A DNA stretch of 40,572 nucleotides from Saprospiraceae bacterium. Lineage in GTDB: Bacteria; Bacteroidota; Bacteroidia; Chitinophagales; Saprospiraceae. The stretch is taken from NCBI GenBank assembly GCA_022841745.1, contig JALHQW010000067.1, positions 1 to 40,572 of the forward strand, written 5' to 3'. The first letter of the stretch is position 1. Each line of letters begins with the position of its first letter. Under the pieces are notes generated by a model, which had not been told where the DNA came from, ran no database searches, and saw only the letters and a program-made list of their open reading frames with translations. Position numbers and translations under genes: made by a program. Below, piece by piece: positions 1 to 40,572 of the stretch.

Positions 1-2
1 GC

Positions 3-113
3 TACTGCATCATCCGGTCTATCATTGATACAGCTATCAAGAATGGGCAATCAGTATTTAACGTACTGACAGCTATGGCAATGATGCCTAACCCAGAGAA
101 GGCGGCTGTATAG
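3..113 (+). CDS. C-terminal end of a truncated gene, possibly a transposase
   Basis: An open frame enters from the left edge and stops at TAG 111-113, giving 36 residues that end MPNPEKAAV. The segment RSIIDTAIKNGQSVFNVL has the spacing of the basic helix found near the C-terminus of some IS66-like transposases (RSyIsTarKnGxxVFexL). That resemblance is by eye only; I cannot see any catalytic domain. If it is a transposase, the insertion sequence would extend upstream of the window. It could equally be the end of an unrelated protein. The frame has no internal stops and the next gene starts 35 bp downstream on the same strand. Confidence 0.4.
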   Translation, partial: YCIIRSIIDTAIKNGQSVFNVLTAMAMMPNPEKAAV

Positions 114-121
114 TTACGATT

Positions 122-129
122 TATCTTTT
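122..129 (+). promoter_or_regulatory. Candidate -7 promoter element (TATCTTTT)
   Basis: TATCTTTT matches seven of eight positions of the Bacteroidota -7 element TAnnTTTG and lies 19 bp before the ATG at 149. No convincing -33 TTTG is visible at the expected distance, so this is a weak call that rests on similarity to the exact TATCTTTG copies elsewhere in the window. Confidence 0.3.
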
Positions 130-148
130 AACCATTAAAAATTTAAAC

Positions 149-724
149 ATGCTCCGTAAAATCTTATTTGCACTGCCACTCATGGCCCTACAACTCTCCG
201 GGCTTCATGCTCAAACCGAAAAAGGGACATTTATCGTCGGCCTAAACGCAAGTCCAAAAATCCTCAATCATATGGACAAGGACAACAACCGGATGGAGTT
301 TCACTGGGAGTTGCAAGGTGGTAACTTCGTGAAAAAAAAATGGCTACTTGGAGGCGAACTCAGCTACACCCGATTTCGGAGCAAAAGCGAAGGAGTAATC
401 AACCATGAATCCGACACTTATCGTTTCGGCGCTTTTACAAAAAAGTATTTTGACATCGGAAAAACTAAATGGAAGCCATTTGTCGGTTTAAGTGGTGGCT
501 ATGCCTATAAATCTAAAAATGAAGACAACCCAATATATGGTGAAAATGATTTTAAAAAAGGTGGGCTCTATGCGAATGCGGAAATTGGCGTAGCCTATTT
601 CATTAAAAACCGAACCAGCCTGCATATATCCAATTATATGCTTTATGACTTTATGGGAGATAAAAGCAATGTTTCAATCGCATTGCTAAAATTCGGGATA
701 ACCCATAAATTCGCACAAAAATAG
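149..724 (+). CDS. Small outer-membrane beta-barrel (porin-family) protein
   Basis: 191 residues. A Sec signal peptide covers residues 1-21 (charged MLRK, hydrophobic core, cleavage after LHA before QTEKG). The mature part alternates polar and aromatic/hydrophobic residues in short strands (for example RMEFHWELQGG, KWLLGGELSYTRF, YRFGAFTKKYFD, ISNYMLYDFM) and ends in LLKFGITHKFAQK, with aromatic residues near the C-terminus as in outer-membrane beta-barrels. The size and pattern fit the OMP_b-brl class of 8-stranded barrels common in Bacteroidota, which usually have unknown functions. It appears monocistronic: it converges on the minus-strand aldo/keto reductase gene with only 2 bp between the stop codons, and no terminator hairpin is obvious there. 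Confidence 0.75.
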   Translation: MLRKILFALPLMALQLSGLHAQTEKGTFIVGLNASPKILNHMDKDNNRMEFHWELQGGNFVKKKWLLGGELSYTRFRSKSEGVINHESDTYRFGAFTKKYFDIGKTKWKPFVGLSGGYAYKSKNEDNPIYGENDFKKGGLYANAEIGVAYFIKNRTSLHISNYMLYDFMGDKSNVSIALLKFGITHKFAQK

Positions 725-726
725 CA

Positions 727-1698
727 TTATTGACTCCACTGTGTCGGCTCCCTATCCCACCGGTGCTTTTTCAGTTCAAACAAGGTATCGTATTTCAGCC
801 CAATCCCATCGCTGCAACCGATATTGGATTCCACATTGCGTACCTTCCGCATACCCGGTATCGTCGTCGCCACATCGTGGTTGCTCAGGATGAAACGGAT
901 GGCCATTTCCGCCATCGTCATGCGGGGCGGCACGTAGGAGCGAAGCGCCTCGGCCCTGTCCACGGCGGGATGCAGGTTTTCCGGCACGAAGTAGGTAGCC
1001 CTCCAATCGTCGGGTGGAAAGGTCATGTCCTTGGTCATGTTCCCGGTCAGGGTGCCCTCATCGAAGGGCACACGGGCAATGACGCCCACGTTCAGTTCCC
1101 GGCAAAGGGGGAAGAGTTTATCCTCTGGGTTCTGGTCGAAGATATTATAGATGACCTGCACCGTGTCAATCAGCCCAGTGCGCAGGGTTTCGAGGCTGTT
1201 ATCCGGCTCCCAACGGTTGATGCTGATGCCCCAGTGCGCTACCTTGCCTGCTTTTGTTACCTTCGAAATGGCCGCCTTCCACTCATCCCGCTCGTGCCAC
1301 GAATCGTTCCAGACGTGGAACTGCATCAGGTCAATTTGTTCGACGCCAAGGTTTTGAAGGCTGCGGTTGACATACTCCTCGATATAATCAGAGGGGAAAA
1401 CCTCCTCTACCGTGAAGGCTGGGCGGCTCGGCCAGACCCGATTTTTCGGTGGAATTTTCGTGGCTATATAAAGTCGCTTGTCAGCGTGTTTGCGGAGCAA
1501 ATCGCCTGCAATTCGCTCGCTAATGCCATCGGCATAAGCCCAAGCGGTGTCGAAGAAATTGCAGCCAAGTTCCACCGAGCGGTCCAGTGCCCGCTGTACT
1601 TCAGCTGCGTCAGTGTCCTTCCAACTGGCAAGGCCCCACATGCCGTAGCCGATTTCCGAGATTTGGTAGCCTGTGCGGCCAAGGGTGCGGTATTTCAT
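727..1698 (-). CDS. Aldo/keto reductase
   Basis: 323 residues, a full-length (beta/alpha)8 NAD(P)H-dependent oxidoreductase of the YajO/Tas/YhdN-like branch. The family catalytic tetrad is visible: Asp50 and Tyr55 in FFDTAWAYADG, Lys81 in ATKIPPK and His128 in LMQFHVW. The N-terminus MKYRTLGRTGYQISEIGYGMWG is the classic opening of the family, and the cofactor-phosphate loop lies near the C-terminus (TTIPGMRKVRNVESNI). Substrate cannot be predicted. The upstream gene on the same strand is an AraC-type regulator 286 bp away, so co-regulation is plausible but not shown. A tandem-repeat hairpin sits directly in front of the start codon. Confidence 0.93.
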   Translation of the reverse strand: MKYRTLGRTGYQISEIGYGMWGLASWKDTDAAEVQRALDRSVELGCNFFDTAWAYADGISERIAGDLLRKHADKRLYIATKIPPKNRVWPSRPAFTVEEVFPSDYIEEYVNRSLQNLGVEQIDLMQFHVWNDSWHERDEWKAAISKVTKAGKVAHWGISINRWEPDNSLETLRTGLIDTVQVIYNIFDQNPEDKLFPLCRELNVGVIARVPFDEGTLTGNMTKDMTFPPDDWRATYFVPENLHPAVDRAEALRSYVPPRMTMAEMAIRFILSNHDVATTIPGMRKVRNVESNIGCSDGIGLKYDTLFELKKHRWDREPTQWSQ

Positions 1699-1700
1699 TT

Positions 1701-1778
1701 TTAAGGATTGAAGGATTGAGGGATTGAAGGATTGAAGGATTAAGGCTCCACTTCAATCCTTCAATCCTTCAATCCTTA
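1701..1778. repeat. Inverted pair of octamer tandem repeats (AAGGATTG)n
   Basis: The left arm (1701-1745) is about five consecutive copies of an 8-bp unit AAGGATTG, with variants AGGGATTG and AAGGATTA. The right arm (1751-1778) is the reverse complement, just over three copies of CAATCCTT. The arms are separated by only a few bases, so a long stem with register freedom can form. It begins 3 bp upstream of the aldo/keto reductase start codon, so it would lie in that gene's 5' leader or in an intercistronic spacer after the AraC gene. The same right-arm sequence occurs alone at 8744-8773. Confidence 0.85.
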
Positions 1779-1861
1779 TATTAGAAAGAATATCTGCCGC
1801 AAAAATGGAAAGATTTCGGAACTGCAACAATTTATCCTTGGCTAATGGATCTGCTCATCAG

Positions 1862-1896
1862 AAGTCAGGCGGTGACTTGAAGTCACCGCCTGACTT
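1862..1896. repeat. Perfect 17-bp palindrome, REP-like (copy 1)
   Basis: Two perfect 17-bp arms (1862-1878 and 1880-1896) are separated by a single G; in practice a stem of about 15 bp with a small CTTGAAG-type loop. The core is GGCGGTGACTT/AAGTCACCGCC. A related palindrome at 27997-28031 differs at several positions but keeps pairing. It lies in the gap between the AraC gene and the aldo/keto reductase and has no poly-T tail on either strand, so a simple intrinsic terminator is not the obvious reading. Confidence 0.85.
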
Positions 1897-1907
1897 GGGC
1901 AGCTTTC

Positions 1908-1944
1908 AAACTTAATCGCAAAATACAAAAACTTAACGCAAAAT
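1908..1944. promoter_or_regulatory. Direct repeat with about 21-bp phasing, candidate AraC-type operator
   Basis: AAACTTAATCGCAAAAT (1908-1924) is repeated as AAACTTAACGCAAAAT (1929-1944); the CTTAA cores are 21 bp apart and the CGCAAAAT cores 20 bp apart. AraC-family proteins typically bind two direct half-sites spaced by about two helical turns. The repeat lies just downstream of the AraC gene and upstream of the aldo/keto reductase gene. Binding is inference only. Confidence 0.35.
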
Positions 1945-1984
1945 GACAAATGGATCGGGTCAATTCAGCATTCATGTCTCGAAT

Positions 1985-2827
1985 TCAATAATTTTCGGAA
2001 ACCCTGGTTTCAAAGGTTTGCTTGAGTACCTCCAACAATCGGTTATCCTGCTTGAAAAACTGTTTGGGGGTCATTCCAGTAAAAGCCCTGAAATTATGTA
2101 CCAAATGAGCTTGGTCAAAAAAGCCACTGTTGTAGCCCAATTCCGTCAAGGATGGGGATGGCTTTTGACCCTGCAAATAAACCAAACTATTGAACCTCAA
2201 TATATTGGCCAAAATCTTTGGACTTAGCCCAACGGCTTCCTGAAATCGTTTTTCAAGGGAGCTTTTGCTGACGCAAAGTTGTTCGAGCAGGCTTGAGATG
2301 CGGATATTGCCTTCATTCCTGACGATGATTTGCATGGCATTTTTGACAAGTTCGTCAGGTGGTGCGGCATCTTTAAGTCGCTCCAGTAGGAAGGCTTCAA
2401 GGCACCTTATGCGTTCTTGAAAATCCGCAGCCTCCCACAGTCGCTCCCCAAGTCCCATTATGTACTCGTTCAATTCAAGTCCATGTATTATAAATGGGGG
2501 TGAAAGATCCGACATAGATACCCGAAAGAATGGCGCCATTCCATACGGTTTGAACCTTGCGCCCATGACCCTGATTGGTGCGGCTTGGGAGATGAGCACA
2601 CTTTCCCTTCCTTGGTGAGGTAAGGTGCAGCGTCCATATCGCTTAGTTTCGGTAGGATTGCTGCATATTGCCCTTGTGTATTCGGGCCCAAAATTGAAAA
2701 CGAGCGAGGCAGAACCATCCGGCAAGAACAGTTCCTTTTCCAAAGTATGGTCAGTGCTAAGTATCCAATAGCATTCAAAATAATCCCTGAGTGCAACACA
2801 GGGAATTACCTCTTCATAAAATATCAT
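1985..2827 (-). CDS. AraC-family transcriptional regulator with N-terminal DUF6597 domain
   Basis: 280 residues. The N-terminal half (about 1-155) carries hallmarks of the DUF6597 effector domain: YFECYWIL, LPDGSASLVFNFGP and GARFKPYGMAPFF. The C-terminal half is an AraC/XylS DNA-binding domain with two helix-turn-helix motifs: ISSLLEQLCVSKSSLEKRFQ and the family signature around GYNSGFFDQAHLVHNFRAFTGMTPKQF. It probably responds to a small molecule or redox signal, but the effector is unknown. Its nearest downstream gene on the same strand is the aldo/keto reductase, the most likely target along with itself. The start at 2827 gives a normal family N-terminus. Confidence 0.9.
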   Translation of the reverse strand: MIFYEEVIPCVALRDYFECYWILSTDHTLEKELFLPDGSASLVFNFGPEYTRAICSNPTETKRYGRCTLPHQGRESVLISQAAPIRVMGARFKPYGMAPFFRVSMSDLSPPFIIHGLELNEYIMGLGERLWEAADFQERIRCLEAFLLERLKDAAPPDELVKNAMQIIVRNEGNIRISSLLEQLCVSKSSLEKRFQEAVGLSPKILANILRFNSLVYLQGQKPSPSLTELGYNSGFFDQAHLVHNFRAFTGMTPKQFFKQDNRLLEVLKQTFETRVSENY

Positions 2828-3417
2828 AACAGTCGGGATTTCCAGGAATCCCTCGGCTCGAACGGTGCAGAGATAGGGCTAATGGACAATAAGAAATTGT
2901 AAAAAAGACGAAAGTTCAATAATTAATGCCAATTTGTCGCATAATTCGCAAACCAAGGCCCCAAAAATTTCAGCCTCCACCATTAAACAGCAAGGCTTCT
3001 AAAAATTTCCTCTTTTTTACAATTTTCGGCAACCCAACAGCACAACCTTTGCCTCGTTGCTTGGAAAGTCCTGCAACATTGGCATGCCTTAAAGGGCATG
3101 CAGGAATAAAAAGATTTTTTTTTATACTAATTCATTTTTTAGTTGTCGCGGGTAACTGCGGCAACCCTTAGCACCTCAGCCACGTTCGGAGGATACCGAG
3201 CGCTACTAAGCCGAGCGAAATTGAAAAAAAATTACCTGCCTTGTGAGCAGCCTTTTGAAACAAGCAATGTCTGTGTATAAAGAAATCACTTTTAGTTTGG
3301 GCTTATCCCAACCAAAATGGACGGCAAATGACCGTCTATGTTTTTAGGAAATTCACCGACTGTCATCCTTCAACCCATTTGGGAAAAGGAAACTAAAACT
3401 TAGCGATGCTGGTGTTG

Positions 3418-3444
3418 GCATAGCATAGAATGTATATGCTATGC
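3418..3444. promoter_or_regulatory. Perfect 10-bp hairpin in the susC upstream region
   Basis: GCATAGCATA (3418-3427) pairs perfectly with TATGCTATGC (3435-3444) across a 7-nt loop GAATGTA. It is A/T-rich with no T-run, so it is more likely a protein-binding palindrome or an RNA leader element than a terminator. It lies 363 bp before the SusC-like start. Confidence 0.5.
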
Positions 3445-3672
3445 TGGATTTAACTATTAAATGAATCACTCGGCTTGACATAAAAATCACCAGCGCTTTT
3501 TAAGTTTTCAACCATATGCCGAAGATGGGTTACCTGTCGGGGATTCCAATTTTTGCTATTAAGGAACGTGCTTTCCAACGATTGGTCGTTGGCATTGCCA
3601 TACTGGCTTATGGTCAAACTGTTGGAATGCACGTTCCATTCTCCGCCTTTTTTCTTTCAACCAAGCCTATAT

Positions 3673-3688
3673 TGACCTAAAAAGGTCA
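3673..3688. promoter_or_regulatory. Palindrome TGACCT-N4-AGGTCA upstream of susC
   Basis: A perfect 6-bp inverted repeat spaced by AAAA, with an additional half-site AAAGGTCA about 20 bp downstream (near 3702-3709). It lies 118 bp before the SusC-like start codon. Such symmetric half-sites plus a phased third copy are typical of a dimeric regulator site. No regulator gene is adjacent, so the binding protein is unknown. Confidence 0.4.
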
Positions 3689-3806
3689 TATAACAACATT
3701 CAAAGGTCATTCTCATGCCAACGGCATTGGTATTGGGCGGCTATGCCGTAACCAAATGCCAAGGCCGTTTAATGGCATATTTTCTTACTAATTCAAATTT
3801 TGACGT

Positions 3807-6800
3807 ATGAAAAAAACGCTTCTAATGCTATTGATGGCGATTGGTTGCATCGCTTTGGTGCAGGCGCAACGAACCATCAAGGGCAATGTCACAGACAGTG
3901 GAGGTGAACCGCTGATTGGAGCCAGTGTATTGCTCAAAGGCACAGCAACTGGAACCGTAACCGATGTGGACGGAAGTTTTGAGCTGAGTGTTCCTTCTGG
4001 TGAAGGCAATACGCTCGAAATCAGTTTCACTGGATACACAACACAGGAAATCCCCATTGGGGTCTCTAATTCCTTGACCGTGGCACTCGAAGAGTCCTCT
4101 CAATTGCTGAGCGAGGTCATGGTGACCGCCTTGGGCTTTGAGACCAAGCGCTCAAAAGTCGGGGTTGCTTCGTCAACGGTGGATGGCGGGGCACTGAGTC
4201 GTTCTGGCGAGGTGGGCCTTTTGAACAGCCTTGCAGGGAAGTCAGCGGGGCTGCAGGTAATCTCTTCGAGTGGTGAACCAGGGGCTGGTGCCAGTATCCG
4301 CATCCGGGGTGCTACGAGCATAACCGGCAGCGTGCAACCGCTCATCGTGGTGGATGGCGTTCCTATTTACAATGACAGCTATTATGGCCAAGGATTCGGC
4401 GGGGAAGTAACCACTAGTGGTGGCAGCCTCGGTTCTGGTGGTGGCGTCACCCAACAGAGCCGCCTGAACGACCTCAACCCAGAGGACATCGAGAGCGTGG
4501 AGGTGCTTCGGGGCGCATCCGCTGCTGCCGTATGGGGTTCGAGGGCAGCGAACGGCGTACTCGTTATTAAGACCAAAAAAGGAAAATACAAGGCTTCTAA
4601 AGATTGGACAGTTTCCGTCAATTCGTCCGTGGCGTTTGACGAACTTAACCGGGAAGTACCGCTCCAGAAAAAATATGGCAGCGGCCGTGGCCAGATTTAT
4701 CGGTTTAACCCACCCGGTGGCCAAAGCTGGGGTGACAAATTAGCCGACAGGCCCGGTGGCGAAGACGATTTCATCACAGAAGGTGAGCCTGGGTATTTGG
4801 GCAAATTCGTTTCCGACCAGTCGGGCAATACTTATTATGCCATTGCCGATGGCAATGCAGACAACGTGCATGGCGGGAAAAATTCACAAACGGTCAATGA
4901 TGTGTACGATTACCTTTTCCAGACAGGTCAAACTTGGTCGCACTCACTTGGCGTGAGCCGAGCAACGCAGACTGGCAACGTTTACTTCAGTATCGCCCAG
5001 CTCAACCAGGATGGCATCATTGCAAGTGGCAGCAGCTACGACCGCACGACGGCCCGCCTGAACGCAAGCCAACGCTTTGGGAAAATAACCGTGGAAGGCA
5101 ATGCAGGCTATACTTATTCCATTGCTGAGCGTGCCCAGATGGGCAGCAACCTGAACGGCCTCTTCCTTGGTGGCCTGCGTGAACCGATTGACTTCAATTC
5201 CCGTGACTTCGAAGGCACCTATACGAATGCAGAAGGGAAGTCGTTTCCTGGCAGGCATAGGGCGTACCGCAACCCCCTCGGCGCTAATGCCAACTCAATT
5301 TACAATAATCCTGTGTACACCATTGAGCGGGTCGCCAGCGACAATATCGTAAACAGGTTCATAGGCAAAGGTGAGATTCGGTATGAGCCGCTATCCTGGT
5401 TGAACTTTACCGCTCGTACCGGGCTGGATACTTACACCGACGAGCGTTCAGATTTTTTCCCATTCTATTCAGCTGGGGAGAACAATGGTGGCCGCTTCAC
5501 CAAAGAAACCATCACCCGCAAGCAGGTCAACTTCGACCTTATCGGACGGGCATTTTTCAACCTGACGAGCGACATCAAACTCAATGCCCTGCTTGGTATG
5601 GGCATGAACGAAAGCAGGCTCGATGACCACGGTGCCACTTCACGGTCTTTCGTGAACCCGTTCTCGCCACCACAATTGCCCAATGGGCTGGTAGTGCCCT
5701 TTAACCAGTTTGCGAAGGAGCGCAGCTCTGGCATCTATTCTACTTTGGGCTTTGAACTGTATGACCAGGTATTTGTCAACTTGAGCGCAAGGCAGGACTA
5801 CCTCAGCACTTTGCCAGAAGGTAAGAACGACGTGTTTTACCCGGCAGCCGACGTGTCCTGGCAGTTCAGCAAGTTGATTCGGGACAAAGCGACCTTCTCT
5901 TCTGGTAGGGTTCGCTTTGGTTACGGCCAAGTAGGCCGTGGGCCAGCACCCTACCTTACCTCACAGGTTTTCTTCCAGCCAACTTCTGCCAATATCGGTT
6001 GGGCTGAAGGCTGGGGTGCAGGCGTGGACGTGTCGGCCTACGGAGGCGGCTTTGCTTTGAACACGACGGCTGCCAATCCGAATCTCAAGCCTGAAATCAA
6101 AACAGAAATGGAGGCAGGGCTTGACCTTGGTTTCCTCAATGACCGAATCAGCTTTGCAACAACCGTTTACAAAAACAACACAAAAGACCTCATTATTCAG
6201 GTGAACACGCCGCAGTCCTCAGGTTTTGTTACGCAGATTACAAACGCTGCTGAAATTGAAAACAAGGGTTTTGAGCTTGAGTGGAACTTCGTACCCGTCC
6301 GGGTAAAAGATTTCGAATGGAACATTTTTGGAAATTTCAGCCTTAACCGCAACAAAGTGATAGACATGGCGGGCACCAACAATATCCTGCTATCTGGCTT
6401 CGCAGGTACTTCCTCCAATGCAGTAGTGGGTGAGCAGTTGGGCGTTATCTTCGGTTCCGCTTGGGAACGGGATGCAAACAACAATATCGTGCTGGATGAA
6501 AATGGCTTCCCAGTACAATCAAACACCTTTAAAGTTTTGGGAGACCCTAATCCTGACTATCGCCTTGGGGCTGGAACGGGCCTGAACTACAAAGGCCTGA
6601 GACTCAATGTATTGTTCGATGTAAGCAAAGGTGGCGAGTATTGGAATGGCACTCGTGGTGCACTTGCATTCTTTGGCAGGGCCAAATACACCGACGTCGA
6701 GACAACCCTTAGTCAGCAGCAGGCCGAGGGTCTGCTCATTTACGATGGCCGCACCGTTGCCGATGCATACCCTCACCTGAAGAACGACGATGGCTCCTAC

Positions 6801-7163
6801 AATGTGCGAGGCGAAATCAAGGACTTTGGTGCTGGAAACGTTTTTATCGAGGAAAACTTCTACCGGATTGGAACAGGCAGCGGCTTTACTGGCCCGGCCG
6901 AGCAGTTCATGGAGGACGCCTCATGGGTACGCCTGCGTGAATTGACCCTGTCCTACACCCTTGGCAAAAACTTGCTGAAGATGAACTGGCTTGAAAATGC
7001 TACGCTCACTTTCACGGGCCGCAACCTCTTCCTCTGGACGGACTACCAAGGCAATGACCCAGACACAAACCTGACTGGCTCTGGCTTGAACGGTATCGGT
7101 TTGGACTATTTCCAGAACCCTTCCGCAAGGACGTATAAATTGGCGCTGAGTCTGACTTTTTGA
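3807..7163 (+). CDS. SusC/RagA-family TonB-linked outer-membrane transporter
   Basis: 1118 residues, normal length for SusC. Signal peptide 1-21 (MKKTLLMLLMAIGCIALVQA). A carboxypeptidase-regulatory-like domain covers about 22-105 (IKGNVTDSGGEPLIGASVLLKG, then TVTDVDGSFELSVPSG), followed by the TonB plug with IRIRGATSITGSVQPLIVVDG and the SusC signature VEVLRGASAAAVWGSRAANG at about 230-250. The rest is a TonB-dependent beta-barrel with TonB_dep_Rec features such as GRNLFLWTDYQG near the C-terminus and a terminal LALSLTF. It imports a bulky substrate across the outer membrane with the SusD-like lipoprotein encoded 102 bp downstream. No glycoside hydrolase or peptidase lies in the operon, so the substrate (glycan or peptide) cannot be assigned. 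Confidence 0.96.
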   Translation: MKKTLLMLLMAIGCIALVQAQRTIKGNVTDSGGEPLIGASVLLKGTATGTVTDVDGSFELSVPSGEGNTLEISFTGYTTQEIPIGVSNSLTVALEESSQLLSEVMVTALGFETKRSKVGVASSTVDGGALSRSGEVGLLNSLAGKSAGLQVISSSGEPGAGASIRIRGATSITGSVQPLIVVDGVPIYNDSYYGQGFGGEVTTSGGSLGSGGGVTQQSRLNDLNPEDIESVEVLRGASAAAVWGSRAANGVLVIKTKKGKYKASKDWTVSVNSSVAFDELNREVPLQKKYGSGRGQIYRFNPPGGQSWGDKLADRPGGEDDFITEGEPGYLGKFVSDQSGNTYYAIADGNADNVHGGKNSQTVNDVYDYLFQTGQTWSHSLGVSRATQTGNVYFSIAQLNQDGIIASGSSYDRTTARLNASQRFGKITVEGNAGYTYSIAERAQMGSNLNGLFLGGLREPIDFNSRDFEGTYTNAEGKSFPGRHRAYRNPLGANANSIYNNPVYTIERVASDNIVNRFIGKGEIRYEPLSWLNFTARTGLDTYTDERSDFFPFYSAGENNGGRFTKETITRKQVNFDLIGRAFFNLTSDIKLNALLGMGMNESRLDDHGATSRSFVNPFSPPQLPNGLVVPFNQFAKERSSGIYSTLGFELYDQVFVNLSARQDYLSTLPEGKNDVFYPAADVSWQFSKLIRDKATFSSGRVRFGYGQVGRGPAPYLTSQVFFQPTSANIGWAEGWGAGVDVSAYGGGFALNTTAANPNLKPEIKTEMEAGLDLGFLNDRISFATTVYKNNTKDLIIQVNTPQSSGFVTQITNAAEIENKGFELEWNFVPVRVKDFEWNIFGNFSLNRNKVIDMAGTNNILLSGFAGTSSNAVVGEQLGVIFGSAWERDANNNIVLDENGFPVQSNTFKVLGDPNPDYRLGAGTGLNYKGLRLNVLFDVSKGGEYWNGTRGALAFFGRAKYTDVETTLSQQQAEGLLIYDGRTVADAYPHLKNDDGSYNVRGEIKDFGAGNVFIEENFYRIGTGSGFTGPAEQFMEDASWVRLRELTLSYTLGKNLLKMNWLENATLTFTGRNLFLWTDYQGNDPDTNLTGSGLNGIGLDYFQNPSARTYKLALSLTF

Positions 7164-7166
7164 TGG

Positions 7167-7193
7167 GTGAATCGTGATTCGTGATTCGTGATT
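7167..7193. repeat. Heptamer tandem repeat (CGTGATT)n between susC and susD
   Basis: GTGAATCGTGATTCGTGATT followed by CGTGATT gives about 3.5 copies of a 7-bp unit starting just 3 bp after the susC stop codon. GAATC and GATTC inside the repeat can form small stems. There is no second inverted arm. In a polycistronic message it could influence the SusC:SusD ratio. Confidence 0.7.
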
Positions 7194-7265
7194 TGGGTTT
7201 GAGGCAGGGTGACGAAAGCACTCTCCTTGGAAACATTTCAATTTTACAAAATTCATTAAGCAATT

Positions 7266-8642
7266 ATGAAAATGAAATTCAAAATATTCTTCTTGGCCAC
7301 TTTCTTGGTGGCATTGGGGCAATTCGGGTGCAAAGACTTCGTGGAAGGCATCAACGAAGACCCTAACAACCCTGCCGACGCCCCTATTGGCGCTGTGCTG
7401 ACCGCAGCCCAAGCAACGGCCATCATCTCACACGAGGGCGAAGTAGCCCGACTCGTCAGCATGTGGTCACGCCAGTTTACTGGCTCCGACAGGCAGTACT
7501 CAGGATTCGAGGTCTATACCATCAATTCTGGTGATTTCGATTGGGACATGTTTTACCTCATCGTCACAAACGCCAATATCGTGATAGATAAGGCAGCCGT
7601 CACCAACGACAAACTGGCCAGTGGCATAGCCAAGGTGCTGAAAGCACAGTCAATGGGCACGGTAGCTTCTCTTTGGGGTGATATCCCCTTCTCAGAGGCC
7701 AACCAATTTCCAAAGATAGAAGACCCAAAATTTGATAGCCAAGCCAGTGTTTACGAAGGTGTTCAAGCTATACTCGACGATGCCATCGCCGATTTAAGCG
7801 GTGGCCCCACCAGCAACGACATTAACGACCTGTTCCTTGGAGGCGATGCCGCAAAATGGGTGGCCGTGGCCAATACGCTAAAAGCCCGTTACTACCTCCA
7901 TGTTGGAAACTATACCGCAGCTGCCGCAGCTGCCGCCAATGGCGTCATCTCGGCAGATGGCGATATGAATGCCCCTCATACAGGCGGGAATTACTTGCTC
8001 GATATGAATATCTGGGCTTCTTTCGGCCTTGTGGACAGGGCTGGCTACATGACTGCCAATTCGGCTGTGCTGCCCACCATGTTGGACAATGCAGCTGCTG
8101 GCTACCGTGGAAACGCCAAAACAGACGAGTCAGCAAGGCTCGGGTTCCTCTATACCGGAGGAGCAGATAGCTACGACCTAAACTACGAAGGCATGTGGGC
8201 ACCGACAGCTCCTTACCCATTGGTTACGGCAATTGAAACGCACCTTATCCTTGCCGAGGCGAACCTGCGTTCCGATGACCTCGACGAGGCACTCACCCAC
8301 CTGAACCACACCCGTGCGTTGTTGGTGGCACAGTTCCCTGCAGGCAAGTATGAGGATTATGAATTGGCTGATTTTGATGAAGGGGGCATAGCTGGCATTG
8401 CTGGAAAGTCCCGTAAGGAGGCGCTCCTGCATGAAATCATAGAAGAGAAATATGCCAGCTTAGTGGGCCAGATAGAGGTTTTTAATGACCTCCGCCGAAC
8501 TGACAACTTGCTGCAATTGCCAGCCGCCTCGGATGGAGGCATACCTGAGCGGCTCCTTATTCCCCAGGTTGAGATTGACGCCAACTTGAATACACCAAGC
8601 CCTATCCCTGGGCTGATGGAACCCACTCCGATTAACCAATAA
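7266..8642 (+). CDS. SusD/RagB-family nutrient-binding lipoprotein (SusD-like_2 type)
   Basis: 458 residues. Lipoprotein signal with the lipobox Cys22 (ALGQFGC), then FVEGINEDPNNPADAP, the opening motif of the SusD-like_2 subgroup. TPR-like helices follow (VLKAQSMGTVASLWGDIPFSEANQF, WVAVANTLKARYYLHVG). The C-terminal part has ILAEANLRSDDLDEALTHLNHTR and EIIEEKYASLVGQIEVFNDLRR, typical of the family. It forms the lid over the SusC barrel and captures substrate at the cell surface. It is cotranscribed with the SusC-like gene and followed by a strong hairpin terminator. The final residues (SPIPGLMEPTPINQ) are short but not unusual. Confidence 0.95.
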   Translation: MKMKFKIFFLATFLVALGQFGCKDFVEGINEDPNNPADAPIGAVLTAAQATAIISHEGEVARLVSMWSRQFTGSDRQYSGFEVYTINSGDFDWDMFYLIVTNANIVIDKAAVTNDKLASGIAKVLKAQSMGTVASLWGDIPFSEANQFPKIEDPKFDSQASVYEGVQAILDDAIADLSGGPTSNDINDLFLGGDAAKWVAVANTLKARYYLHVGNYTAAAAAAANGVISADGDMNAPHTGGNYLLDMNIWASFGLVDRAGYMTANSAVLPTMLDNAAAGYRGNAKTDESARLGFLYTGGADSYDLNYEGMWAPTAPYPLVTAIETHLILAEANLRSDDLDEALTHLNHTRALLVAQFPAGKYEDYELADFDEGGIAGIAGKSRKEALLHEIIEEKYASLVGQIEVFNDLRRTDNLLQLPAASDGGIPERLLIPQVEIDANLNTPSPIPGLMEPTPINQ

Positions 8643-8677
8643 TTGGAGTGGGAGTTTTAAAAACGGGTATAATTTGA

Positions 8678-8712
8678 AAGTGTCGGCGTGACTTTGAGTT
8701 ACGCCGACACTT
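8678..8712. terminator. Bidirectional hairpin terminator between susD and thioredoxin-like gene
   Basis: A perfect 12-bp stem AAGTGTCGGCGT (8678-8689) / ACGCCGACACTT (8701-8712) with an 11-nt loop, located between two convergent genes. The flanks are A-rich on the left (AATTTGAA) and pyrimidine-rich on the right (CCCTTT), so it can serve both strands, although no long T-run is present. Confidence 0.7.
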
Positions 8713-8743
8713 CCCTTTACCTCCCAACCTATAGGCAACGGAC

Positions 8744-8773
8744 TCCTTCAATCCTTCAATCCTTCAATCCTTA
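8744..8773. repeat. Single-arm octamer repeat (CAATCCTT)n overlapping a stop codon
   Basis: Three copies of CAATCCTT, the same unit as the right arm at 1751-1778. The last bases TTA (8771-8773) are the stop codon of the thioredoxin-like gene on the minus strand. No inverted partner arm is seen nearby. Confidence 0.8.
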
Positions 8774-9358
8774 CAAAAGCAAAGGTTGCAGCATCGCTCC
8801 CAATTCCTCTGCTGATAGCTCACGAGGGTAAAATTGCTTAATGCCATCCTTGGATTTGATGAAAACGGCGGGCACATTGCCTTGCCAGCCGCCGGAGATA
8901 TCGTTGCGCCATTTTCCATCACTGTCTTTGACCTGCAGCACCTCGGCTGCCATGCCCGATTTGCGCAGCACAAGGTTCACACCATTGGCCATTTTCTCCT
9001 CGTCGAGGTTGACGGAAAGGAGGTGCAGCTTGGCCTCGCCACTTTTGTTTTGCAGTTCCTGCAATGCTTGCTGCATTTGGATGCACTTGAGACAGTCTGT
9101 TTTCCAGAAATTGACCACGAGCAGGCCAGTGGTGTCAGACTTGATTTTTGCCAATAAATCGGCGGGCGATACAAGCGTGGCAGACTTGCCGCTGGCGGCT
9201 GCCAATTCGGCGTTTTCAGCATCGGTGGTGTTGCCGGATTGCTCCATATTATGTGGCAAAGCGCCCTCGTGCTCGGAGGAGCTGGAGGTGTCATTGCCGC
9301 AGGCAGCAAAAGCCAGTACAGCAAATATGGATAGGATTATTGCAAAGCGATGTGCCAT
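8771..9358 (-). CDS. Thioredoxin-fold lipoprotein (TlpA/DsbE-like)
   Basis: 195 residues. A lipoprotein signal peptide ends in AFAAC with Cys20 as the likely lipidated residue, followed by a low-complexity Ser/Asp/Glu/Asn linker to about residue 60. The thioredoxin-like domain (about 62-195) contains LLVVNFWKTDCLKCIQMQQ, placing the redox pair at Cys89 and Cys92 (CLKC instead of the usual CGPC/CxPC). The cis-Pro segment is GNVPAVFIKSKDG. It probably acts in the periplasm or is anchored to a membrane as a disulfide reductase or in thiol redox control. Missing the Pro of CxPC may shift its redox potential. It is transcribed alone and diverges from the DUF3810 gene. Confidence 0.8.
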   Translation of the reverse strand: MAHRFAIILSIFAVLAFAACGNDTSSSSEHEGALPHNMEQSGNTTDAENAELAAASGKSATLVSPADLLAKIKSDTTGLLVVNFWKTDCLKCIQMQQALQELQNKSGEAKLHLLSVNLDEEKMANGVNLVLRKSGMAAEVLQVKDSDGKWRNDISGGWQGNVPAVFIKSKDGIKQFYPRELSAEELGAMLQPLLL

Positions 9359-9454
9359 AAAATGGTGGTTGATTTGGCCGCAAAAATGCGAAAGTTTACC
9401 AACCTAACCACCACGAAAAATCTGCCTATTTTCACGCCCTAAAATCAACTCGAC

Positions 9455-10543
9455 TTGAACCTTCGTTCCATCATTTTTCATCGTAAAAACAGTTGGGTAT
9501 TACTTGGGCTGTTGACCCTGTTCTTGGGCTGGCTGATGCCTCCTGCCATCGTGGAGCGCTGGTACAGCTGTGGCCTCTTCGTAGGGGTACGCTGGCTGTT
9601 CACCGTGCTGGATAGTTGGCTGCCATTTGCTGCAGTTTACTTGCTTGTCGTTGGCTTGTTGGCCTGGTTGGTTTGGCGGCTTCGCTTCGCAAAAAAGGAG
9701 GCACAGCCCTGGCCGAAAAGGCTGCTGAATTTTGGGCATTCCCTGTTGGCGCTTGCTGGCGCTATCGTCTTTTTGTTCCAATGGCTTTGGGGCTTCAACT
9801 ATGGGCGAATTTCCTTGGAGCAACGTCTCGAATTTGAGCCAAAACCATTGACTGTCAGCGAGTTGCGGGACGAGTTGCTGGCTGCTACGACCGATGCCGT
9901 CTTTTTGCGCAAGCAGTTGCGAGAAGGCCCAGACTCCATCATTGCGGAGCAGCAACTGACCCCAAACGACGAAACGATGATGCGCAACGCCCTCACCCGC
10001 CTGCTATGGGAGATGGGCTACCCTACCCCTGGCAAGGTGCGAGGCCGGGCTATTTTTCCCAAGGGAACTTTGCTACGTTTCAGCACGGCGGGCGTCTATC
10101 TGCCGTTCACGGGCGAGGGCCATGTGGACGCCGGGCTGCATCACCTCCAGCGGCCTTTCGTGCTGGCCCACGAGATGAGCCATGCCTTTGGTTTTGGCGA
10201 CGAAGGCTCATGCAATTTCCTCGCTTACCTTGCCTGCACCCGCTCCGGCGATCCTTATTTAAAGTACATCGGCCACCTTTATTATTGGCGCTATGTGGCC
10301 AGCGAGTACCTGAGCATGGCCCCTACCGAGTACGAGCAGTTCAAGAAGGCATTGCCCCCCGGCCTCCGTGCCGATGTGCGGGCCATCCAGCGGGAAATGG
10401 ACAAGTACCCAGATATTTTGCCGGAATTGCGGGACGCTGCTTACAATACCTACCTGCAATCGCAGGGCATTGCCGAGGGCATGAAAAACTATGACCGGGT
10501 GGTGATGATGGTGGCGGCTTGGCGGAAGAAAAAAGCTGGTTGA
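9455..10543 (+). CDS. DUF3810 membrane protein with HEXXH metalloprotease-like motif
   Basis: 362 residues if translation begins at TTG 9455; there is no upstream ATG, and the first in-frame ATG (Met28, 9536) would remove most of the first membrane helix, so a TTG start is likely. Three predicted membrane helices lie at about 14-30, 56-76 and 93-113. The extracytoplasmic part contains HEMSH at residues 239-243 followed by GFGDEGSCNFLAYLAC, with Glu250 as a possible third metal ligand, the pattern of gluzincin-type peptidases and of DUF3810. Function is unknown; a membrane-bound zinc peptidase is a reasonable inference. It converges with the Uma2-like gene with a 3-bp gap. Confidence 0.85.
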   Translation: MNLRSIIFHRKNSWVLLGLLTLFLGWLMPPAIVERWYSCGLFVGVRWLFTVLDSWLPFAAVYLLVVGLLAWLVWRLRFAKKEAQPWPKRLLNFGHSLLALAGAIVFLFQWLWGFNYGRISLEQRLEFEPKPLTVSELRDELLAATTDAVFLRKQLREGPDSIIAEQQLTPNDETMMRNALTRLLWEMGYPTPGKVRGRAIFPKGTLLRFSTAGVYLPFTGEGHVDAGLHHLQRPFVLAHEMSHAFGFGDEGSCNFLAYLACTRSGDPYLKYIGHLYYWRYVASEYLSMAPTEYEQFKKALPPGLRADVRAIQREMDKYPDILPELRDAAYNTYLQSQGIAEGMKNYDRVVMMVAAWRKKKAG

Positions 10544-10546
10544 TGT

Positions 10547-11239
10547 TCAAATGGCATCGGGATTTACCCCCTCTTCGGCGAGGTATTTTGCTATATTGAA
10601 ATAGACGCCCTGCAAAAGTTCGATGTCGTTGTCCCAATCCATAAACTCGTAACTGTCACCTTGCGCAATAAGCACTTTCTTCGGCTTGGTGAGAATCCAT
10701 AGCACCCGCTGCACACCGTATTTAAGCAGGTTTTTAGTTCTGAATTTCAAAAACTCCTTGGAGCTTTTCATGCCAGTTCCTTCTAATTCAACATCGAGGT
10801 CAATCTCAACGACCATTGTAGGTGGGATACCCTGGACATATTTCCGGGTGATTTTATCGCCAGTTAAAATTGCTTTTTCATAGATGGCAATGTCGAATTG
10901 CATATTGCTTCTGTGGGCGAGGTGGTTGCCGGATTCGTTGGTAAATCGGCGGTATTTTTCTTTAACTCTTTTGTCAAACAGGACATCTAACAAGTATTCA
11001 ATAATAAACGATTGGATAGAACTGCACCCCATAATTTCTTCTTTGGTTTTAAGTTTGTTCAAAACATCTTTATAGCCCTTGTAGTAAAACTTGATGCCCT
11101 CGATTTCCTCCTTGAGCAGGTAATCAGGCACGGCTTCTGTTTGAACGGGGTAGCCAACTGGTTCGACAATAGGATTGACAAGGCTCATATCAGTTCGATT
11201 TTGAACAAAGTTAACGAGTTTCATCAGTAGTTTAGGCAT
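10547..11239 (-). CDS. Uma2-like PD-(D/E)XK nuclease-fold protein
   Basis: 230 residues. The C-terminal half shows the Uma2 restriction-endonuclease-like pattern: Asp116 in MQFDIAIYEK, then PPTMVVEIDLDVE with Glu145, then a Lys-rich helix before KNLLKYGVQRVLWIL, where Uma2 proteins have the Y-x-x-x-G-V-x-x-h-W-h-h motif. Uma2 proteins are widespread and expanded in Cyanobacteria and Bacteroidota, and few have a known role; many are linked to mobile DNA. The start could be 11239 or the internal Met18 (11188, MSLVNPIVEP), where family similarity seems to begin. Divergent from the symporter gene, with 66 bp between the starts. Confidence 0.72.
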   Translation of the reverse strand: MPKLLMKLVNFVQNRTDMSLVNPIVEPVGYPVQTEAVPDYLLKEEIEGIKFYYKGYKDVLNKLKTKEEIMGCSSIQSFIIEYLLDVLFDKRVKEKYRRFTNESGNHLAHRSNMQFDIAIYEKAILTGDKITRKYVQGIPPTMVVEIDLDVELEGTGMKSSKEFLKFRTKNLLKYGVQRVLWILTKPKKVLIAQGDSYEFMDWDNDIELLQGVYFNIAKYLAEEGVNPDAI

Positions 11240-11305
11240 TCTTAGAAACTTTTTTCCCTACCTTGACCGCCTGTTTCAGCGACAATTTTTCAAAACAAAC
11301 CTACT

Positions 11306-12973
11306 ATGCACCTTGACCTCCACTGGCCCGATTACCTTATCATTTTACTGTATTTCGCCTTCGTCGTAGGTGTGGGTTGGCTGGTGAAAAAGAAAGTCAA
11401 AACCAGCAGCGACTACCTGCTATCGGGGCGCTCCATTCCGCTTTGGATTACGAGCTTGGCCTTTATTTCTGCCAACCTTGGGGCGCAGGAGGTCATAGGC
11501 ATGTCGGCCAGCGGCGCTAAGTACGGCCTGATGACCAGCCACTTCTATTGGATTGGTGCCGTACCGGCAATGGTCTTCCTCGGCCTGATGATGATGCCGT
11601 TCTACTACGGCTCCCGTGCCCGCTCCGTGCCAGAGTACCTCAAGCTTCGTTTCGATGAAAAAACCCGCAGCCTGAACGCCATGACCTTCGCCGCCATGAC
11701 GGTGTTTTCGTCCGGCATTTCACTCTACGTGCTGGCTCGGCTGTTCGAACTCATCCTCGGCTGGGACTTCGACCTTTCGGTGCTAACGGCGGCGGCCATC
11801 GTGGCAGCCTATATCTTCACGGGCGGCCTCACGAGCGCTGTTTACAACGAGGTTTTGCAGTTCTTCCTTATCGTGTTGGGTATAGCGCCCGTTGTGGTCA
11901 TTGGCCTGTGGCAAGCGGGCGGCTGGGACGGTATCACCTCAAAACTCGCCCCCGTGATGACCTCTACTTGGGCGCACACTGGCAGCGCGGAGGCCAACCC
12001 GATGGGCATCACCACCTGGGGCCTGATGGCTGGTAGCCTTTGCAGCAGTTTTGGGTATTGGTGCACCGATTTTTTGGTGGTGCAACGTGCGATGATTGCC
12101 CGCAACCTGAACGACTCGCAGCGTACGCCCATCATCGCTGCCGTACCGAAAATGCTGATGCCCATCATCGTCATAGTACCGGGCCTGATAGCAATGGCGC
12201 TGCCTTATTTCATCCAAGATTATGCTTTGCCTACGGCAAATGACGGCTCACCCGACTACAATATGGCACTGCCCTCGCTCATTGCCCACTACTACCCTAC
12301 CGGGTTGCTCGGCGTTGGCTTGACGGCACTGCTGGCATCGTTCATGTCCGGCATGGCGGGCAACGTGACGGCGTTCAACTCGGTCTGGACCTACGATATT
12401 TACCAGCCTTATTTCAAGAAAAATGCGCCCGACAGCCACTACCTCATGGTGGGCAAAATGACGACCATCGTCGGCATCGCCGCATCGGTGGGAGTGGCGT
12501 ACATGGCCGTCAGTTTCAACAATATCAACGACTTTCTGCAAGTGGTGTTCAGCTTCGTGAATGCACCGCTGTTCGCCACTTTCCTGCTCGGCATGTTCTG
12601 GCGGCGCACGACGGGTCATGGCGCTTTTGCAGGGCTTCTGGCGGGGACGCTGGCTGCTGCGCTCGTCCACGGCTTCACTATTGCCGAAGGAAAGGGCGGC
12701 TGGCTGACGAGCAATCCCCTCGAAATCGCTTCGGGCATTGCGCAAGCGTACCATATTGCTTGGGTGGCCTTTGTTGCCAATTTAGTGGTAACATGGTTGG
12801 TTAGCTTGGCTACCAAGCCGATGCCGCAAGAGAGTCTAAGTGGCCTCGTTCATGGCCTTTGGACGGATGGCGTTCCGCCAAAAGCAACTGCCGAAGTTTG
12901 GTGGAAACGCCCTGCCCTGTTGGCCCTTGTGGTGATGGTGGTGGCGGTGATTTTGAACTTGATTTTTTGGTGA
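11306..12973 (+). CDS. Sodium:solute symporter (SSS/SGLT family)
   Basis: 555 residues with roughly 13-14 membrane helices. The N-terminus has the SSS pattern YLIILLYFAFVVGVGWLVKKK, then SSDYLLSGRSIPLWITSLAF and SANLGAQEVIGMSASGAKYG, where the Na+ site and substrate helix of vSGLT-like transporters lie. Further family signatures are FTGGLTSAVYNEVLQFFLI and LTALLASFMSGMAGNVTAFNSVWTYDIYQ. It couples Na+ entry to import of a small solute, most likely a sugar or sugar derivative by similarity to the SGLT branch. It is followed by a large perfect inverted repeat and then a small membrane protein gene that may be cotranscribed. Confidence 0.95.
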   Translation: MHLDLHWPDYLIILLYFAFVVGVGWLVKKKVKTSSDYLLSGRSIPLWITSLAFISANLGAQEVIGMSASGAKYGLMTSHFYWIGAVPAMVFLGLMMMPFYYGSRARSVPEYLKLRFDEKTRSLNAMTFAAMTVFSSGISLYVLARLFELILGWDFDLSVLTAAAIVAAYIFTGGLTSAVYNEVLQFFLIVLGIAPVVVIGLWQAGGWDGITSKLAPVMTSTWAHTGSAEANPMGITTWGLMAGSLCSSFGYWCTDFLVVQRAMIARNLNDSQRTPIIAAVPKMLMPIIVIVPGLIAMALPYFIQDYALPTANDGSPDYNMALPSLIAHYYPTGLLGVGLTALLASFMSGMAGNVTAFNSVWTYDIYQPYFKKNAPDSHYLMVGKMTTIVGIAASVGVAYMAVSFNNINDFLQVVFSFVNAPLFATFLLGMFWRRTTGHGAFAGLLAGTLAAALVHGFTIAEGKGGWLTSNPLEIASGIAQAYHIAWVAFVANLVVTWLVSLATKPMPQESLSGLVHGLWTDGVPPKATAEVWWKRPALLALVVMVVAVILNLIFW

Positions 12974-12977
12974 CCCC

Positions 12978-13043
12978 GTACACCGGAACCCCAGTTCCGG
13001 TGGTAGTAATTCAACATTCACCGGAACTGGGGTTCCGGTGTAC
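12978..13043. repeat. Perfect 25-bp inverted repeat with nested palindromes
   Basis: The left arm 12978-13002 and right arm 13019-13043 are exact reverse complements across a 16-nt loop. Each arm also contains its own palindrome (CACCGGAAC, four-base spacer, GTTCCGGTG), so one strand can fold as one long stem or as two small hairpins. It starts 4 bp after the symporter stop codon and ends 8 bp before the next start codon. There is no T-run, so it is not a standard terminator. Confidence 0.92.
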
Positions 13044-13051
13044 GAAAACGC

Positions 13052-13237
13052 ATGGAAAAACTCAACGACCTCCGTTTTATCATCGGCTTCTTCTTCACGC
13101 TTGTTGGTGCGATGCTGGTGGTGCTGGCTTTTGCCTTAAACTATGAAATTGCCGTTGGCAAAACGCTGAACCTGTACGCCGGGCTCGCCATGCTAGGCTT
13201 CGGTGGGCTTATGCTGTGGCTAACTGGGCGGGATTGA
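13052..13237 (+). CDS. Small two-helix membrane protein
   Basis: 61 residues: MEKLNDLRF, a hydrophobic helix (about 10-29), a short loop EIAVGKTLN, a second helix (about 40-57) and a charged tail TGRD. The arrangement is a helical hairpin. It lies 78 bp after the symporter gene on the same strand, separated by the 25-bp inverted repeat. I do not recognise a family. It could be an accessory subunit of the symporter, as small partners accompany some SSS transporters, but that is inference. Confidence 0.7.
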   Translation: MEKLNDLRFIIGFFFTLVGAMLVVLAFALNYEIAVGKTLNLYAGLAMLGFGGLMLWLTGRD

Positions 13238-13260
13238 ACTTTCACAACTAGAAAGTGTCT
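13238..13260 (+). terminator. Weak intrinsic terminator after the small membrane protein
   Basis: A 6-bp stem ACTTTC (13238-13243) / GAAAGT (13251-13256) with a 7-nt loop is followed by GTCTTTTTCTTT. The stem is short and A/T-rich, so termination would be weak. It starts directly after the stop codon. Confidence 0.45.
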
Positions 13261-13282
13261 TTTTCTTTCAAAAAAGCATTTG

Positions 13283-13945
13283 ATGGCTACGACCACCTTC
13301 ACTATCCAAGAAAAAGAGGAAATCCGCAAGCTCTTTGGCCTGCCATTGGAGCAACTCGACCTTGACGCTTTCCGCAAGGCACACCGGGAATTGCGCAGCA
13401 AATACCATCCCGACAATTTCGAACACCTTGACAACGAGGCAGTTAAGGAAATGGCCACGGAAAAATTCCAAGGTATAGAAGCGTTGGCAAACCGGGTCGA
13501 GGCATACCTTTCTGGCGACAAGCCTACTGCTACGACCTACGACAGCAATGCGGAAGACTTCCTTCGTCCCGATGCCGTCTTCGCTGGCAAGCGGCTGAAA
13601 ATCGAAATCCTGACAGGCGACAAAGACCTGAAATACCACCTGTTCGGCACCTTTTACCGCTGGCTGCAAATGGGCGATACCTTCAAAATCCCGAACACGG
13701 GTGGCAGCATCGTCATTGACGAGGATTACAGCGGTCGGCGAATCGGCTTTCAGGAGACCGTTCGGATGTACCTGACCTTTGACGAAGCCGCCAGCATTGA
13801 AGACATGGTGAACTGGCTTTTCGGTAAAATCCAAGGCCGAGCCGATAAGCTGCTCATAGCAGGCGAAATTGTTGAAATCAACGCTGAAAAAATCATCCGA
13901 GCTATCAAGAAGGAGACCATCTTGCGCATTGGTGCAGGGGCATGA
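13283..13945 (+). CDS. J-domain-like (DnaJ N-terminal) protein with unknown C-terminal domain
   Basis: 220 residues from ATG 13283. The N-terminal about 75 residues look like a J domain: a helix around FRKAHRELRSKYHPD with the HPD tripeptide at 42-44, followed by a helix with EMATEKFQGIEALANRVEAYL. The first helix is shorter and differs from canonical DnaJ. The C-terminal part (about 90-220) is of mixed alpha/beta character and I do not recognise it; it lacks the G/F region, zinc fingers and CTD of DnaJ. It may recruit DnaK to a specific client. The gene follows the small membrane protein after a weak terminator. Confidence 0.7.
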   Translation: MATTTFTIQEKEEIRKLFGLPLEQLDLDAFRKAHRELRSKYHPDNFEHLDNEAVKEMATEKFQGIEALANRVEAYLSGDKPTATTYDSNAEDFLRPDAVFAGKRLKIEILTGDKDLKYHLFGTFYRWLQMGDTFKIPNTGGSIVIDEDYSGRRIGFQETVRMYLTFDEAASIEDMVNWLFGKIQGRADKLLIAGEIVEINAEKIIRAIKKETILRIGAGA

Positions 13946-13948
13946 AGT

Positions 13949-14028
13949 TGGAAATTGAGAAATTGAAGAAATTAGGAAATTAGATGCTACGGCCAAAATT
14001 TCCCAATTTCTAATTTCCCAATTTCCAA
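13949..14028. repeat. Inverted pair of GAAATT-type tandem repeats
   Basis: The left arm 13949-13983 consists of four GAAATT-containing units (GGAAATTGAGAAATTGAAG and onward); the right arm 13997-14028 consists of AATTTCCC/AATTTCT units and is the near-complement, with a few mismatches and one-base register shifts. The element begins 4 bp after the J-domain gene stop codon and ends 24 bp before the creatininase start. The left arm is purine-rich and the right arm pyrimidine-rich. Confidence 0.85.
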
Positions 14029-14052
14029 TACCTTGCCCCAAAAAATTAGCCG

Positions 14053-14838
14053 ATGCAAGTTCCACACCCACCACGTCCGTACATCCTCGCCGAAACCAAC
14101 TGGAAGGCCGTTCAGGAAACGAAATTCGAAGTGGCCATCCTGCCTTGGGGCGCTACCGAGGCGCATAATTACCACCTACCTTACGCCACCGACAATTATC
14201 AAAACGAGGCCATCACTGAAGCAGCCGCTAAGCTGGCTTGGGAGCGGGGCGCAAAGGTTGTTGTGCTACCCAACATCCCGTTTGGGGTGCAGACGGGGCA
14301 ACTTGACATTGCCCTTTGCATGAACATGCTTCCCTCCACGCAATTGGCCATCCTGAAAGATGTCTGCGACGTGCTGGTGCGGGCGGGCATTCCCAAATTG
14401 GTCATTTTCAATGGCCACGGCGCCAATGAGTTCCGTGCGATGGTTCGGGAGGTGTCTTTTTTCTATCCGCAACTTTTTACCTGTGCTTTGAACTGGTTCA
14501 AAGTGGAGCCAAAAAAGGGGTATTTCACCCACTTGGATGGCGACCACGCCGACGAGTTGGAGACGAGTATCATGCTCGAAATCCAGCCGAACCTGGTGAC
14601 GACATTGAGCGAGGCAGGCGATGGTTTTACCAAAAAATGGAAGTTCAAAGGTGCCCAAGAAGGTTGGGTAACGGTGCAACGGGATTGGACACAAGTGACG
14701 AAGGACACCGGCGCTGGCAATCCTTATGAATCAACCGTGGAGAAAGGCCGACGCTACTTGGAAGTCGTAGTTGGCAAGGTCGCCGATTTCTTTGTTGACT
14801 TGGCTGAGACGCCGAGGAGTGGGTTTTATGAGGGATGA
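14053..14838 (+). CDS. Creatininase-family amidohydrolase
   Basis: 261 residues, typical family length. The metal-binding motif appears as PWGATEAHNYHLPYATD (Glu36, His38, Asp47), close to the usual G-S-x-E-Q-H-G-x-H-L-P-x-x-T-D, with GHGANEFRAM (His122) and HADELETSIML (Glu170) completing the site. The family hydrolyses cyclic amides, such as creatinine, or acts on formamides and peptides as in MftE. The Q-to-A and G-to-N changes in the first motif suggest a substrate other than creatinine. The stop codon lies inside the tandem-repeat arm that starts at 14829, so the last residues (FYEG) are encoded by repeat DNA. Confidence 0.9.
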   Translation: MQVPHPPRPYILAETNWKAVQETKFEVAILPWGATEAHNYHLPYATDNYQNEAITEAAAKLAWERGAKVVVLPNIPFGVQTGQLDIALCMNMLPSTQLAILKDVCDVLVRAGIPKLVIFNGHGANEFRAMVREVSFFYPQLFTCALNWFKVEPKKGYFTHLDGDHADELETSIMLEIQPNLVTTLSEAGDGFTKKWKFKGAQEGWVTVQRDWTQVTKDTGAGNPYESTVEKGRRYLEVVVGKVADFFVDLAETPRSGFYEG

Positions 14839-14902
14839 GGGATGAGGAACGAGGGACGAATTTGGTAAGTGTTCATCCCTCATTCCTACTCCCTCATCCC
14901 TA
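14829..14902. repeat. Inverted heptamer repeats carrying the stop codons of two convergent genes
   Basis: The left arm (14829-14858) contains GAGGGATGAGGGATGAGG followed by diverged units; the right arm (14874-14902) is the approximate reverse complement (CATCCCTCATTCC, ACTCCCTCATCCCTA). The creatininase stop TGA (14836-14838) lies in the left arm and the stop of the anti-sigma-like gene (14900-14902, minus strand) lies in the right arm. It could act as a bidirectional transcription end. Confidence 0.85.
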
Positions 14903-15256
14903 ATTTCTGACCGGATTCGCATAATACGCTGGAAGGGCTTTCCGCTCCTTGACCAGTAGGCAATATGGGTTGCAGCCTTCCGTGTTCACGAGTTCCTGGA
15001 GCATGGATGGACGAGGCTCGTTGCCGATGACAACAGTGGGTGCGGTGTTCATGTTCGACACGAAAAACACCCCTGCTATAAGGATGAAAAGGGCTGCCAT
15101 GGCCGTTACCCAACGCATGAGTGCTACCTTGCCAGTTTGTTGCTTTTGACCATCAAGTCTGTGCTCCAAACGCTGCCAAGCACGGGGCGTTGGCTGCACG
15201 GTGAGCCGCTCGCTCCCTTCCTGAAATGCTGTGAATATGTCTTTACGAGAGTTCAT
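14900..15256 (-). CDS. Single-pass membrane protein, possible anti-sigma factor
   Basis: 118 residues. Cytoplasmic N-terminal part about 1-45 (MNSRKDIFTAFQEGSERLTV, RAWQRLEHRLDGQ), one membrane helix about 47-66 (MRWVTAMAALFILIAGVFFV), and a short extracytoplasmic tail with two Cys (EGCNPYCLL). It lies 95 bp downstream of an ECF sigma factor gene on the same strand, and the layout of cytoplasmic domain, single helix and periplasmic domain is that of membrane anti-sigma factors. I see no zinc-binding HxxxCxxC motif. The pairing is inferred from position and topology. Confidence 0.65.
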   Translation of the reverse strand: MNSRKDIFTAFQEGSERLTVQPTPRAWQRLEHRLDGQKQQTGKVALMRWVTAMAALFILIAGVFFVSNMNTAPTVVIGNEPRPSMLQELVNTEGCNPYCLLVKERKALPAYYANPVRN

Positions 15257-15351
15257 TTTTTTTTGATTTTGGACTATTTCGATTGCTAAAAACTTGTCTG
15301 AAATTTGCTAACTACCGTGAACCTGACTGCCCACTGCCAACTGACGAACTG

Positions 15352-15888
15352 CTAACTCAAACGCCCCAGCCGTTTCTTCACCAATTCCTCCATTCGGCTC
15401 TTCGCTAGAATGAGTTGGGACTTGGAAGTATTGATGCTGATACCCAGTTCTTCCGCAATTTCCCGGTGCTTGTATCCTTCCACCACGTAGAGGTTGAAGA
15501 CGGTACGGTAGCCGGGCGGCAGTTCATCGAGCAGGCCGAGGATTTCCTCCGATTCGAGGCGCTCCACAATCGTCGGTTCCTCGCCGTGGTCAATGTTCGG
15601 GTTTATTTCCTCGGCATGTTTGAACGGGTTGCCTTTGCGTAGGTGCATCAGGCATTCGTTAATCATGATTCGGCGCACCCAGCCCTCAAAGCTGCCCTCG
15701 AAATTGTACATTTCCAATTTCGTCAAAACCTTGAAAAAACCCTCGACCATCACCTCCTCCGCCTCACTGGTGTCGTGGATATAGCGCCTGCACACCCCCA
15801 GCATCACGGGCGCATGGCGCTCGTAGAGCATTTTTTGTGCCCTTCTATCCTGTCGTTTGCAGGCGGCTATGAGGTCTAGTTCGGTCAA
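15352..15888 (-). CDS. ECF-family RNA polymerase sigma factor
   Basis: 178 residues. Region 2 spans about 10-75: KRQDRRAQKMLYERHAPVML, RRYIHDTSEAEEVMVEGFFKV and FEGWVRRIMINECL. Region 4 spans about 120-170: LLDELPPGYRTVFNLYVVEG, then YKHREIAEELGISINTSKSQ and LILAKSRMEELVKKRLG, which contains the -35-recognition helix-turn-helix. The spacing is that of ECF sigma factors of Bacteroidota. It is followed by the membrane protein described above, likely its regulator, and it diverges from the VOC gene across a 28-bp inverted repeat. It carries its own TAACTTTG -7 element 34 bp upstream. Confidence 0.95.
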   Translation of the reverse strand: MTELDLIAACKRQDRRAQKMLYERHAPVMLGVCRRYIHDTSEAEEVMVEGFFKVLTKLEMYNFEGSFEGWVRRIMINECLMHLRKGNPFKHAEEINPNIDHGEEPTIVERLESEEILGLLDELPPGYRTVFNLYVVEGYKHREIAEELGISINTSKSQLILAKSRMEELVKKRLGRLS

Positions 15889-15900
15889 GCGTTTTTAAGT

Positions 15901-16064
15901 AAAAAGTACAAAGTACAAAGTACAAAGTTAGGGGACTGGGCACTTGCACTTGGCGTTGTTGCTTCAAAGATGCAGGAATGCTCGAATTTGGTGGAAGCAA
16001 ATCCTCGAAACCTTTAAATTCAACCCCGGCACCCCCACTTTGTACTTTGTACTTTGTACTTTTT
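15901..16064. repeat. Perfect 28-bp inverted repeats of AAAGTAC heptamers in a divergent promoter region
   Basis: The left arm 15901-15928 and right arm 16037-16064 are exact reverse complements over 28 bp, each consisting of three to four 7-bp AAAGTAC units. They are separated by 108 bp. The arms lie in front of two divergent genes, the ECF sigma factor and the VOC protein, and each arm is next to or overlaps a -7 promoter element. The arrangement could hold paired operator sites or form a large cruciform. Confidence 0.92.
15923..15930 (-). promoter_or_regulatory. -7 promoter element TAACTTTG for the ECF sigma gene
   Basis: On the minus strand TAACTTTG exactly matches TAnnTTTG and lies 34 bp upstream of the sigma-factor start at 15888. 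It overlaps the left AAAGTAC arm. No exact -33 TTTG at the usual distance was found. Confidence 0.45.
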
Positions 16065-16080
16065 CCTTTTGCTATCTTTG
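16053..16080 (+). promoter_or_regulatory. Promoter of the VOC gene (TATCTTTG)
   Basis: TATCTTTG (16073-16080) exactly matches the Bacteroidota -7 element; a TTTG at 16053-16056, within the right AAAGTAC arm, lies 16 bp upstream, slightly closer than the usual 19-21. The start codon follows 15 bp after the -7 element. Confidence 0.6.
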
Positions 16081-16095
16081 CCAAACTTTTCAGCC

Positions 16096-16494
16096 ATGCG
16101 CATAGAACACCTGGCCATTTGGTCAAAAGACATAGAAGCATTGCGGGCGTTTTACATGAAATACTTCGGCGCAACGTCCAACGACCAATATGTCAATCCT
16201 ACCAAGCAATTCCAATCTTATTTCCTTTCCTTCCCAAAGGGGCAGGTCAGCACTGGCTGCCGATTGGAACTGATGCAAAAGCCCAGTATCCCCGACAACC
16301 TAAACATTGGCGAAGCGACAGGCATCACGCATTTTGCGATGAGCGTCGGAAGCGAATCGGCGGTGAACGAACTGACGGAAAAATTGCGGAGCGACGGCTT
16401 TTCCATCGTTGGGGAACCTCGCTGGACGGGCGACGGTTACTACGAAAGCATGGTACTCGACCCGGAGGGGAATCGGGTGGAGATAGTTGCTTGA
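16096..16494 (+). CDS. VOC-family (glyoxalase/bleomycin-resistance type) protein
   Basis: 132 residues from ATG 16096; an upstream TTG would add residues encoded by the promoter and repeat, so 16096 is preferred. The protein opens with MRIEHLAIWSKDIEALRAFY (His5 as first metal ligand) and has two beta-alpha-beta-beta-beta modules: RLELMQKP at the end of the first (Glu58), GITHFAMSV opening the second, and YYESMVLDPEGNRVEIVA at the end, giving the usual second Glu. This fits a metal-dependent lyase, fosfomycin/bleomycin-type resistance protein or dioxygenase of unknown substrate. The stop codon lies in an ATTG-rich arm that begins the flank of the toxin-antitoxin cassette. Confidence 0.88.
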   Translation: MRIEHLAIWSKDIEALRAFYMKYFGATSNDQYVNPTKQFQSYFLSFPKGQVSTGCRLELMQKPSIPDNLNIGEATGITHFAMSVGSESAVNELTEKLRSDGFSIVGEPRWTGDGYYESMVLDPEGNRVEIVA

Positions 16495-16542
16495 TTGCTT
16501 TTGATTGTTGAATTGTCAAATTGCTTTATTGTTGTTTGGGCA

Positions 16543-16572
16543 TTGCAATTAACGATTTTGCCCTTATCTTTG
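16543..16572 (+). promoter_or_regulatory. Promoter of the toxin-antitoxin operon (TTG-N19-TATCTTTG)
   Basis: TTG at 16543-16545 and TATCTTTG at 16565-16572 are separated by 19 bp, the classical Bacteroidota spacing. The antitoxin ATG is at 16598, 25 bp downstream of the -7 element. Confidence 0.7.
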
Positions 16573-16597
16573 AATCCTTTAAATCATTATAAATCAG

Positions 16598-16828
16598 ATG
16601 ATTATGAATATTGCAATCGAAAAAGAAAAAGATGTTGAAGTTCTGAAAACAGCAATTATCAAAGCTATGGAAGAGCGTCCAGAGCTTTTCAAGAAACTTT
16701 TCAAGGAAGTTTTCTTTGAAAAAAATACTGCGTCTAAAAGCGAAGAAGACCAACAGCTTGAAGCAATAGATGCTATCATTTCGAGAGACTTCAAAAGGTT
16801 TGATAAAGTATTTAAAGCACTCGCTTAA
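16598..16828 (+). CDS. Putative antitoxin of a Doc-type module
   Basis: 76 residues (74 if Met3 at 16604 is used). Mostly helical and charged: IEKEKDVEVLKTAIIKAMEE, then PELFKKLFKEVFFEKNT, ending RDFKRFDKVFKALA. I see no Phd/YefM N-terminal DNA-binding fold. The C-terminal tail with alternating Asp/Arg and Phe is the sort of segment that Phd-type antitoxins lay into the Fic groove of Doc. It overlaps the toxin start by one base (TAATG), which indicates translational coupling. The antitoxin role is inferred from position, size and overlap. Confidence 0.75.
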   Translation: MIMNIAIEKEKDVEVLKTAIIKAMEERPELFKKLFKEVFFEKNTASKSEEDQQLEAIDAIISRDFKRFDKVFKALA

Positions 16829-17328
16829 TGATTCTGCTTTTCAAAAAATCAATAATTGCTATTAATCGAAGAACAATAGCTGAGCATGGTGGCAATTTTG
16901 TCCCGCCAAATAATTTCCTTCACGAGGAGGGACTAGATTACACGGTCGAAGCAATCAATGAGAGTCTCTTTGGTGAACCAATGTACCCAAGCCTTGGCGA
17001 TAAGGCTGCATTTTATATGTATCAAATTATAACTGGCCATGTTTTTCAAGATGGGAACAAGCGGACTGGACTGGAAGCAGCTTTGACTTTCCTTCAACTA
17101 AACAATGCCGACTTGCAAGACTACTTGACTCCAATTGAAGGTGACAACGACTGCCTAATTCCAACTAATGGAGAAAGCTCTGATGAAATTCTGGAAAACT
17201 TCACTCTCGAAATGGCCTCCGGCAAAATCACCCTCGACGAAGCAAGATTGTGGTTCAAAGAGAACGTTGTAGAAAGAGAAATACCTTCAGGCGTTGTAAA
17301 TGGAGAAAACGAGGAGACTACTGATTAA
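16828..17328 (+). CDS. doc: Doc/Fic-family toxin (death on curing)
   Basis: 166 residues. The Doc-type Fic motif is HVFQDGNKRTG at 71-81, matching HxFx(D/N)(A/G)NKR, with His71 as the catalytic base and Lys78-Arg79 in the phosphate-binding part. The upstream helix SLGDKAAFYMYQIITG matches Doc helices. Doc of phage P1 phosphorylates EF-Tu and stalls translation; the same activity is plausible. Compared with P1 Doc (126 residues) this protein has about 40 extra C-terminal residues that are acidic (EREIPSGVVNGENEETTD). The module is cotranscribed with the antitoxin and bracketed by inverted arms, suggesting acquisition as a cassette between the VOC and lysA genes. Confidence 0.9.
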   Translation: MILLFKKSIIAINRRTIAEHGGNFVPPNNFLHEEGLDYTVEAINESLFGEPMYPSLGDKAAFYMYQIITGHVFQDGNKRTGLEAALTFLQLNNADLQDYLTPIEGDNDCLIPTNGESSDEILENFTLEMASGKITLDEARLWFKENVVEREIPSGVVNGENEETTD

Positions 17329-17405
17329 CCACCATTCTTCATTTTCATGAAGTGATTTTCCAACCTCCAATCCCAATAACAATTTAACAATCAAGCAATA
17401 AAACA

Positions 17406-18662
17406 ATGCAATTATCCGACAACCGCTACCACCTTTCCAACGGCGTTGACCCGCTGGCCCTCGTCGAAAAATACGGCACACCGCTGTACGTCTATGACAC
17501 TGCCCATATTGAGCGGCAGTACAAACGGCTGGCTGGGGCCTTTAACGTGCCCAGGCTGCACATCAATTATGCCTGCAAGGCCAATACCAATATCAACATC
17601 CTCAAACAGTTAAAAAACCTAGGTGCTGGCCTCGATGCTGTGTCCATTCAGGAGGTAGAACTGGGCATCATGGCGGGTTTTGCTCCGCAAAGCATCACGT
17701 TCACACCTAACAGCGTCTCGCTAGATGAGATAAAACTGGCGCTGAACTTCGGCGTCCGCATCAATATTGACAATATCTCCATCCTGGAGCAGTTTGGCAT
17801 GGAACACCCAGAGGTGATGGTGGGCATCCGTATCAACCCACATATCATGGCGGGCGGCAACACCAAGATTTCCACGGGGCATATTGACTCAAAGTTCGGC
17901 ATCAGCATCCACCAATTGCCGCATGTGTTTAAGGTCATCGAAACGACGGGCATCAAGATTGACGGGCTGCACATGCACACAGGCAGCGACATCCTCGACG
18001 CCAACGCCTTTCTGCTCGCCGCCGATATTTTGATGAACACGGCCAGCAATTTCAAGTACCTCGAATACATTGATTTTGGCTCCGGATTCAAGGTACCCTA
18101 TAAGGACGACGATATCGAAACCGACATCGAGGAAGTGGGCGAACGTATCTCTGAGCGGTTCAACCAGTTCTGCAAGGAATATGGCCGGGAGTTGACCTTG
18201 GTCTTCGAACCGGGTAAGTTCCTCGTGAGTCAAGCGGGTTACTTCTTCGTGAAAGCGACTGTCGTAAAGCCCACGCCCAGCACCGTTTTCATAGGAGTGG
18301 ACTCTGGCCTGAACCACCTCATTCGGCCCATGATGTACGGCAGCTACCACCGCATTGAAAACATCAGCTACCCACAAGGCAAACCGAGGTTCTATACCGT
18401 GGTCGGCAATATCTGCGAGACAGACACCTTTGGCTCCAACCGCAAGATTGCCAGTGTGGAAGAGGGCGATGTGCTGTGCATGTTCAATGCCGGGGCTTAT
18501 GGGTTCAGCATGGCCAGCAACTACAACTCCCGATTCCGGCCTGCCGAGGTAATGGTGCACGAGGGGAAGGACTACCTCATCCGCAAGCGGGAAACCATGC
18601 AGGACATTTTGCGTAATCAGGTCGAGGTCAAGTTCGAGGAGGCAGTCAGTGCTGGAGAATGA
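17406..18662 (+). CDS. lysA: Diaminopimelate decarboxylase
   Basis: 418 residues. A PLP-dependent fold III enzyme that converts meso-diaminopimelate to lysine in the cytoplasm. The PLP lysine is Lys58 in NYACKANTNINIL; other signatures are LHMHTGSDI (His contacting the cofactor), FGSGFKVPY and LVFEPGKFLV (phosphate-binding GlyArg-type loop and EPG[RK]). The active-site Cys region appears as GNICETDTFGSN, the variant of CESxD. The C-terminal barrel has AGAYGFSMASNYNSRFRPAEV. Start ATG lies at the edge of the right ATTG-rich arm. The next gene, a lipoprotein, follows after 32 bp and may be in the same transcript. Confidence 0.96.
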   Translation: MQLSDNRYHLSNGVDPLALVEKYGTPLYVYDTAHIERQYKRLAGAFNVPRLHINYACKANTNINILKQLKNLGAGLDAVSIQEVELGIMAGFAPQSITFTPNSVSLDEIKLALNFGVRINIDNISILEQFGMEHPEVMVGIRINPHIMAGGNTKISTGHIDSKFGISIHQLPHVFKVIETTGIKIDGLHMHTGSDILDANAFLLAADILMNTASNFKYLEYIDFGSGFKVPYKDDDIETDIEEVGERISERFNQFCKEYGRELTLVFEPGKFLVSQAGYFFVKATVVKPTPSTVFIGVDSGLNHLIRPMMYGSYHRIENISYPQGKPRFYTVVGNICETDTFGSNRKIASVEEGDVLCMFNAGAYGFSMASNYNSRFRPAEVMVHEGKDYLIRKRETMQDILRNQVEVKFEEAVSAGE

Positions 18663-18694
18663 GGCCCGTTTTTTACCAAAATCGTTAAACTACC

Positions 18695-19333
18695 ATGTTC
18701 AAAAGCATTCGAATTATTGCGACTATCCTATTGATTTTCAACCTGCTTGCCTGTAAAAATGAATCGGCAAACGTGACAGGTGAGCCATTGCCTTCAGGCA
18801 CTGAACAAGCTACCAACGTCACAGGTGGCACGGGCAATATCAGCTTTATTTCTAAGGAGAAAATCATCTTGAACGACAACACGGAAATCGTTTTACCAAA
18901 GGAGACCGATACATCCAGCATCGTTTTCTATTTCGTAACGCCAGCCGAAAATGCGGAAGGCCAATCTTCTCTTTCAGAAAACGGCCTGTTCCGCAGCCAA
19001 ATCCTGACGACCGTAACGGCAAAGGCAGGACTGGCAATGGTGTATGCCGAGGGCAATTCTGCTTTGCAGACCGTCACCCAACTGGCAAGGGCCAACTACT
19101 CGGAACTGAACGTCTTCAAGGCCGAAAAAGCGGAGGATACCTTGAAGGAGTTGGTCAAAAAGTTTAAGGCCAGAAAAGTAATGGTCTGCGCTTCGGCACC
19201 CGTGGTGAAGCAGATGATAGGACAGTTGACCGGAAAGCCAGCACCCACCGTGCCAGCAACGGAGAACAACAATATCTATGTCATCATTTCCAACGGCATA
19301 GGCGATGGCGAGGTGAAGATTATCAATTACTGA
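18695..19333 (+). CDS. Lipoprotein with degenerate histidine-phosphatase fold
   Basis: 212 residues. Lipobox LLAC with Cys20, then a linker to about residue 55. From 70 to 212 the order of segments parallels Bacteroidota histidine phosphatases: VFYFVTPAENA (77-87) in place of LVRHAEKA, SLSENGLFRSQILTTV for the Ls.xGxxRA helix, AMVYAEGNSALQTVTQLA for the VysS...RTxQTA block, VMVCASAPVVKQMIGQLTG for the VVGHSNTVP block and IYVIISNG near the end. All catalytic residues of the family are replaced (Arg-His to Thr82-Pro83, second Arg absent, GHS His to Ala166). It is thus likely a catalytically dead, envelope-attached protein. A strong terminator follows. Confidence 0.65.
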   Translation: MFKSIRIIATILLIFNLLACKNESANVTGEPLPSGTEQATNVTGGTGNISFISKEKIILNDNTEIVLPKETDTSSIVFYFVTPAENAEGQSSLSENGLFRSQILTTVTAKAGLAMVYAEGNSALQTVTQLARANYSELNVFKAEKAEDTLKELVKKFKARKVMVCASAPVVKQMIGQLTGKPAPTVPATENNNIYVIISNGIGDGEVKIINY

Positions 19334-19357
19334 TTTTCCAACCCATAAAAACCTCCC

Positions 19358-19397
19358 AAAGCGGTGCGGCTACCTATTGGCCGTACCGCTTTTTTTG
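19358..19397 (+). terminator. Intrinsic terminator after the pseudo-phosphatase lipoprotein
   Basis: AAAGCGGTGCGGC (19358-19370) pairs with GCCGTACCGCTTT (19380-19392) with one G-T wobble and a 9-nt loop, directly followed by TTTT. This is the clearest rho-independent terminator in the window and ends the lysA-lipoprotein unit. Confidence 0.88.
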
Positions 19398-19474
19398 TTG
19401 CTTCGCAATTTCGATGTAACAACTCTCCGCTTACCTTCGTCCCTCGAAAACAGGCCTTCACCAAACACCCGAAT

Positions 19475-21628
19475 ATGACAAGCAAAACAATCTGTCCCTT
19501 CCTTTTTTTCATTTTCACATTTGTTTGCTCCACAATTGGCCAATCCGAATACCTCACTCTTATGGGGAAGGTAGTGGACAAGAAGACCAAGCAGCCCGTT
19601 CCACTTGCCCACGTGGGCATCCCCGAAAAGGGTATCGGCACCACTACGGGCTTCGATGGCGGCTTCGTTTTCAAATTGCCGAAGGCAAACATCAATTCCA
19701 AGCTGACCGTCTCTTGCATGGGCTATGAGACCTACGAAAAATCGGCCAGCAGCTTTCAAAATGGCTCGGTCATTTCCTTGGAGCAGGCCAACAACCAACT
19801 CGCCGAGGTGGTGGTCATGGACAAGGATGCCATCGTGAACATCATCCGTCAGGCAGTGAAGAACATCCCCAAGAACTATCCCAATGAAGCTACGAACACG
19901 CTTGCCTTCTACCGGGAATCGCTCACCGACGACAGCCTTCGGTACCGCTACCTCGCAGAGGGCGTTCTGAAAGTTTACAAACCAACTTACAAAAATGACA
20001 AGGAAGGTCAAGTTGGCCTCGTTCAGGGCCGAAAAATCAACCTGCAAGACCCCTTGGACACCTCGTTTTACTCTGGCCTCAGTTCTGGCCACATGGCGGC
20101 ACACCGCTTTGACTTTGTGAAAAACAGGGAGGACTTCATTGATGAGGCCTATTTCCCCTACTACAAATACTGGATTGAAAGCACCACGACCTACAATGGC
20201 AAGCACGTATGGGTGATCGGTTTTGGGAAAGAGGAAAACCCAACCACCGATGGCAAAACCAAGAAAAAGAAAAAAAGAAGCTTGGCCGATAGGCTTACTG
20301 GCAAGAGAGAAGGCGATGATGGCGCCACTGCTTCTGCCAGGATGAAGGGCCGAATTTTCATCGAAAAAGACTCTTATGCCTTTATCAAAGCCGAATTTGA
20401 AGTCACAAAAGAAGGGCTGCGCAAGGGCAACGACTACCCGCTCTACGTGGGCAGTTGGAAGGCCAACAAATACGTGGTGAACTACCGCAAGCACGAGGGC
20501 AAATGGTATTTTGGGGATGCCCTACGGGAAGGTGTTCGCAGCAATGGCGGCAGGTATGCCAACGAAATCAAGACCACGGAAATCACCGATGAAAAGGGCA
20601 ATCAAATCCCTTATTTGGAGCGGCTGGAGCGGGGCAACGAATTCGTGGAATTGACCGGCAAATACGACGAAGACTTCTGGAAGAACTACAACGTGACGCC
20701 CATGAGCGAGGGCCTCACCGAGAGCATGACCCAGTACAAGAACATGCTAAAGGCGCAAGAGGCTTTCAGCGAGGCAAACCGTTTGGCCATTCAACAGAAG
20801 CGTGATTCCATAGAAGCCGCCGAATTGCAGCGCAGAAAAGAGGAACTGGCCAAGAACGAAGAAATCACCAAGGAGCAGCTCGAAGACGTTGACTATGTGC
20901 CGGAAAGCCTCCGCAAAGTGGACAACGTGAAGAAGAAGTTCAGGAAAACCAAGATGCTTTTCGGCTTGGGCACCCACTTGATTTCTTCGGGTGCCGACCC
21001 CATGACCATCAACTATTTCGATGGAGACGGTGAGCAAATACTATCCTTGACGAACGACATATCCGAACGTGATTTTGAGGTCATCGGGCGCTGGGAGTTC
21101 GACATCGCCTTCCATAAAAACATGTTCGTTCGCTTTGGTTGGGGATTCGATTTTTGGAAAAGCACCTACCGGGAGCGGGGTATTGGCCTCGGTTTCCAGA
21201 CCAATATGACGCCCAAGCGCCGCCCCATACTATTGCGTGGCGTTGCGCAGTACAGCTACCTTCGTTACTATCGGATGGTAGGCAATGCGGAGAACGATTA
21301 TGGTCGTTTCAAGGTAGAAGGCGAGCGGTTCAGGGGCAAGGAAGTGAGGCTGAGCTACGGCAGCCATTTCCACAACCTGAACCTTTCGGGGGAGTTGTCC
21401 ATTGAGTTGAACCGAAGCAGGGAGCTATATTTCAGGGGAACCTATCATTACGCATTTGCGAGCGGACAGGATATTTGGTTCAAGGAGACCAAGCAGCCTT
21501 CGAGGAAGGACCACCGACTGCCCTTGAGCAGTTCGAGGTTGGAAATCACCAGCAACGATGCGCCTTTTAGGGAAAGGATTATGCCGTTGGAGAGCTTGTC
21601 GTTTACAGTGGGTTTGTTGTTTAAGTAA
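19475..21628 (+). CDS. Carboxypeptidase-regulatory-like / DUF5686-type outer-membrane protein
   Basis: 717 residues from ATG 19475; the upstream part of the open frame overlaps the terminator and has no signal peptide, so the internal start is preferred. Signal peptide about 1-22 (ICPFLFFIFTFVCSTIG). A CarbopepD_reg_2 domain spans about 27-110 (LTLMGKVVDKKTKQPVPLAH, FDGGFVFKLP, LTVSCMGYETYEKS). The middle region (AIVNIIRQAVKNIPKNYP, AFYRESLTDDSLRYRYLAEG) is shared with DUF5686-type proteins. A Glu/Lys-rich helical segment at about 420-480 is likely coiled coil. The end is a set of barrel-like strands. Function is unknown; such proteins sit in the outer membrane. A TACCTTCG element at 19432-19439 may be its -7 box. 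Confidence 0.75.
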   Translation: MTSKTICPFLFFIFTFVCSTIGQSEYLTLMGKVVDKKTKQPVPLAHVGIPEKGIGTTTGFDGGFVFKLPKANINSKLTVSCMGYETYEKSASSFQNGSVISLEQANNQLAEVVVMDKDAIVNIIRQAVKNIPKNYPNEATNTLAFYRESLTDDSLRYRYLAEGVLKVYKPTYKNDKEGQVGLVQGRKINLQDPLDTSFYSGLSSGHMAAHRFDFVKNREDFIDEAYFPYYKYWIESTTTYNGKHVWVIGFGKEENPTTDGKTKKKKKRSLADRLTGKREGDDGATASARMKGRIFIEKDSYAFIKAEFEVTKEGLRKGNDYPLYVGSWKANKYVVNYRKHEGKWYFGDALREGVRSNGGRYANEIKTTEITDEKGNQIPYLERLERGNEFVELTGKYDEDFWKNYNVTPMSEGLTESMTQYKNMLKAQEAFSEANRLAIQQKRDSIEAAELQRRKEELAKNEEITKEQLEDVDYVPESLRKVDNVKKKFRKTKMLFGLGTHLISSGADPMTINYFDGDGEQILSLTNDISERDFEVIGRWEFDIAFHKNMFVRFGWGFDFWKSTYRERGIGLGFQTNMTPKRRPILLRGVAQYSYLRYYRMVGNAENDYGRFKVEGERFRGKEVRLSYGSHFHNLNLSGELSIELNRSRELYFRGTYHYAFASGQDIWFKETKQPSRKDHRLPLSSSRLEITSNDAPFRERIMPLESLSFTVGLLFK

Positions 21629-21633
21629 CCCGG

Positions 21634-22692
21634 TCACCACCGAATCAGCGAGGCACCCCACGTAAAGCCACTCCCAAAAGCGGCGATGCAAATCAAATCA
21701 CCTTTCTTCACTTTTCCTGCCTCCCATGCCTCACAAAGCGCAATGGGGATGGTAGCAGCGGTGGTATTGCCAAAGCGTTGGATATTGTTCCAAACCTTTT
21801 CATCGGGCAGCCCAAGTTTCTTCTGGACAAACTGGCTGATGCGCAAATTGGCCTGGTGCGGGATGAAAAGGTCAATATCGGCAGGGGTGAAGCCTTGGTC
21901 ATCCAGCACTTCCTTGATGACTTCGGGGAATTTCGTAACGGCCGTTTTGAACACCAGTTGGCCATCCATGACGGGGAAGGCCATTCCGTCTTCCACCATT
22001 TTTTCCGTTAAAAAAAGACCGCCAAACTCAAGTGATTCATCATAACCGAAATCGGTATTATGGTCGTGGTAGCCACTGTGCGCTCCTGGATTTATCAGCG
22101 CCAGTTGTTCGGCGTGGGTACCATCGGAGTGTAGCTTTGAAGTGAGTATTCCCTGATTCGCATCGTCGGTCGGTTGCAAAATGACAGCCCCTGCCCCATC
22201 ACCGAAAAGCACGGTCACATTGCGGCCACGGGTGCTATAATCAAGGCCCATTGAATGCACCTCAGCACCTACCAATAGGATATTTTTGTACATGCCACTG
22301 CGCACAAACTGGTCGGCCACTGTGAGGCCATAGACAAAGCCAGAGCATTGGTTCCGGATGTCCAAAGCGCCGATTTCTGTATGGGTAATGCCCAATTCCC
22401 TTTGCAGCAGTACACCGCAGCCAGGAAAGAAATAATCGGGGCTAAGGGTGGCGAAGATGATAAAATCCACATCCGCTGGGGTGATGCCGGCACGCTCAAT
22501 GGCAATGCGGGCAGCTTTTGCACCAAGGGATGAAGTTGTTTCCTCATGCCTTTTTGCGTAGCGACGCTCCACGATACCGCTGCGTTCCTGAATCCATTCG
22601 TCGGTGGTTTCCATGTGGCGCATTAGGTCGTGGTTGGTAACGACCTGTTCTGGGACGTAGAAGCCGATTCCGGCGATTTTTGTGCGAGGCAT
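21634..22692 (-). CDS. fabH: 3-oxoacyl-ACP synthase III (KAS III)
   Basis: 352 residues. Condenses acetyl- or acyl-CoA with malonyl-ACP to start fatty-acid synthesis. The catalytic triad is visible: Cys116 in DIRNQCSGFVYG, His279 in FIPHQANLR and Asn309 in QRFGNTTAATIP. The N-terminus (IAGIGFYVPEQVVTNHDL, TTDEWIQERSGIVERRYA) and GDGAGAVIL are classic. It is longer than typical FabH (about 320) owing to an inserted loop of some 25-30 residues around 203-235 (GYDESLEFGGLFLTEKM), seen in a branch of Bacteroidota KAS III proteins that may take longer or different acyl primers. It follows the cysteine desulfurase gene's orientation but ends convergently with the gene upstream. Confidence 0.9.
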   Translation of the reverse strand: MPRTKIAGIGFYVPEQVVTNHDLMRHMETTDEWIQERSGIVERRYAKRHEETTSSLGAKAARIAIERAGITPADVDFIIFATLSPDYFFPGCGVLLQRELGITHTEIGALDIRNQCSGFVYGLTVADQFVRSGMYKNILLVGAEVHSMGLDYSTRGRNVTVLFGDGAGAVILQPTDDANQGILTSKLHSDGTHAEQLALINPGAHSGYHDHNTDFGYDESLEFGGLFLTEKMVEDGMAFPVMDGQLVFKTAVTKFPEVIKEVLDDQGFTPADIDLFIPHQANLRISQFVQKKLGLPDEKVWNNIQRFGNTTAATIPIALCEAWEAGKVKKGDLICIAAFGSGFTWGASLIRW

Positions 22693-22761
22693 AGCTAAGT
22701 ATTGAGTTTAGTTTCCCTACGGGAATGACAAAAAAGTTTCGAGCCGCCGTTGCTTTGCGAA

Positions 22762-23925
22762 TCAATAATTGTTTACAAGTTCAAGCTTGCGAAGCTCCAC
22801 CACCCCTTTCAATTTCTCCACCAAGGCATCCATTTCCTCCATGGTATTCAAATGAGAAAAAGAAAAACGGATGGTTTTGCGGCCAAGCTCGGAGCCAATT
22901 GCCGTGAGCACGTGCGACCCAGCTGCTTCTGCGCCAGAGCTGCAGGCACTGCCGCCTGATGCGCTCACGCCTGCAATGTCCAGGTGGAGCAGCAGCAATT
23001 CTGATTTCTCGGAGGGTGGGAACGAAACACTCAGCACCGTGTAGAGAAAATCACCTTCTTCTTGTGCGCCATTGAAATGGATGTCCTCAAATGTTTCCAT
23101 CAACTGCTCCTTCAGGTAGCTGCGCAATTCGGTGATGTGCTGGCGGTGCTCCTCCATGTTTGCGCAAGCAAGCTCCAATGCCTTTGCCATTCCGACAATG
23201 CCATAGGCGTTCTCGGTTCCGCCCCGCATGTTGCGCTCCTGGCCTCCGCCGTCAATATATGGCTTGAGCATGGCCTCGTGATTGATGTAGATAAAACCGA
23301 CGCCTTTAGGTCCGTGGAACTTGTGCGCCCCACCAGTTAGGAAATGTATTTTGGTTTTGGAAACATTAATGGGAAAATGCCCCATCGTCTGCACGGTATC
23401 GGAGTGATAGAAAGCGCCGTAATTCTCACAAAGTTGGCTGATGCGCTGCATATCGGTCATGGTGCCGATTTCGTTGTTGCCGTGCATCAGGCTTACGAGG
23501 GTGCGGGAGTTGCCATCATCTTGGAGCATGGATTCCAATTGCTCATAATCAATTCGACCCTGGGCATCCACGTTAAGCATTTCCACTTTCACCCCTTGGT
23601 GGTCAAGTGTGTCGAGCGTGTGCAGCACGCAGTGGTGCTCGGTGGGCGAACTGATGATGCGTTGCACACCAAGGTCACGAACGGCGCATTTAAGCGCCAT
23701 GTTGCTACTCTCGGTGCCGCCACTGGTAAAGAAAACCTCGCCTATGCCAGCCCCGATGAGTTTTGCCACTGTTTTCCTCGCCTCTTCGATGACGGCCCGC
23801 ATGGCCCTACCCTCGGCATGGATGCTGGATGGATTGCCGTATTGCTCCTGCATAAGCTTTGCCATTGCATCAATAACGGGCGGCAACATGGGGGTGGTGG
23901 CGGCATTGTCAAGGTAAATTCTCAT
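22762..23925 (-). CDS. Cysteine desulfurase (NifS/IscS family)
   Basis: 387 residues from ATG 23925 (MRIYLDNAATTPM is the family's typical N-terminus; the six upstream residues of the frame are unlikely to be translated). PLP enzyme that removes sulfur from cysteine for Fe-S clusters or tRNA thiolation. The PLP lysine lies in GGAHKFHGPKGVGF; the sulfur-carrying Cys is in GGSACSSGAEAAGSHVL. The latter loop length is that of group I (IscS/NifS) enzymes. No iscU or other Fe-S gene is adjacent, so its partner is elsewhere. The fabH gene lies downstream on the same strand, 69 bp away. Confidence 0.94.
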   Translation of the reverse strand: MRIYLDNAATTPMLPPVIDAMAKLMQEQYGNPSSIHAEGRAMRAVIEEARKTVAKLIGAGIGEVFFTSGGTESSNMALKCAVRDLGVQRIISSPTEHHCVLHTLDTLDHQGVKVEMLNVDAQGRIDYEQLESMLQDDGNSRTLVSLMHGNNEIGTMTDMQRISQLCENYGAFYHSDTVQTMGHFPINVSKTKIHFLTGGAHKFHGPKGVGFIYINHEAMLKPYIDGGGQERNMRGGTENAYGIVGMAKALELACANMEEHRQHITELRSYLKEQLMETFEDIHFNGAQEEGDFLYTVLSVSFPPSEKSELLLLHLDIAGVSASGGSACSSGAEAAGSHVLTAIGSELGRKTIRFSFSHLNTMEEMDALVEKLKGVVELRKLELVNNY

Positions 23926-23987
23926 GGTTAGGTATTTGTTCAAATTCTGTTGGTGGCAAAACTAAGAATTCTTACTCGGTGCTTACC

Positions 23988-23995
23988 TATCTTTG
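23988..23995 (+). promoter_or_regulatory. -7 promoter element TATCTTTG of the methyltransferase gene
   Basis: Exact TAnnTTTG match 32 bp upstream of the ATG at 24028. A TTTG at the typical -33 spacing is not evident. The element lies in the divergent spacer between the cysteine desulfurase and the methyltransferase. Confidence 0.55.
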
Positions 23996-24027
23996 CCGTT
24001 CAAAATGGCTTTTTCACACGAAAACAG

Positions 24028-24783
24028 ATGCTATTGGAAAACGAAAAAAGGGAATGGTTCCAAGATTGGTTCAATTCACCCTACTACCACCTACTTTATA
24101 AAAACCGGGACGAGCAGGAGGCCAAGAACTTCATTGACAGGCTTTTGCTCGAAATAAAGCCTCAAAATGGCGCTACAGTGCTCGACCTTGCCTGTGGCAA
24201 AGGGCGATACTCCCGATACCTCGCAAAGAAAGGCCTCACTGTGACCGGCCTCGATATTGCGGAGCAAAGCATACGTTATGCGCAACGCTATGAGAATGAG
24301 CACCTTAGCTTTTTTCAGCACGATATGCGCCTACCCTACCGCATCAACTACTTCGACTATATCTTCAATTTCTTCACGAGCTTCGGCTATTTTGAAACAG
24401 AGAAAGACCATTTGAAGACCATCGTCAACATCGCCAAGGGCCTGCGGCCCGAAGGCAAGTTCGTCCTCGATTTTTTCAACTCAAATAAGGTCATCCGAAA
24501 CTTGCGGCACGAGGAAGTGAAAGAGGTTGGGGGCGTTGTTTTCCATATCCAACGTAGGGTGGACGAACAGGGCTATATCGTGAAGAACATCCAGTTTGAG
24601 AACAAAGGTCAGCACTTCGATTTCACAGAGCGGGTTAGGGCGTTCACCCTCAACGATTTCATCCAGCTATTTGGGAAGGCGGGTTTGAAAATCGCACGGA
24701 CGTTTGGGAGCTACAACCTCGATGAATTTGACGAATTGGCGTCAGATAGGCTGATTTTAGTGGGTTGCAAGTCGGGGTGCTGA
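24028..24783 (+). CDS. Class I SAM-dependent methyltransferase
   Basis: 251 residues from ATG 24028. The Rossmann core begins with ATVLDLACGKGRYSRYLAKKG (motif I, DLACGKG binds SAM), then VTGLDIAEQSIRYA (acidic loop), FQHDMRLPYRINYFDYIFNFF (motifs II/III) and LRPEGKFVLDFF. The N-terminal FNSPYYHLLYKNRDEQEA is typical of a small Bacteroidota family of methyltransferases with unknown acceptor. The in-frame upstream ATG-less extension would include the promoter, so the internal start is used. It stands alone, divergent from the cysteine desulfurase. Confidence 0.9.
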   Translation: MLLENEKREWFQDWFNSPYYHLLYKNRDEQEAKNFIDRLLLEIKPQNGATVLDLACGKGRYSRYLAKKGLTVTGLDIAEQSIRYAQRYENEHLSFFQHDMRLPYRINYFDYIFNFFTSFGYFETEKDHLKTIVNIAKGLRPEGKFVLDFFNSNKVIRNLRHEEVKEVGGVVFHIQRRVDEQGYIVKNIQFENKGQHFDFTERVRAFTLNDFIQLFGKAGLKIARTFGSYNLDEFDELASDRLILVGCKSGC

Positions 24784-24865
24784 AATACCCGATTCCTGTG
24801 ATATTGGGTTTAATGGTGAAATACTATCTTGTGGCTTTATTTAATTCACCTTAAATCCAATTTCC

Positions 24866-27800
24866 ATGATGCCTTCTCTACTACTGTCCTTGGTCAATCC
24901 TGTCGCTGAAACCCATGCAATCTTTATCCGCAAATGGTCACTCATGGCAAAATCCTTGGCGCTACCGCTCATTTTGTTGCTTTCAATCAACCTTGAATTA
25001 AAGGGGCAATGCCCGCCACCCGGCTCACCCTCTACTAGCGACAGTTGTGTTCAAGCCCCATTGCTTTGCACTGGTTTGGATGGGTATTGCGGTACGCTCC
25101 CAACCAATAATGTGCTACAGCCATTGCCAGATTGCCCTGCAAATACGCTGAACAACGACGAATGGCTATCTTTTGAGGCAGCATCATCTACCATCAGCTT
25201 GCTTATCACTCCAACAAATTGCCAAGGCACCAATGGGCAATTCGGAATGCAAGGTGCGATTTATGAAAGCTGTGGTGGCATGGCGGTAGCGACTCAATGT
25301 GAATGCACTGAGTTACCTTTTCTATTGGAGGCGAACCTTATCCCTGGTCAAGTTTACTACCTGGTACTTGATGGTTGTGCTGGCGATATTTGCGACTATT
25401 CAGTGGAGGTGCTGGCAGGTGGTACAACCTGTTTTCCTTTTATTTTTGGCCCTACAACGGTATGCAATTTAGATACCGTAACATATAGCATTCAAAGCTA
25501 TCTACCACAGGTTTATTCAACAGAATGGCTGCCTGTTTCCAATGCATCCTATTCTGTATCTGGCGACAGTATTTCGGTGGTATGGGAAGCCGGATTTTCT
25601 GGCTCGGCCCAAGTTTGTGCCTTGTTCACATACCCCAACCAAGTAGTTCAGCAAGTTTGCTTGGATGTATCGGTGATTGGATTGGTTTTGCCCCAACCGG
25701 TTGGCCCTTCGGAGTCTTGTATTTTCTATTCGACCACCTATGAAACGACCGATGTGCAATCCTGTGACCTTGGCCAAAGTTTCTATTGGACTATATCCAA
25801 TGGATTATTGTCTAGTGGCACAACAGCTACCGATTCAACAATAACCGTTTTTTGGAATGGAGCAGGGATTGGCCAAGTTTGCCTGAACAATATTGTTGGT
25901 TCAGACACTATCCAAAATTGTTTAGCGGTGAGCCTTATAGAGTGCTTTTCCACCTGCAACTCCGCAACTTTCTTTTGCGATGGGTTAGACGGGTTCAGTG
26001 CCACTTTGGATGATACCAACTTCCCTGCTGAATTTCCCGGTTGCCTAGGCTTTGCATTAAACAATCCAGAATGGTATGCATTTACGGCAGGTAGCAACAC
26101 GATAAGCCTAGAAGTTGTCCCTAGCAATTGCCAAGGTTCCAATGGGCAATCCGGAATACAGGGAGCTATTTATGCTGGTTGCGGGGGTTCATTTCCAATG
26201 GCTTCCGAGCCCCTTGCATTGCAATGTCCTTGTACTGACAGTCCTTTCACCCTCAGCTCATCGGAGTTTATACCCGGGCAAGTTTATTATCTGTTAATTG
26301 ATGGTTGCTCAGGCGATATATGCGACTATGCAATTGAAGTACTCCAAGGCGCTACCTACGGCCTTCCAAGTATCGAAGGGCCTGTCTCAGTTTGCCAAGG
26401 CGATGCTGCGACCTATTCGCTGACTATTTATTGCCCACAGTTTGACAGTATTAACTGGACTGTTACACCAACCGCCATTGTAATTGTTAATGGCGATAGC
26501 GCATTAGTGCAATGGGAAGAAAGCTTTTCGGGCATTGCAAAGGTGTGTGCCACATCCATTGGCTCCAATCAACAACCATCTACTATTTGCCTGGACGTGG
26601 AAGTATATCCCACTACCCTACCCGAACCACTTGGCCCAAGTACGGTCTGTCAAGGTGATACAGTTCATTATGAAATCACCGACCTTGGTGGCTGTTTCGA
26701 AAACGTTACCTATACTTGGTCGGTGACAAACGGACTTTTATTGAGCAATGATTCATTGCCCGCTATCGCTATCGCTTGGCCTGACCCACCCAATGGCCAA
26801 GTCTGCCTTACTGCCATCCTGAATGATACCATCACAGTTGTGAATTGCTTGGAAATAAACATAATTGAAAACTGCCTGCCTTGCAATTCGTTGCAAGCTG
26901 ATGCTGGTATTTTCTTGATAAACTGCTCGACATCAAGCATAACCGATACCATCATCGGCACCTCCAACATGCCTCCGGCTTTTGCCAGTTACCAATGGAC
27001 ATTGAACGGCGTCGTGGTTTCGACTTCTGATACTGTCATCGTAAATTCACCAGGGCAATATGTTTTCACCGTCACCAATACGCTCAATGGATGCTCGGCA
27101 AGTGATACGCTTGAGTTCACCGAAGTCCTCAACCTACCAATCGCTGACGCCGGGCCCGATATGTCCATTGAACCCTGCTTCAACCCCACTGCTACGCTGG
27201 ATGGAAGTGGCTCCTCCGTTGGCCCAGAATTCATTTACCTTTGGGAGGGGCCGGGCATCATTGAACCCAACCTAAACCCAACCGTGTCTCTACCTGGCAT
27301 ATATACACTCACCGTTGTGAATGATGAAAATGGCTGCTCCGCAACGGATGAGGTTGAAGTGTCCTATCTTATTGTTGAAATAGTTTTGGCAATTGAAACG
27401 ACACCAGATTCTTGTCACACCGATTCGGGAACTGCAACGCTCATTGCTGATGGCCTTAACCCGACTATACTCTGGAGCACCGGGGAAACCACCAGCACAA
27501 TCACTGGTCTTGCAGCTGGCAATTATGGGGTAACAGTTACCTACGGCTTCTGCGTAAGCCAAATTTTTGTTGTCATAGACAGTGTAGCCTGTACTGGCAC
27601 CTCCGAACTATTTGCTGGCACCCGCTTCCAACTCCTGCCCAACCCCAACAGCGGCCAGTTTTCCGTGCTGCTGGACGTGCCTTCGCTCCTCTCCCTTGAA
27701 CTGGAACTGGTGGACGTACTGGGCCAAACCATAAGCACCCTACAGCCGATGAAGACCTTCGGCACGGGACAGCACCGCCTCGACTTCCGCCAAGATTGGC

Positions 27801-27877
27801 TGCCAAGCGGGACTTATTACCTCATCGTAAAAAATGATAAGGGAAGGATGGGGATGAAGGTGGAGGTGGTGAGGTGA
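24866..27877 (+). CDS. Large T9SS-exported protein with duplicated ~300-residue module, Ig/PKD-like and SprB domains
   Basis: 1003 residues from 24866; Met27 (24944, MAKSLALPLILLLS) begins a better signal peptide and may be the real start. Two copies of a ~300-residue Cys-rich module occupy about 60-358 and 364-668; each has a first half with NCQG(T/S)NGQ, QGAIY, IPGQVYYL, DGC(A/S)GDICDY and a second half with Ig-like segments containing GP(T/S)xVC and CLDV. Two PKD/Ig-like domains follow (about 676-755 and 757-835), then an SprB-like repeat (about 855-895, GTATLIADGLNPTILWSTG). A T9SS type A sorting domain ends the protein (about 921-1003: LLPNPNSGQFSV, LVDVLGQ, LPSGTYYLIV). It is likely a cell-surface or secreted adhesin-like protein. 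Confidence 0.9.
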   Translation: MMPSLLLSLVNPVAETHAIFIRKWSLMAKSLALPLILLLSINLELKGQCPPPGSPSTSDSCVQAPLLCTGLDGYCGTLPTNNVLQPLPDCPANTLNNDEWLSFEAASSTISLLITPTNCQGTNGQFGMQGAIYESCGGMAVATQCECTELPFLLEANLIPGQVYYLVLDGCAGDICDYSVEVLAGGTTCFPFIFGPTTVCNLDTVTYSIQSYLPQVYSTEWLPVSNASYSVSGDSISVVWEAGFSGSAQVCALFTYPNQVVQQVCLDVSVIGLVLPQPVGPSESCIFYSTTYETTDVQSCDLGQSFYWTISNGLLSSGTTATDSTITVFWNGAGIGQVCLNNIVGSDTIQNCLAVSLIECFSTCNSATFFCDGLDGFSATLDDTNFPAEFPGCLGFALNNPEWYAFTAGSNTISLEVVPSNCQGSNGQSGIQGAIYAGCGGSFPMASEPLALQCPCTDSPFTLSSSEFIPGQVYYLLIDGCSGDICDYAIEVLQGATYGLPSIEGPVSVCQGDAATYSLTIYCPQFDSINWTVTPTAIVIVNGDSALVQWEESFSGIAKVCATSIGSNQQPSTICLDVEVYPTTLPEPLGPSTVCQGDTVHYEITDLGGCFENVTYTWSVTNGLLLSNDSLPAIAIAWPDPPNGQVCLTAILNDTITVVNCLEINIIENCLPCNSLQADAGIFLINCSTSSITDTIIGTSNMPPAFASYQWTLNGVVVSTSDTVIVNSPGQYVFTVTNTLNGCSASDTLEFTEVLNLPIADAGPDMSIEPCFNPTATLDGSGSSVGPEFIYLWEGPGIIEPNLNPTVSLPGIYTLTVVNDENGCSATDEVEVSYLIVEIVLAIETTPDSCHTDSGTATLIADGLNPTILWSTGETTSTITGLAAGNYGVTVTYGFCVSQIFVVIDSVACTGTSELFAGTRFQLLPNPNSGQFSVLLDVPSLLSLELELVDVLGQTISTLQPMKTFGTGQHRLDFRQDWLPSGTYYLIVKNDKGRMGMKVEVVR

Positions 27878-27996
27878 GGGCGGTAAGATTGGCCTTCATG
27901 TTATGGCCACAGGCCGAAACCTTGGCCCGTCAATTAGAAAGCTTGTGACTGTGGTAGCAGTACAGCCTTTGGCAGATGACAAAAGCGGCAAATACG

Positions 27997-28031
27997 AACT
28001 CAGGCGGCGACTTGAAGTCGCCGCTTGAGTT
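27997..28031. repeat. 17-bp palindrome, REP-like (copy 2)
   Basis: Arms 27997-28013 and 28015-28031 pair over 17 bp with one G-T wobble around a central G. The sequence is homologous to the palindrome at 1862-1896: the core GGCGGCGACTTGAAGTCGCCGC replaces GGCGGTGACTTGAAGTCACCGC, and the outer pair also changed on both sides. It lies in the gap between the T9SS protein and the first M1 peptidase (convergent genes), 4 bp from the latter's stop codon. Confidence 0.85.
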
Positions 28032-28034
28032 GCT

Positions 28035-30359
28035 TCACGGCTTCAACTTCGCCCGTTGCATCGGATTTTTCACCGCCTCCTCCTTGTGCTTTTTATACAC
28101 CTGAAACAGCTTCGGCTGCGCCGGAACGGGTCGTATGTTGTTCTTTTCGTCAATATCCGCCGTCTCCCGGTACGGGTCGAGTTGGATGGCCGTCACCTGT
28201 TTTTCCTTCACAAAAGACTTGGTAACGGCGTTTTCGTTCTTGCGCCAGATTTCGGCGGGGATGCGCTCGATTTCCTTTGTACCGTCGGCAAAAGTCCATT
28301 CGATGATGAGGGGCATCACCATGCCGCCTTTATTGGTGAAACGGAGTTCATAAAAATTCTTTTTACCGAACTTCTCCTCCTTCTCCTTTTTGTCAAAAAC
28401 CTCGTCGTATAAAACGACCTTTTGTTTCAAGACAGAATCAGCGTTTTCCCAAGGCTTGTAAGTCGTGTAAAAGTCCACGAGGTCAGGATCGGCCTCCACG
28501 GCGAACTGCATTCCGGCTTCCCGGTTCCTTATTTTTGAAATATCCTGGAATGGCTCCTCCTTCCGCTCGGTGTTGGTGATTTCTTTGGGTTGGGGGTTGT
28601 TGTCCATATCAACTTTCAGCCAAGCGATGCTGTCCAACGAGATGTCCACCGGCTCTATTTCATAGAACCAGCCCCGCCAGAACCAGTCGAGGTCAACACC
28701 GCTGGCATCTTCCATGGTCCGGAAGAAATCGGCGGGCGTGGGGTGCTTGAAGGCCCATCGTTGGCAGTACTCCTTGAAGGCGGCATCGAAAAGCTCCCGG
28801 CCCATGATGGTCTCCCGCAGGATGGTAAGGCCAGCGGCGGGCTTTGCATAGGCGTTCAGGCCAAACTCCACGATATTGTCCGAATTGGTCATGATAGGCT
28901 CCAACTGGTCAGGGTTGGACTTCATGTACGGCACGATGGTATGCGCTGGGCCTCGCCGCAGGTTCCAATTGTTGTCGAATTCGGCTTGCGCCAAGGTCTG
29001 TATGAAAGTGTTCAGCCCCTCGTCCATCCACGACCATTGCCGCTCGTCGGAGTTGATAATCATGGGGAAATAATTGTGCCCCACCTCGTGGATGATGACG
29101 CCGATGGCACCGAGCTTGTTAGCTTCAGTATAAGTTCCATCCTCCTCTGCCCGCCCGAAATTGAAGCAAATCATCGGGTATTCCATGCCGCTGGATGCCT
29201 CCACCGAAATGGCGATTGGGTATGGGTACGGGATGCTGTATTGGCTGTAGGTCTTGAGGGTGTGCGCCACCGCACGGGTCGAGTAGCGGCTGTAAATCGG
29301 GTAGGCTTCCTTGCCGTAGTAGCTCATGCACATCACCTTTTTGCCGTTTTCGTTGTAATGCGGCACGGCATCCCAAACGAACTTCCGGCTGGCGCCCCAA
29401 GCGAAGTCCCGCACGTTTTCGGCCTTGTAGTGCCAGGTTTTCAGCTTTTTGCTGCGGCTGGCTTCGTTCTTCTTGGCTTCCTCCAGCGTCACGATTTCCA
29501 CGGGCTCGGAGGCCGTTTGCGCTTTTTGCCAACGGTCAAGTTGCGCCTTCGTCAGCATTTTATCGTAGTTCTGGCATTCGCCCGTGGAGGCCACCATGTA
29601 ATCGTCGGGCAGGGTCATTTTCACCTCGAAATTACCGAAGGTGAGCGCAAACTCGCCCCGTCCGGTGAACTGCTTGTTCTGCCAGCCCGTCACGTCAGAA
29701 TAGACGCAAAGCCTTGGATACCATTGACTGATGGTGAAAATATAGTTGCCGTCCTTCTCGAAATACTCGTAGCCGCCCCGTCCCCACGGGCCTTTGATGC
29801 GGTTGACGAGCTTGTAGTTCCACTTCACGTTGAAGCTGAAGGTTTCGCCGGGCAGGAGCTTTTTCGGCAAGTCCACCTTCATCATCGTTTGGTTGACGGT
29901 GTATTTGAGCGATTTACCTGTGGCATCGGTAATGGCCTCGATATTATGACCGTACTCGGTCAGGTCTTGCCATTGCTCCAGCATATAGAGCGCCCGCTCG
30001 TCCATGACCTGCTCCATGTTGCTGCCGTTGAAATGGTGCATGTCATTGTGGCCCTGGTGCTGGTTCTCGTCGAGTTGCAGCCAAAGGTAGGTCAGCGTAT
30101 GCGGTGATTGGTTGTGGTAGGTGATTTGCTCCGAGCCGCTTAGCCGCTGGTTCTCGGTGTCCAGCGTACAGTCAATTTTATAGTCGCAGCGCTGCTGCCA
30201 ATACTCTGGGCCGGGCGCTCCGTCCACGCCCCGGTAGGGCGTCGGGTCGGGCAGTACGTGTTCGAGTTGCTCGAATTTGTTGCCGTGGTTGGATTTGACT
30301 TGGGCCAGCATTGCGCCAGCGAAAAAAGTGAATGTGAGGAGGTTGAGAATATATTTCAT
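28035..30359 (-). CDS. M1-family zinc metallopeptidase (paralog A)
   Basis: 774 residues from ATG 30359, which starts a signal peptide (MKYILNLLTFTFFAGAMLAQ). The aminopeptidase N-like fold has the exopeptidase motif as GMEYP (391-395) and the zinc site HEVGH (424-428) with Glu447 18 residues later in WSWMDEGLNTF. An N-terminal beta-domain with YLWLQLDENQH precedes it, and a C-terminal beta region follows (about 570-774). It probably trims peptides in the periplasm or at the surface. The start lies one base after the HNH gene stop codon, so it is directly behind that cassette and may be read through from it. A paralog of similar sequence lies at 32531-34921. Confidence 0.93.
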   Translation of the reverse strand: MKYILNLLTFTFFAGAMLAQVKSNHGNKFEQLEHVLPDPTPYRGVDGAPGPEYWQQRCDYKIDCTLDTENQRLSGSEQITYHNQSPHTLTYLWLQLDENQHQGHNDMHHFNGSNMEQVMDERALYMLEQWQDLTEYGHNIEAITDATGKSLKYTVNQTMMKVDLPKKLLPGETFSFNVKWNYKLVNRIKGPWGRGGYEYFEKDGNYIFTISQWYPRLCVYSDVTGWQNKQFTGRGEFALTFGNFEVKMTLPDDYMVASTGECQNYDKMLTKAQLDRWQKAQTASEPVEIVTLEEAKKNEASRSKKLKTWHYKAENVRDFAWGASRKFVWDAVPHYNENGKKVMCMSYYGKEAYPIYSRYSTRAVAHTLKTYSQYSIPYPYPIAISVEASSGMEYPMICFNFGRAEEDGTYTEANKLGAIGVIIHEVGHNYFPMIINSDERQWSWMDEGLNTFIQTLAQAEFDNNWNLRRGPAHTIVPYMKSNPDQLEPIMTNSDNIVEFGLNAYAKPAAGLTILRETIMGRELFDAAFKEYCQRWAFKHPTPADFFRTMEDASGVDLDWFWRGWFYEIEPVDISLDSIAWLKVDMDNNPQPKEITNTERKEEPFQDISKIRNREAGMQFAVEADPDLVDFYTTYKPWENADSVLKQKVVLYDEVFDKKEKEEKFGKKNFYELRFTNKGGMVMPLIIEWTFADGTKEIERIPAEIWRKNENAVTKSFVKEKQVTAIQLDPYRETADIDEKNNIRPVPAQPKLFQVYKKHKEEAVKNPMQRAKLKP

Positions 30360-30360
30360 G

Positions 30361-30798
30361 TTAGGTGATTTTGTTTTGGGCGGGGTGGGCGCCAATGGCG
30401 ATTAGGGCTTTTCTGGCATTGATAAGACCAGAGCGGTTCATGTCCAATTGTTGAATAGTAGCTCGGCCAGAGGGAGTCAATCCGATTATCTCCGTTAAAT
30501 CATCGCTCCAATTGAAGTGTTTTTCCCAATCGTTATTTCTCGGATTATAAAGGTTGGCGGTTTCTCCACTTTCAGGGTCTTTCGATTCGGTAAATATCCA
30601 TTTTTTCAGATTACAAGTATAACACAAAAGTGCCACATTTTCGAGGTCGTTGGTACCACCTTTTACCAGTGGAAAAATATGTTCGAAGTGGAAGTGGTCG
30701 TGGGAAAAATCTTTAGGAAACTTACAATATTCGCAATGGTAGTTTGCTCTCCTTAGAACAGCAAGCTTTTGTTCTTCAGTGAAAACATACCTGCTCAT
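30361..30798 (-). CDS. HNH endonuclease
   Basis: 145 residues. A compact HNH domain: CEYC (Cys22, Cys25), HFEHIFPLVKGGTNDLENVALL with His40 and Asn54, then CYTCN (Cys59, Cys62) giving a four-cysteine zinc-binding betabetaalpha nuclease. The C-terminal half (LTEIIGLTPSGRATIQQLDMN) contains the tail common to a large group of small Bacteroidota and cyanobacterial HNH proteins. The start codon overlaps the stop of the upstream gene (ATGA), so the two are translationally coupled. Placed between two genes of what looks like a conserved peptidase cluster, it probably arrived as a cassette. Confidence 0.9.
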   Translation of the reverse strand: MSRYVFTEEQKLAVLRRANYHCEYCKFPKDFSHDHFHFEHIFPLVKGGTNDLENVALLCYTCNLKKWIFTESKDPESGETANLYNPRNNDWEKHFNWSDDLTEIIGLTPSGRATIQQLDMNRSGLINARKALIAIGAHPAQNKIT

Positions 30799-31193
30799 AA
30801 ATTGTGTTTATTGAATTCTCTCGCTACCAAAAGGATGTCAACAATTCGCAACTTAGCCAATTCACCCATCAAAACAATTCGTTCCGCATTCAACTCATCC
30901 AAATAATTGATAGTGAAGTTTAAGTCTTCCTTCTCCTTCTCAACAATGCTCCCATCTTTCAACTTAGTCACTAGTGAATTTTTGTACTTTATCAGGGAGT
31001 TCGGTATTTTCCGTTTAATCTCCTTCACCAATTGCGATTCCCTTTCTGCCTTGGTGGGCGCTTTCTTGTAGGCCACAACTTTATCTATCTGGCTCCTTAA
31101 TTTTTCCAACTTATTGACATCCAACTTGCTCAGTCGTTTGACCAGCTCCTTCATATTCAGTTCCTCGCTATTGGCTACTTCTATCGCTCCCAT
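30795..31193 (-). CDS. Small helical protein coupled to an HNH nuclease
   Basis: 132 residues, strongly helical and Lys/Glu-rich: MKELVKRLSKLDVNKLEKLRSQIDKVVAYKK (likely coiled coil), KAERESQLVKEIKRKIP, then LKDGSIVEKEKEDLNFTINYLDELNAERI and MGELAKLRIVDILLVARE. No catalytic motif is visible. It precedes and overlaps the HNH gene by 4 bp. Small helical partners in front of HNH nucleases are a recurring pair; a role as inhibitor, specificity subunit or accessory is possible and unproven. Confidence 0.75.
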   Translation of the reverse strand: MGAIEVANSEELNMKELVKRLSKLDVNKLEKLRSQIDKVVAYKKAPTKAERESQLVKEIKRKIPNSLIKYKNSLVTKLKDGSIVEKEKEDLNFTINYLDELNAERIVLMGELAKLRIVDILLVAREFNKHNL

Positions 31194-31234
31194 GATTCCT
31201 TTTTTTTACAAACTTACAATTTTTTGAAATAAGG

Positions 31235-31720
31235 TTAAAAACTAAACTCCCCCTCCAAATCCCCCGCATTCAACAGCTCCGTCTCCCGCCCCTTGCCCGG
31301 CAAAATAGCATAAACCATGTTCGTCTGCTCCTTGAATTTCTCGATGAGCAGGGAGTTCTTCACGTTTATCTTTTTTATTTTTTGGGTAAAAACGGGCGTG
31401 GAAAACGTCGCCAGCACCTGGTCATTTTTCTGGCGAATGGACTGGAAGCTGAGCGCCTGTTTGCTGCCATTCACGTTTACTTCAAGGTGCTTTACCACGT
31501 AGTCGCCAATGGTCTTTCCAGCGGGTAGCGGAGCCATTGGGTCGCCCGTAAGGGTGGCAGTCAGGTCGTCAATGAAGAGATAGACCTTCACCTCAAAAGC
31601 CTTCTTCTCTTCCGTATAAACGACCTCCGTCACGCTCATTTTGAAGTCGTGGTCAGCGTTGCCCACTTGTTCCTGTGGGAAGGCGAAGAAGAATGGGAAT
31701 ATAAATTTGATTATTAGCAT
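31235..31720 (-). CDS. DUF6702-family envelope protein
   Basis: 161 residues. A short hydrophobic leader (MLIIKFIFPFFFAFPQ) could be a signal peptide. The mature part opens with HDFKMSVTEVVYTEEKKAFEVKVYLFIDDL, the pattern of DUF6702, and contains several predicted beta strands. Function is unknown. It is followed downstream by the HNH pair and preceded by a HupE/UreJ-type protein. In many Bacteroidota, DUF6702 genes sit next to HupE/UreJ and M1 peptidase genes, as here. I give this neighbourhood from general knowledge, not from a search. Confidence 0.75.
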   Translation of the reverse strand: MLIIKFIFPFFFAFPQEQVGNADHDFKMSVTEVVYTEEKKAFEVKVYLFIDDLTATLTGDPMAPLPAGKTIGDYVVKHLEVNVNGSKQALSFQSIRQKNDQVLATFSTPVFTQKIKKINVKNSLLIEKFKEQTNMVYAILPGKGRETELLNAGDLEGEFSF

Positions 31721-31731
31721 TTTGCGATTAA

Positions 31732-31841
31732 CCCCTGACCACTAAAGGGAAACCTAAGCGGGGAAGTTTGTAGGTTAATTTGATGATTTCTTTAAGTTCC
31801 ATTACCTGTGCGTCTGTAGGTTCCCCTTCAGGGGTCAGGGG
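31732..31841. repeat. Inverted 25-bp arms (22 of 25 matching)
   Basis: The left arm 31732-31756 (CCCCTGACCACTAAAGGGAA and five more bases) pairs with the right arm 31817-31841 at 22 of 25 positions, with a 60-nt spacer. The left arm starts 11 bp upstream of the DUF6702 start codon and the right arm ends 4 bp short of the HupE/UreJ stop. A second GGGTCAGGGG unit follows the right arm, so the right side is partly tandem. Confidence 0.8.
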
Positions 31842-31845
31842 CGGG

Positions 31846-32439
31846 TCAGGGGCTGAACACATTTTGCAAAATAAGCACCAGCGCCCCGCCGCCTCCCAGC
31901 CCAGAAACGTAGAGGTTCCAGTCCCGGTGGGCAAGTTTCAGCCATTGCGCCAGCAAAAAATACAAGCCCAAAAACACGCCCACTATCATCAACTGCCCTA
32001 GCTCAATGCCCACGTTGAAAGCAAAAAGCGGCAGTACGATATTCCCCGCCTCGCCCATTAAGGCACTGAAATAATTGGCGAATCCCATGCCGTGTATCAA
32101 GCCAAAGAACAGTGCCAATAAGTAGTTCGTTGAGACAGAGCGGGAAAAAGTGCCCGCCTCCGGCTTGTTTACCGTTATATTGTGCAGGCTCGTCAGCACA
32201 ATGGTCACTGGAATCAGGAACTCCACCAAATCACTAGGAACTTGTAGGATACGCAGCCCAGCCAGCACCAGCGTCAGCGAGTGGCCGACGGTGAAGGCAG
32301 TAATAAGAACCAGCAGCTTCCGCCAGTCCGACCAACGATAAACGGCGCAGAGCGTGACCACGAACAGCAGGTGGTCAAATGCCTTCGGGTCGGCGATGTG
32401 GTGGAAACCGAGATTAAGGAAACTTAGGAATTCGGACAT
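31846..32439 (-). CDS. HupE/UreJ-family membrane protein
   Basis: 197 residues from ATG 32439; the upstream frame extension is encoded by the inverted repeat and is unlikely to be translated. Six predicted membrane helices. Family motifs: GFHHIADPKAFDHLLFVVTL near the N-terminus, AFTVGHSLTLVLAG, GLIHGMGFANYF and FNVGIELGQL, which are the conserved His/Asp-containing motifs of HupE/UreJ, a family including nickel/cobalt uptake proteins. No hydrogenase or urease genes are present, so its role here is probably another metal or an accessory to the peptidases. Gene order is M1, HupE, DUF6702, all minus strand. Confidence 0.9.
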   Translation of the reverse strand: MSEFLSFLNLGFHHIADPKAFDHLLFVVTLCAVYRWSDWRKLLVLITAFTVGHSLTLVLAGLRILQVPSDLVEFLIPVTIVLTSLHNITVNKPEAGTFSRSVSTNYLLALFFGLIHGMGFANYFSALMGEAGNIVLPLFAFNVGIELGQLMIVGVFLGLYFLLAQWLKLAHRDWNLYVSGLGGGGALVLILQNVFSP

Positions 32440-32450
32440 TGGTTTGATTT

Positions 32451-32531
32451 GTTTGAATAGTTCGATGGGTTTGAATTGCTTGAGGTGCTTTGTACCCGAC
32501 AAACAATTCAAACCCATCGAACTATTCAAAC
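32451..32531. repeat. Perfect 28-bp inverted repeat between HupE and M1 peptidase B
   Basis: Arms 32451-32478 and 32504-32531 are exact reverse complements separated by 25 nt. The left arm contains repeated GTTTGA words. The final base of the right arm is the first genomic base of the M1 peptidase B stop codon (minus strand), so the arm directly abuts the gene's end. It may function as a transcription-end or mRNA-stabilising hairpin. Confidence 0.92.
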
Positions 32532-34921
32532 TAAGGTTTCAACGCACGCTTCTTCGCCTTTTGCATCATGTTCTCGCTTTTGTGGAACTCATCTTTCTTA
32601 TAGACCATGAACAGCTTCGGCTCAGTGGGCATTGGGCGGGTGTTGTTCGTTTCGTCCACATCAGCGGTCTCCCGCCAAGGGTCTAGTTTAACGGATTTTA
32701 CTTCCCTGTTTTTTACAAAAACCTGCGTGAATTTCTGCTCGTTCTTGCGCCAGATTTCGACGGGGATGCGCTCGATTTCCTTGGTGCCATCCGTGAAAGT
32801 CCATTCCAAAATCACAGGGGTTACTAGGCCGCCTTTATTGCTGAACCGCAGTTCGTAGTAGTTCTTATCTCCGAACAGTTCCTTTTTTTCCTTTTTAGAA
32901 AAGGTCTCGTCAAATTGAATCATCTTGGTGGACTGAACGCTGTCAGCAGTCTGCCAAGGCTTATAATTGGTGTAAAAATCAATCAGTGATGTGTCCTTTT
33001 CCACGGGGAATTGCTTGACTTCCTCCCGATAGCGAGCTTTGGTCAGCGTTTCAAATGGCGCTTTAAGGGTATCAGTAAATACTTGCTCCTTCTGTTCAGG
33101 GTTATTCTCCAAGTCCACTTTCAACCACTCAATGCTGTCGAGTGAGATGTCCACTTTCTCGATGCCATAGAACCAGCCCCGCCAGAACCAGTCGAGGTCT
33201 TGGCCACTGGCGTCCTCCATCGTGCGGAAGAAATCGGCAGGTGTGGGGTGCTTAAAGGCCCATTTTTCACAATAAGCCTTGAAGGCATAGTCGAATTTCT
33301 CCCGACCCATCACTGTTTCCCGGAGGATGTTGAGGGCTGTAGCGGGCTTTCGGTAGGCATTTGCGAAGTAGTCAATGATGTTTTCAGAATTGGTCATAAT
33401 CGGCTCCAACTCGTCTGGGTCTTGGTTCATGTACGCTGTAATCATATGGGGAGGGCCTTCATTGGAGTCGTAATTATTGTCCCATTCCTGCTCCGTGATG
33501 TACTGCATGAACGTGTTGATTCCCTCGTCGAACCAAGCCCATTGGCGCTCGTCGGAGTTGATAATCATGGGGAAATAGTTGTGGCCCACCTCGTGAATAA
33601 CCACGGTTATGCAAGCATTTTTAGCGCCTTCGGAGTAGGTGCCGTCTTCCTCGGCCCGTCCTGGGTTAAAGCAAATCATGGGATACTCCATGCCGTTTTG
33701 TGCCTCCACGCTGATGGCAGTCGGATAGGGGTACGGGATGGCGAACTTGCCGTAGGTGTTGATGGTATGCGCCACGGCCTTGGTGCTGTACCTGCGGTAA
33801 ATTGGATACGCTTCCCGTGGGTAGTAGCTCATGCACATCACGGGTTTGCCGTCCTGGTTTTTCACGGCCATGGCATCCCAGATGAAGCGGCGGCAGGCCG
33901 TCCAGGCGAAGTCACGCACGTTTTCAGCCTTGTAATGCCAAGTCTTGGTTGTCTTTGATTTCTTCTTTTTCTCCAGCTTTTTGGCCTCGTCCAAGGTCAC
34001 GATTTCGATGGGTTCGCTGCTGGTTTGGGCCTTTTTCCAACGAGCCAACTGCTCCGCTGGCAGCATCTGTTCATAGTTTTGGCAGACGCCCGTGCCGCCT
34101 ACGGTGTAGTCGTCAGGGAGAGTGATTTTCACATCGTAATCGCCGAAATTCAGGGCAAATTCGCCCGTGCCCGTGAACTGGTCGCTCTGCCAGCCCTCAA
34201 AGTCGCTGTAAACACAAAGCCTTGGAAACCATTGGGTTATGGTAAAAAGATAGTTTTCGTCGTCCTTGAAAAACTCGTAGCCGCCCCGTCCGAAGGTGAT
34301 GTTTTCGATACGGTCAATCAGTATGTAGCTCCATTCGATATTGAAGTCGAATTTTTGGCCCGGGGCCAATGGCTTTGGCAGTTCCACCCGCATGACCGTG
34401 TTGTCAATAAAATGCTTGAGCGGCTTTCCAGCGTTGTCCGCCACCGACTTGATACGGTGGCCGTATTCTTCAAACTCCGTCCACGATTCGAGCATCCGCA
34501 TGGCCTTTTCGTTCATGTTTTTGCCGATGTCGTGCGGATGGGCATGGTGCAGGTCGTTGGTAGCAGCGTGCTGGTTTTCATCGAGTTGCAGCCAAAGGTA
34601 GCGGAGCGTTTGAGGTGAATTGTTGTAGTAGGTGATATGCTCCTTACCTGTCAATTGTCGCTTTTCCGGGTCGAGCGAGCATTCGATTTTATAATCCACT
34701 TTTTGCTGCCAATATTCGGGGCCAGGCGAGCCGTCGGCAGTGCGGTAGTCATTTGGTGTAGGCAAGACGGAACCAAGTTGCTCGAAGGCATAGCCGTGGT
34801 TGCTGCGCTTGGGGGCTTGCGGTTCGTCCGTTTTTTCTTTCTCCTGTGCTACCGCAATGAGCGATAAGCAACTGAAAATCAATAGAAAACAAGTTTTTTT
34901 AACTACGTCAGTCAGGTTCAT
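32531..34921 (-). CDS. M1-family zinc metallopeptidase (paralog B)
   Basis: 796 residues from ATG 34921, with a signal peptide (CFLLIFSCLSLIAVAQ) that supports the start; the 39 upstream residues of the open frame are rejected. Motifs as in paralog A: GMEYP at 410-414, HEVGH at 443-447 and Glu466 in WAWFDEGINTF, so a complete M1 zinc site. The two proteins align along their whole length, e.g. SPGPEYWQQKVDYKIECSLD here and PGPEYWQQRCDYKIDCTLD in A, indicating a gene duplication. An extra Lys-rich loop is present (KKLEKKKKSKTTKTW). A TACCTTCG element at 34955-34962 (minus strand) may be its promoter -7 box. Confidence 0.93.
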   Translation of the reverse strand: MNLTDVVKKTCFLLIFSCLSLIAVAQEKEKTDEPQAPKRSNHGYAFEQLGSVLPTPNDYRTADGSPGPEYWQQKVDYKIECSLDPEKRQLTGKEHITYYNNSPQTLRYLWLQLDENQHAATNDLHHAHPHDIGKNMNEKAMRMLESWTEFEEYGHRIKSVADNAGKPLKHFIDNTVMRVELPKPLAPGQKFDFNIEWSYILIDRIENITFGRGGYEFFKDDENYLFTITQWFPRLCVYSDFEGWQSDQFTGTGEFALNFGDYDVKITLPDDYTVGGTGVCQNYEQMLPAEQLARWKKAQTSSEPIEIVTLDEAKKLEKKKKSKTTKTWHYKAENVRDFAWTACRRFIWDAMAVKNQDGKPVMCMSYYPREAYPIYRRYSTKAVAHTINTYGKFAIPYPYPTAISVEAQNGMEYPMICFNPGRAEEDGTYSEGAKNACITVVIHEVGHNYFPMIINSDERQWAWFDEGINTFMQYITEQEWDNNYDSNEGPPHMITAYMNQDPDELEPIMTNSENIIDYFANAYRKPATALNILRETVMGREKFDYAFKAYCEKWAFKHPTPADFFRTMEDASGQDLDWFWRGWFYGIEKVDISLDSIEWLKVDLENNPEQKEQVFTDTLKAPFETLTKARYREEVKQFPVEKDTSLIDFYTNYKPWQTADSVQSTKMIQFDETFSKKEKKELFGDKNYYELRFSNKGGLVTPVILEWTFTDGTKEIERIPVEIWRKNEQKFTQVFVKNREVKSVKLDPWRETADVDETNNTRPMPTEPKLFMVYKKDEFHKSENMMQKAKKRALKP

Positions 34922-34954
34922 CTTCGTTTGTTTGAATCGTGAAAAATGGAATTG

Positions 34955-34962
34955 CGAAGGTA
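34955..34962 (-). promoter_or_regulatory. Candidate -7 element TACCTTCG of M1 peptidase B
   Basis: On the minus strand TACCTTCG lies 33 bp before the ATG at 34921. It matches seven of eight positions of TAnnTTTG and is identical to the element upstream of the 19475 gene. No -33 element was found. Confidence 0.35.
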
Positions 34963-34989
34963 AGGATTGAAAAGAAATGGAGGGGATGC

Positions 34990-35018
34990 TTTGTTTTTTA
35001 TGAAGTCTTGTATCTTTG
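34990..35018 (+). promoter_or_regulatory. Promoter TTTG-N17-TATCTTTG on the plus strand
   Basis: TTTG at 34990-34993 and TATCTTTG at 35011-35018 with a 17-bp spacer. The nearest downstream plus-strand start is at 35136, giving a leader of about 110 nt. It is divergent to the M1 peptidase B promoter. Confidence 0.5.
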
Positions 35019-35135
35019 AAAAAAAAGCCTTGACGCAAGTACTGTTATTAGCATCAATTTTAGACAGGGTTCCTACGTTGTCTTGAAAACCCATTTTTAA
35101 TGTATTTTAAGCCTCTTTGACAAAACTCAACTCCA

Positions 35136-35840
35136 ATGCGTTACCTAATTTCTACCATGATTTGCCTATCTGCAACTGGAGCCATAGCCCAATTGGTAGC
35201 CCCATACCAATTAAAAGACCCTGATGCAATACGAATTAATGACAAAATCATCTCCCTACTTACCAGTCAAAAATGGGCTTGCCATAAGCGTAGTTTTGTA
35301 ATGTACAATGAAGGCAAAACTTATAGCATTAGTTACTCTGAGCTTACGCTCGACAGAAACGGTGTTTGCCATCATGGCAAATTGACAGGAAGGTGGAAAA
35401 TCGAAGGGGAAAAGTTGTTGGTTTTGGAATATGACAGTATTGATTTCACGAGAGATAACGTCTATTTCGCTGGCGGATTCAGCATTCACTATGCCGATGC
35501 TGATGAGGTTATTTTAGTGAAAAATTTGACCACAGATTTTGATAATCGGATAGCTTACTATCTGAAAAATAAGGAAGGAATCGATAAGTCAATGAAGGAT
35601 GATTTAGCTGACAGAATTCAACGTAATCCAATCCTAAAAACTGCAAATCCAAAAATTGAATCCACTTCGGAAAAAGGTGAAGTCAATGTTGAAAGTTTAA
35701 GAAAACATTACTCAGAAATGTCCCTTCAAGAATTAAGGTCATTGTTTGTAAATGAGGCTTTTCAACGAAGGGTCAACATCGTAGACATGTCAAAAGACCA
35801 GTTGATTGAATGGGCTATCAAAACAATCATAAATAAATAG
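35136..35840 (+). CDS. Secreted protein of unknown function
   Basis: 234 residues with a signal peptide about 1-18 (MRYLISTMICLSATGAIA). The first part looks like a lipocalin-like or beta-strand domain (SYSELTLDRNGVCHHGKLTGRWKIEGEKLLVLEYDSIDF). The C-terminal 45 residues (LRKHYSEMSLQELRSLF, NIVDMSKDQLIEWAIKTI) resemble a short helical DNA- or protein-binding-like tail, but this is uncertain. I do not recognise a family. Its base composition is more A/T-rich than its neighbours by eye, hinting at separate history. It converges with the photolyase gene, with 9 bp between the stops. Confidence 0.65.
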   Translation: MRYLISTMICLSATGAIAQLVAPYQLKDPDAIRINDKIISLLTSQKWACHKRSFVMYNEGKTYSISYSELTLDRNGVCHHGKLTGRWKIEGEKLLVLEYDSIDFTRDNVYFAGGFSIHYADADEVILVKNLTTDFDNRIAYYLKNKEGIDKSMKDDLADRIQRNPILKTANPKIESTSEKGEVNVESLRKHYSEMSLQELRSLFVNEAFQRRVNIVDMSKDQLIEWAIKTIINK

Positions 35841-35849
35841 GCTCGCTGT

Positions 35850-37199
35850 TTATTTTTTCAATCCCGCCTTATACGCCGCCAAACACCTTTCCCTCGCCAT
35901 TTTATGCTCCACAATCGGCTTAGGATAAGCTGCCGTGCCAAATTCCGGCACCCATTTTTTCAAGTATTTCATCTCCTTGTCGAATTTCCCCTGCTGCGAG
36001 TCAGGGTTGAAGATGCGGAAATATGGCGCAGCGTCCGTACCGCAGCCAGCTGCCCATTGCCAGCCGCCGTTATTGCTGGCGAGGTCGAAGTCGAGCAGTT
36101 TTTTGGCGAAATAAGCTTCGCCCCAGCGCCAGTCTATAAGCAGGTGTTTTGTCAGGAAACTGGCCACCACCATCCGCACCCGGTTGTGCATGTAGCCGGT
36201 CGTGTTCAGTTCCCGCATTCCGGCATCCACGAGGGGGTAGCCCGTGCGGCCTTCGCACCAGGCTTGGAACGCCCGCTCGTCATTTTGCCAGGGAATATCA
36301 GCGTACTCTGCCCGGAACGGCTGCCCGACAACATGTGGAAAATGGCTGAGAATCATGGCGTAAAAGTCCCGCCAGATGAGTTCGTTCAGGTAGGTTTTGT
36401 TCAGTGCCAGCGCCTTCCTCGCTTTATCCCGGATGCTGATGGTACCAAAACGAAAGTGAAGCCCAAGCCGGGAAGTACCGTTGATAGCTGGGAAATCACG
36501 GGTTTGGTCGTAGTGCCTGATGATGCCCTGCTGGACGGTTTCAGAAGGGAAGGCAAGCTCGGATGGCTGAAAGCCCATGGACACCAAACTTGGCATGGGC
36601 AGTTGTTTCTGCTTCGCAAAATTGGCGGCGTACTTGAGGGTTGGGTAAGGCTTTAGGTAATAGGAAACAGGAATCACTTGGCCATCATCATTGGTCATTT
36701 TGGAGGTCTTGGAATCCAATTTTGCCAGCCACTTCCGGCTATATGGCGTGAATACGGTGTAGGGCAGCCCGTCATCCTTTGTCACTTCGCTTTTTTCAAA
36801 AATCACATGGTCTTTGTAAGTTTTGAAGGCAATTCCTAGTTTGGCAAGCAGTTGAGAGATTGCCGTATCCCGTTCGTGGGCATAGGGTTCGTAGTCATGG
36901 TTGGTAAAAACAGTTCCTATGTCTTGTTGCGAAGCAATATCTGTCCAAACCTCGGTGGGGATGCCATGTTTCACTAGCAACGAGGCGCCGAAACTTGACA
37001 GCTCTCCGTTAATCTTTTCAAGTTGTTGGTGAAGGAAAGTTACCCTCGCATCCGACCGGTCTTCGAGGTCATCGAGGATGTTTTTATCGAAAATGAATAT
37101 CGGCTGAACGGGCAGGCCAGCCTTGAGCGCATGGTAAAGCCCGGCGTTGTCTTCCAATCTGAGGTCACGACGAAACCAGAAATAGTTGATTTTATTCAT
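35850..37199 (-). CDS. phrB: Deoxyribodipyrimidine photolyase / cryptochrome family
   Basis: 449 residues. N-terminal photolyase domain (INYFWFRRDLRLEDNAGLYHAL, then PIFIFDKNIL) followed by the FAD domain: TSRLGLHFRFGTISIR, LNELIWRDFYAMIL, TGYPLVDAGMRELNTTGYMHNRVRM and NNGGWQWAAGCGTDAAPYFRIFNP. These match class I CPD photolyases, which use light to repair cyclobutane pyrimidine dimers. The electron-transfer Trp residues lie in the WRDFYA and GWQWAAG segments. Length is normal. Function as a repair enzyme is more likely than a cryptochrome since no C-terminal extension is present. It is divergent to the sialidase gene with an 80-bp spacer. Confidence 0.95.
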   Translation of the reverse strand: MNKINYFWFRRDLRLEDNAGLYHALKAGLPVQPIFIFDKNILDDLEDRSDARVTFLHQQLEKINGELSSFGASLLVKHGIPTEVWTDIASQQDIGTVFTNHDYEPYAHERDTAISQLLAKLGIAFKTYKDHVIFEKSEVTKDDGLPYTVFTPYSRKWLAKLDSKTSKMTNDDGQVIPVSYYLKPYPTLKYAANFAKQKQLPMPSLVSMGFQPSELAFPSETVQQGIIRHYDQTRDFPAINGTSRLGLHFRFGTISIRDKARKALALNKTYLNELIWRDFYAMILSHFPHVVGQPFRAEYADIPWQNDERAFQAWCEGRTGYPLVDAGMRELNTTGYMHNRVRMVVASFLTKHLLIDWRWGEAYFAKKLLDFDLASNNGGWQWAAGCGTDAAPYFRIFNPDSQQGKFDKEMKYLKKWVPEFGTAAYPKPIVEHKMARERCLAAYKAGLKK

Positions 37200-37229
37200 T
37201 AGATTTTGGTGAAATCAGGGTAACAGCCT

Positions 37230-37237
37230 TACCTTGT
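37230..37237 (+). promoter_or_regulatory. Possible -7 element TACCTTGT of the sialidase gene
   Basis: TACCTTGT partly matches TAnnTTTG (six of eight by position) and lies 42 bp before the ATG at 37280. It is one of several TA(T/C)CTT words upstream of starts in this window. Weak call. Confidence 0.25.
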
Positions 37238-37279
37238 TTTTGTTCCGAAAACCAAAGGGCAATATCCAATGATTTAACG

Positions 37280-38398
37280 ATGAAGTTGCTGTCAAACCTG
37301 CTTATTTTAATAGTATTTTGCTTTTTGGTGCCTGTTTCGGCCCAAAGCCCTATATCCTTTGCCCAAGTATATAAGGCGGGCGAAAGCGGCTATGCATGTT
37401 TTCGCATACCGGCCATCGTGCGCTCCCCATCTGGGCGATTGCTCGCATTTGCCGAGGGCCGGGTGAAGGGTTGTGGCGATTTTGGCGATGTGGACATTGT
37501 ACTTAAAACAAGCAGCAATGGCGGCAAGTCCTGGAGCGAAATGAGTATTGTGGCAACCTATGGGGGATTGCAGTCTGGCAACCCCACCCCTGTTTATGAC
37601 CTGCTCGACCCAGCCTTCCCTAAGGGGCGGCTTTTGCTGTTTTACAACACGGGCAACAACTCGGAGCACGAGGTTAGGCTTGGCAATGGTCGCCGGGAGG
37701 TCTGGTTCATTGCCAGCGAAGATGAAGGAACTACATGGTCCTCTCCCACCAATATTACGGACATGGTTCATCGCCCCCTCCCCGACCCTGCCGATTGGCG
37801 CTCTTATGCCAATGCGCCGGGGCACGGCACTCAGCTCTCCAGCGGTCGGATTTTTATCCCCGCCAACCATTCCGCCGGCCCTCCCCAAGACGGGTTCCTC
37901 GATTACCAGGCCCATGCGTTCTATTCAGACGACCATTGTGCAACGTTCAAACTGACGCCGTCTATTGTCTATGCTGGCAGCAATGAAAGCACGGCAGCCC
38001 CACTCCCCGGCGGCGGGGTACTGATGAGCATCAGGGACCAATCGGGCAAGGCTGGCTCAAGGCTCATGGCTATCAGCCGCACGGGTGGCGAGCATTGGGA
38101 CAGCACCTGGGTCTCAAATGCACTTCCCGACCCTGTTTGTCAGGGTAGTTTGCTGGTTTTCCACCAAAAGGATGGCAGCCCGATCTTGCTTCACAGCAAT
38201 CCCAACAACATGAAAGAGCGGTGCTGCCTTACCGTAAAAACAAGCCACGACCAAGGCAAAAGCTGGGAAGTGTTGAGGGAGGTTTATGCTGGTGCAGCCG
38301 CCTATTCCGATTTGGTACTGGTGGATCAGGAGCGGATAGGTGTACTTTTTGAGGCAGATGGGTATCAAACCATTTTATTTGGATGGTTTTGCTTTTAA
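37280..38398 (+). CDS. Secreted exo-sialidase (GH33-type)
   Basis: 372 residues with a signal peptide 1-21 (ILIVFCFLVPVSAQ). Sialidase six-bladed beta-propeller: the FRIP motif gives Arg42, further Arg of the triad are probably Arg252 (SIRDQSG) and Arg314 (MKERCCLTV); Glu236 (NESTAAP) and Tyr342 (AYSDL) fit the catalytic pair. Asp boxes are SSNGGKSW (78-85), SEDEGTTW (147-153), SRTGGEHW (267-274) and SHDQGKSW (322-329). Cleaves terminal sialic acids from glycoproteins or glycolipids. There are no sialic-acid catabolism genes nearby, so the enzyme may act to expose underlying sugar or protein. It lies next to a secreted deiminase. Confidence 0.93.
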   Translation: MKLLSNLLILIVFCFLVPVSAQSPISFAQVYKAGESGYACFRIPAIVRSPSGRLLAFAEGRVKGCGDFGDVDIVLKTSSNGGKSWSEMSIVATYGGLQSGNPTPVYDLLDPAFPKGRLLLFYNTGNNSEHEVRLGNGRREVWFIASEDEGTTWSSPTNITDMVHRPLPDPADWRSYANAPGHGTQLSSGRIFIPANHSAGPPQDGFLDYQAHAFYSDDHCATFKLTPSIVYAGSNESTAAPLPGGGVLMSIRDQSGKAGSRLMAISRTGGEHWDSTWVSNALPDPVCQGSLLVFHQKDGSPILLHSNPNNMKERCCLTVKTSHDQGKSWEVLREVYAGAAAYSDLVLVDQERIGVLFEADGYQTILFGWFCF

Positions 38399-38485
38399 AT
38401 GCACATAGCCAACATTTATTGAGATTTTATGGCAAAAATTGCTTTAATTGAAGCAAATTTGCACAGAATTCAAAATCTGCTACGC

Positions 38486-40261
38486 ATGAAGAATATTCTA
38501 CTTTTGGGTTTAATCCTACTATACGGAAGCGCATTCTCACAAGAAATTCCCTTGCCAAGGGGGCTTTCCGACCAAGAGAAATCCATGGTGGCATGGGAGC
38601 AGTTTGTAACTCCTATTAATGCTTTTGCCTACATACCTACCCCTCCGCCTTATCCTGTTCGCCACATGGCGGAATGGGAGGAATTGCAGGCTTTGGCCAT
38701 TACATGGCGTAGCTTCCCTGGCATTCTCACTGAAATCGCTTATCATGCTGCACAAGAGGTAAAGGTTACCATATTTTGCAATACAGAAACTGTGAAGGCA
38801 AATGCGGAAAATTCCTTGCTCAATGCAGGCGCCAACATGGACAATATCGAGTTTGTCATAGCGCCGAACAATTCTATTTGGATACGTGATTATGGGCCAA
38901 ACTGCATTTATAAAAACGATGTAGAGGAACTCAATTTCGTGGACTGGGTCTATAACCGTAATAGACCTGATGACGATGATTTGCCACTAAGTGTGGCTTC
39001 TTATTTCGGGCTCCCACTTTATTCGACAAGCGAGCCTCCTTATAGACTGGTAAACACTGGTGGGAATTTTACTTCGGATGGAAGAGGGAATGCATTTGCA
39101 TCAAAATTGATTTTTGAAGATAACGGCCCCAATAGCGACTTTACTGATGCACCATTGAGTGAGGCTGAAATTGACGGGATTTTGGATGATTTCATGGGAA
39201 TCCAGCGGTACACAAAATTGGAAACACTGCTCTTCGATAAAATCCACCACATAGACATGCACATGCGGTTGTTGGACGAAGAGACCCTGATGGTAGGTCA
39301 GTACCCTACAGGCATAGCTGACGGCCCACAAATCGAAGCGAACCTTCAATATGTACTGGATAATTTCATGAGTTGCTACGGAACGCCATACAAGGTGGTT
39401 AGAATCGTGCAGCCGCCAGCTTCCAATGGTTTATACCCAAATTTTGGCGGTGACTATCGAACTTACACAAATTCAGTTTTCGTTAATAAGACCATCCTTG
39501 TTCCTGTTTACGAAGAGAAATATGACACCACTGCACTTAGAATCTACAAGGAGCAATTTCCTGGCTACAAGGTAGTGGGCATTGACTGCAATGACATCAT
39601 CCCTTACAGCGGTGCCTTGCACTGCATCACCAAGGAGATCGGGGCGACCGACCCATTATGGATTACTCACCAGCGGCATCCCGATGTGGAGGAAAACGAC
39701 CTCTTTACCGCTTCTGGCTATACCATTACTGCTGGATTGAAGCATAAAAGCGGTATTGCTGGAGCAACGGTTTATTACACAGTTGACACCACAGCAGACT
39801 ACCAACCCTTGCAAATGCAACCCAATGGGAACCCAGTTGAATGGACGGTGAATATCCCTCACCAACCGGATAACTCCATCGTTTACTACTATATATCGGG
39901 CACTTCCAACTCTCAGAAATCCGGCATCCGCCCATTGGCAGCACCTGATGGCCATTACAAGTTCAGGGTATCACAAATTGTTTCGTCAATAGCAGTCGTT
40001 CAAGCACCCATGTTTAAACCCATATACCCTAACCCGGCCAAGGCAACGACGGTTGTTCCTGTGCAAGCCAATACCCCAACCTATGCTGAAATTTCCCTTC
40101 ATGATATCCATGGCCAAGCAATAGAATCCATTTTCACCGGACAACTGTCCATTGGTGATTCAAGGTTCTATTTTGATGCAAGTGTTTTGCCAGCAGGAGT
40201 CTATTTCGTGACCATGCGAACGGCTTCGAATCTGTCGTCGCAAAAACTGGTTGTGAGGTGA
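38486..40261 (+). CDS. T9SS-exported peptidylarginine-deiminase-like (PPAD/agmatine deiminase family) enzyme
   Basis: 591 residues from ATG 38486 (signal peptide MKNILLLGLILLYGSAFS); the 19 upstream in-frame residues do not look like a secretory leader. The guanidino-group-modifying fold covers about 55-405: Asp135 in WIRDYGP, His255 and Asp257 in HIDMH, Asn329 in YTNS and Cys380 in GALHCITKEIG correspond to the catalytic Asp, His, Asp, Asn and Cys of the family. An Ig-like segment follows (about 410-495) and then a T9SS type A sorting domain (about 508-591, PIYPNPAKATTVV, LPAGVYFVTM). The same architecture is known in Porphyromonas gingivalis PPAD, which citrullinates C-terminal arginines. 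Substrate here (agmatine or protein arginine) is unproven. A strong terminator follows. Confidence 0.92.
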   Translation: MKNILLLGLILLYGSAFSQEIPLPRGLSDQEKSMVAWEQFVTPINAFAYIPTPPPYPVRHMAEWEELQALAITWRSFPGILTEIAYHAAQEVKVTIFCNTETVKANAENSLLNAGANMDNIEFVIAPNNSIWIRDYGPNCIYKNDVEELNFVDWVYNRNRPDDDDLPLSVASYFGLPLYSTSEPPYRLVNTGGNFTSDGRGNAFASKLIFEDNGPNSDFTDAPLSEAEIDGILDDFMGIQRYTKLETLLFDKIHHIDMHMRLLDEETLMVGQYPTGIADGPQIEANLQYVLDNFMSCYGTPYKVVRIVQPPASNGLYPNFGGDYRTYTNSVFVNKTILVPVYEEKYDTTALRIYKEQFPGYKVVGIDCNDIIPYSGALHCITKEIGATDPLWITHQRHPDVEENDLFTASGYTITAGLKHKSGIAGATVYYTVDTTADYQPLQMQPNGNPVEWTVNIPHQPDNSIVYYYISGTSNSQKSGIRPLAAPDGHYKFRVSQIVSSIAVVQAPMFKPIYPNPAKATTVVPVQANTPTYAEISLHDIHGQAIESIFTGQLSIGDSRFYFDASVLPAGVYFVTMRTASNLSSQKLVVR

Positions 40262-40282
40262 TTTTCGAAAAGGTAAAAAGTA

Positions 40283-40316
40283 AAAGCCGCTGAAGTTTTC
40301 CTTCAGCGGCTTTCTT
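40283..40316 (+). terminator. Intrinsic terminator after the deiminase gene
   Basis: A perfect 13-bp stem AAAGCCGCTGAAG (40283-40295) / CTTCAGCGGCTTT (40301-40313) with a 5-nt loop, followed by TTTC... on the plus strand and preceded by A-rich sequence that gives T-rich flanks on the minus strand. It may act in both directions. Confidence 0.88.
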
Positions 40317-40477
40317 ATTGGCGCAAATGCCAGGTGTTCTATAAAGTGTGTGAGACAAGTTGGCAAAAGCCAAGAAAAAAGGCAAGCTGCTATCCTCAAC
40401 AGCTTACCCGAAAACAGTCTATGAGAAAACGTAAATCATTGATTGTTTGATTGTTAAACTCTAACTCCGCTCCAGTT

Positions 40478-40572
40478 TTACGCAATAGGTAGGCTGATTT
40501 TGTCGAGCAGCTTCTGGGTGGCTTTGATGATTTCCGCCCGGTGCCAGTGCCCGTCAATTTTCACCATGCGCA
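40478..40572 (-). CDS. C-terminal part of an unidentified gene, cut by the window edge
   Basis: On the minus strand an open frame runs from the right edge to TAA at 40480-40478. It encodes ...MVKIDGHWHRAEIIKATQK and ends LLDKISLPIA. The piece looks like a real C-terminal helix, but too short for a family assignment; it could also be a small gene starting at the ATG near 40567. Between it and the terminator at 40283-40316 (about 160 bp) I see no gene. Confidence 0.45.
   Translation of the reverse strand, partial: RMVKIDGHWHRAEIIKATQKLLDKISLPIA

Follow-up and report, generated by a model that had tools for sequence, protein, structure and literature searches.

Gene borders in a genus of Saprospiraceae carry hairpins whose arms consist of tandem words of 7 or 8 bp. 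Two properties of these elements are new here: hairpin-bearing gaps tend to be shared within the genus while the arm sequence is swapped, and a common outward-direction rule extends over many words at gene borders. Their location, period, pairing and orientation, the dispersal of several words and the exchange of words at orthologous gaps are all directly observed. We explain them, with slightly less than even confidence, by arms that are inverted duplicates, renewed jointly, with a common pool of words to fill them. The window, a 40,572-nucleotide stretch of contig JALHQW010000067.1, was compared with six relatives of the same genus (G001, G004, G007, G008, G011 and G012).

Hairpins and arrays in the window

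Repeat finders and folding confirm paired arms in nine of the gaps listed by the initial annotation. That annotation had taken all listed gaps for one class, which does not hold, as several kinds are mixed, including word arms, short tight hairpins and a REP-like pair. RNA folding z-scores refer to the plus strand, and those of the pairs range from -3.1 (31732-31841) to -12.2 (32448-32534).

A tandem-octamer hairpin of the word GGATTGAA lies at 1702-1778 (arms 27/28 bp, loop 21, found by repeat finders, z -7.9), in the gap upstream of a minus-strand aldo/keto reductase gene (727-1698). At the orthologous gap, the same word family is present in G011, G004 and G008, other words in G001 and G012, and none in G007. 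A single GGATTGAA array on the minus strand at 8744-8772 sits beside the stop of the 8771-9358 gene, its G-rich strand reading away from that gene; in relatives, as they lack the 7 kb in between, the corresponding arm is found in a short gap beside the aldo/keto reductase gene. A single plus-strand array of the heptamer GTGATTC (7167-7193) lies 3 bp past the stop of a TonB-dependent receptor gene (3807-7163). Both arrays had been noted before as single arms and are indeed present; their RNA folding does not go beyond that of shuffles. Another single array, of GGCAGTT type, is visible in the sequence on the minus strand at 15325-15360, at the right-hand border of the gap 15257-15351; it was missed by the array counter, and the segment 15323-15365 matches G008:C56:34232-34274 at 93%.

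A word-type hairpin with AATTTCC/GGAAATT words (13937-14039, 82% of 28 matched, z -6.6) begins at the stop codon of 13280-13945 and ends shortly before the next gene. A heptamer hairpin of GGGATGA (14828-14904, 85% of 33 matched, z -7.1) lies between two convergent genes and overlaps both stop codons; its orthologous gap holds a GGTGATT-type hairpin in G008 and an ordinary terminator in G007, and no pair was detected there in G001, G011 or G012. The heptamer AAAGTAC forms a hairpin at 15897-16068 (arms 31/32, loop 108, z -9.3) in a divergent gap where no pair was detected in the six relatives. The hairpin with GTTTGAATA/GTTCGATGG units at 32448-32534 (arms 33/35 bp, period 9 by eye) fills the gap from an M1-peptidase stop to a HupE/UreJ start, a gap with paired arms in four relatives, none of them bearing this word. 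Tentative degenerate arms, GATTGTT-like, at 16487-17405 flank a Fic/RelB-like cassette (16598-17328) that is absent from the G004, G012 and G007 gaps; this region was originally listed among the inverted-arm gaps, but its pairing is weak and gapped, with an alignment score of 24 against 23 for the best of 300 shuffles.

Two pairs are REP-like. That at 12977-13044 (CACCGGAAC/GTTCCGGTG) begins 3 bp past a stop codon and has perfect 26-bp arms (26/26, z -10.5), each itself palindromic; the gap, 12974-13051, corresponds to only 9-13 bp in G001 and G012 and to an unrelated pair in G011. That at 31732-31841 (CCCCTGACCCCTAAAGGGGAACC type, arms 22/25, loop 60) has a weaker internal palindrome, CCCCT/AGGGG, in its right arm only, and its family also occurs in the G008 orthologous gap. 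Among the matches listed, the elements at 1702-1778, 31732-31841 and 32448-32534 have dozens in relatives (the last elsewhere in G011 and G007), and those at 13937-14039 and 14828-14904 a few each. The short hairpins comprise a perfect one of AAGTCAGGCGGTGACTT type at 1862-1896 (arms 17/17, loop 1), with three similar hairpins in L034; one at 27997-28031 (16/17, z -10.0), which lies between convergent genes and resembles it by eye; and AAGTGTCGGCGTGACT at 8678-8712 (loop 3), which had previously been called a terminator and which is a singleton in arm clustering.

Periodic words in intergenic gaps

The excess of inverted repeats over shuffled sequence that the initial annotation anticipated is present. 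In a 427-kb sample of the host genome (Saprospiraceae, Bacteroidota), whose stretches were partly picked for word hits, gaps hold 74 inverted pairs versus 0 in one dinucleotide-shuffled set; a single clustered repeat in L039 accounts for 18 of these, and 56 remain without it. Three shuffles each of 413 gaps, from this genome and its relatives, yielded 2 hits. Pairs with arms built of 7- or 8-bp words in tandem form the largest recognisable class. Exact tandem arrays in gaps number 81 at period 7 and 52 at period 8, with 64 and 11 at periods 14 and 15 that are largely multiples, and other periods are rare (1 at period 6, 6 at 9, 2 at 10 and 3 at 11). By comparison, shuffled gaps contain 5 arrays over all periods together, and the coding part, although larger than the gaps, has 29 at period 7 and 4 at period 8.

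The sample contains 57 distinct words of 7 and 8 bp, and the claim that arms are locus-specific stands only in part. Certain words turn up at dozens of sites across the genus, several elements belong to genus-dispersed families, and AAGGATTGAAGGATTG has 88+76 hits in its own genome and 0 when read backwards; on the other side, 96 of 177 sampled gap hairpins lack a similar arm elsewhere when arms are clustered within the sample, including those at 13968-14025, 15897-16068 and 27997-28031. Of 43 GGATTGAA arrays, 28 begin in the same phase, AAGGATTG. By eye, loops and flanks in this family look mostly unrelated, which, like the singletons, counts against joint renewal from a shared pool. Periodic hairpins with arms of at least 18 bp never have an internal 6-bp stem in an arm (0/67; shuffle mean 0.8), as opposed to 16 of 82 non-periodic ones (shuffle mean 6.5, maximum 10).

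Direction and position at gene borders

Border arrays, single or paired, follow one rule: the strand that reads outward from the gene has more G than C in 160 of 175 unequal cases. With orthologues merged, 82 of 96 gaps conform wholly, 6 are mixed and 8 go against it. Words that lack GG obey the rule as well, in 33 of 37 unequal cases. G tracts of the kind needed for G-quadruplexes are not a shared feature, GGG being present in 52 of the 175 unequal arrays. Among 74 periodic-arm hairpins in seven genomes, 71 are G-first, and 58 of 70 overlap a stop codon or sit within 15 bp of one. Single arrays are C-rich on the sense strand near starts (33/36) and G-rich near stops (33/40), and gap edges free of arrays show a weak lean of this kind (outward G:C 3787:2310 near starts and 3291:2759 near stops).

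Pairs and singles differ in where they occur. Paired arrays occupy 71 of 658 non-divergent versus 6 of 153 divergent gaps (Fisher p 0.009), whereas single-only arrays occupy 55 of 658 versus 16 of 153 (p 0.43). Since single arrays are no rarer in divergent gaps than in others and are oriented by the same rule, an RNA hairpin is not the whole story. Of 74 left arms, 24 have a stop in every frame (7.6 expected from base and 5.9 from dinucleotide shuffles) and 17 lack stops altogether (7.7 and 14.3, respectively), although periodicity by itself drives such counts to both extremes.

Exchange of words at orthologous gaps

The proposed comparison of the same gaps in close relatives was made across this genome and the six others with all hairpin kinds included. 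Tandem gaps have 67 co-occupied pairs versus 35 expected (permuted mean; maximum 58; 0 of 2000 permutations reach 67), and convergent gaps are not above expectation (32 vs 29). The arms themselves are mostly dissimilar: over all hairpin kinds, similarity is below 0.45 in 74 of 99 orthologous pairs and at least 0.6 in 19. Thirteen orthologous groups have at least two periodic hairpins, and each contains an unrelated pair (13/13); 30 of their 39 periodic pairs fall below 0.45. The suggestion that a shared process makes and maintains paired arms of arbitrary sequence at gene borders is thus upheld to a good extent: gaps tend to retain a hairpin while arms are exchanged, and many words come under a common orientation and spacing rule. 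Many words obeying one rule and exchanged at the same gaps argue against a word-specific protein or a G-quadruplex, and they allow the source and function of these repeats to be tested by comparison of close strains. Co-occupancy could, however, stem from tolerant gaps instead of need.

Origin and role of the paired arms

Arms match through their unit variants (34/34 at L048 9993-10072, 41/42 at L105 14135-14308 and also 28/28), so they look like inverted copies, not separate expansions. On either strand, the 5' arm is C-poor and the 3' arm G-poor, and the pair usually lies close against a stop codon. Such arms may be made and repaired by template switching in replication, one arm being copied from the other. 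Slippage would change array length and new words would come by copying from other loci, so that a gap could retain its stem while the spelling changes. Paired arms would persist mainly where a strong transcript hairpin is useful or harmless, namely behind stop codons where the gap is tandem or convergent. A role as RNA or DNA structures in transcription is plausible, and they may act as intercistronic or 3'-end RNA hairpins, in stability or read-through control, rather than as classic terminators.

The directionality would also follow if the hairpins had no function of their own: tandem words would spread into gaps neutrally and selection would fix their orientation, favoring a G-poor leader at starts and a C-poor, stop-containing tail at stops, with inverted pairs a by-product of one word at both edges. 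The orientation of single arrays, the weak lean of array-free edges, the lack of depletion of singles between divergent genes and the surplus of left arms with stops in three frames all agree with such selection. We nevertheless consider it somewhat unlikely, given the matching through unit variants, the left arms without any stop and the avoidance of divergent gaps by pairs but not by singles. Intrinsic termination, possibly of a T-less type, would explain why the hairpins lie past stop codons and are enriched in gaps that are convergent or tandem, and would suit orthologous groups 5 and 31, in which some relatives bear a word hairpin where others have an ordinary terminator. It is very improbable as the function. 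Over the seven genomes, a T tail (at least 6 T in 9 bases downstream, in either direction) accompanies 1 of the 74 hairpins with periodic arms, in line with the earlier remark that the arms lack one, and loops reach 135 nt. Ordinary terminators, described initially as separate from the arms, were confirmed at 19358-19392 and 40283-40313, but in two convergent groups the arms enclose an intrinsic terminator and hence are not needed there to end transcription. A plain terminator role is disfavoured by this enclosure and by single arrays at start codons. There is no clear mutual exclusion between periodic hairpins and terminators (in the same gap, tandem 3 vs 1.8 expected, convergent 0 vs 2.6), which counts against the favoured reading.

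Mobile elements of REP/RAYT type, REPIN-like units moved by Y1 transposases and reinserted repeatedly in tolerant gaps, are distinctly improbable as the general source. In their favour, the genome has nine Y1-transposase matches. Of the eight of these loci that were examined, L097 contains a short hairpin with two copies of the word GGTTTCA (arms of 14 bp) some 650 bp away from the Y1 gene and L096 a CATCTAT-like pair, the families being otherwise palindromic or short; internally palindromic arm families lie near some Y1 genes (L097, L098, L101). The common phase of GGATTGAA arrays, as for a defined unit, and gaps that are empty in some species, such as 12974-13051, also speak for such elements. 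Periodic arms without internal stems, loops that vary within the GGATTGAA family and the 57 words speak against them, and mobile units suit the palindromic families more than they suit the word class.

A broader reading, which we consider unlikely, would be a strand-directed process at gene borders in distant phyla, laying down C-poor 7-8 bp arrays outward and copying them inverted to the opposite edge, the hairpin being inherited and its words replaced from a genome-wide pool. Structure, position and orientation would then be inherited and spelling would not.

Comparison with known systems

DNA uptake sequences in inverted pairs, where a dominant word would be bound by the uptake machinery, are a possible analogue, but the many words here argue against it. 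A cyanobacterial analogue had been suggested for the arms, but the nearest named hits are Saprospiraceae genomes.

REPINs are inverted doublets forming extragenic hairpins in dispersed families, with palindromic REP arms linked to RAYT (Bertels and Rainey 2011, PMC3116915). The families here are likewise dispersed, inverted and outside genes, whereas their periodic arms lack an internal stem; 12977-13044 and, less clearly, 31732-31841 are more REP-like. TAACTGA heptamers are intergenic direct repeats near start codons, also in some Bacteroidetes (MacGregor 2015, PMC4679880); they consist of a single word, inverted just once in the principal genome of that study. Template switching has been proposed to make and repair perfect stems, with a possible 5'/3' asymmetry of U-A over A-U and G-C over C-G (Monttinen and Loytynoja 2022, PMC8794818). 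That work concerns RNA genes (rRNA and mammalian microRNA loci), and its U-A excess is not seen in our stems, whose 5' side has A and T in roughly equal amounts.

In the Nostoc trnL(UAA) intron, the P6b stem is built from heptamers of motif classes TDNGATT and NNTGAGT, and one class repeatedly replaces the other with structure kept (Kaasalainen et al. 2015, PMC4476775). The likeness lies in a heptamer stem kept through word replacement; P6b is one locus in a group I intron, unlike the many gene borders and words here, which involve no intron. Membership in the trnL group I introns was rejected, as the window contains no tRNA and no Rfam 15 match at gathering score. If stems are inherited while sequences turn over, covariation tests would have to allow for wholesale replacement.

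The closest parallel is with intergenic tandem heptamers, GGGAATC in Xanthomonas and GGGGA(C/T)T in Anabaena (Rehm et al. 2015, PMC4692102). Their G-rich strand is mostly non-coding upstream of a gene and coding downstream, within 50 bp; they are scarce between divergent genes, and their inverted pairs number 70 in one Xanthomonas species and 75 in another, with few in Anabaena. Concentration in gaps and strand placement are the same here, and octamers are an extension. As far as those descriptions reach, gene-border heptamers were known from few bacteria, with one word family per lineage, G-quadruplexes under discussion and no function assigned. Here, instead, 57 words of 7 and 8 bp are exchanged at orthologous gaps, and the direction rule holds in arrays without GG. 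A genus with dozens of words and one spacing and direction rule thus separates conserved place, direction and pairing from unconserved sequence.

Periodic hairpins among the paired arms

Hairpins whose arms are built from tandem words of 7 or 8 bp, here called periodic hairpins, occur at many gene borders of this Saprospiraceae bacterium and its relatives, and many different words are in use. The paired arms that the initial annotation had listed in intergenic gaps were recovered by repeat finders and are supported by folding, with RNA fold z-scores on the + strand running from -3.1 to -12.2 for pairs and close to zero for two single arms; the pairing proposed for 16487-17405 is a weak one. 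Within 427 kb of this genome, 74 inverted pairs (arms of at least 15 bp, loops of at most 200 bp) lay in gaps as against none in shuffled gaps at one shuffle per gap; a further 18 fell in coding or mixed sequence, where shuffled genes gave one. Three shuffles each of 413 gaps, limited to 400 bp instead of 500, yielded two inverted pairs in total. One clustered repeat in a further stretch of the genome (L039) supplies 18 of the 74.

The 427 kb comprise the window, which forms contig 67 of the 8.43 Mb genome, and 20 further stretches partly picked for word matches. From six relatives, species-level genomes of which several are fragmented, regions syntenic to the window and to three further 20 kb stretches picked as element-rich were added, bringing the total covered to 1.22 Mb across seven genomes; since stretches were picked in this way, densities are biased upward and are not genome averages. 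Gene borders come from a simple codon-usage gene caller rather than from annotation, so starts are approximate; in the comparison of window gaps with relatives, the start of the gene at 31846-32439 was one base out, and a match given for that gene was in the wrong frame. Gap counts leave out gaps with N runs, gaps above 500 bp and the gaps at either end of each stretch. Same-genus members number 13 among the 59 relatives searched, and nine of them match the probe protein. Pfam domains in the window include SusD-like and TonB-dependent receptor domains. A window protein has its closest named matches in Saprospiraceae genomes (96% and 80% identity), which together with these domains places the host in the Bacteroidota and not among the cyanobacteria. 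No cyanobacterial plasmid stood among the 60 matches listed of 1547 (tblastn, one window protein).

The elements had been proposed as one class. Several kinds are in fact mixed in the listed gaps, and word-arm hairpins do stand among them. Across 793 gaps in the seven genomes, where one gap can count under several classes, a periodic-arm hairpin was present in 80, a terminator-like hairpin in 36, internally palindromic arms in 12 and a hairpin of none of these types in 70. Within the window, the ordinary terminators named at 19358 and 40283 hold up, but the one at 8678 belongs with the short tight hairpins at 1862 and 27997; REP-like elements with palindromic arms lie at 12977 (clear) and 31732 (one arm only). 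An internal 6-bp stem within the arm was seen in 0 of 67 periodic and 16 of 82 non-periodic cases, the latter exceeding shuffles, and palindromic-arm families are also found near Y1 transposase genes elsewhere in the genome. Three such stretches (L097, L098 and L101) carry Y1 genes near long inverted pairs with palindromic arms (GGGTTATCAAACCC, CAAGTTTGCAACTTG), and similar arms recur elsewhere, for example in L046, L048, L040 and L078; L097 additionally holds a short GGTTTCA word hairpin. Clustered repeats were also noted: ACGTTTACTAAACTT...AAGTTTAGTAAACGT palindromes in a regular array at 13641-18043 of L039, many at 58-59 bp spacing, and inverted pairs of the GTAACACGGTCTGCCAGACCGTGCTT type at 17131-18788 of L036.

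Many words, mostly heptamers and octamers

Exact tandem arrays in gaps are dominated by periods of 7 (81) and 8 (52) and by multiples, 14 (64) and 15 (11), other periods being rare (one of 6, six of 9, two of 10 and three of 11; shuffled gaps gave five overall). The sample contains 57 distinct words as counted. The 16-base double word AAGGATTGAAGGATTG has 88+76 matches in the genome and 0 when read backwards, and is present in 8 of 13 same-genus and 3 of 46 wider relatives. GGTGATTGGTGATTGG has 36 matches and is likewise present in 8 of 13 genus members; a genome of another genus of the same family (G016) contains 132, long arrays included. The reversed control pattern GGTTAGTGGTTAGTGG matched 8 times in one relative (G031) and 32 times in another (G047), indicating that another heptamer word exists there. 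Outside the genus, a small sample of 20 stretches from 16 genomes (about 315 kb) held 15 gap hairpins, two of them periodic (in G031 and G036).

Calling the arms locus-specific overstates the case for the word class, in which words recur, but has some basis: of 177 gap hairpins put through clustering, 96 have no relative in the sample, including those at 13968-14025, 15897-16068 and 27997-28031. When relatives were searched with window DNA, the matches listed included dozens elsewhere for the elements at 1701, 31732 and 32451, and a few for those at 13949 and 14829. Loops and flanks of the family of GGATTGAA, the octamer of the hairpin at 1702-1778, appear mostly unrelated, and conserved loops were set aside as a candidate on that account; by eye, some long loops of the GGCAGTT type do resemble each other.

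Orientation and placement

The words obey a strand rule. In periodic hairpins, G exceeds C in the left arm in 71 of 74, while unpaired arrays are C-rich on the sense strand when nearest a start codon (33/36) and G-rich when nearest a stop codon (33/40). For arrays within 40 bp of a border, the outward strand is G-rich in 160 of 175, and in all seven genomes such arrays outnumber the others; the count is without arrays of equal G and C (5/180) or farther from the border. Among arrays lying off genes, 1-40 bp from the border, the rule is followed by 73 paired arrays against 6 and by 40 single arrays against 5, and gap edges free of arrays show a weak lean in the same direction. The two arrays of one pair are not independent, nor are orthologous gaps; with these merged into one vote per gap, 82 of 96 wholly follow the rule, 6 are mixed and 8 are opposed. 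On the outward strand the bases number 1617 A, 1616 T, 1905 G and 390 C, and the rule is kept by 33 of 37 arrays of words without GG. It is thus one of G versus C and not of purines, and G-quadruplex tracts are not needed; the quadruplex reading was set aside.

Periodic hairpins lie at most 15 bp from the upstream stop codon, or overlap it, in 58 of 70 cases. Paired arrays occupy 71 of 658 tandem or convergent gaps versus 6 of 153 divergent gaps; for gaps with single arrays only, the figures are 55 of 658 versus 16 of 153. Divergent gaps are avoided by pairs, not by singles.

Words of 7 or 8 bp might serve to place stop codons in each reading frame. In left arms the mean number of frames with a stop is 1.68, above both base shuffles (1.50) and dinucleotide shuffles (1.30), and 24 of 74 have stops in all three frames. 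Yet 17 of 74 have none, and a period of 7 or 8 bp by itself pushes counts toward both extremes, so the idea was neither adopted nor rejected. Hairpins and terminators might also substitute for each other, never occurring together, a proposal rejected as same-gap counts gave no clear exclusion. In the convergent gap of group 31, the arms enclose a conserved intrinsic terminator in the window's genome and in G008, and word arrays of G011 and G004, unmarked but visible, enclose it too; G012 has paired arms without the conserved terminator and G007 another terminator. In group 87, arms of G001 and G008 surround a terminator common to G004, which has short AGTTGGCAGTT/AACTGCCAACT ends; in G012 the arms are different, and so is the terminator that they flank.

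Orthologous gaps filled with different words

The gap that separates the HupE/UreJ gene from the M1-peptidase gene (32440-32530) has paired arms in all five comparable genomes, with GTTTGAATA/GTTCGATGG in the window, GGTTGATA in G011 and G004, GTTTAGA in G008 and GGTGATT in G001; a gene called across the window and G011 hairpins removes these two from the orthologous-group statistics. Beside the aldo/keto reductase gene, GGATTGAA-type arms are present in the window, G011, G004 and G008 (with an N run), AGTTTTG arms in G001 and GTATTGG-like arms in G012, and none in G007.

With 5 of 120 groups left out, 115 orthologous gap groups remained. Tandem gaps gave 67 co-occupied pairs versus a mean of 35 and a maximum of 58 in 2000 permutations within genomes; convergent gaps gave 32 versus 29 expected and divergent gaps 0 versus 1. 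Where both orthologous gaps held a hairpin of any kind (99 pairs), arm similarity was below 0.45 in 74 and at least 0.6 in 19, the 95% point between non-orthologous arms being 0.41. Periodic arms alone (13 groups, 39 pairs) fell below 0.45 in 30 and reached 0.6 in 6. With the closest relative, G011, arms are similar in 2 of 6 pairs.

Gene content varies at some of these gaps. The aldo/keto reductase gene and the gene at 8771-9358 lie 71-156 bp apart in six relatives; in the window (1699-8770) they are separated by about 7 kb that encode a TonB receptor/SusD-like pair as well as an AraC-type regulator and are bounded on either side by GGATTGAA arrays. Such arrays may be entry points for gene cargo. 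At 16598-17328 the window has a Fic gene preceded by a partner that weakly resembles RelB; a Fic homologue occupies this gap in G011, G008 and G001 and is absent from G004, G012 and G007.

Proposed origin and role

Over lengths of 28 to 42 bp, arms match even where their units vary, and so look like inverted copies. Template switching during replication, reported to be capable of making and repairing such stems (PMC8794818), could have produced and maintained them, with slippage as a possible source of the tandem arrays. Words common to several loci would reflect copying from other loci, and the same starting phase in 28 of 43 GGATTGAA arrays suggests copying of defined units. That pairs, unlike single arrays, are depleted in divergent gaps suggests that the transcript is the level at which the hairpin counts: it would do harm in a leader, whereas downstream of a stop it would be tolerated or of use.

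Comparison with known systems

Among the papers listed by keyword searches of open-access literature, none describes gene-border hairpins of many words that are exchanged between species at orthologous gaps, which does not prove that no such report exists. Of the published cases seen, the closest is a heptamer at gene borders in Xanthomonas and Anabaena: each lineage has a single word family, placement and strand preference are as here, and two Xanthomonas species have 70 and 75 inverted pairs (PMC4692102). In the P6b stem of Nostoc trnL, one heptamer class replaces another at a single locus with the stem conserved (PMC4476775). The present class joins the placement of the Xanthomonas and Anabaena heptamers to word replacement of the Nostoc type, at many gene borders and with many words.
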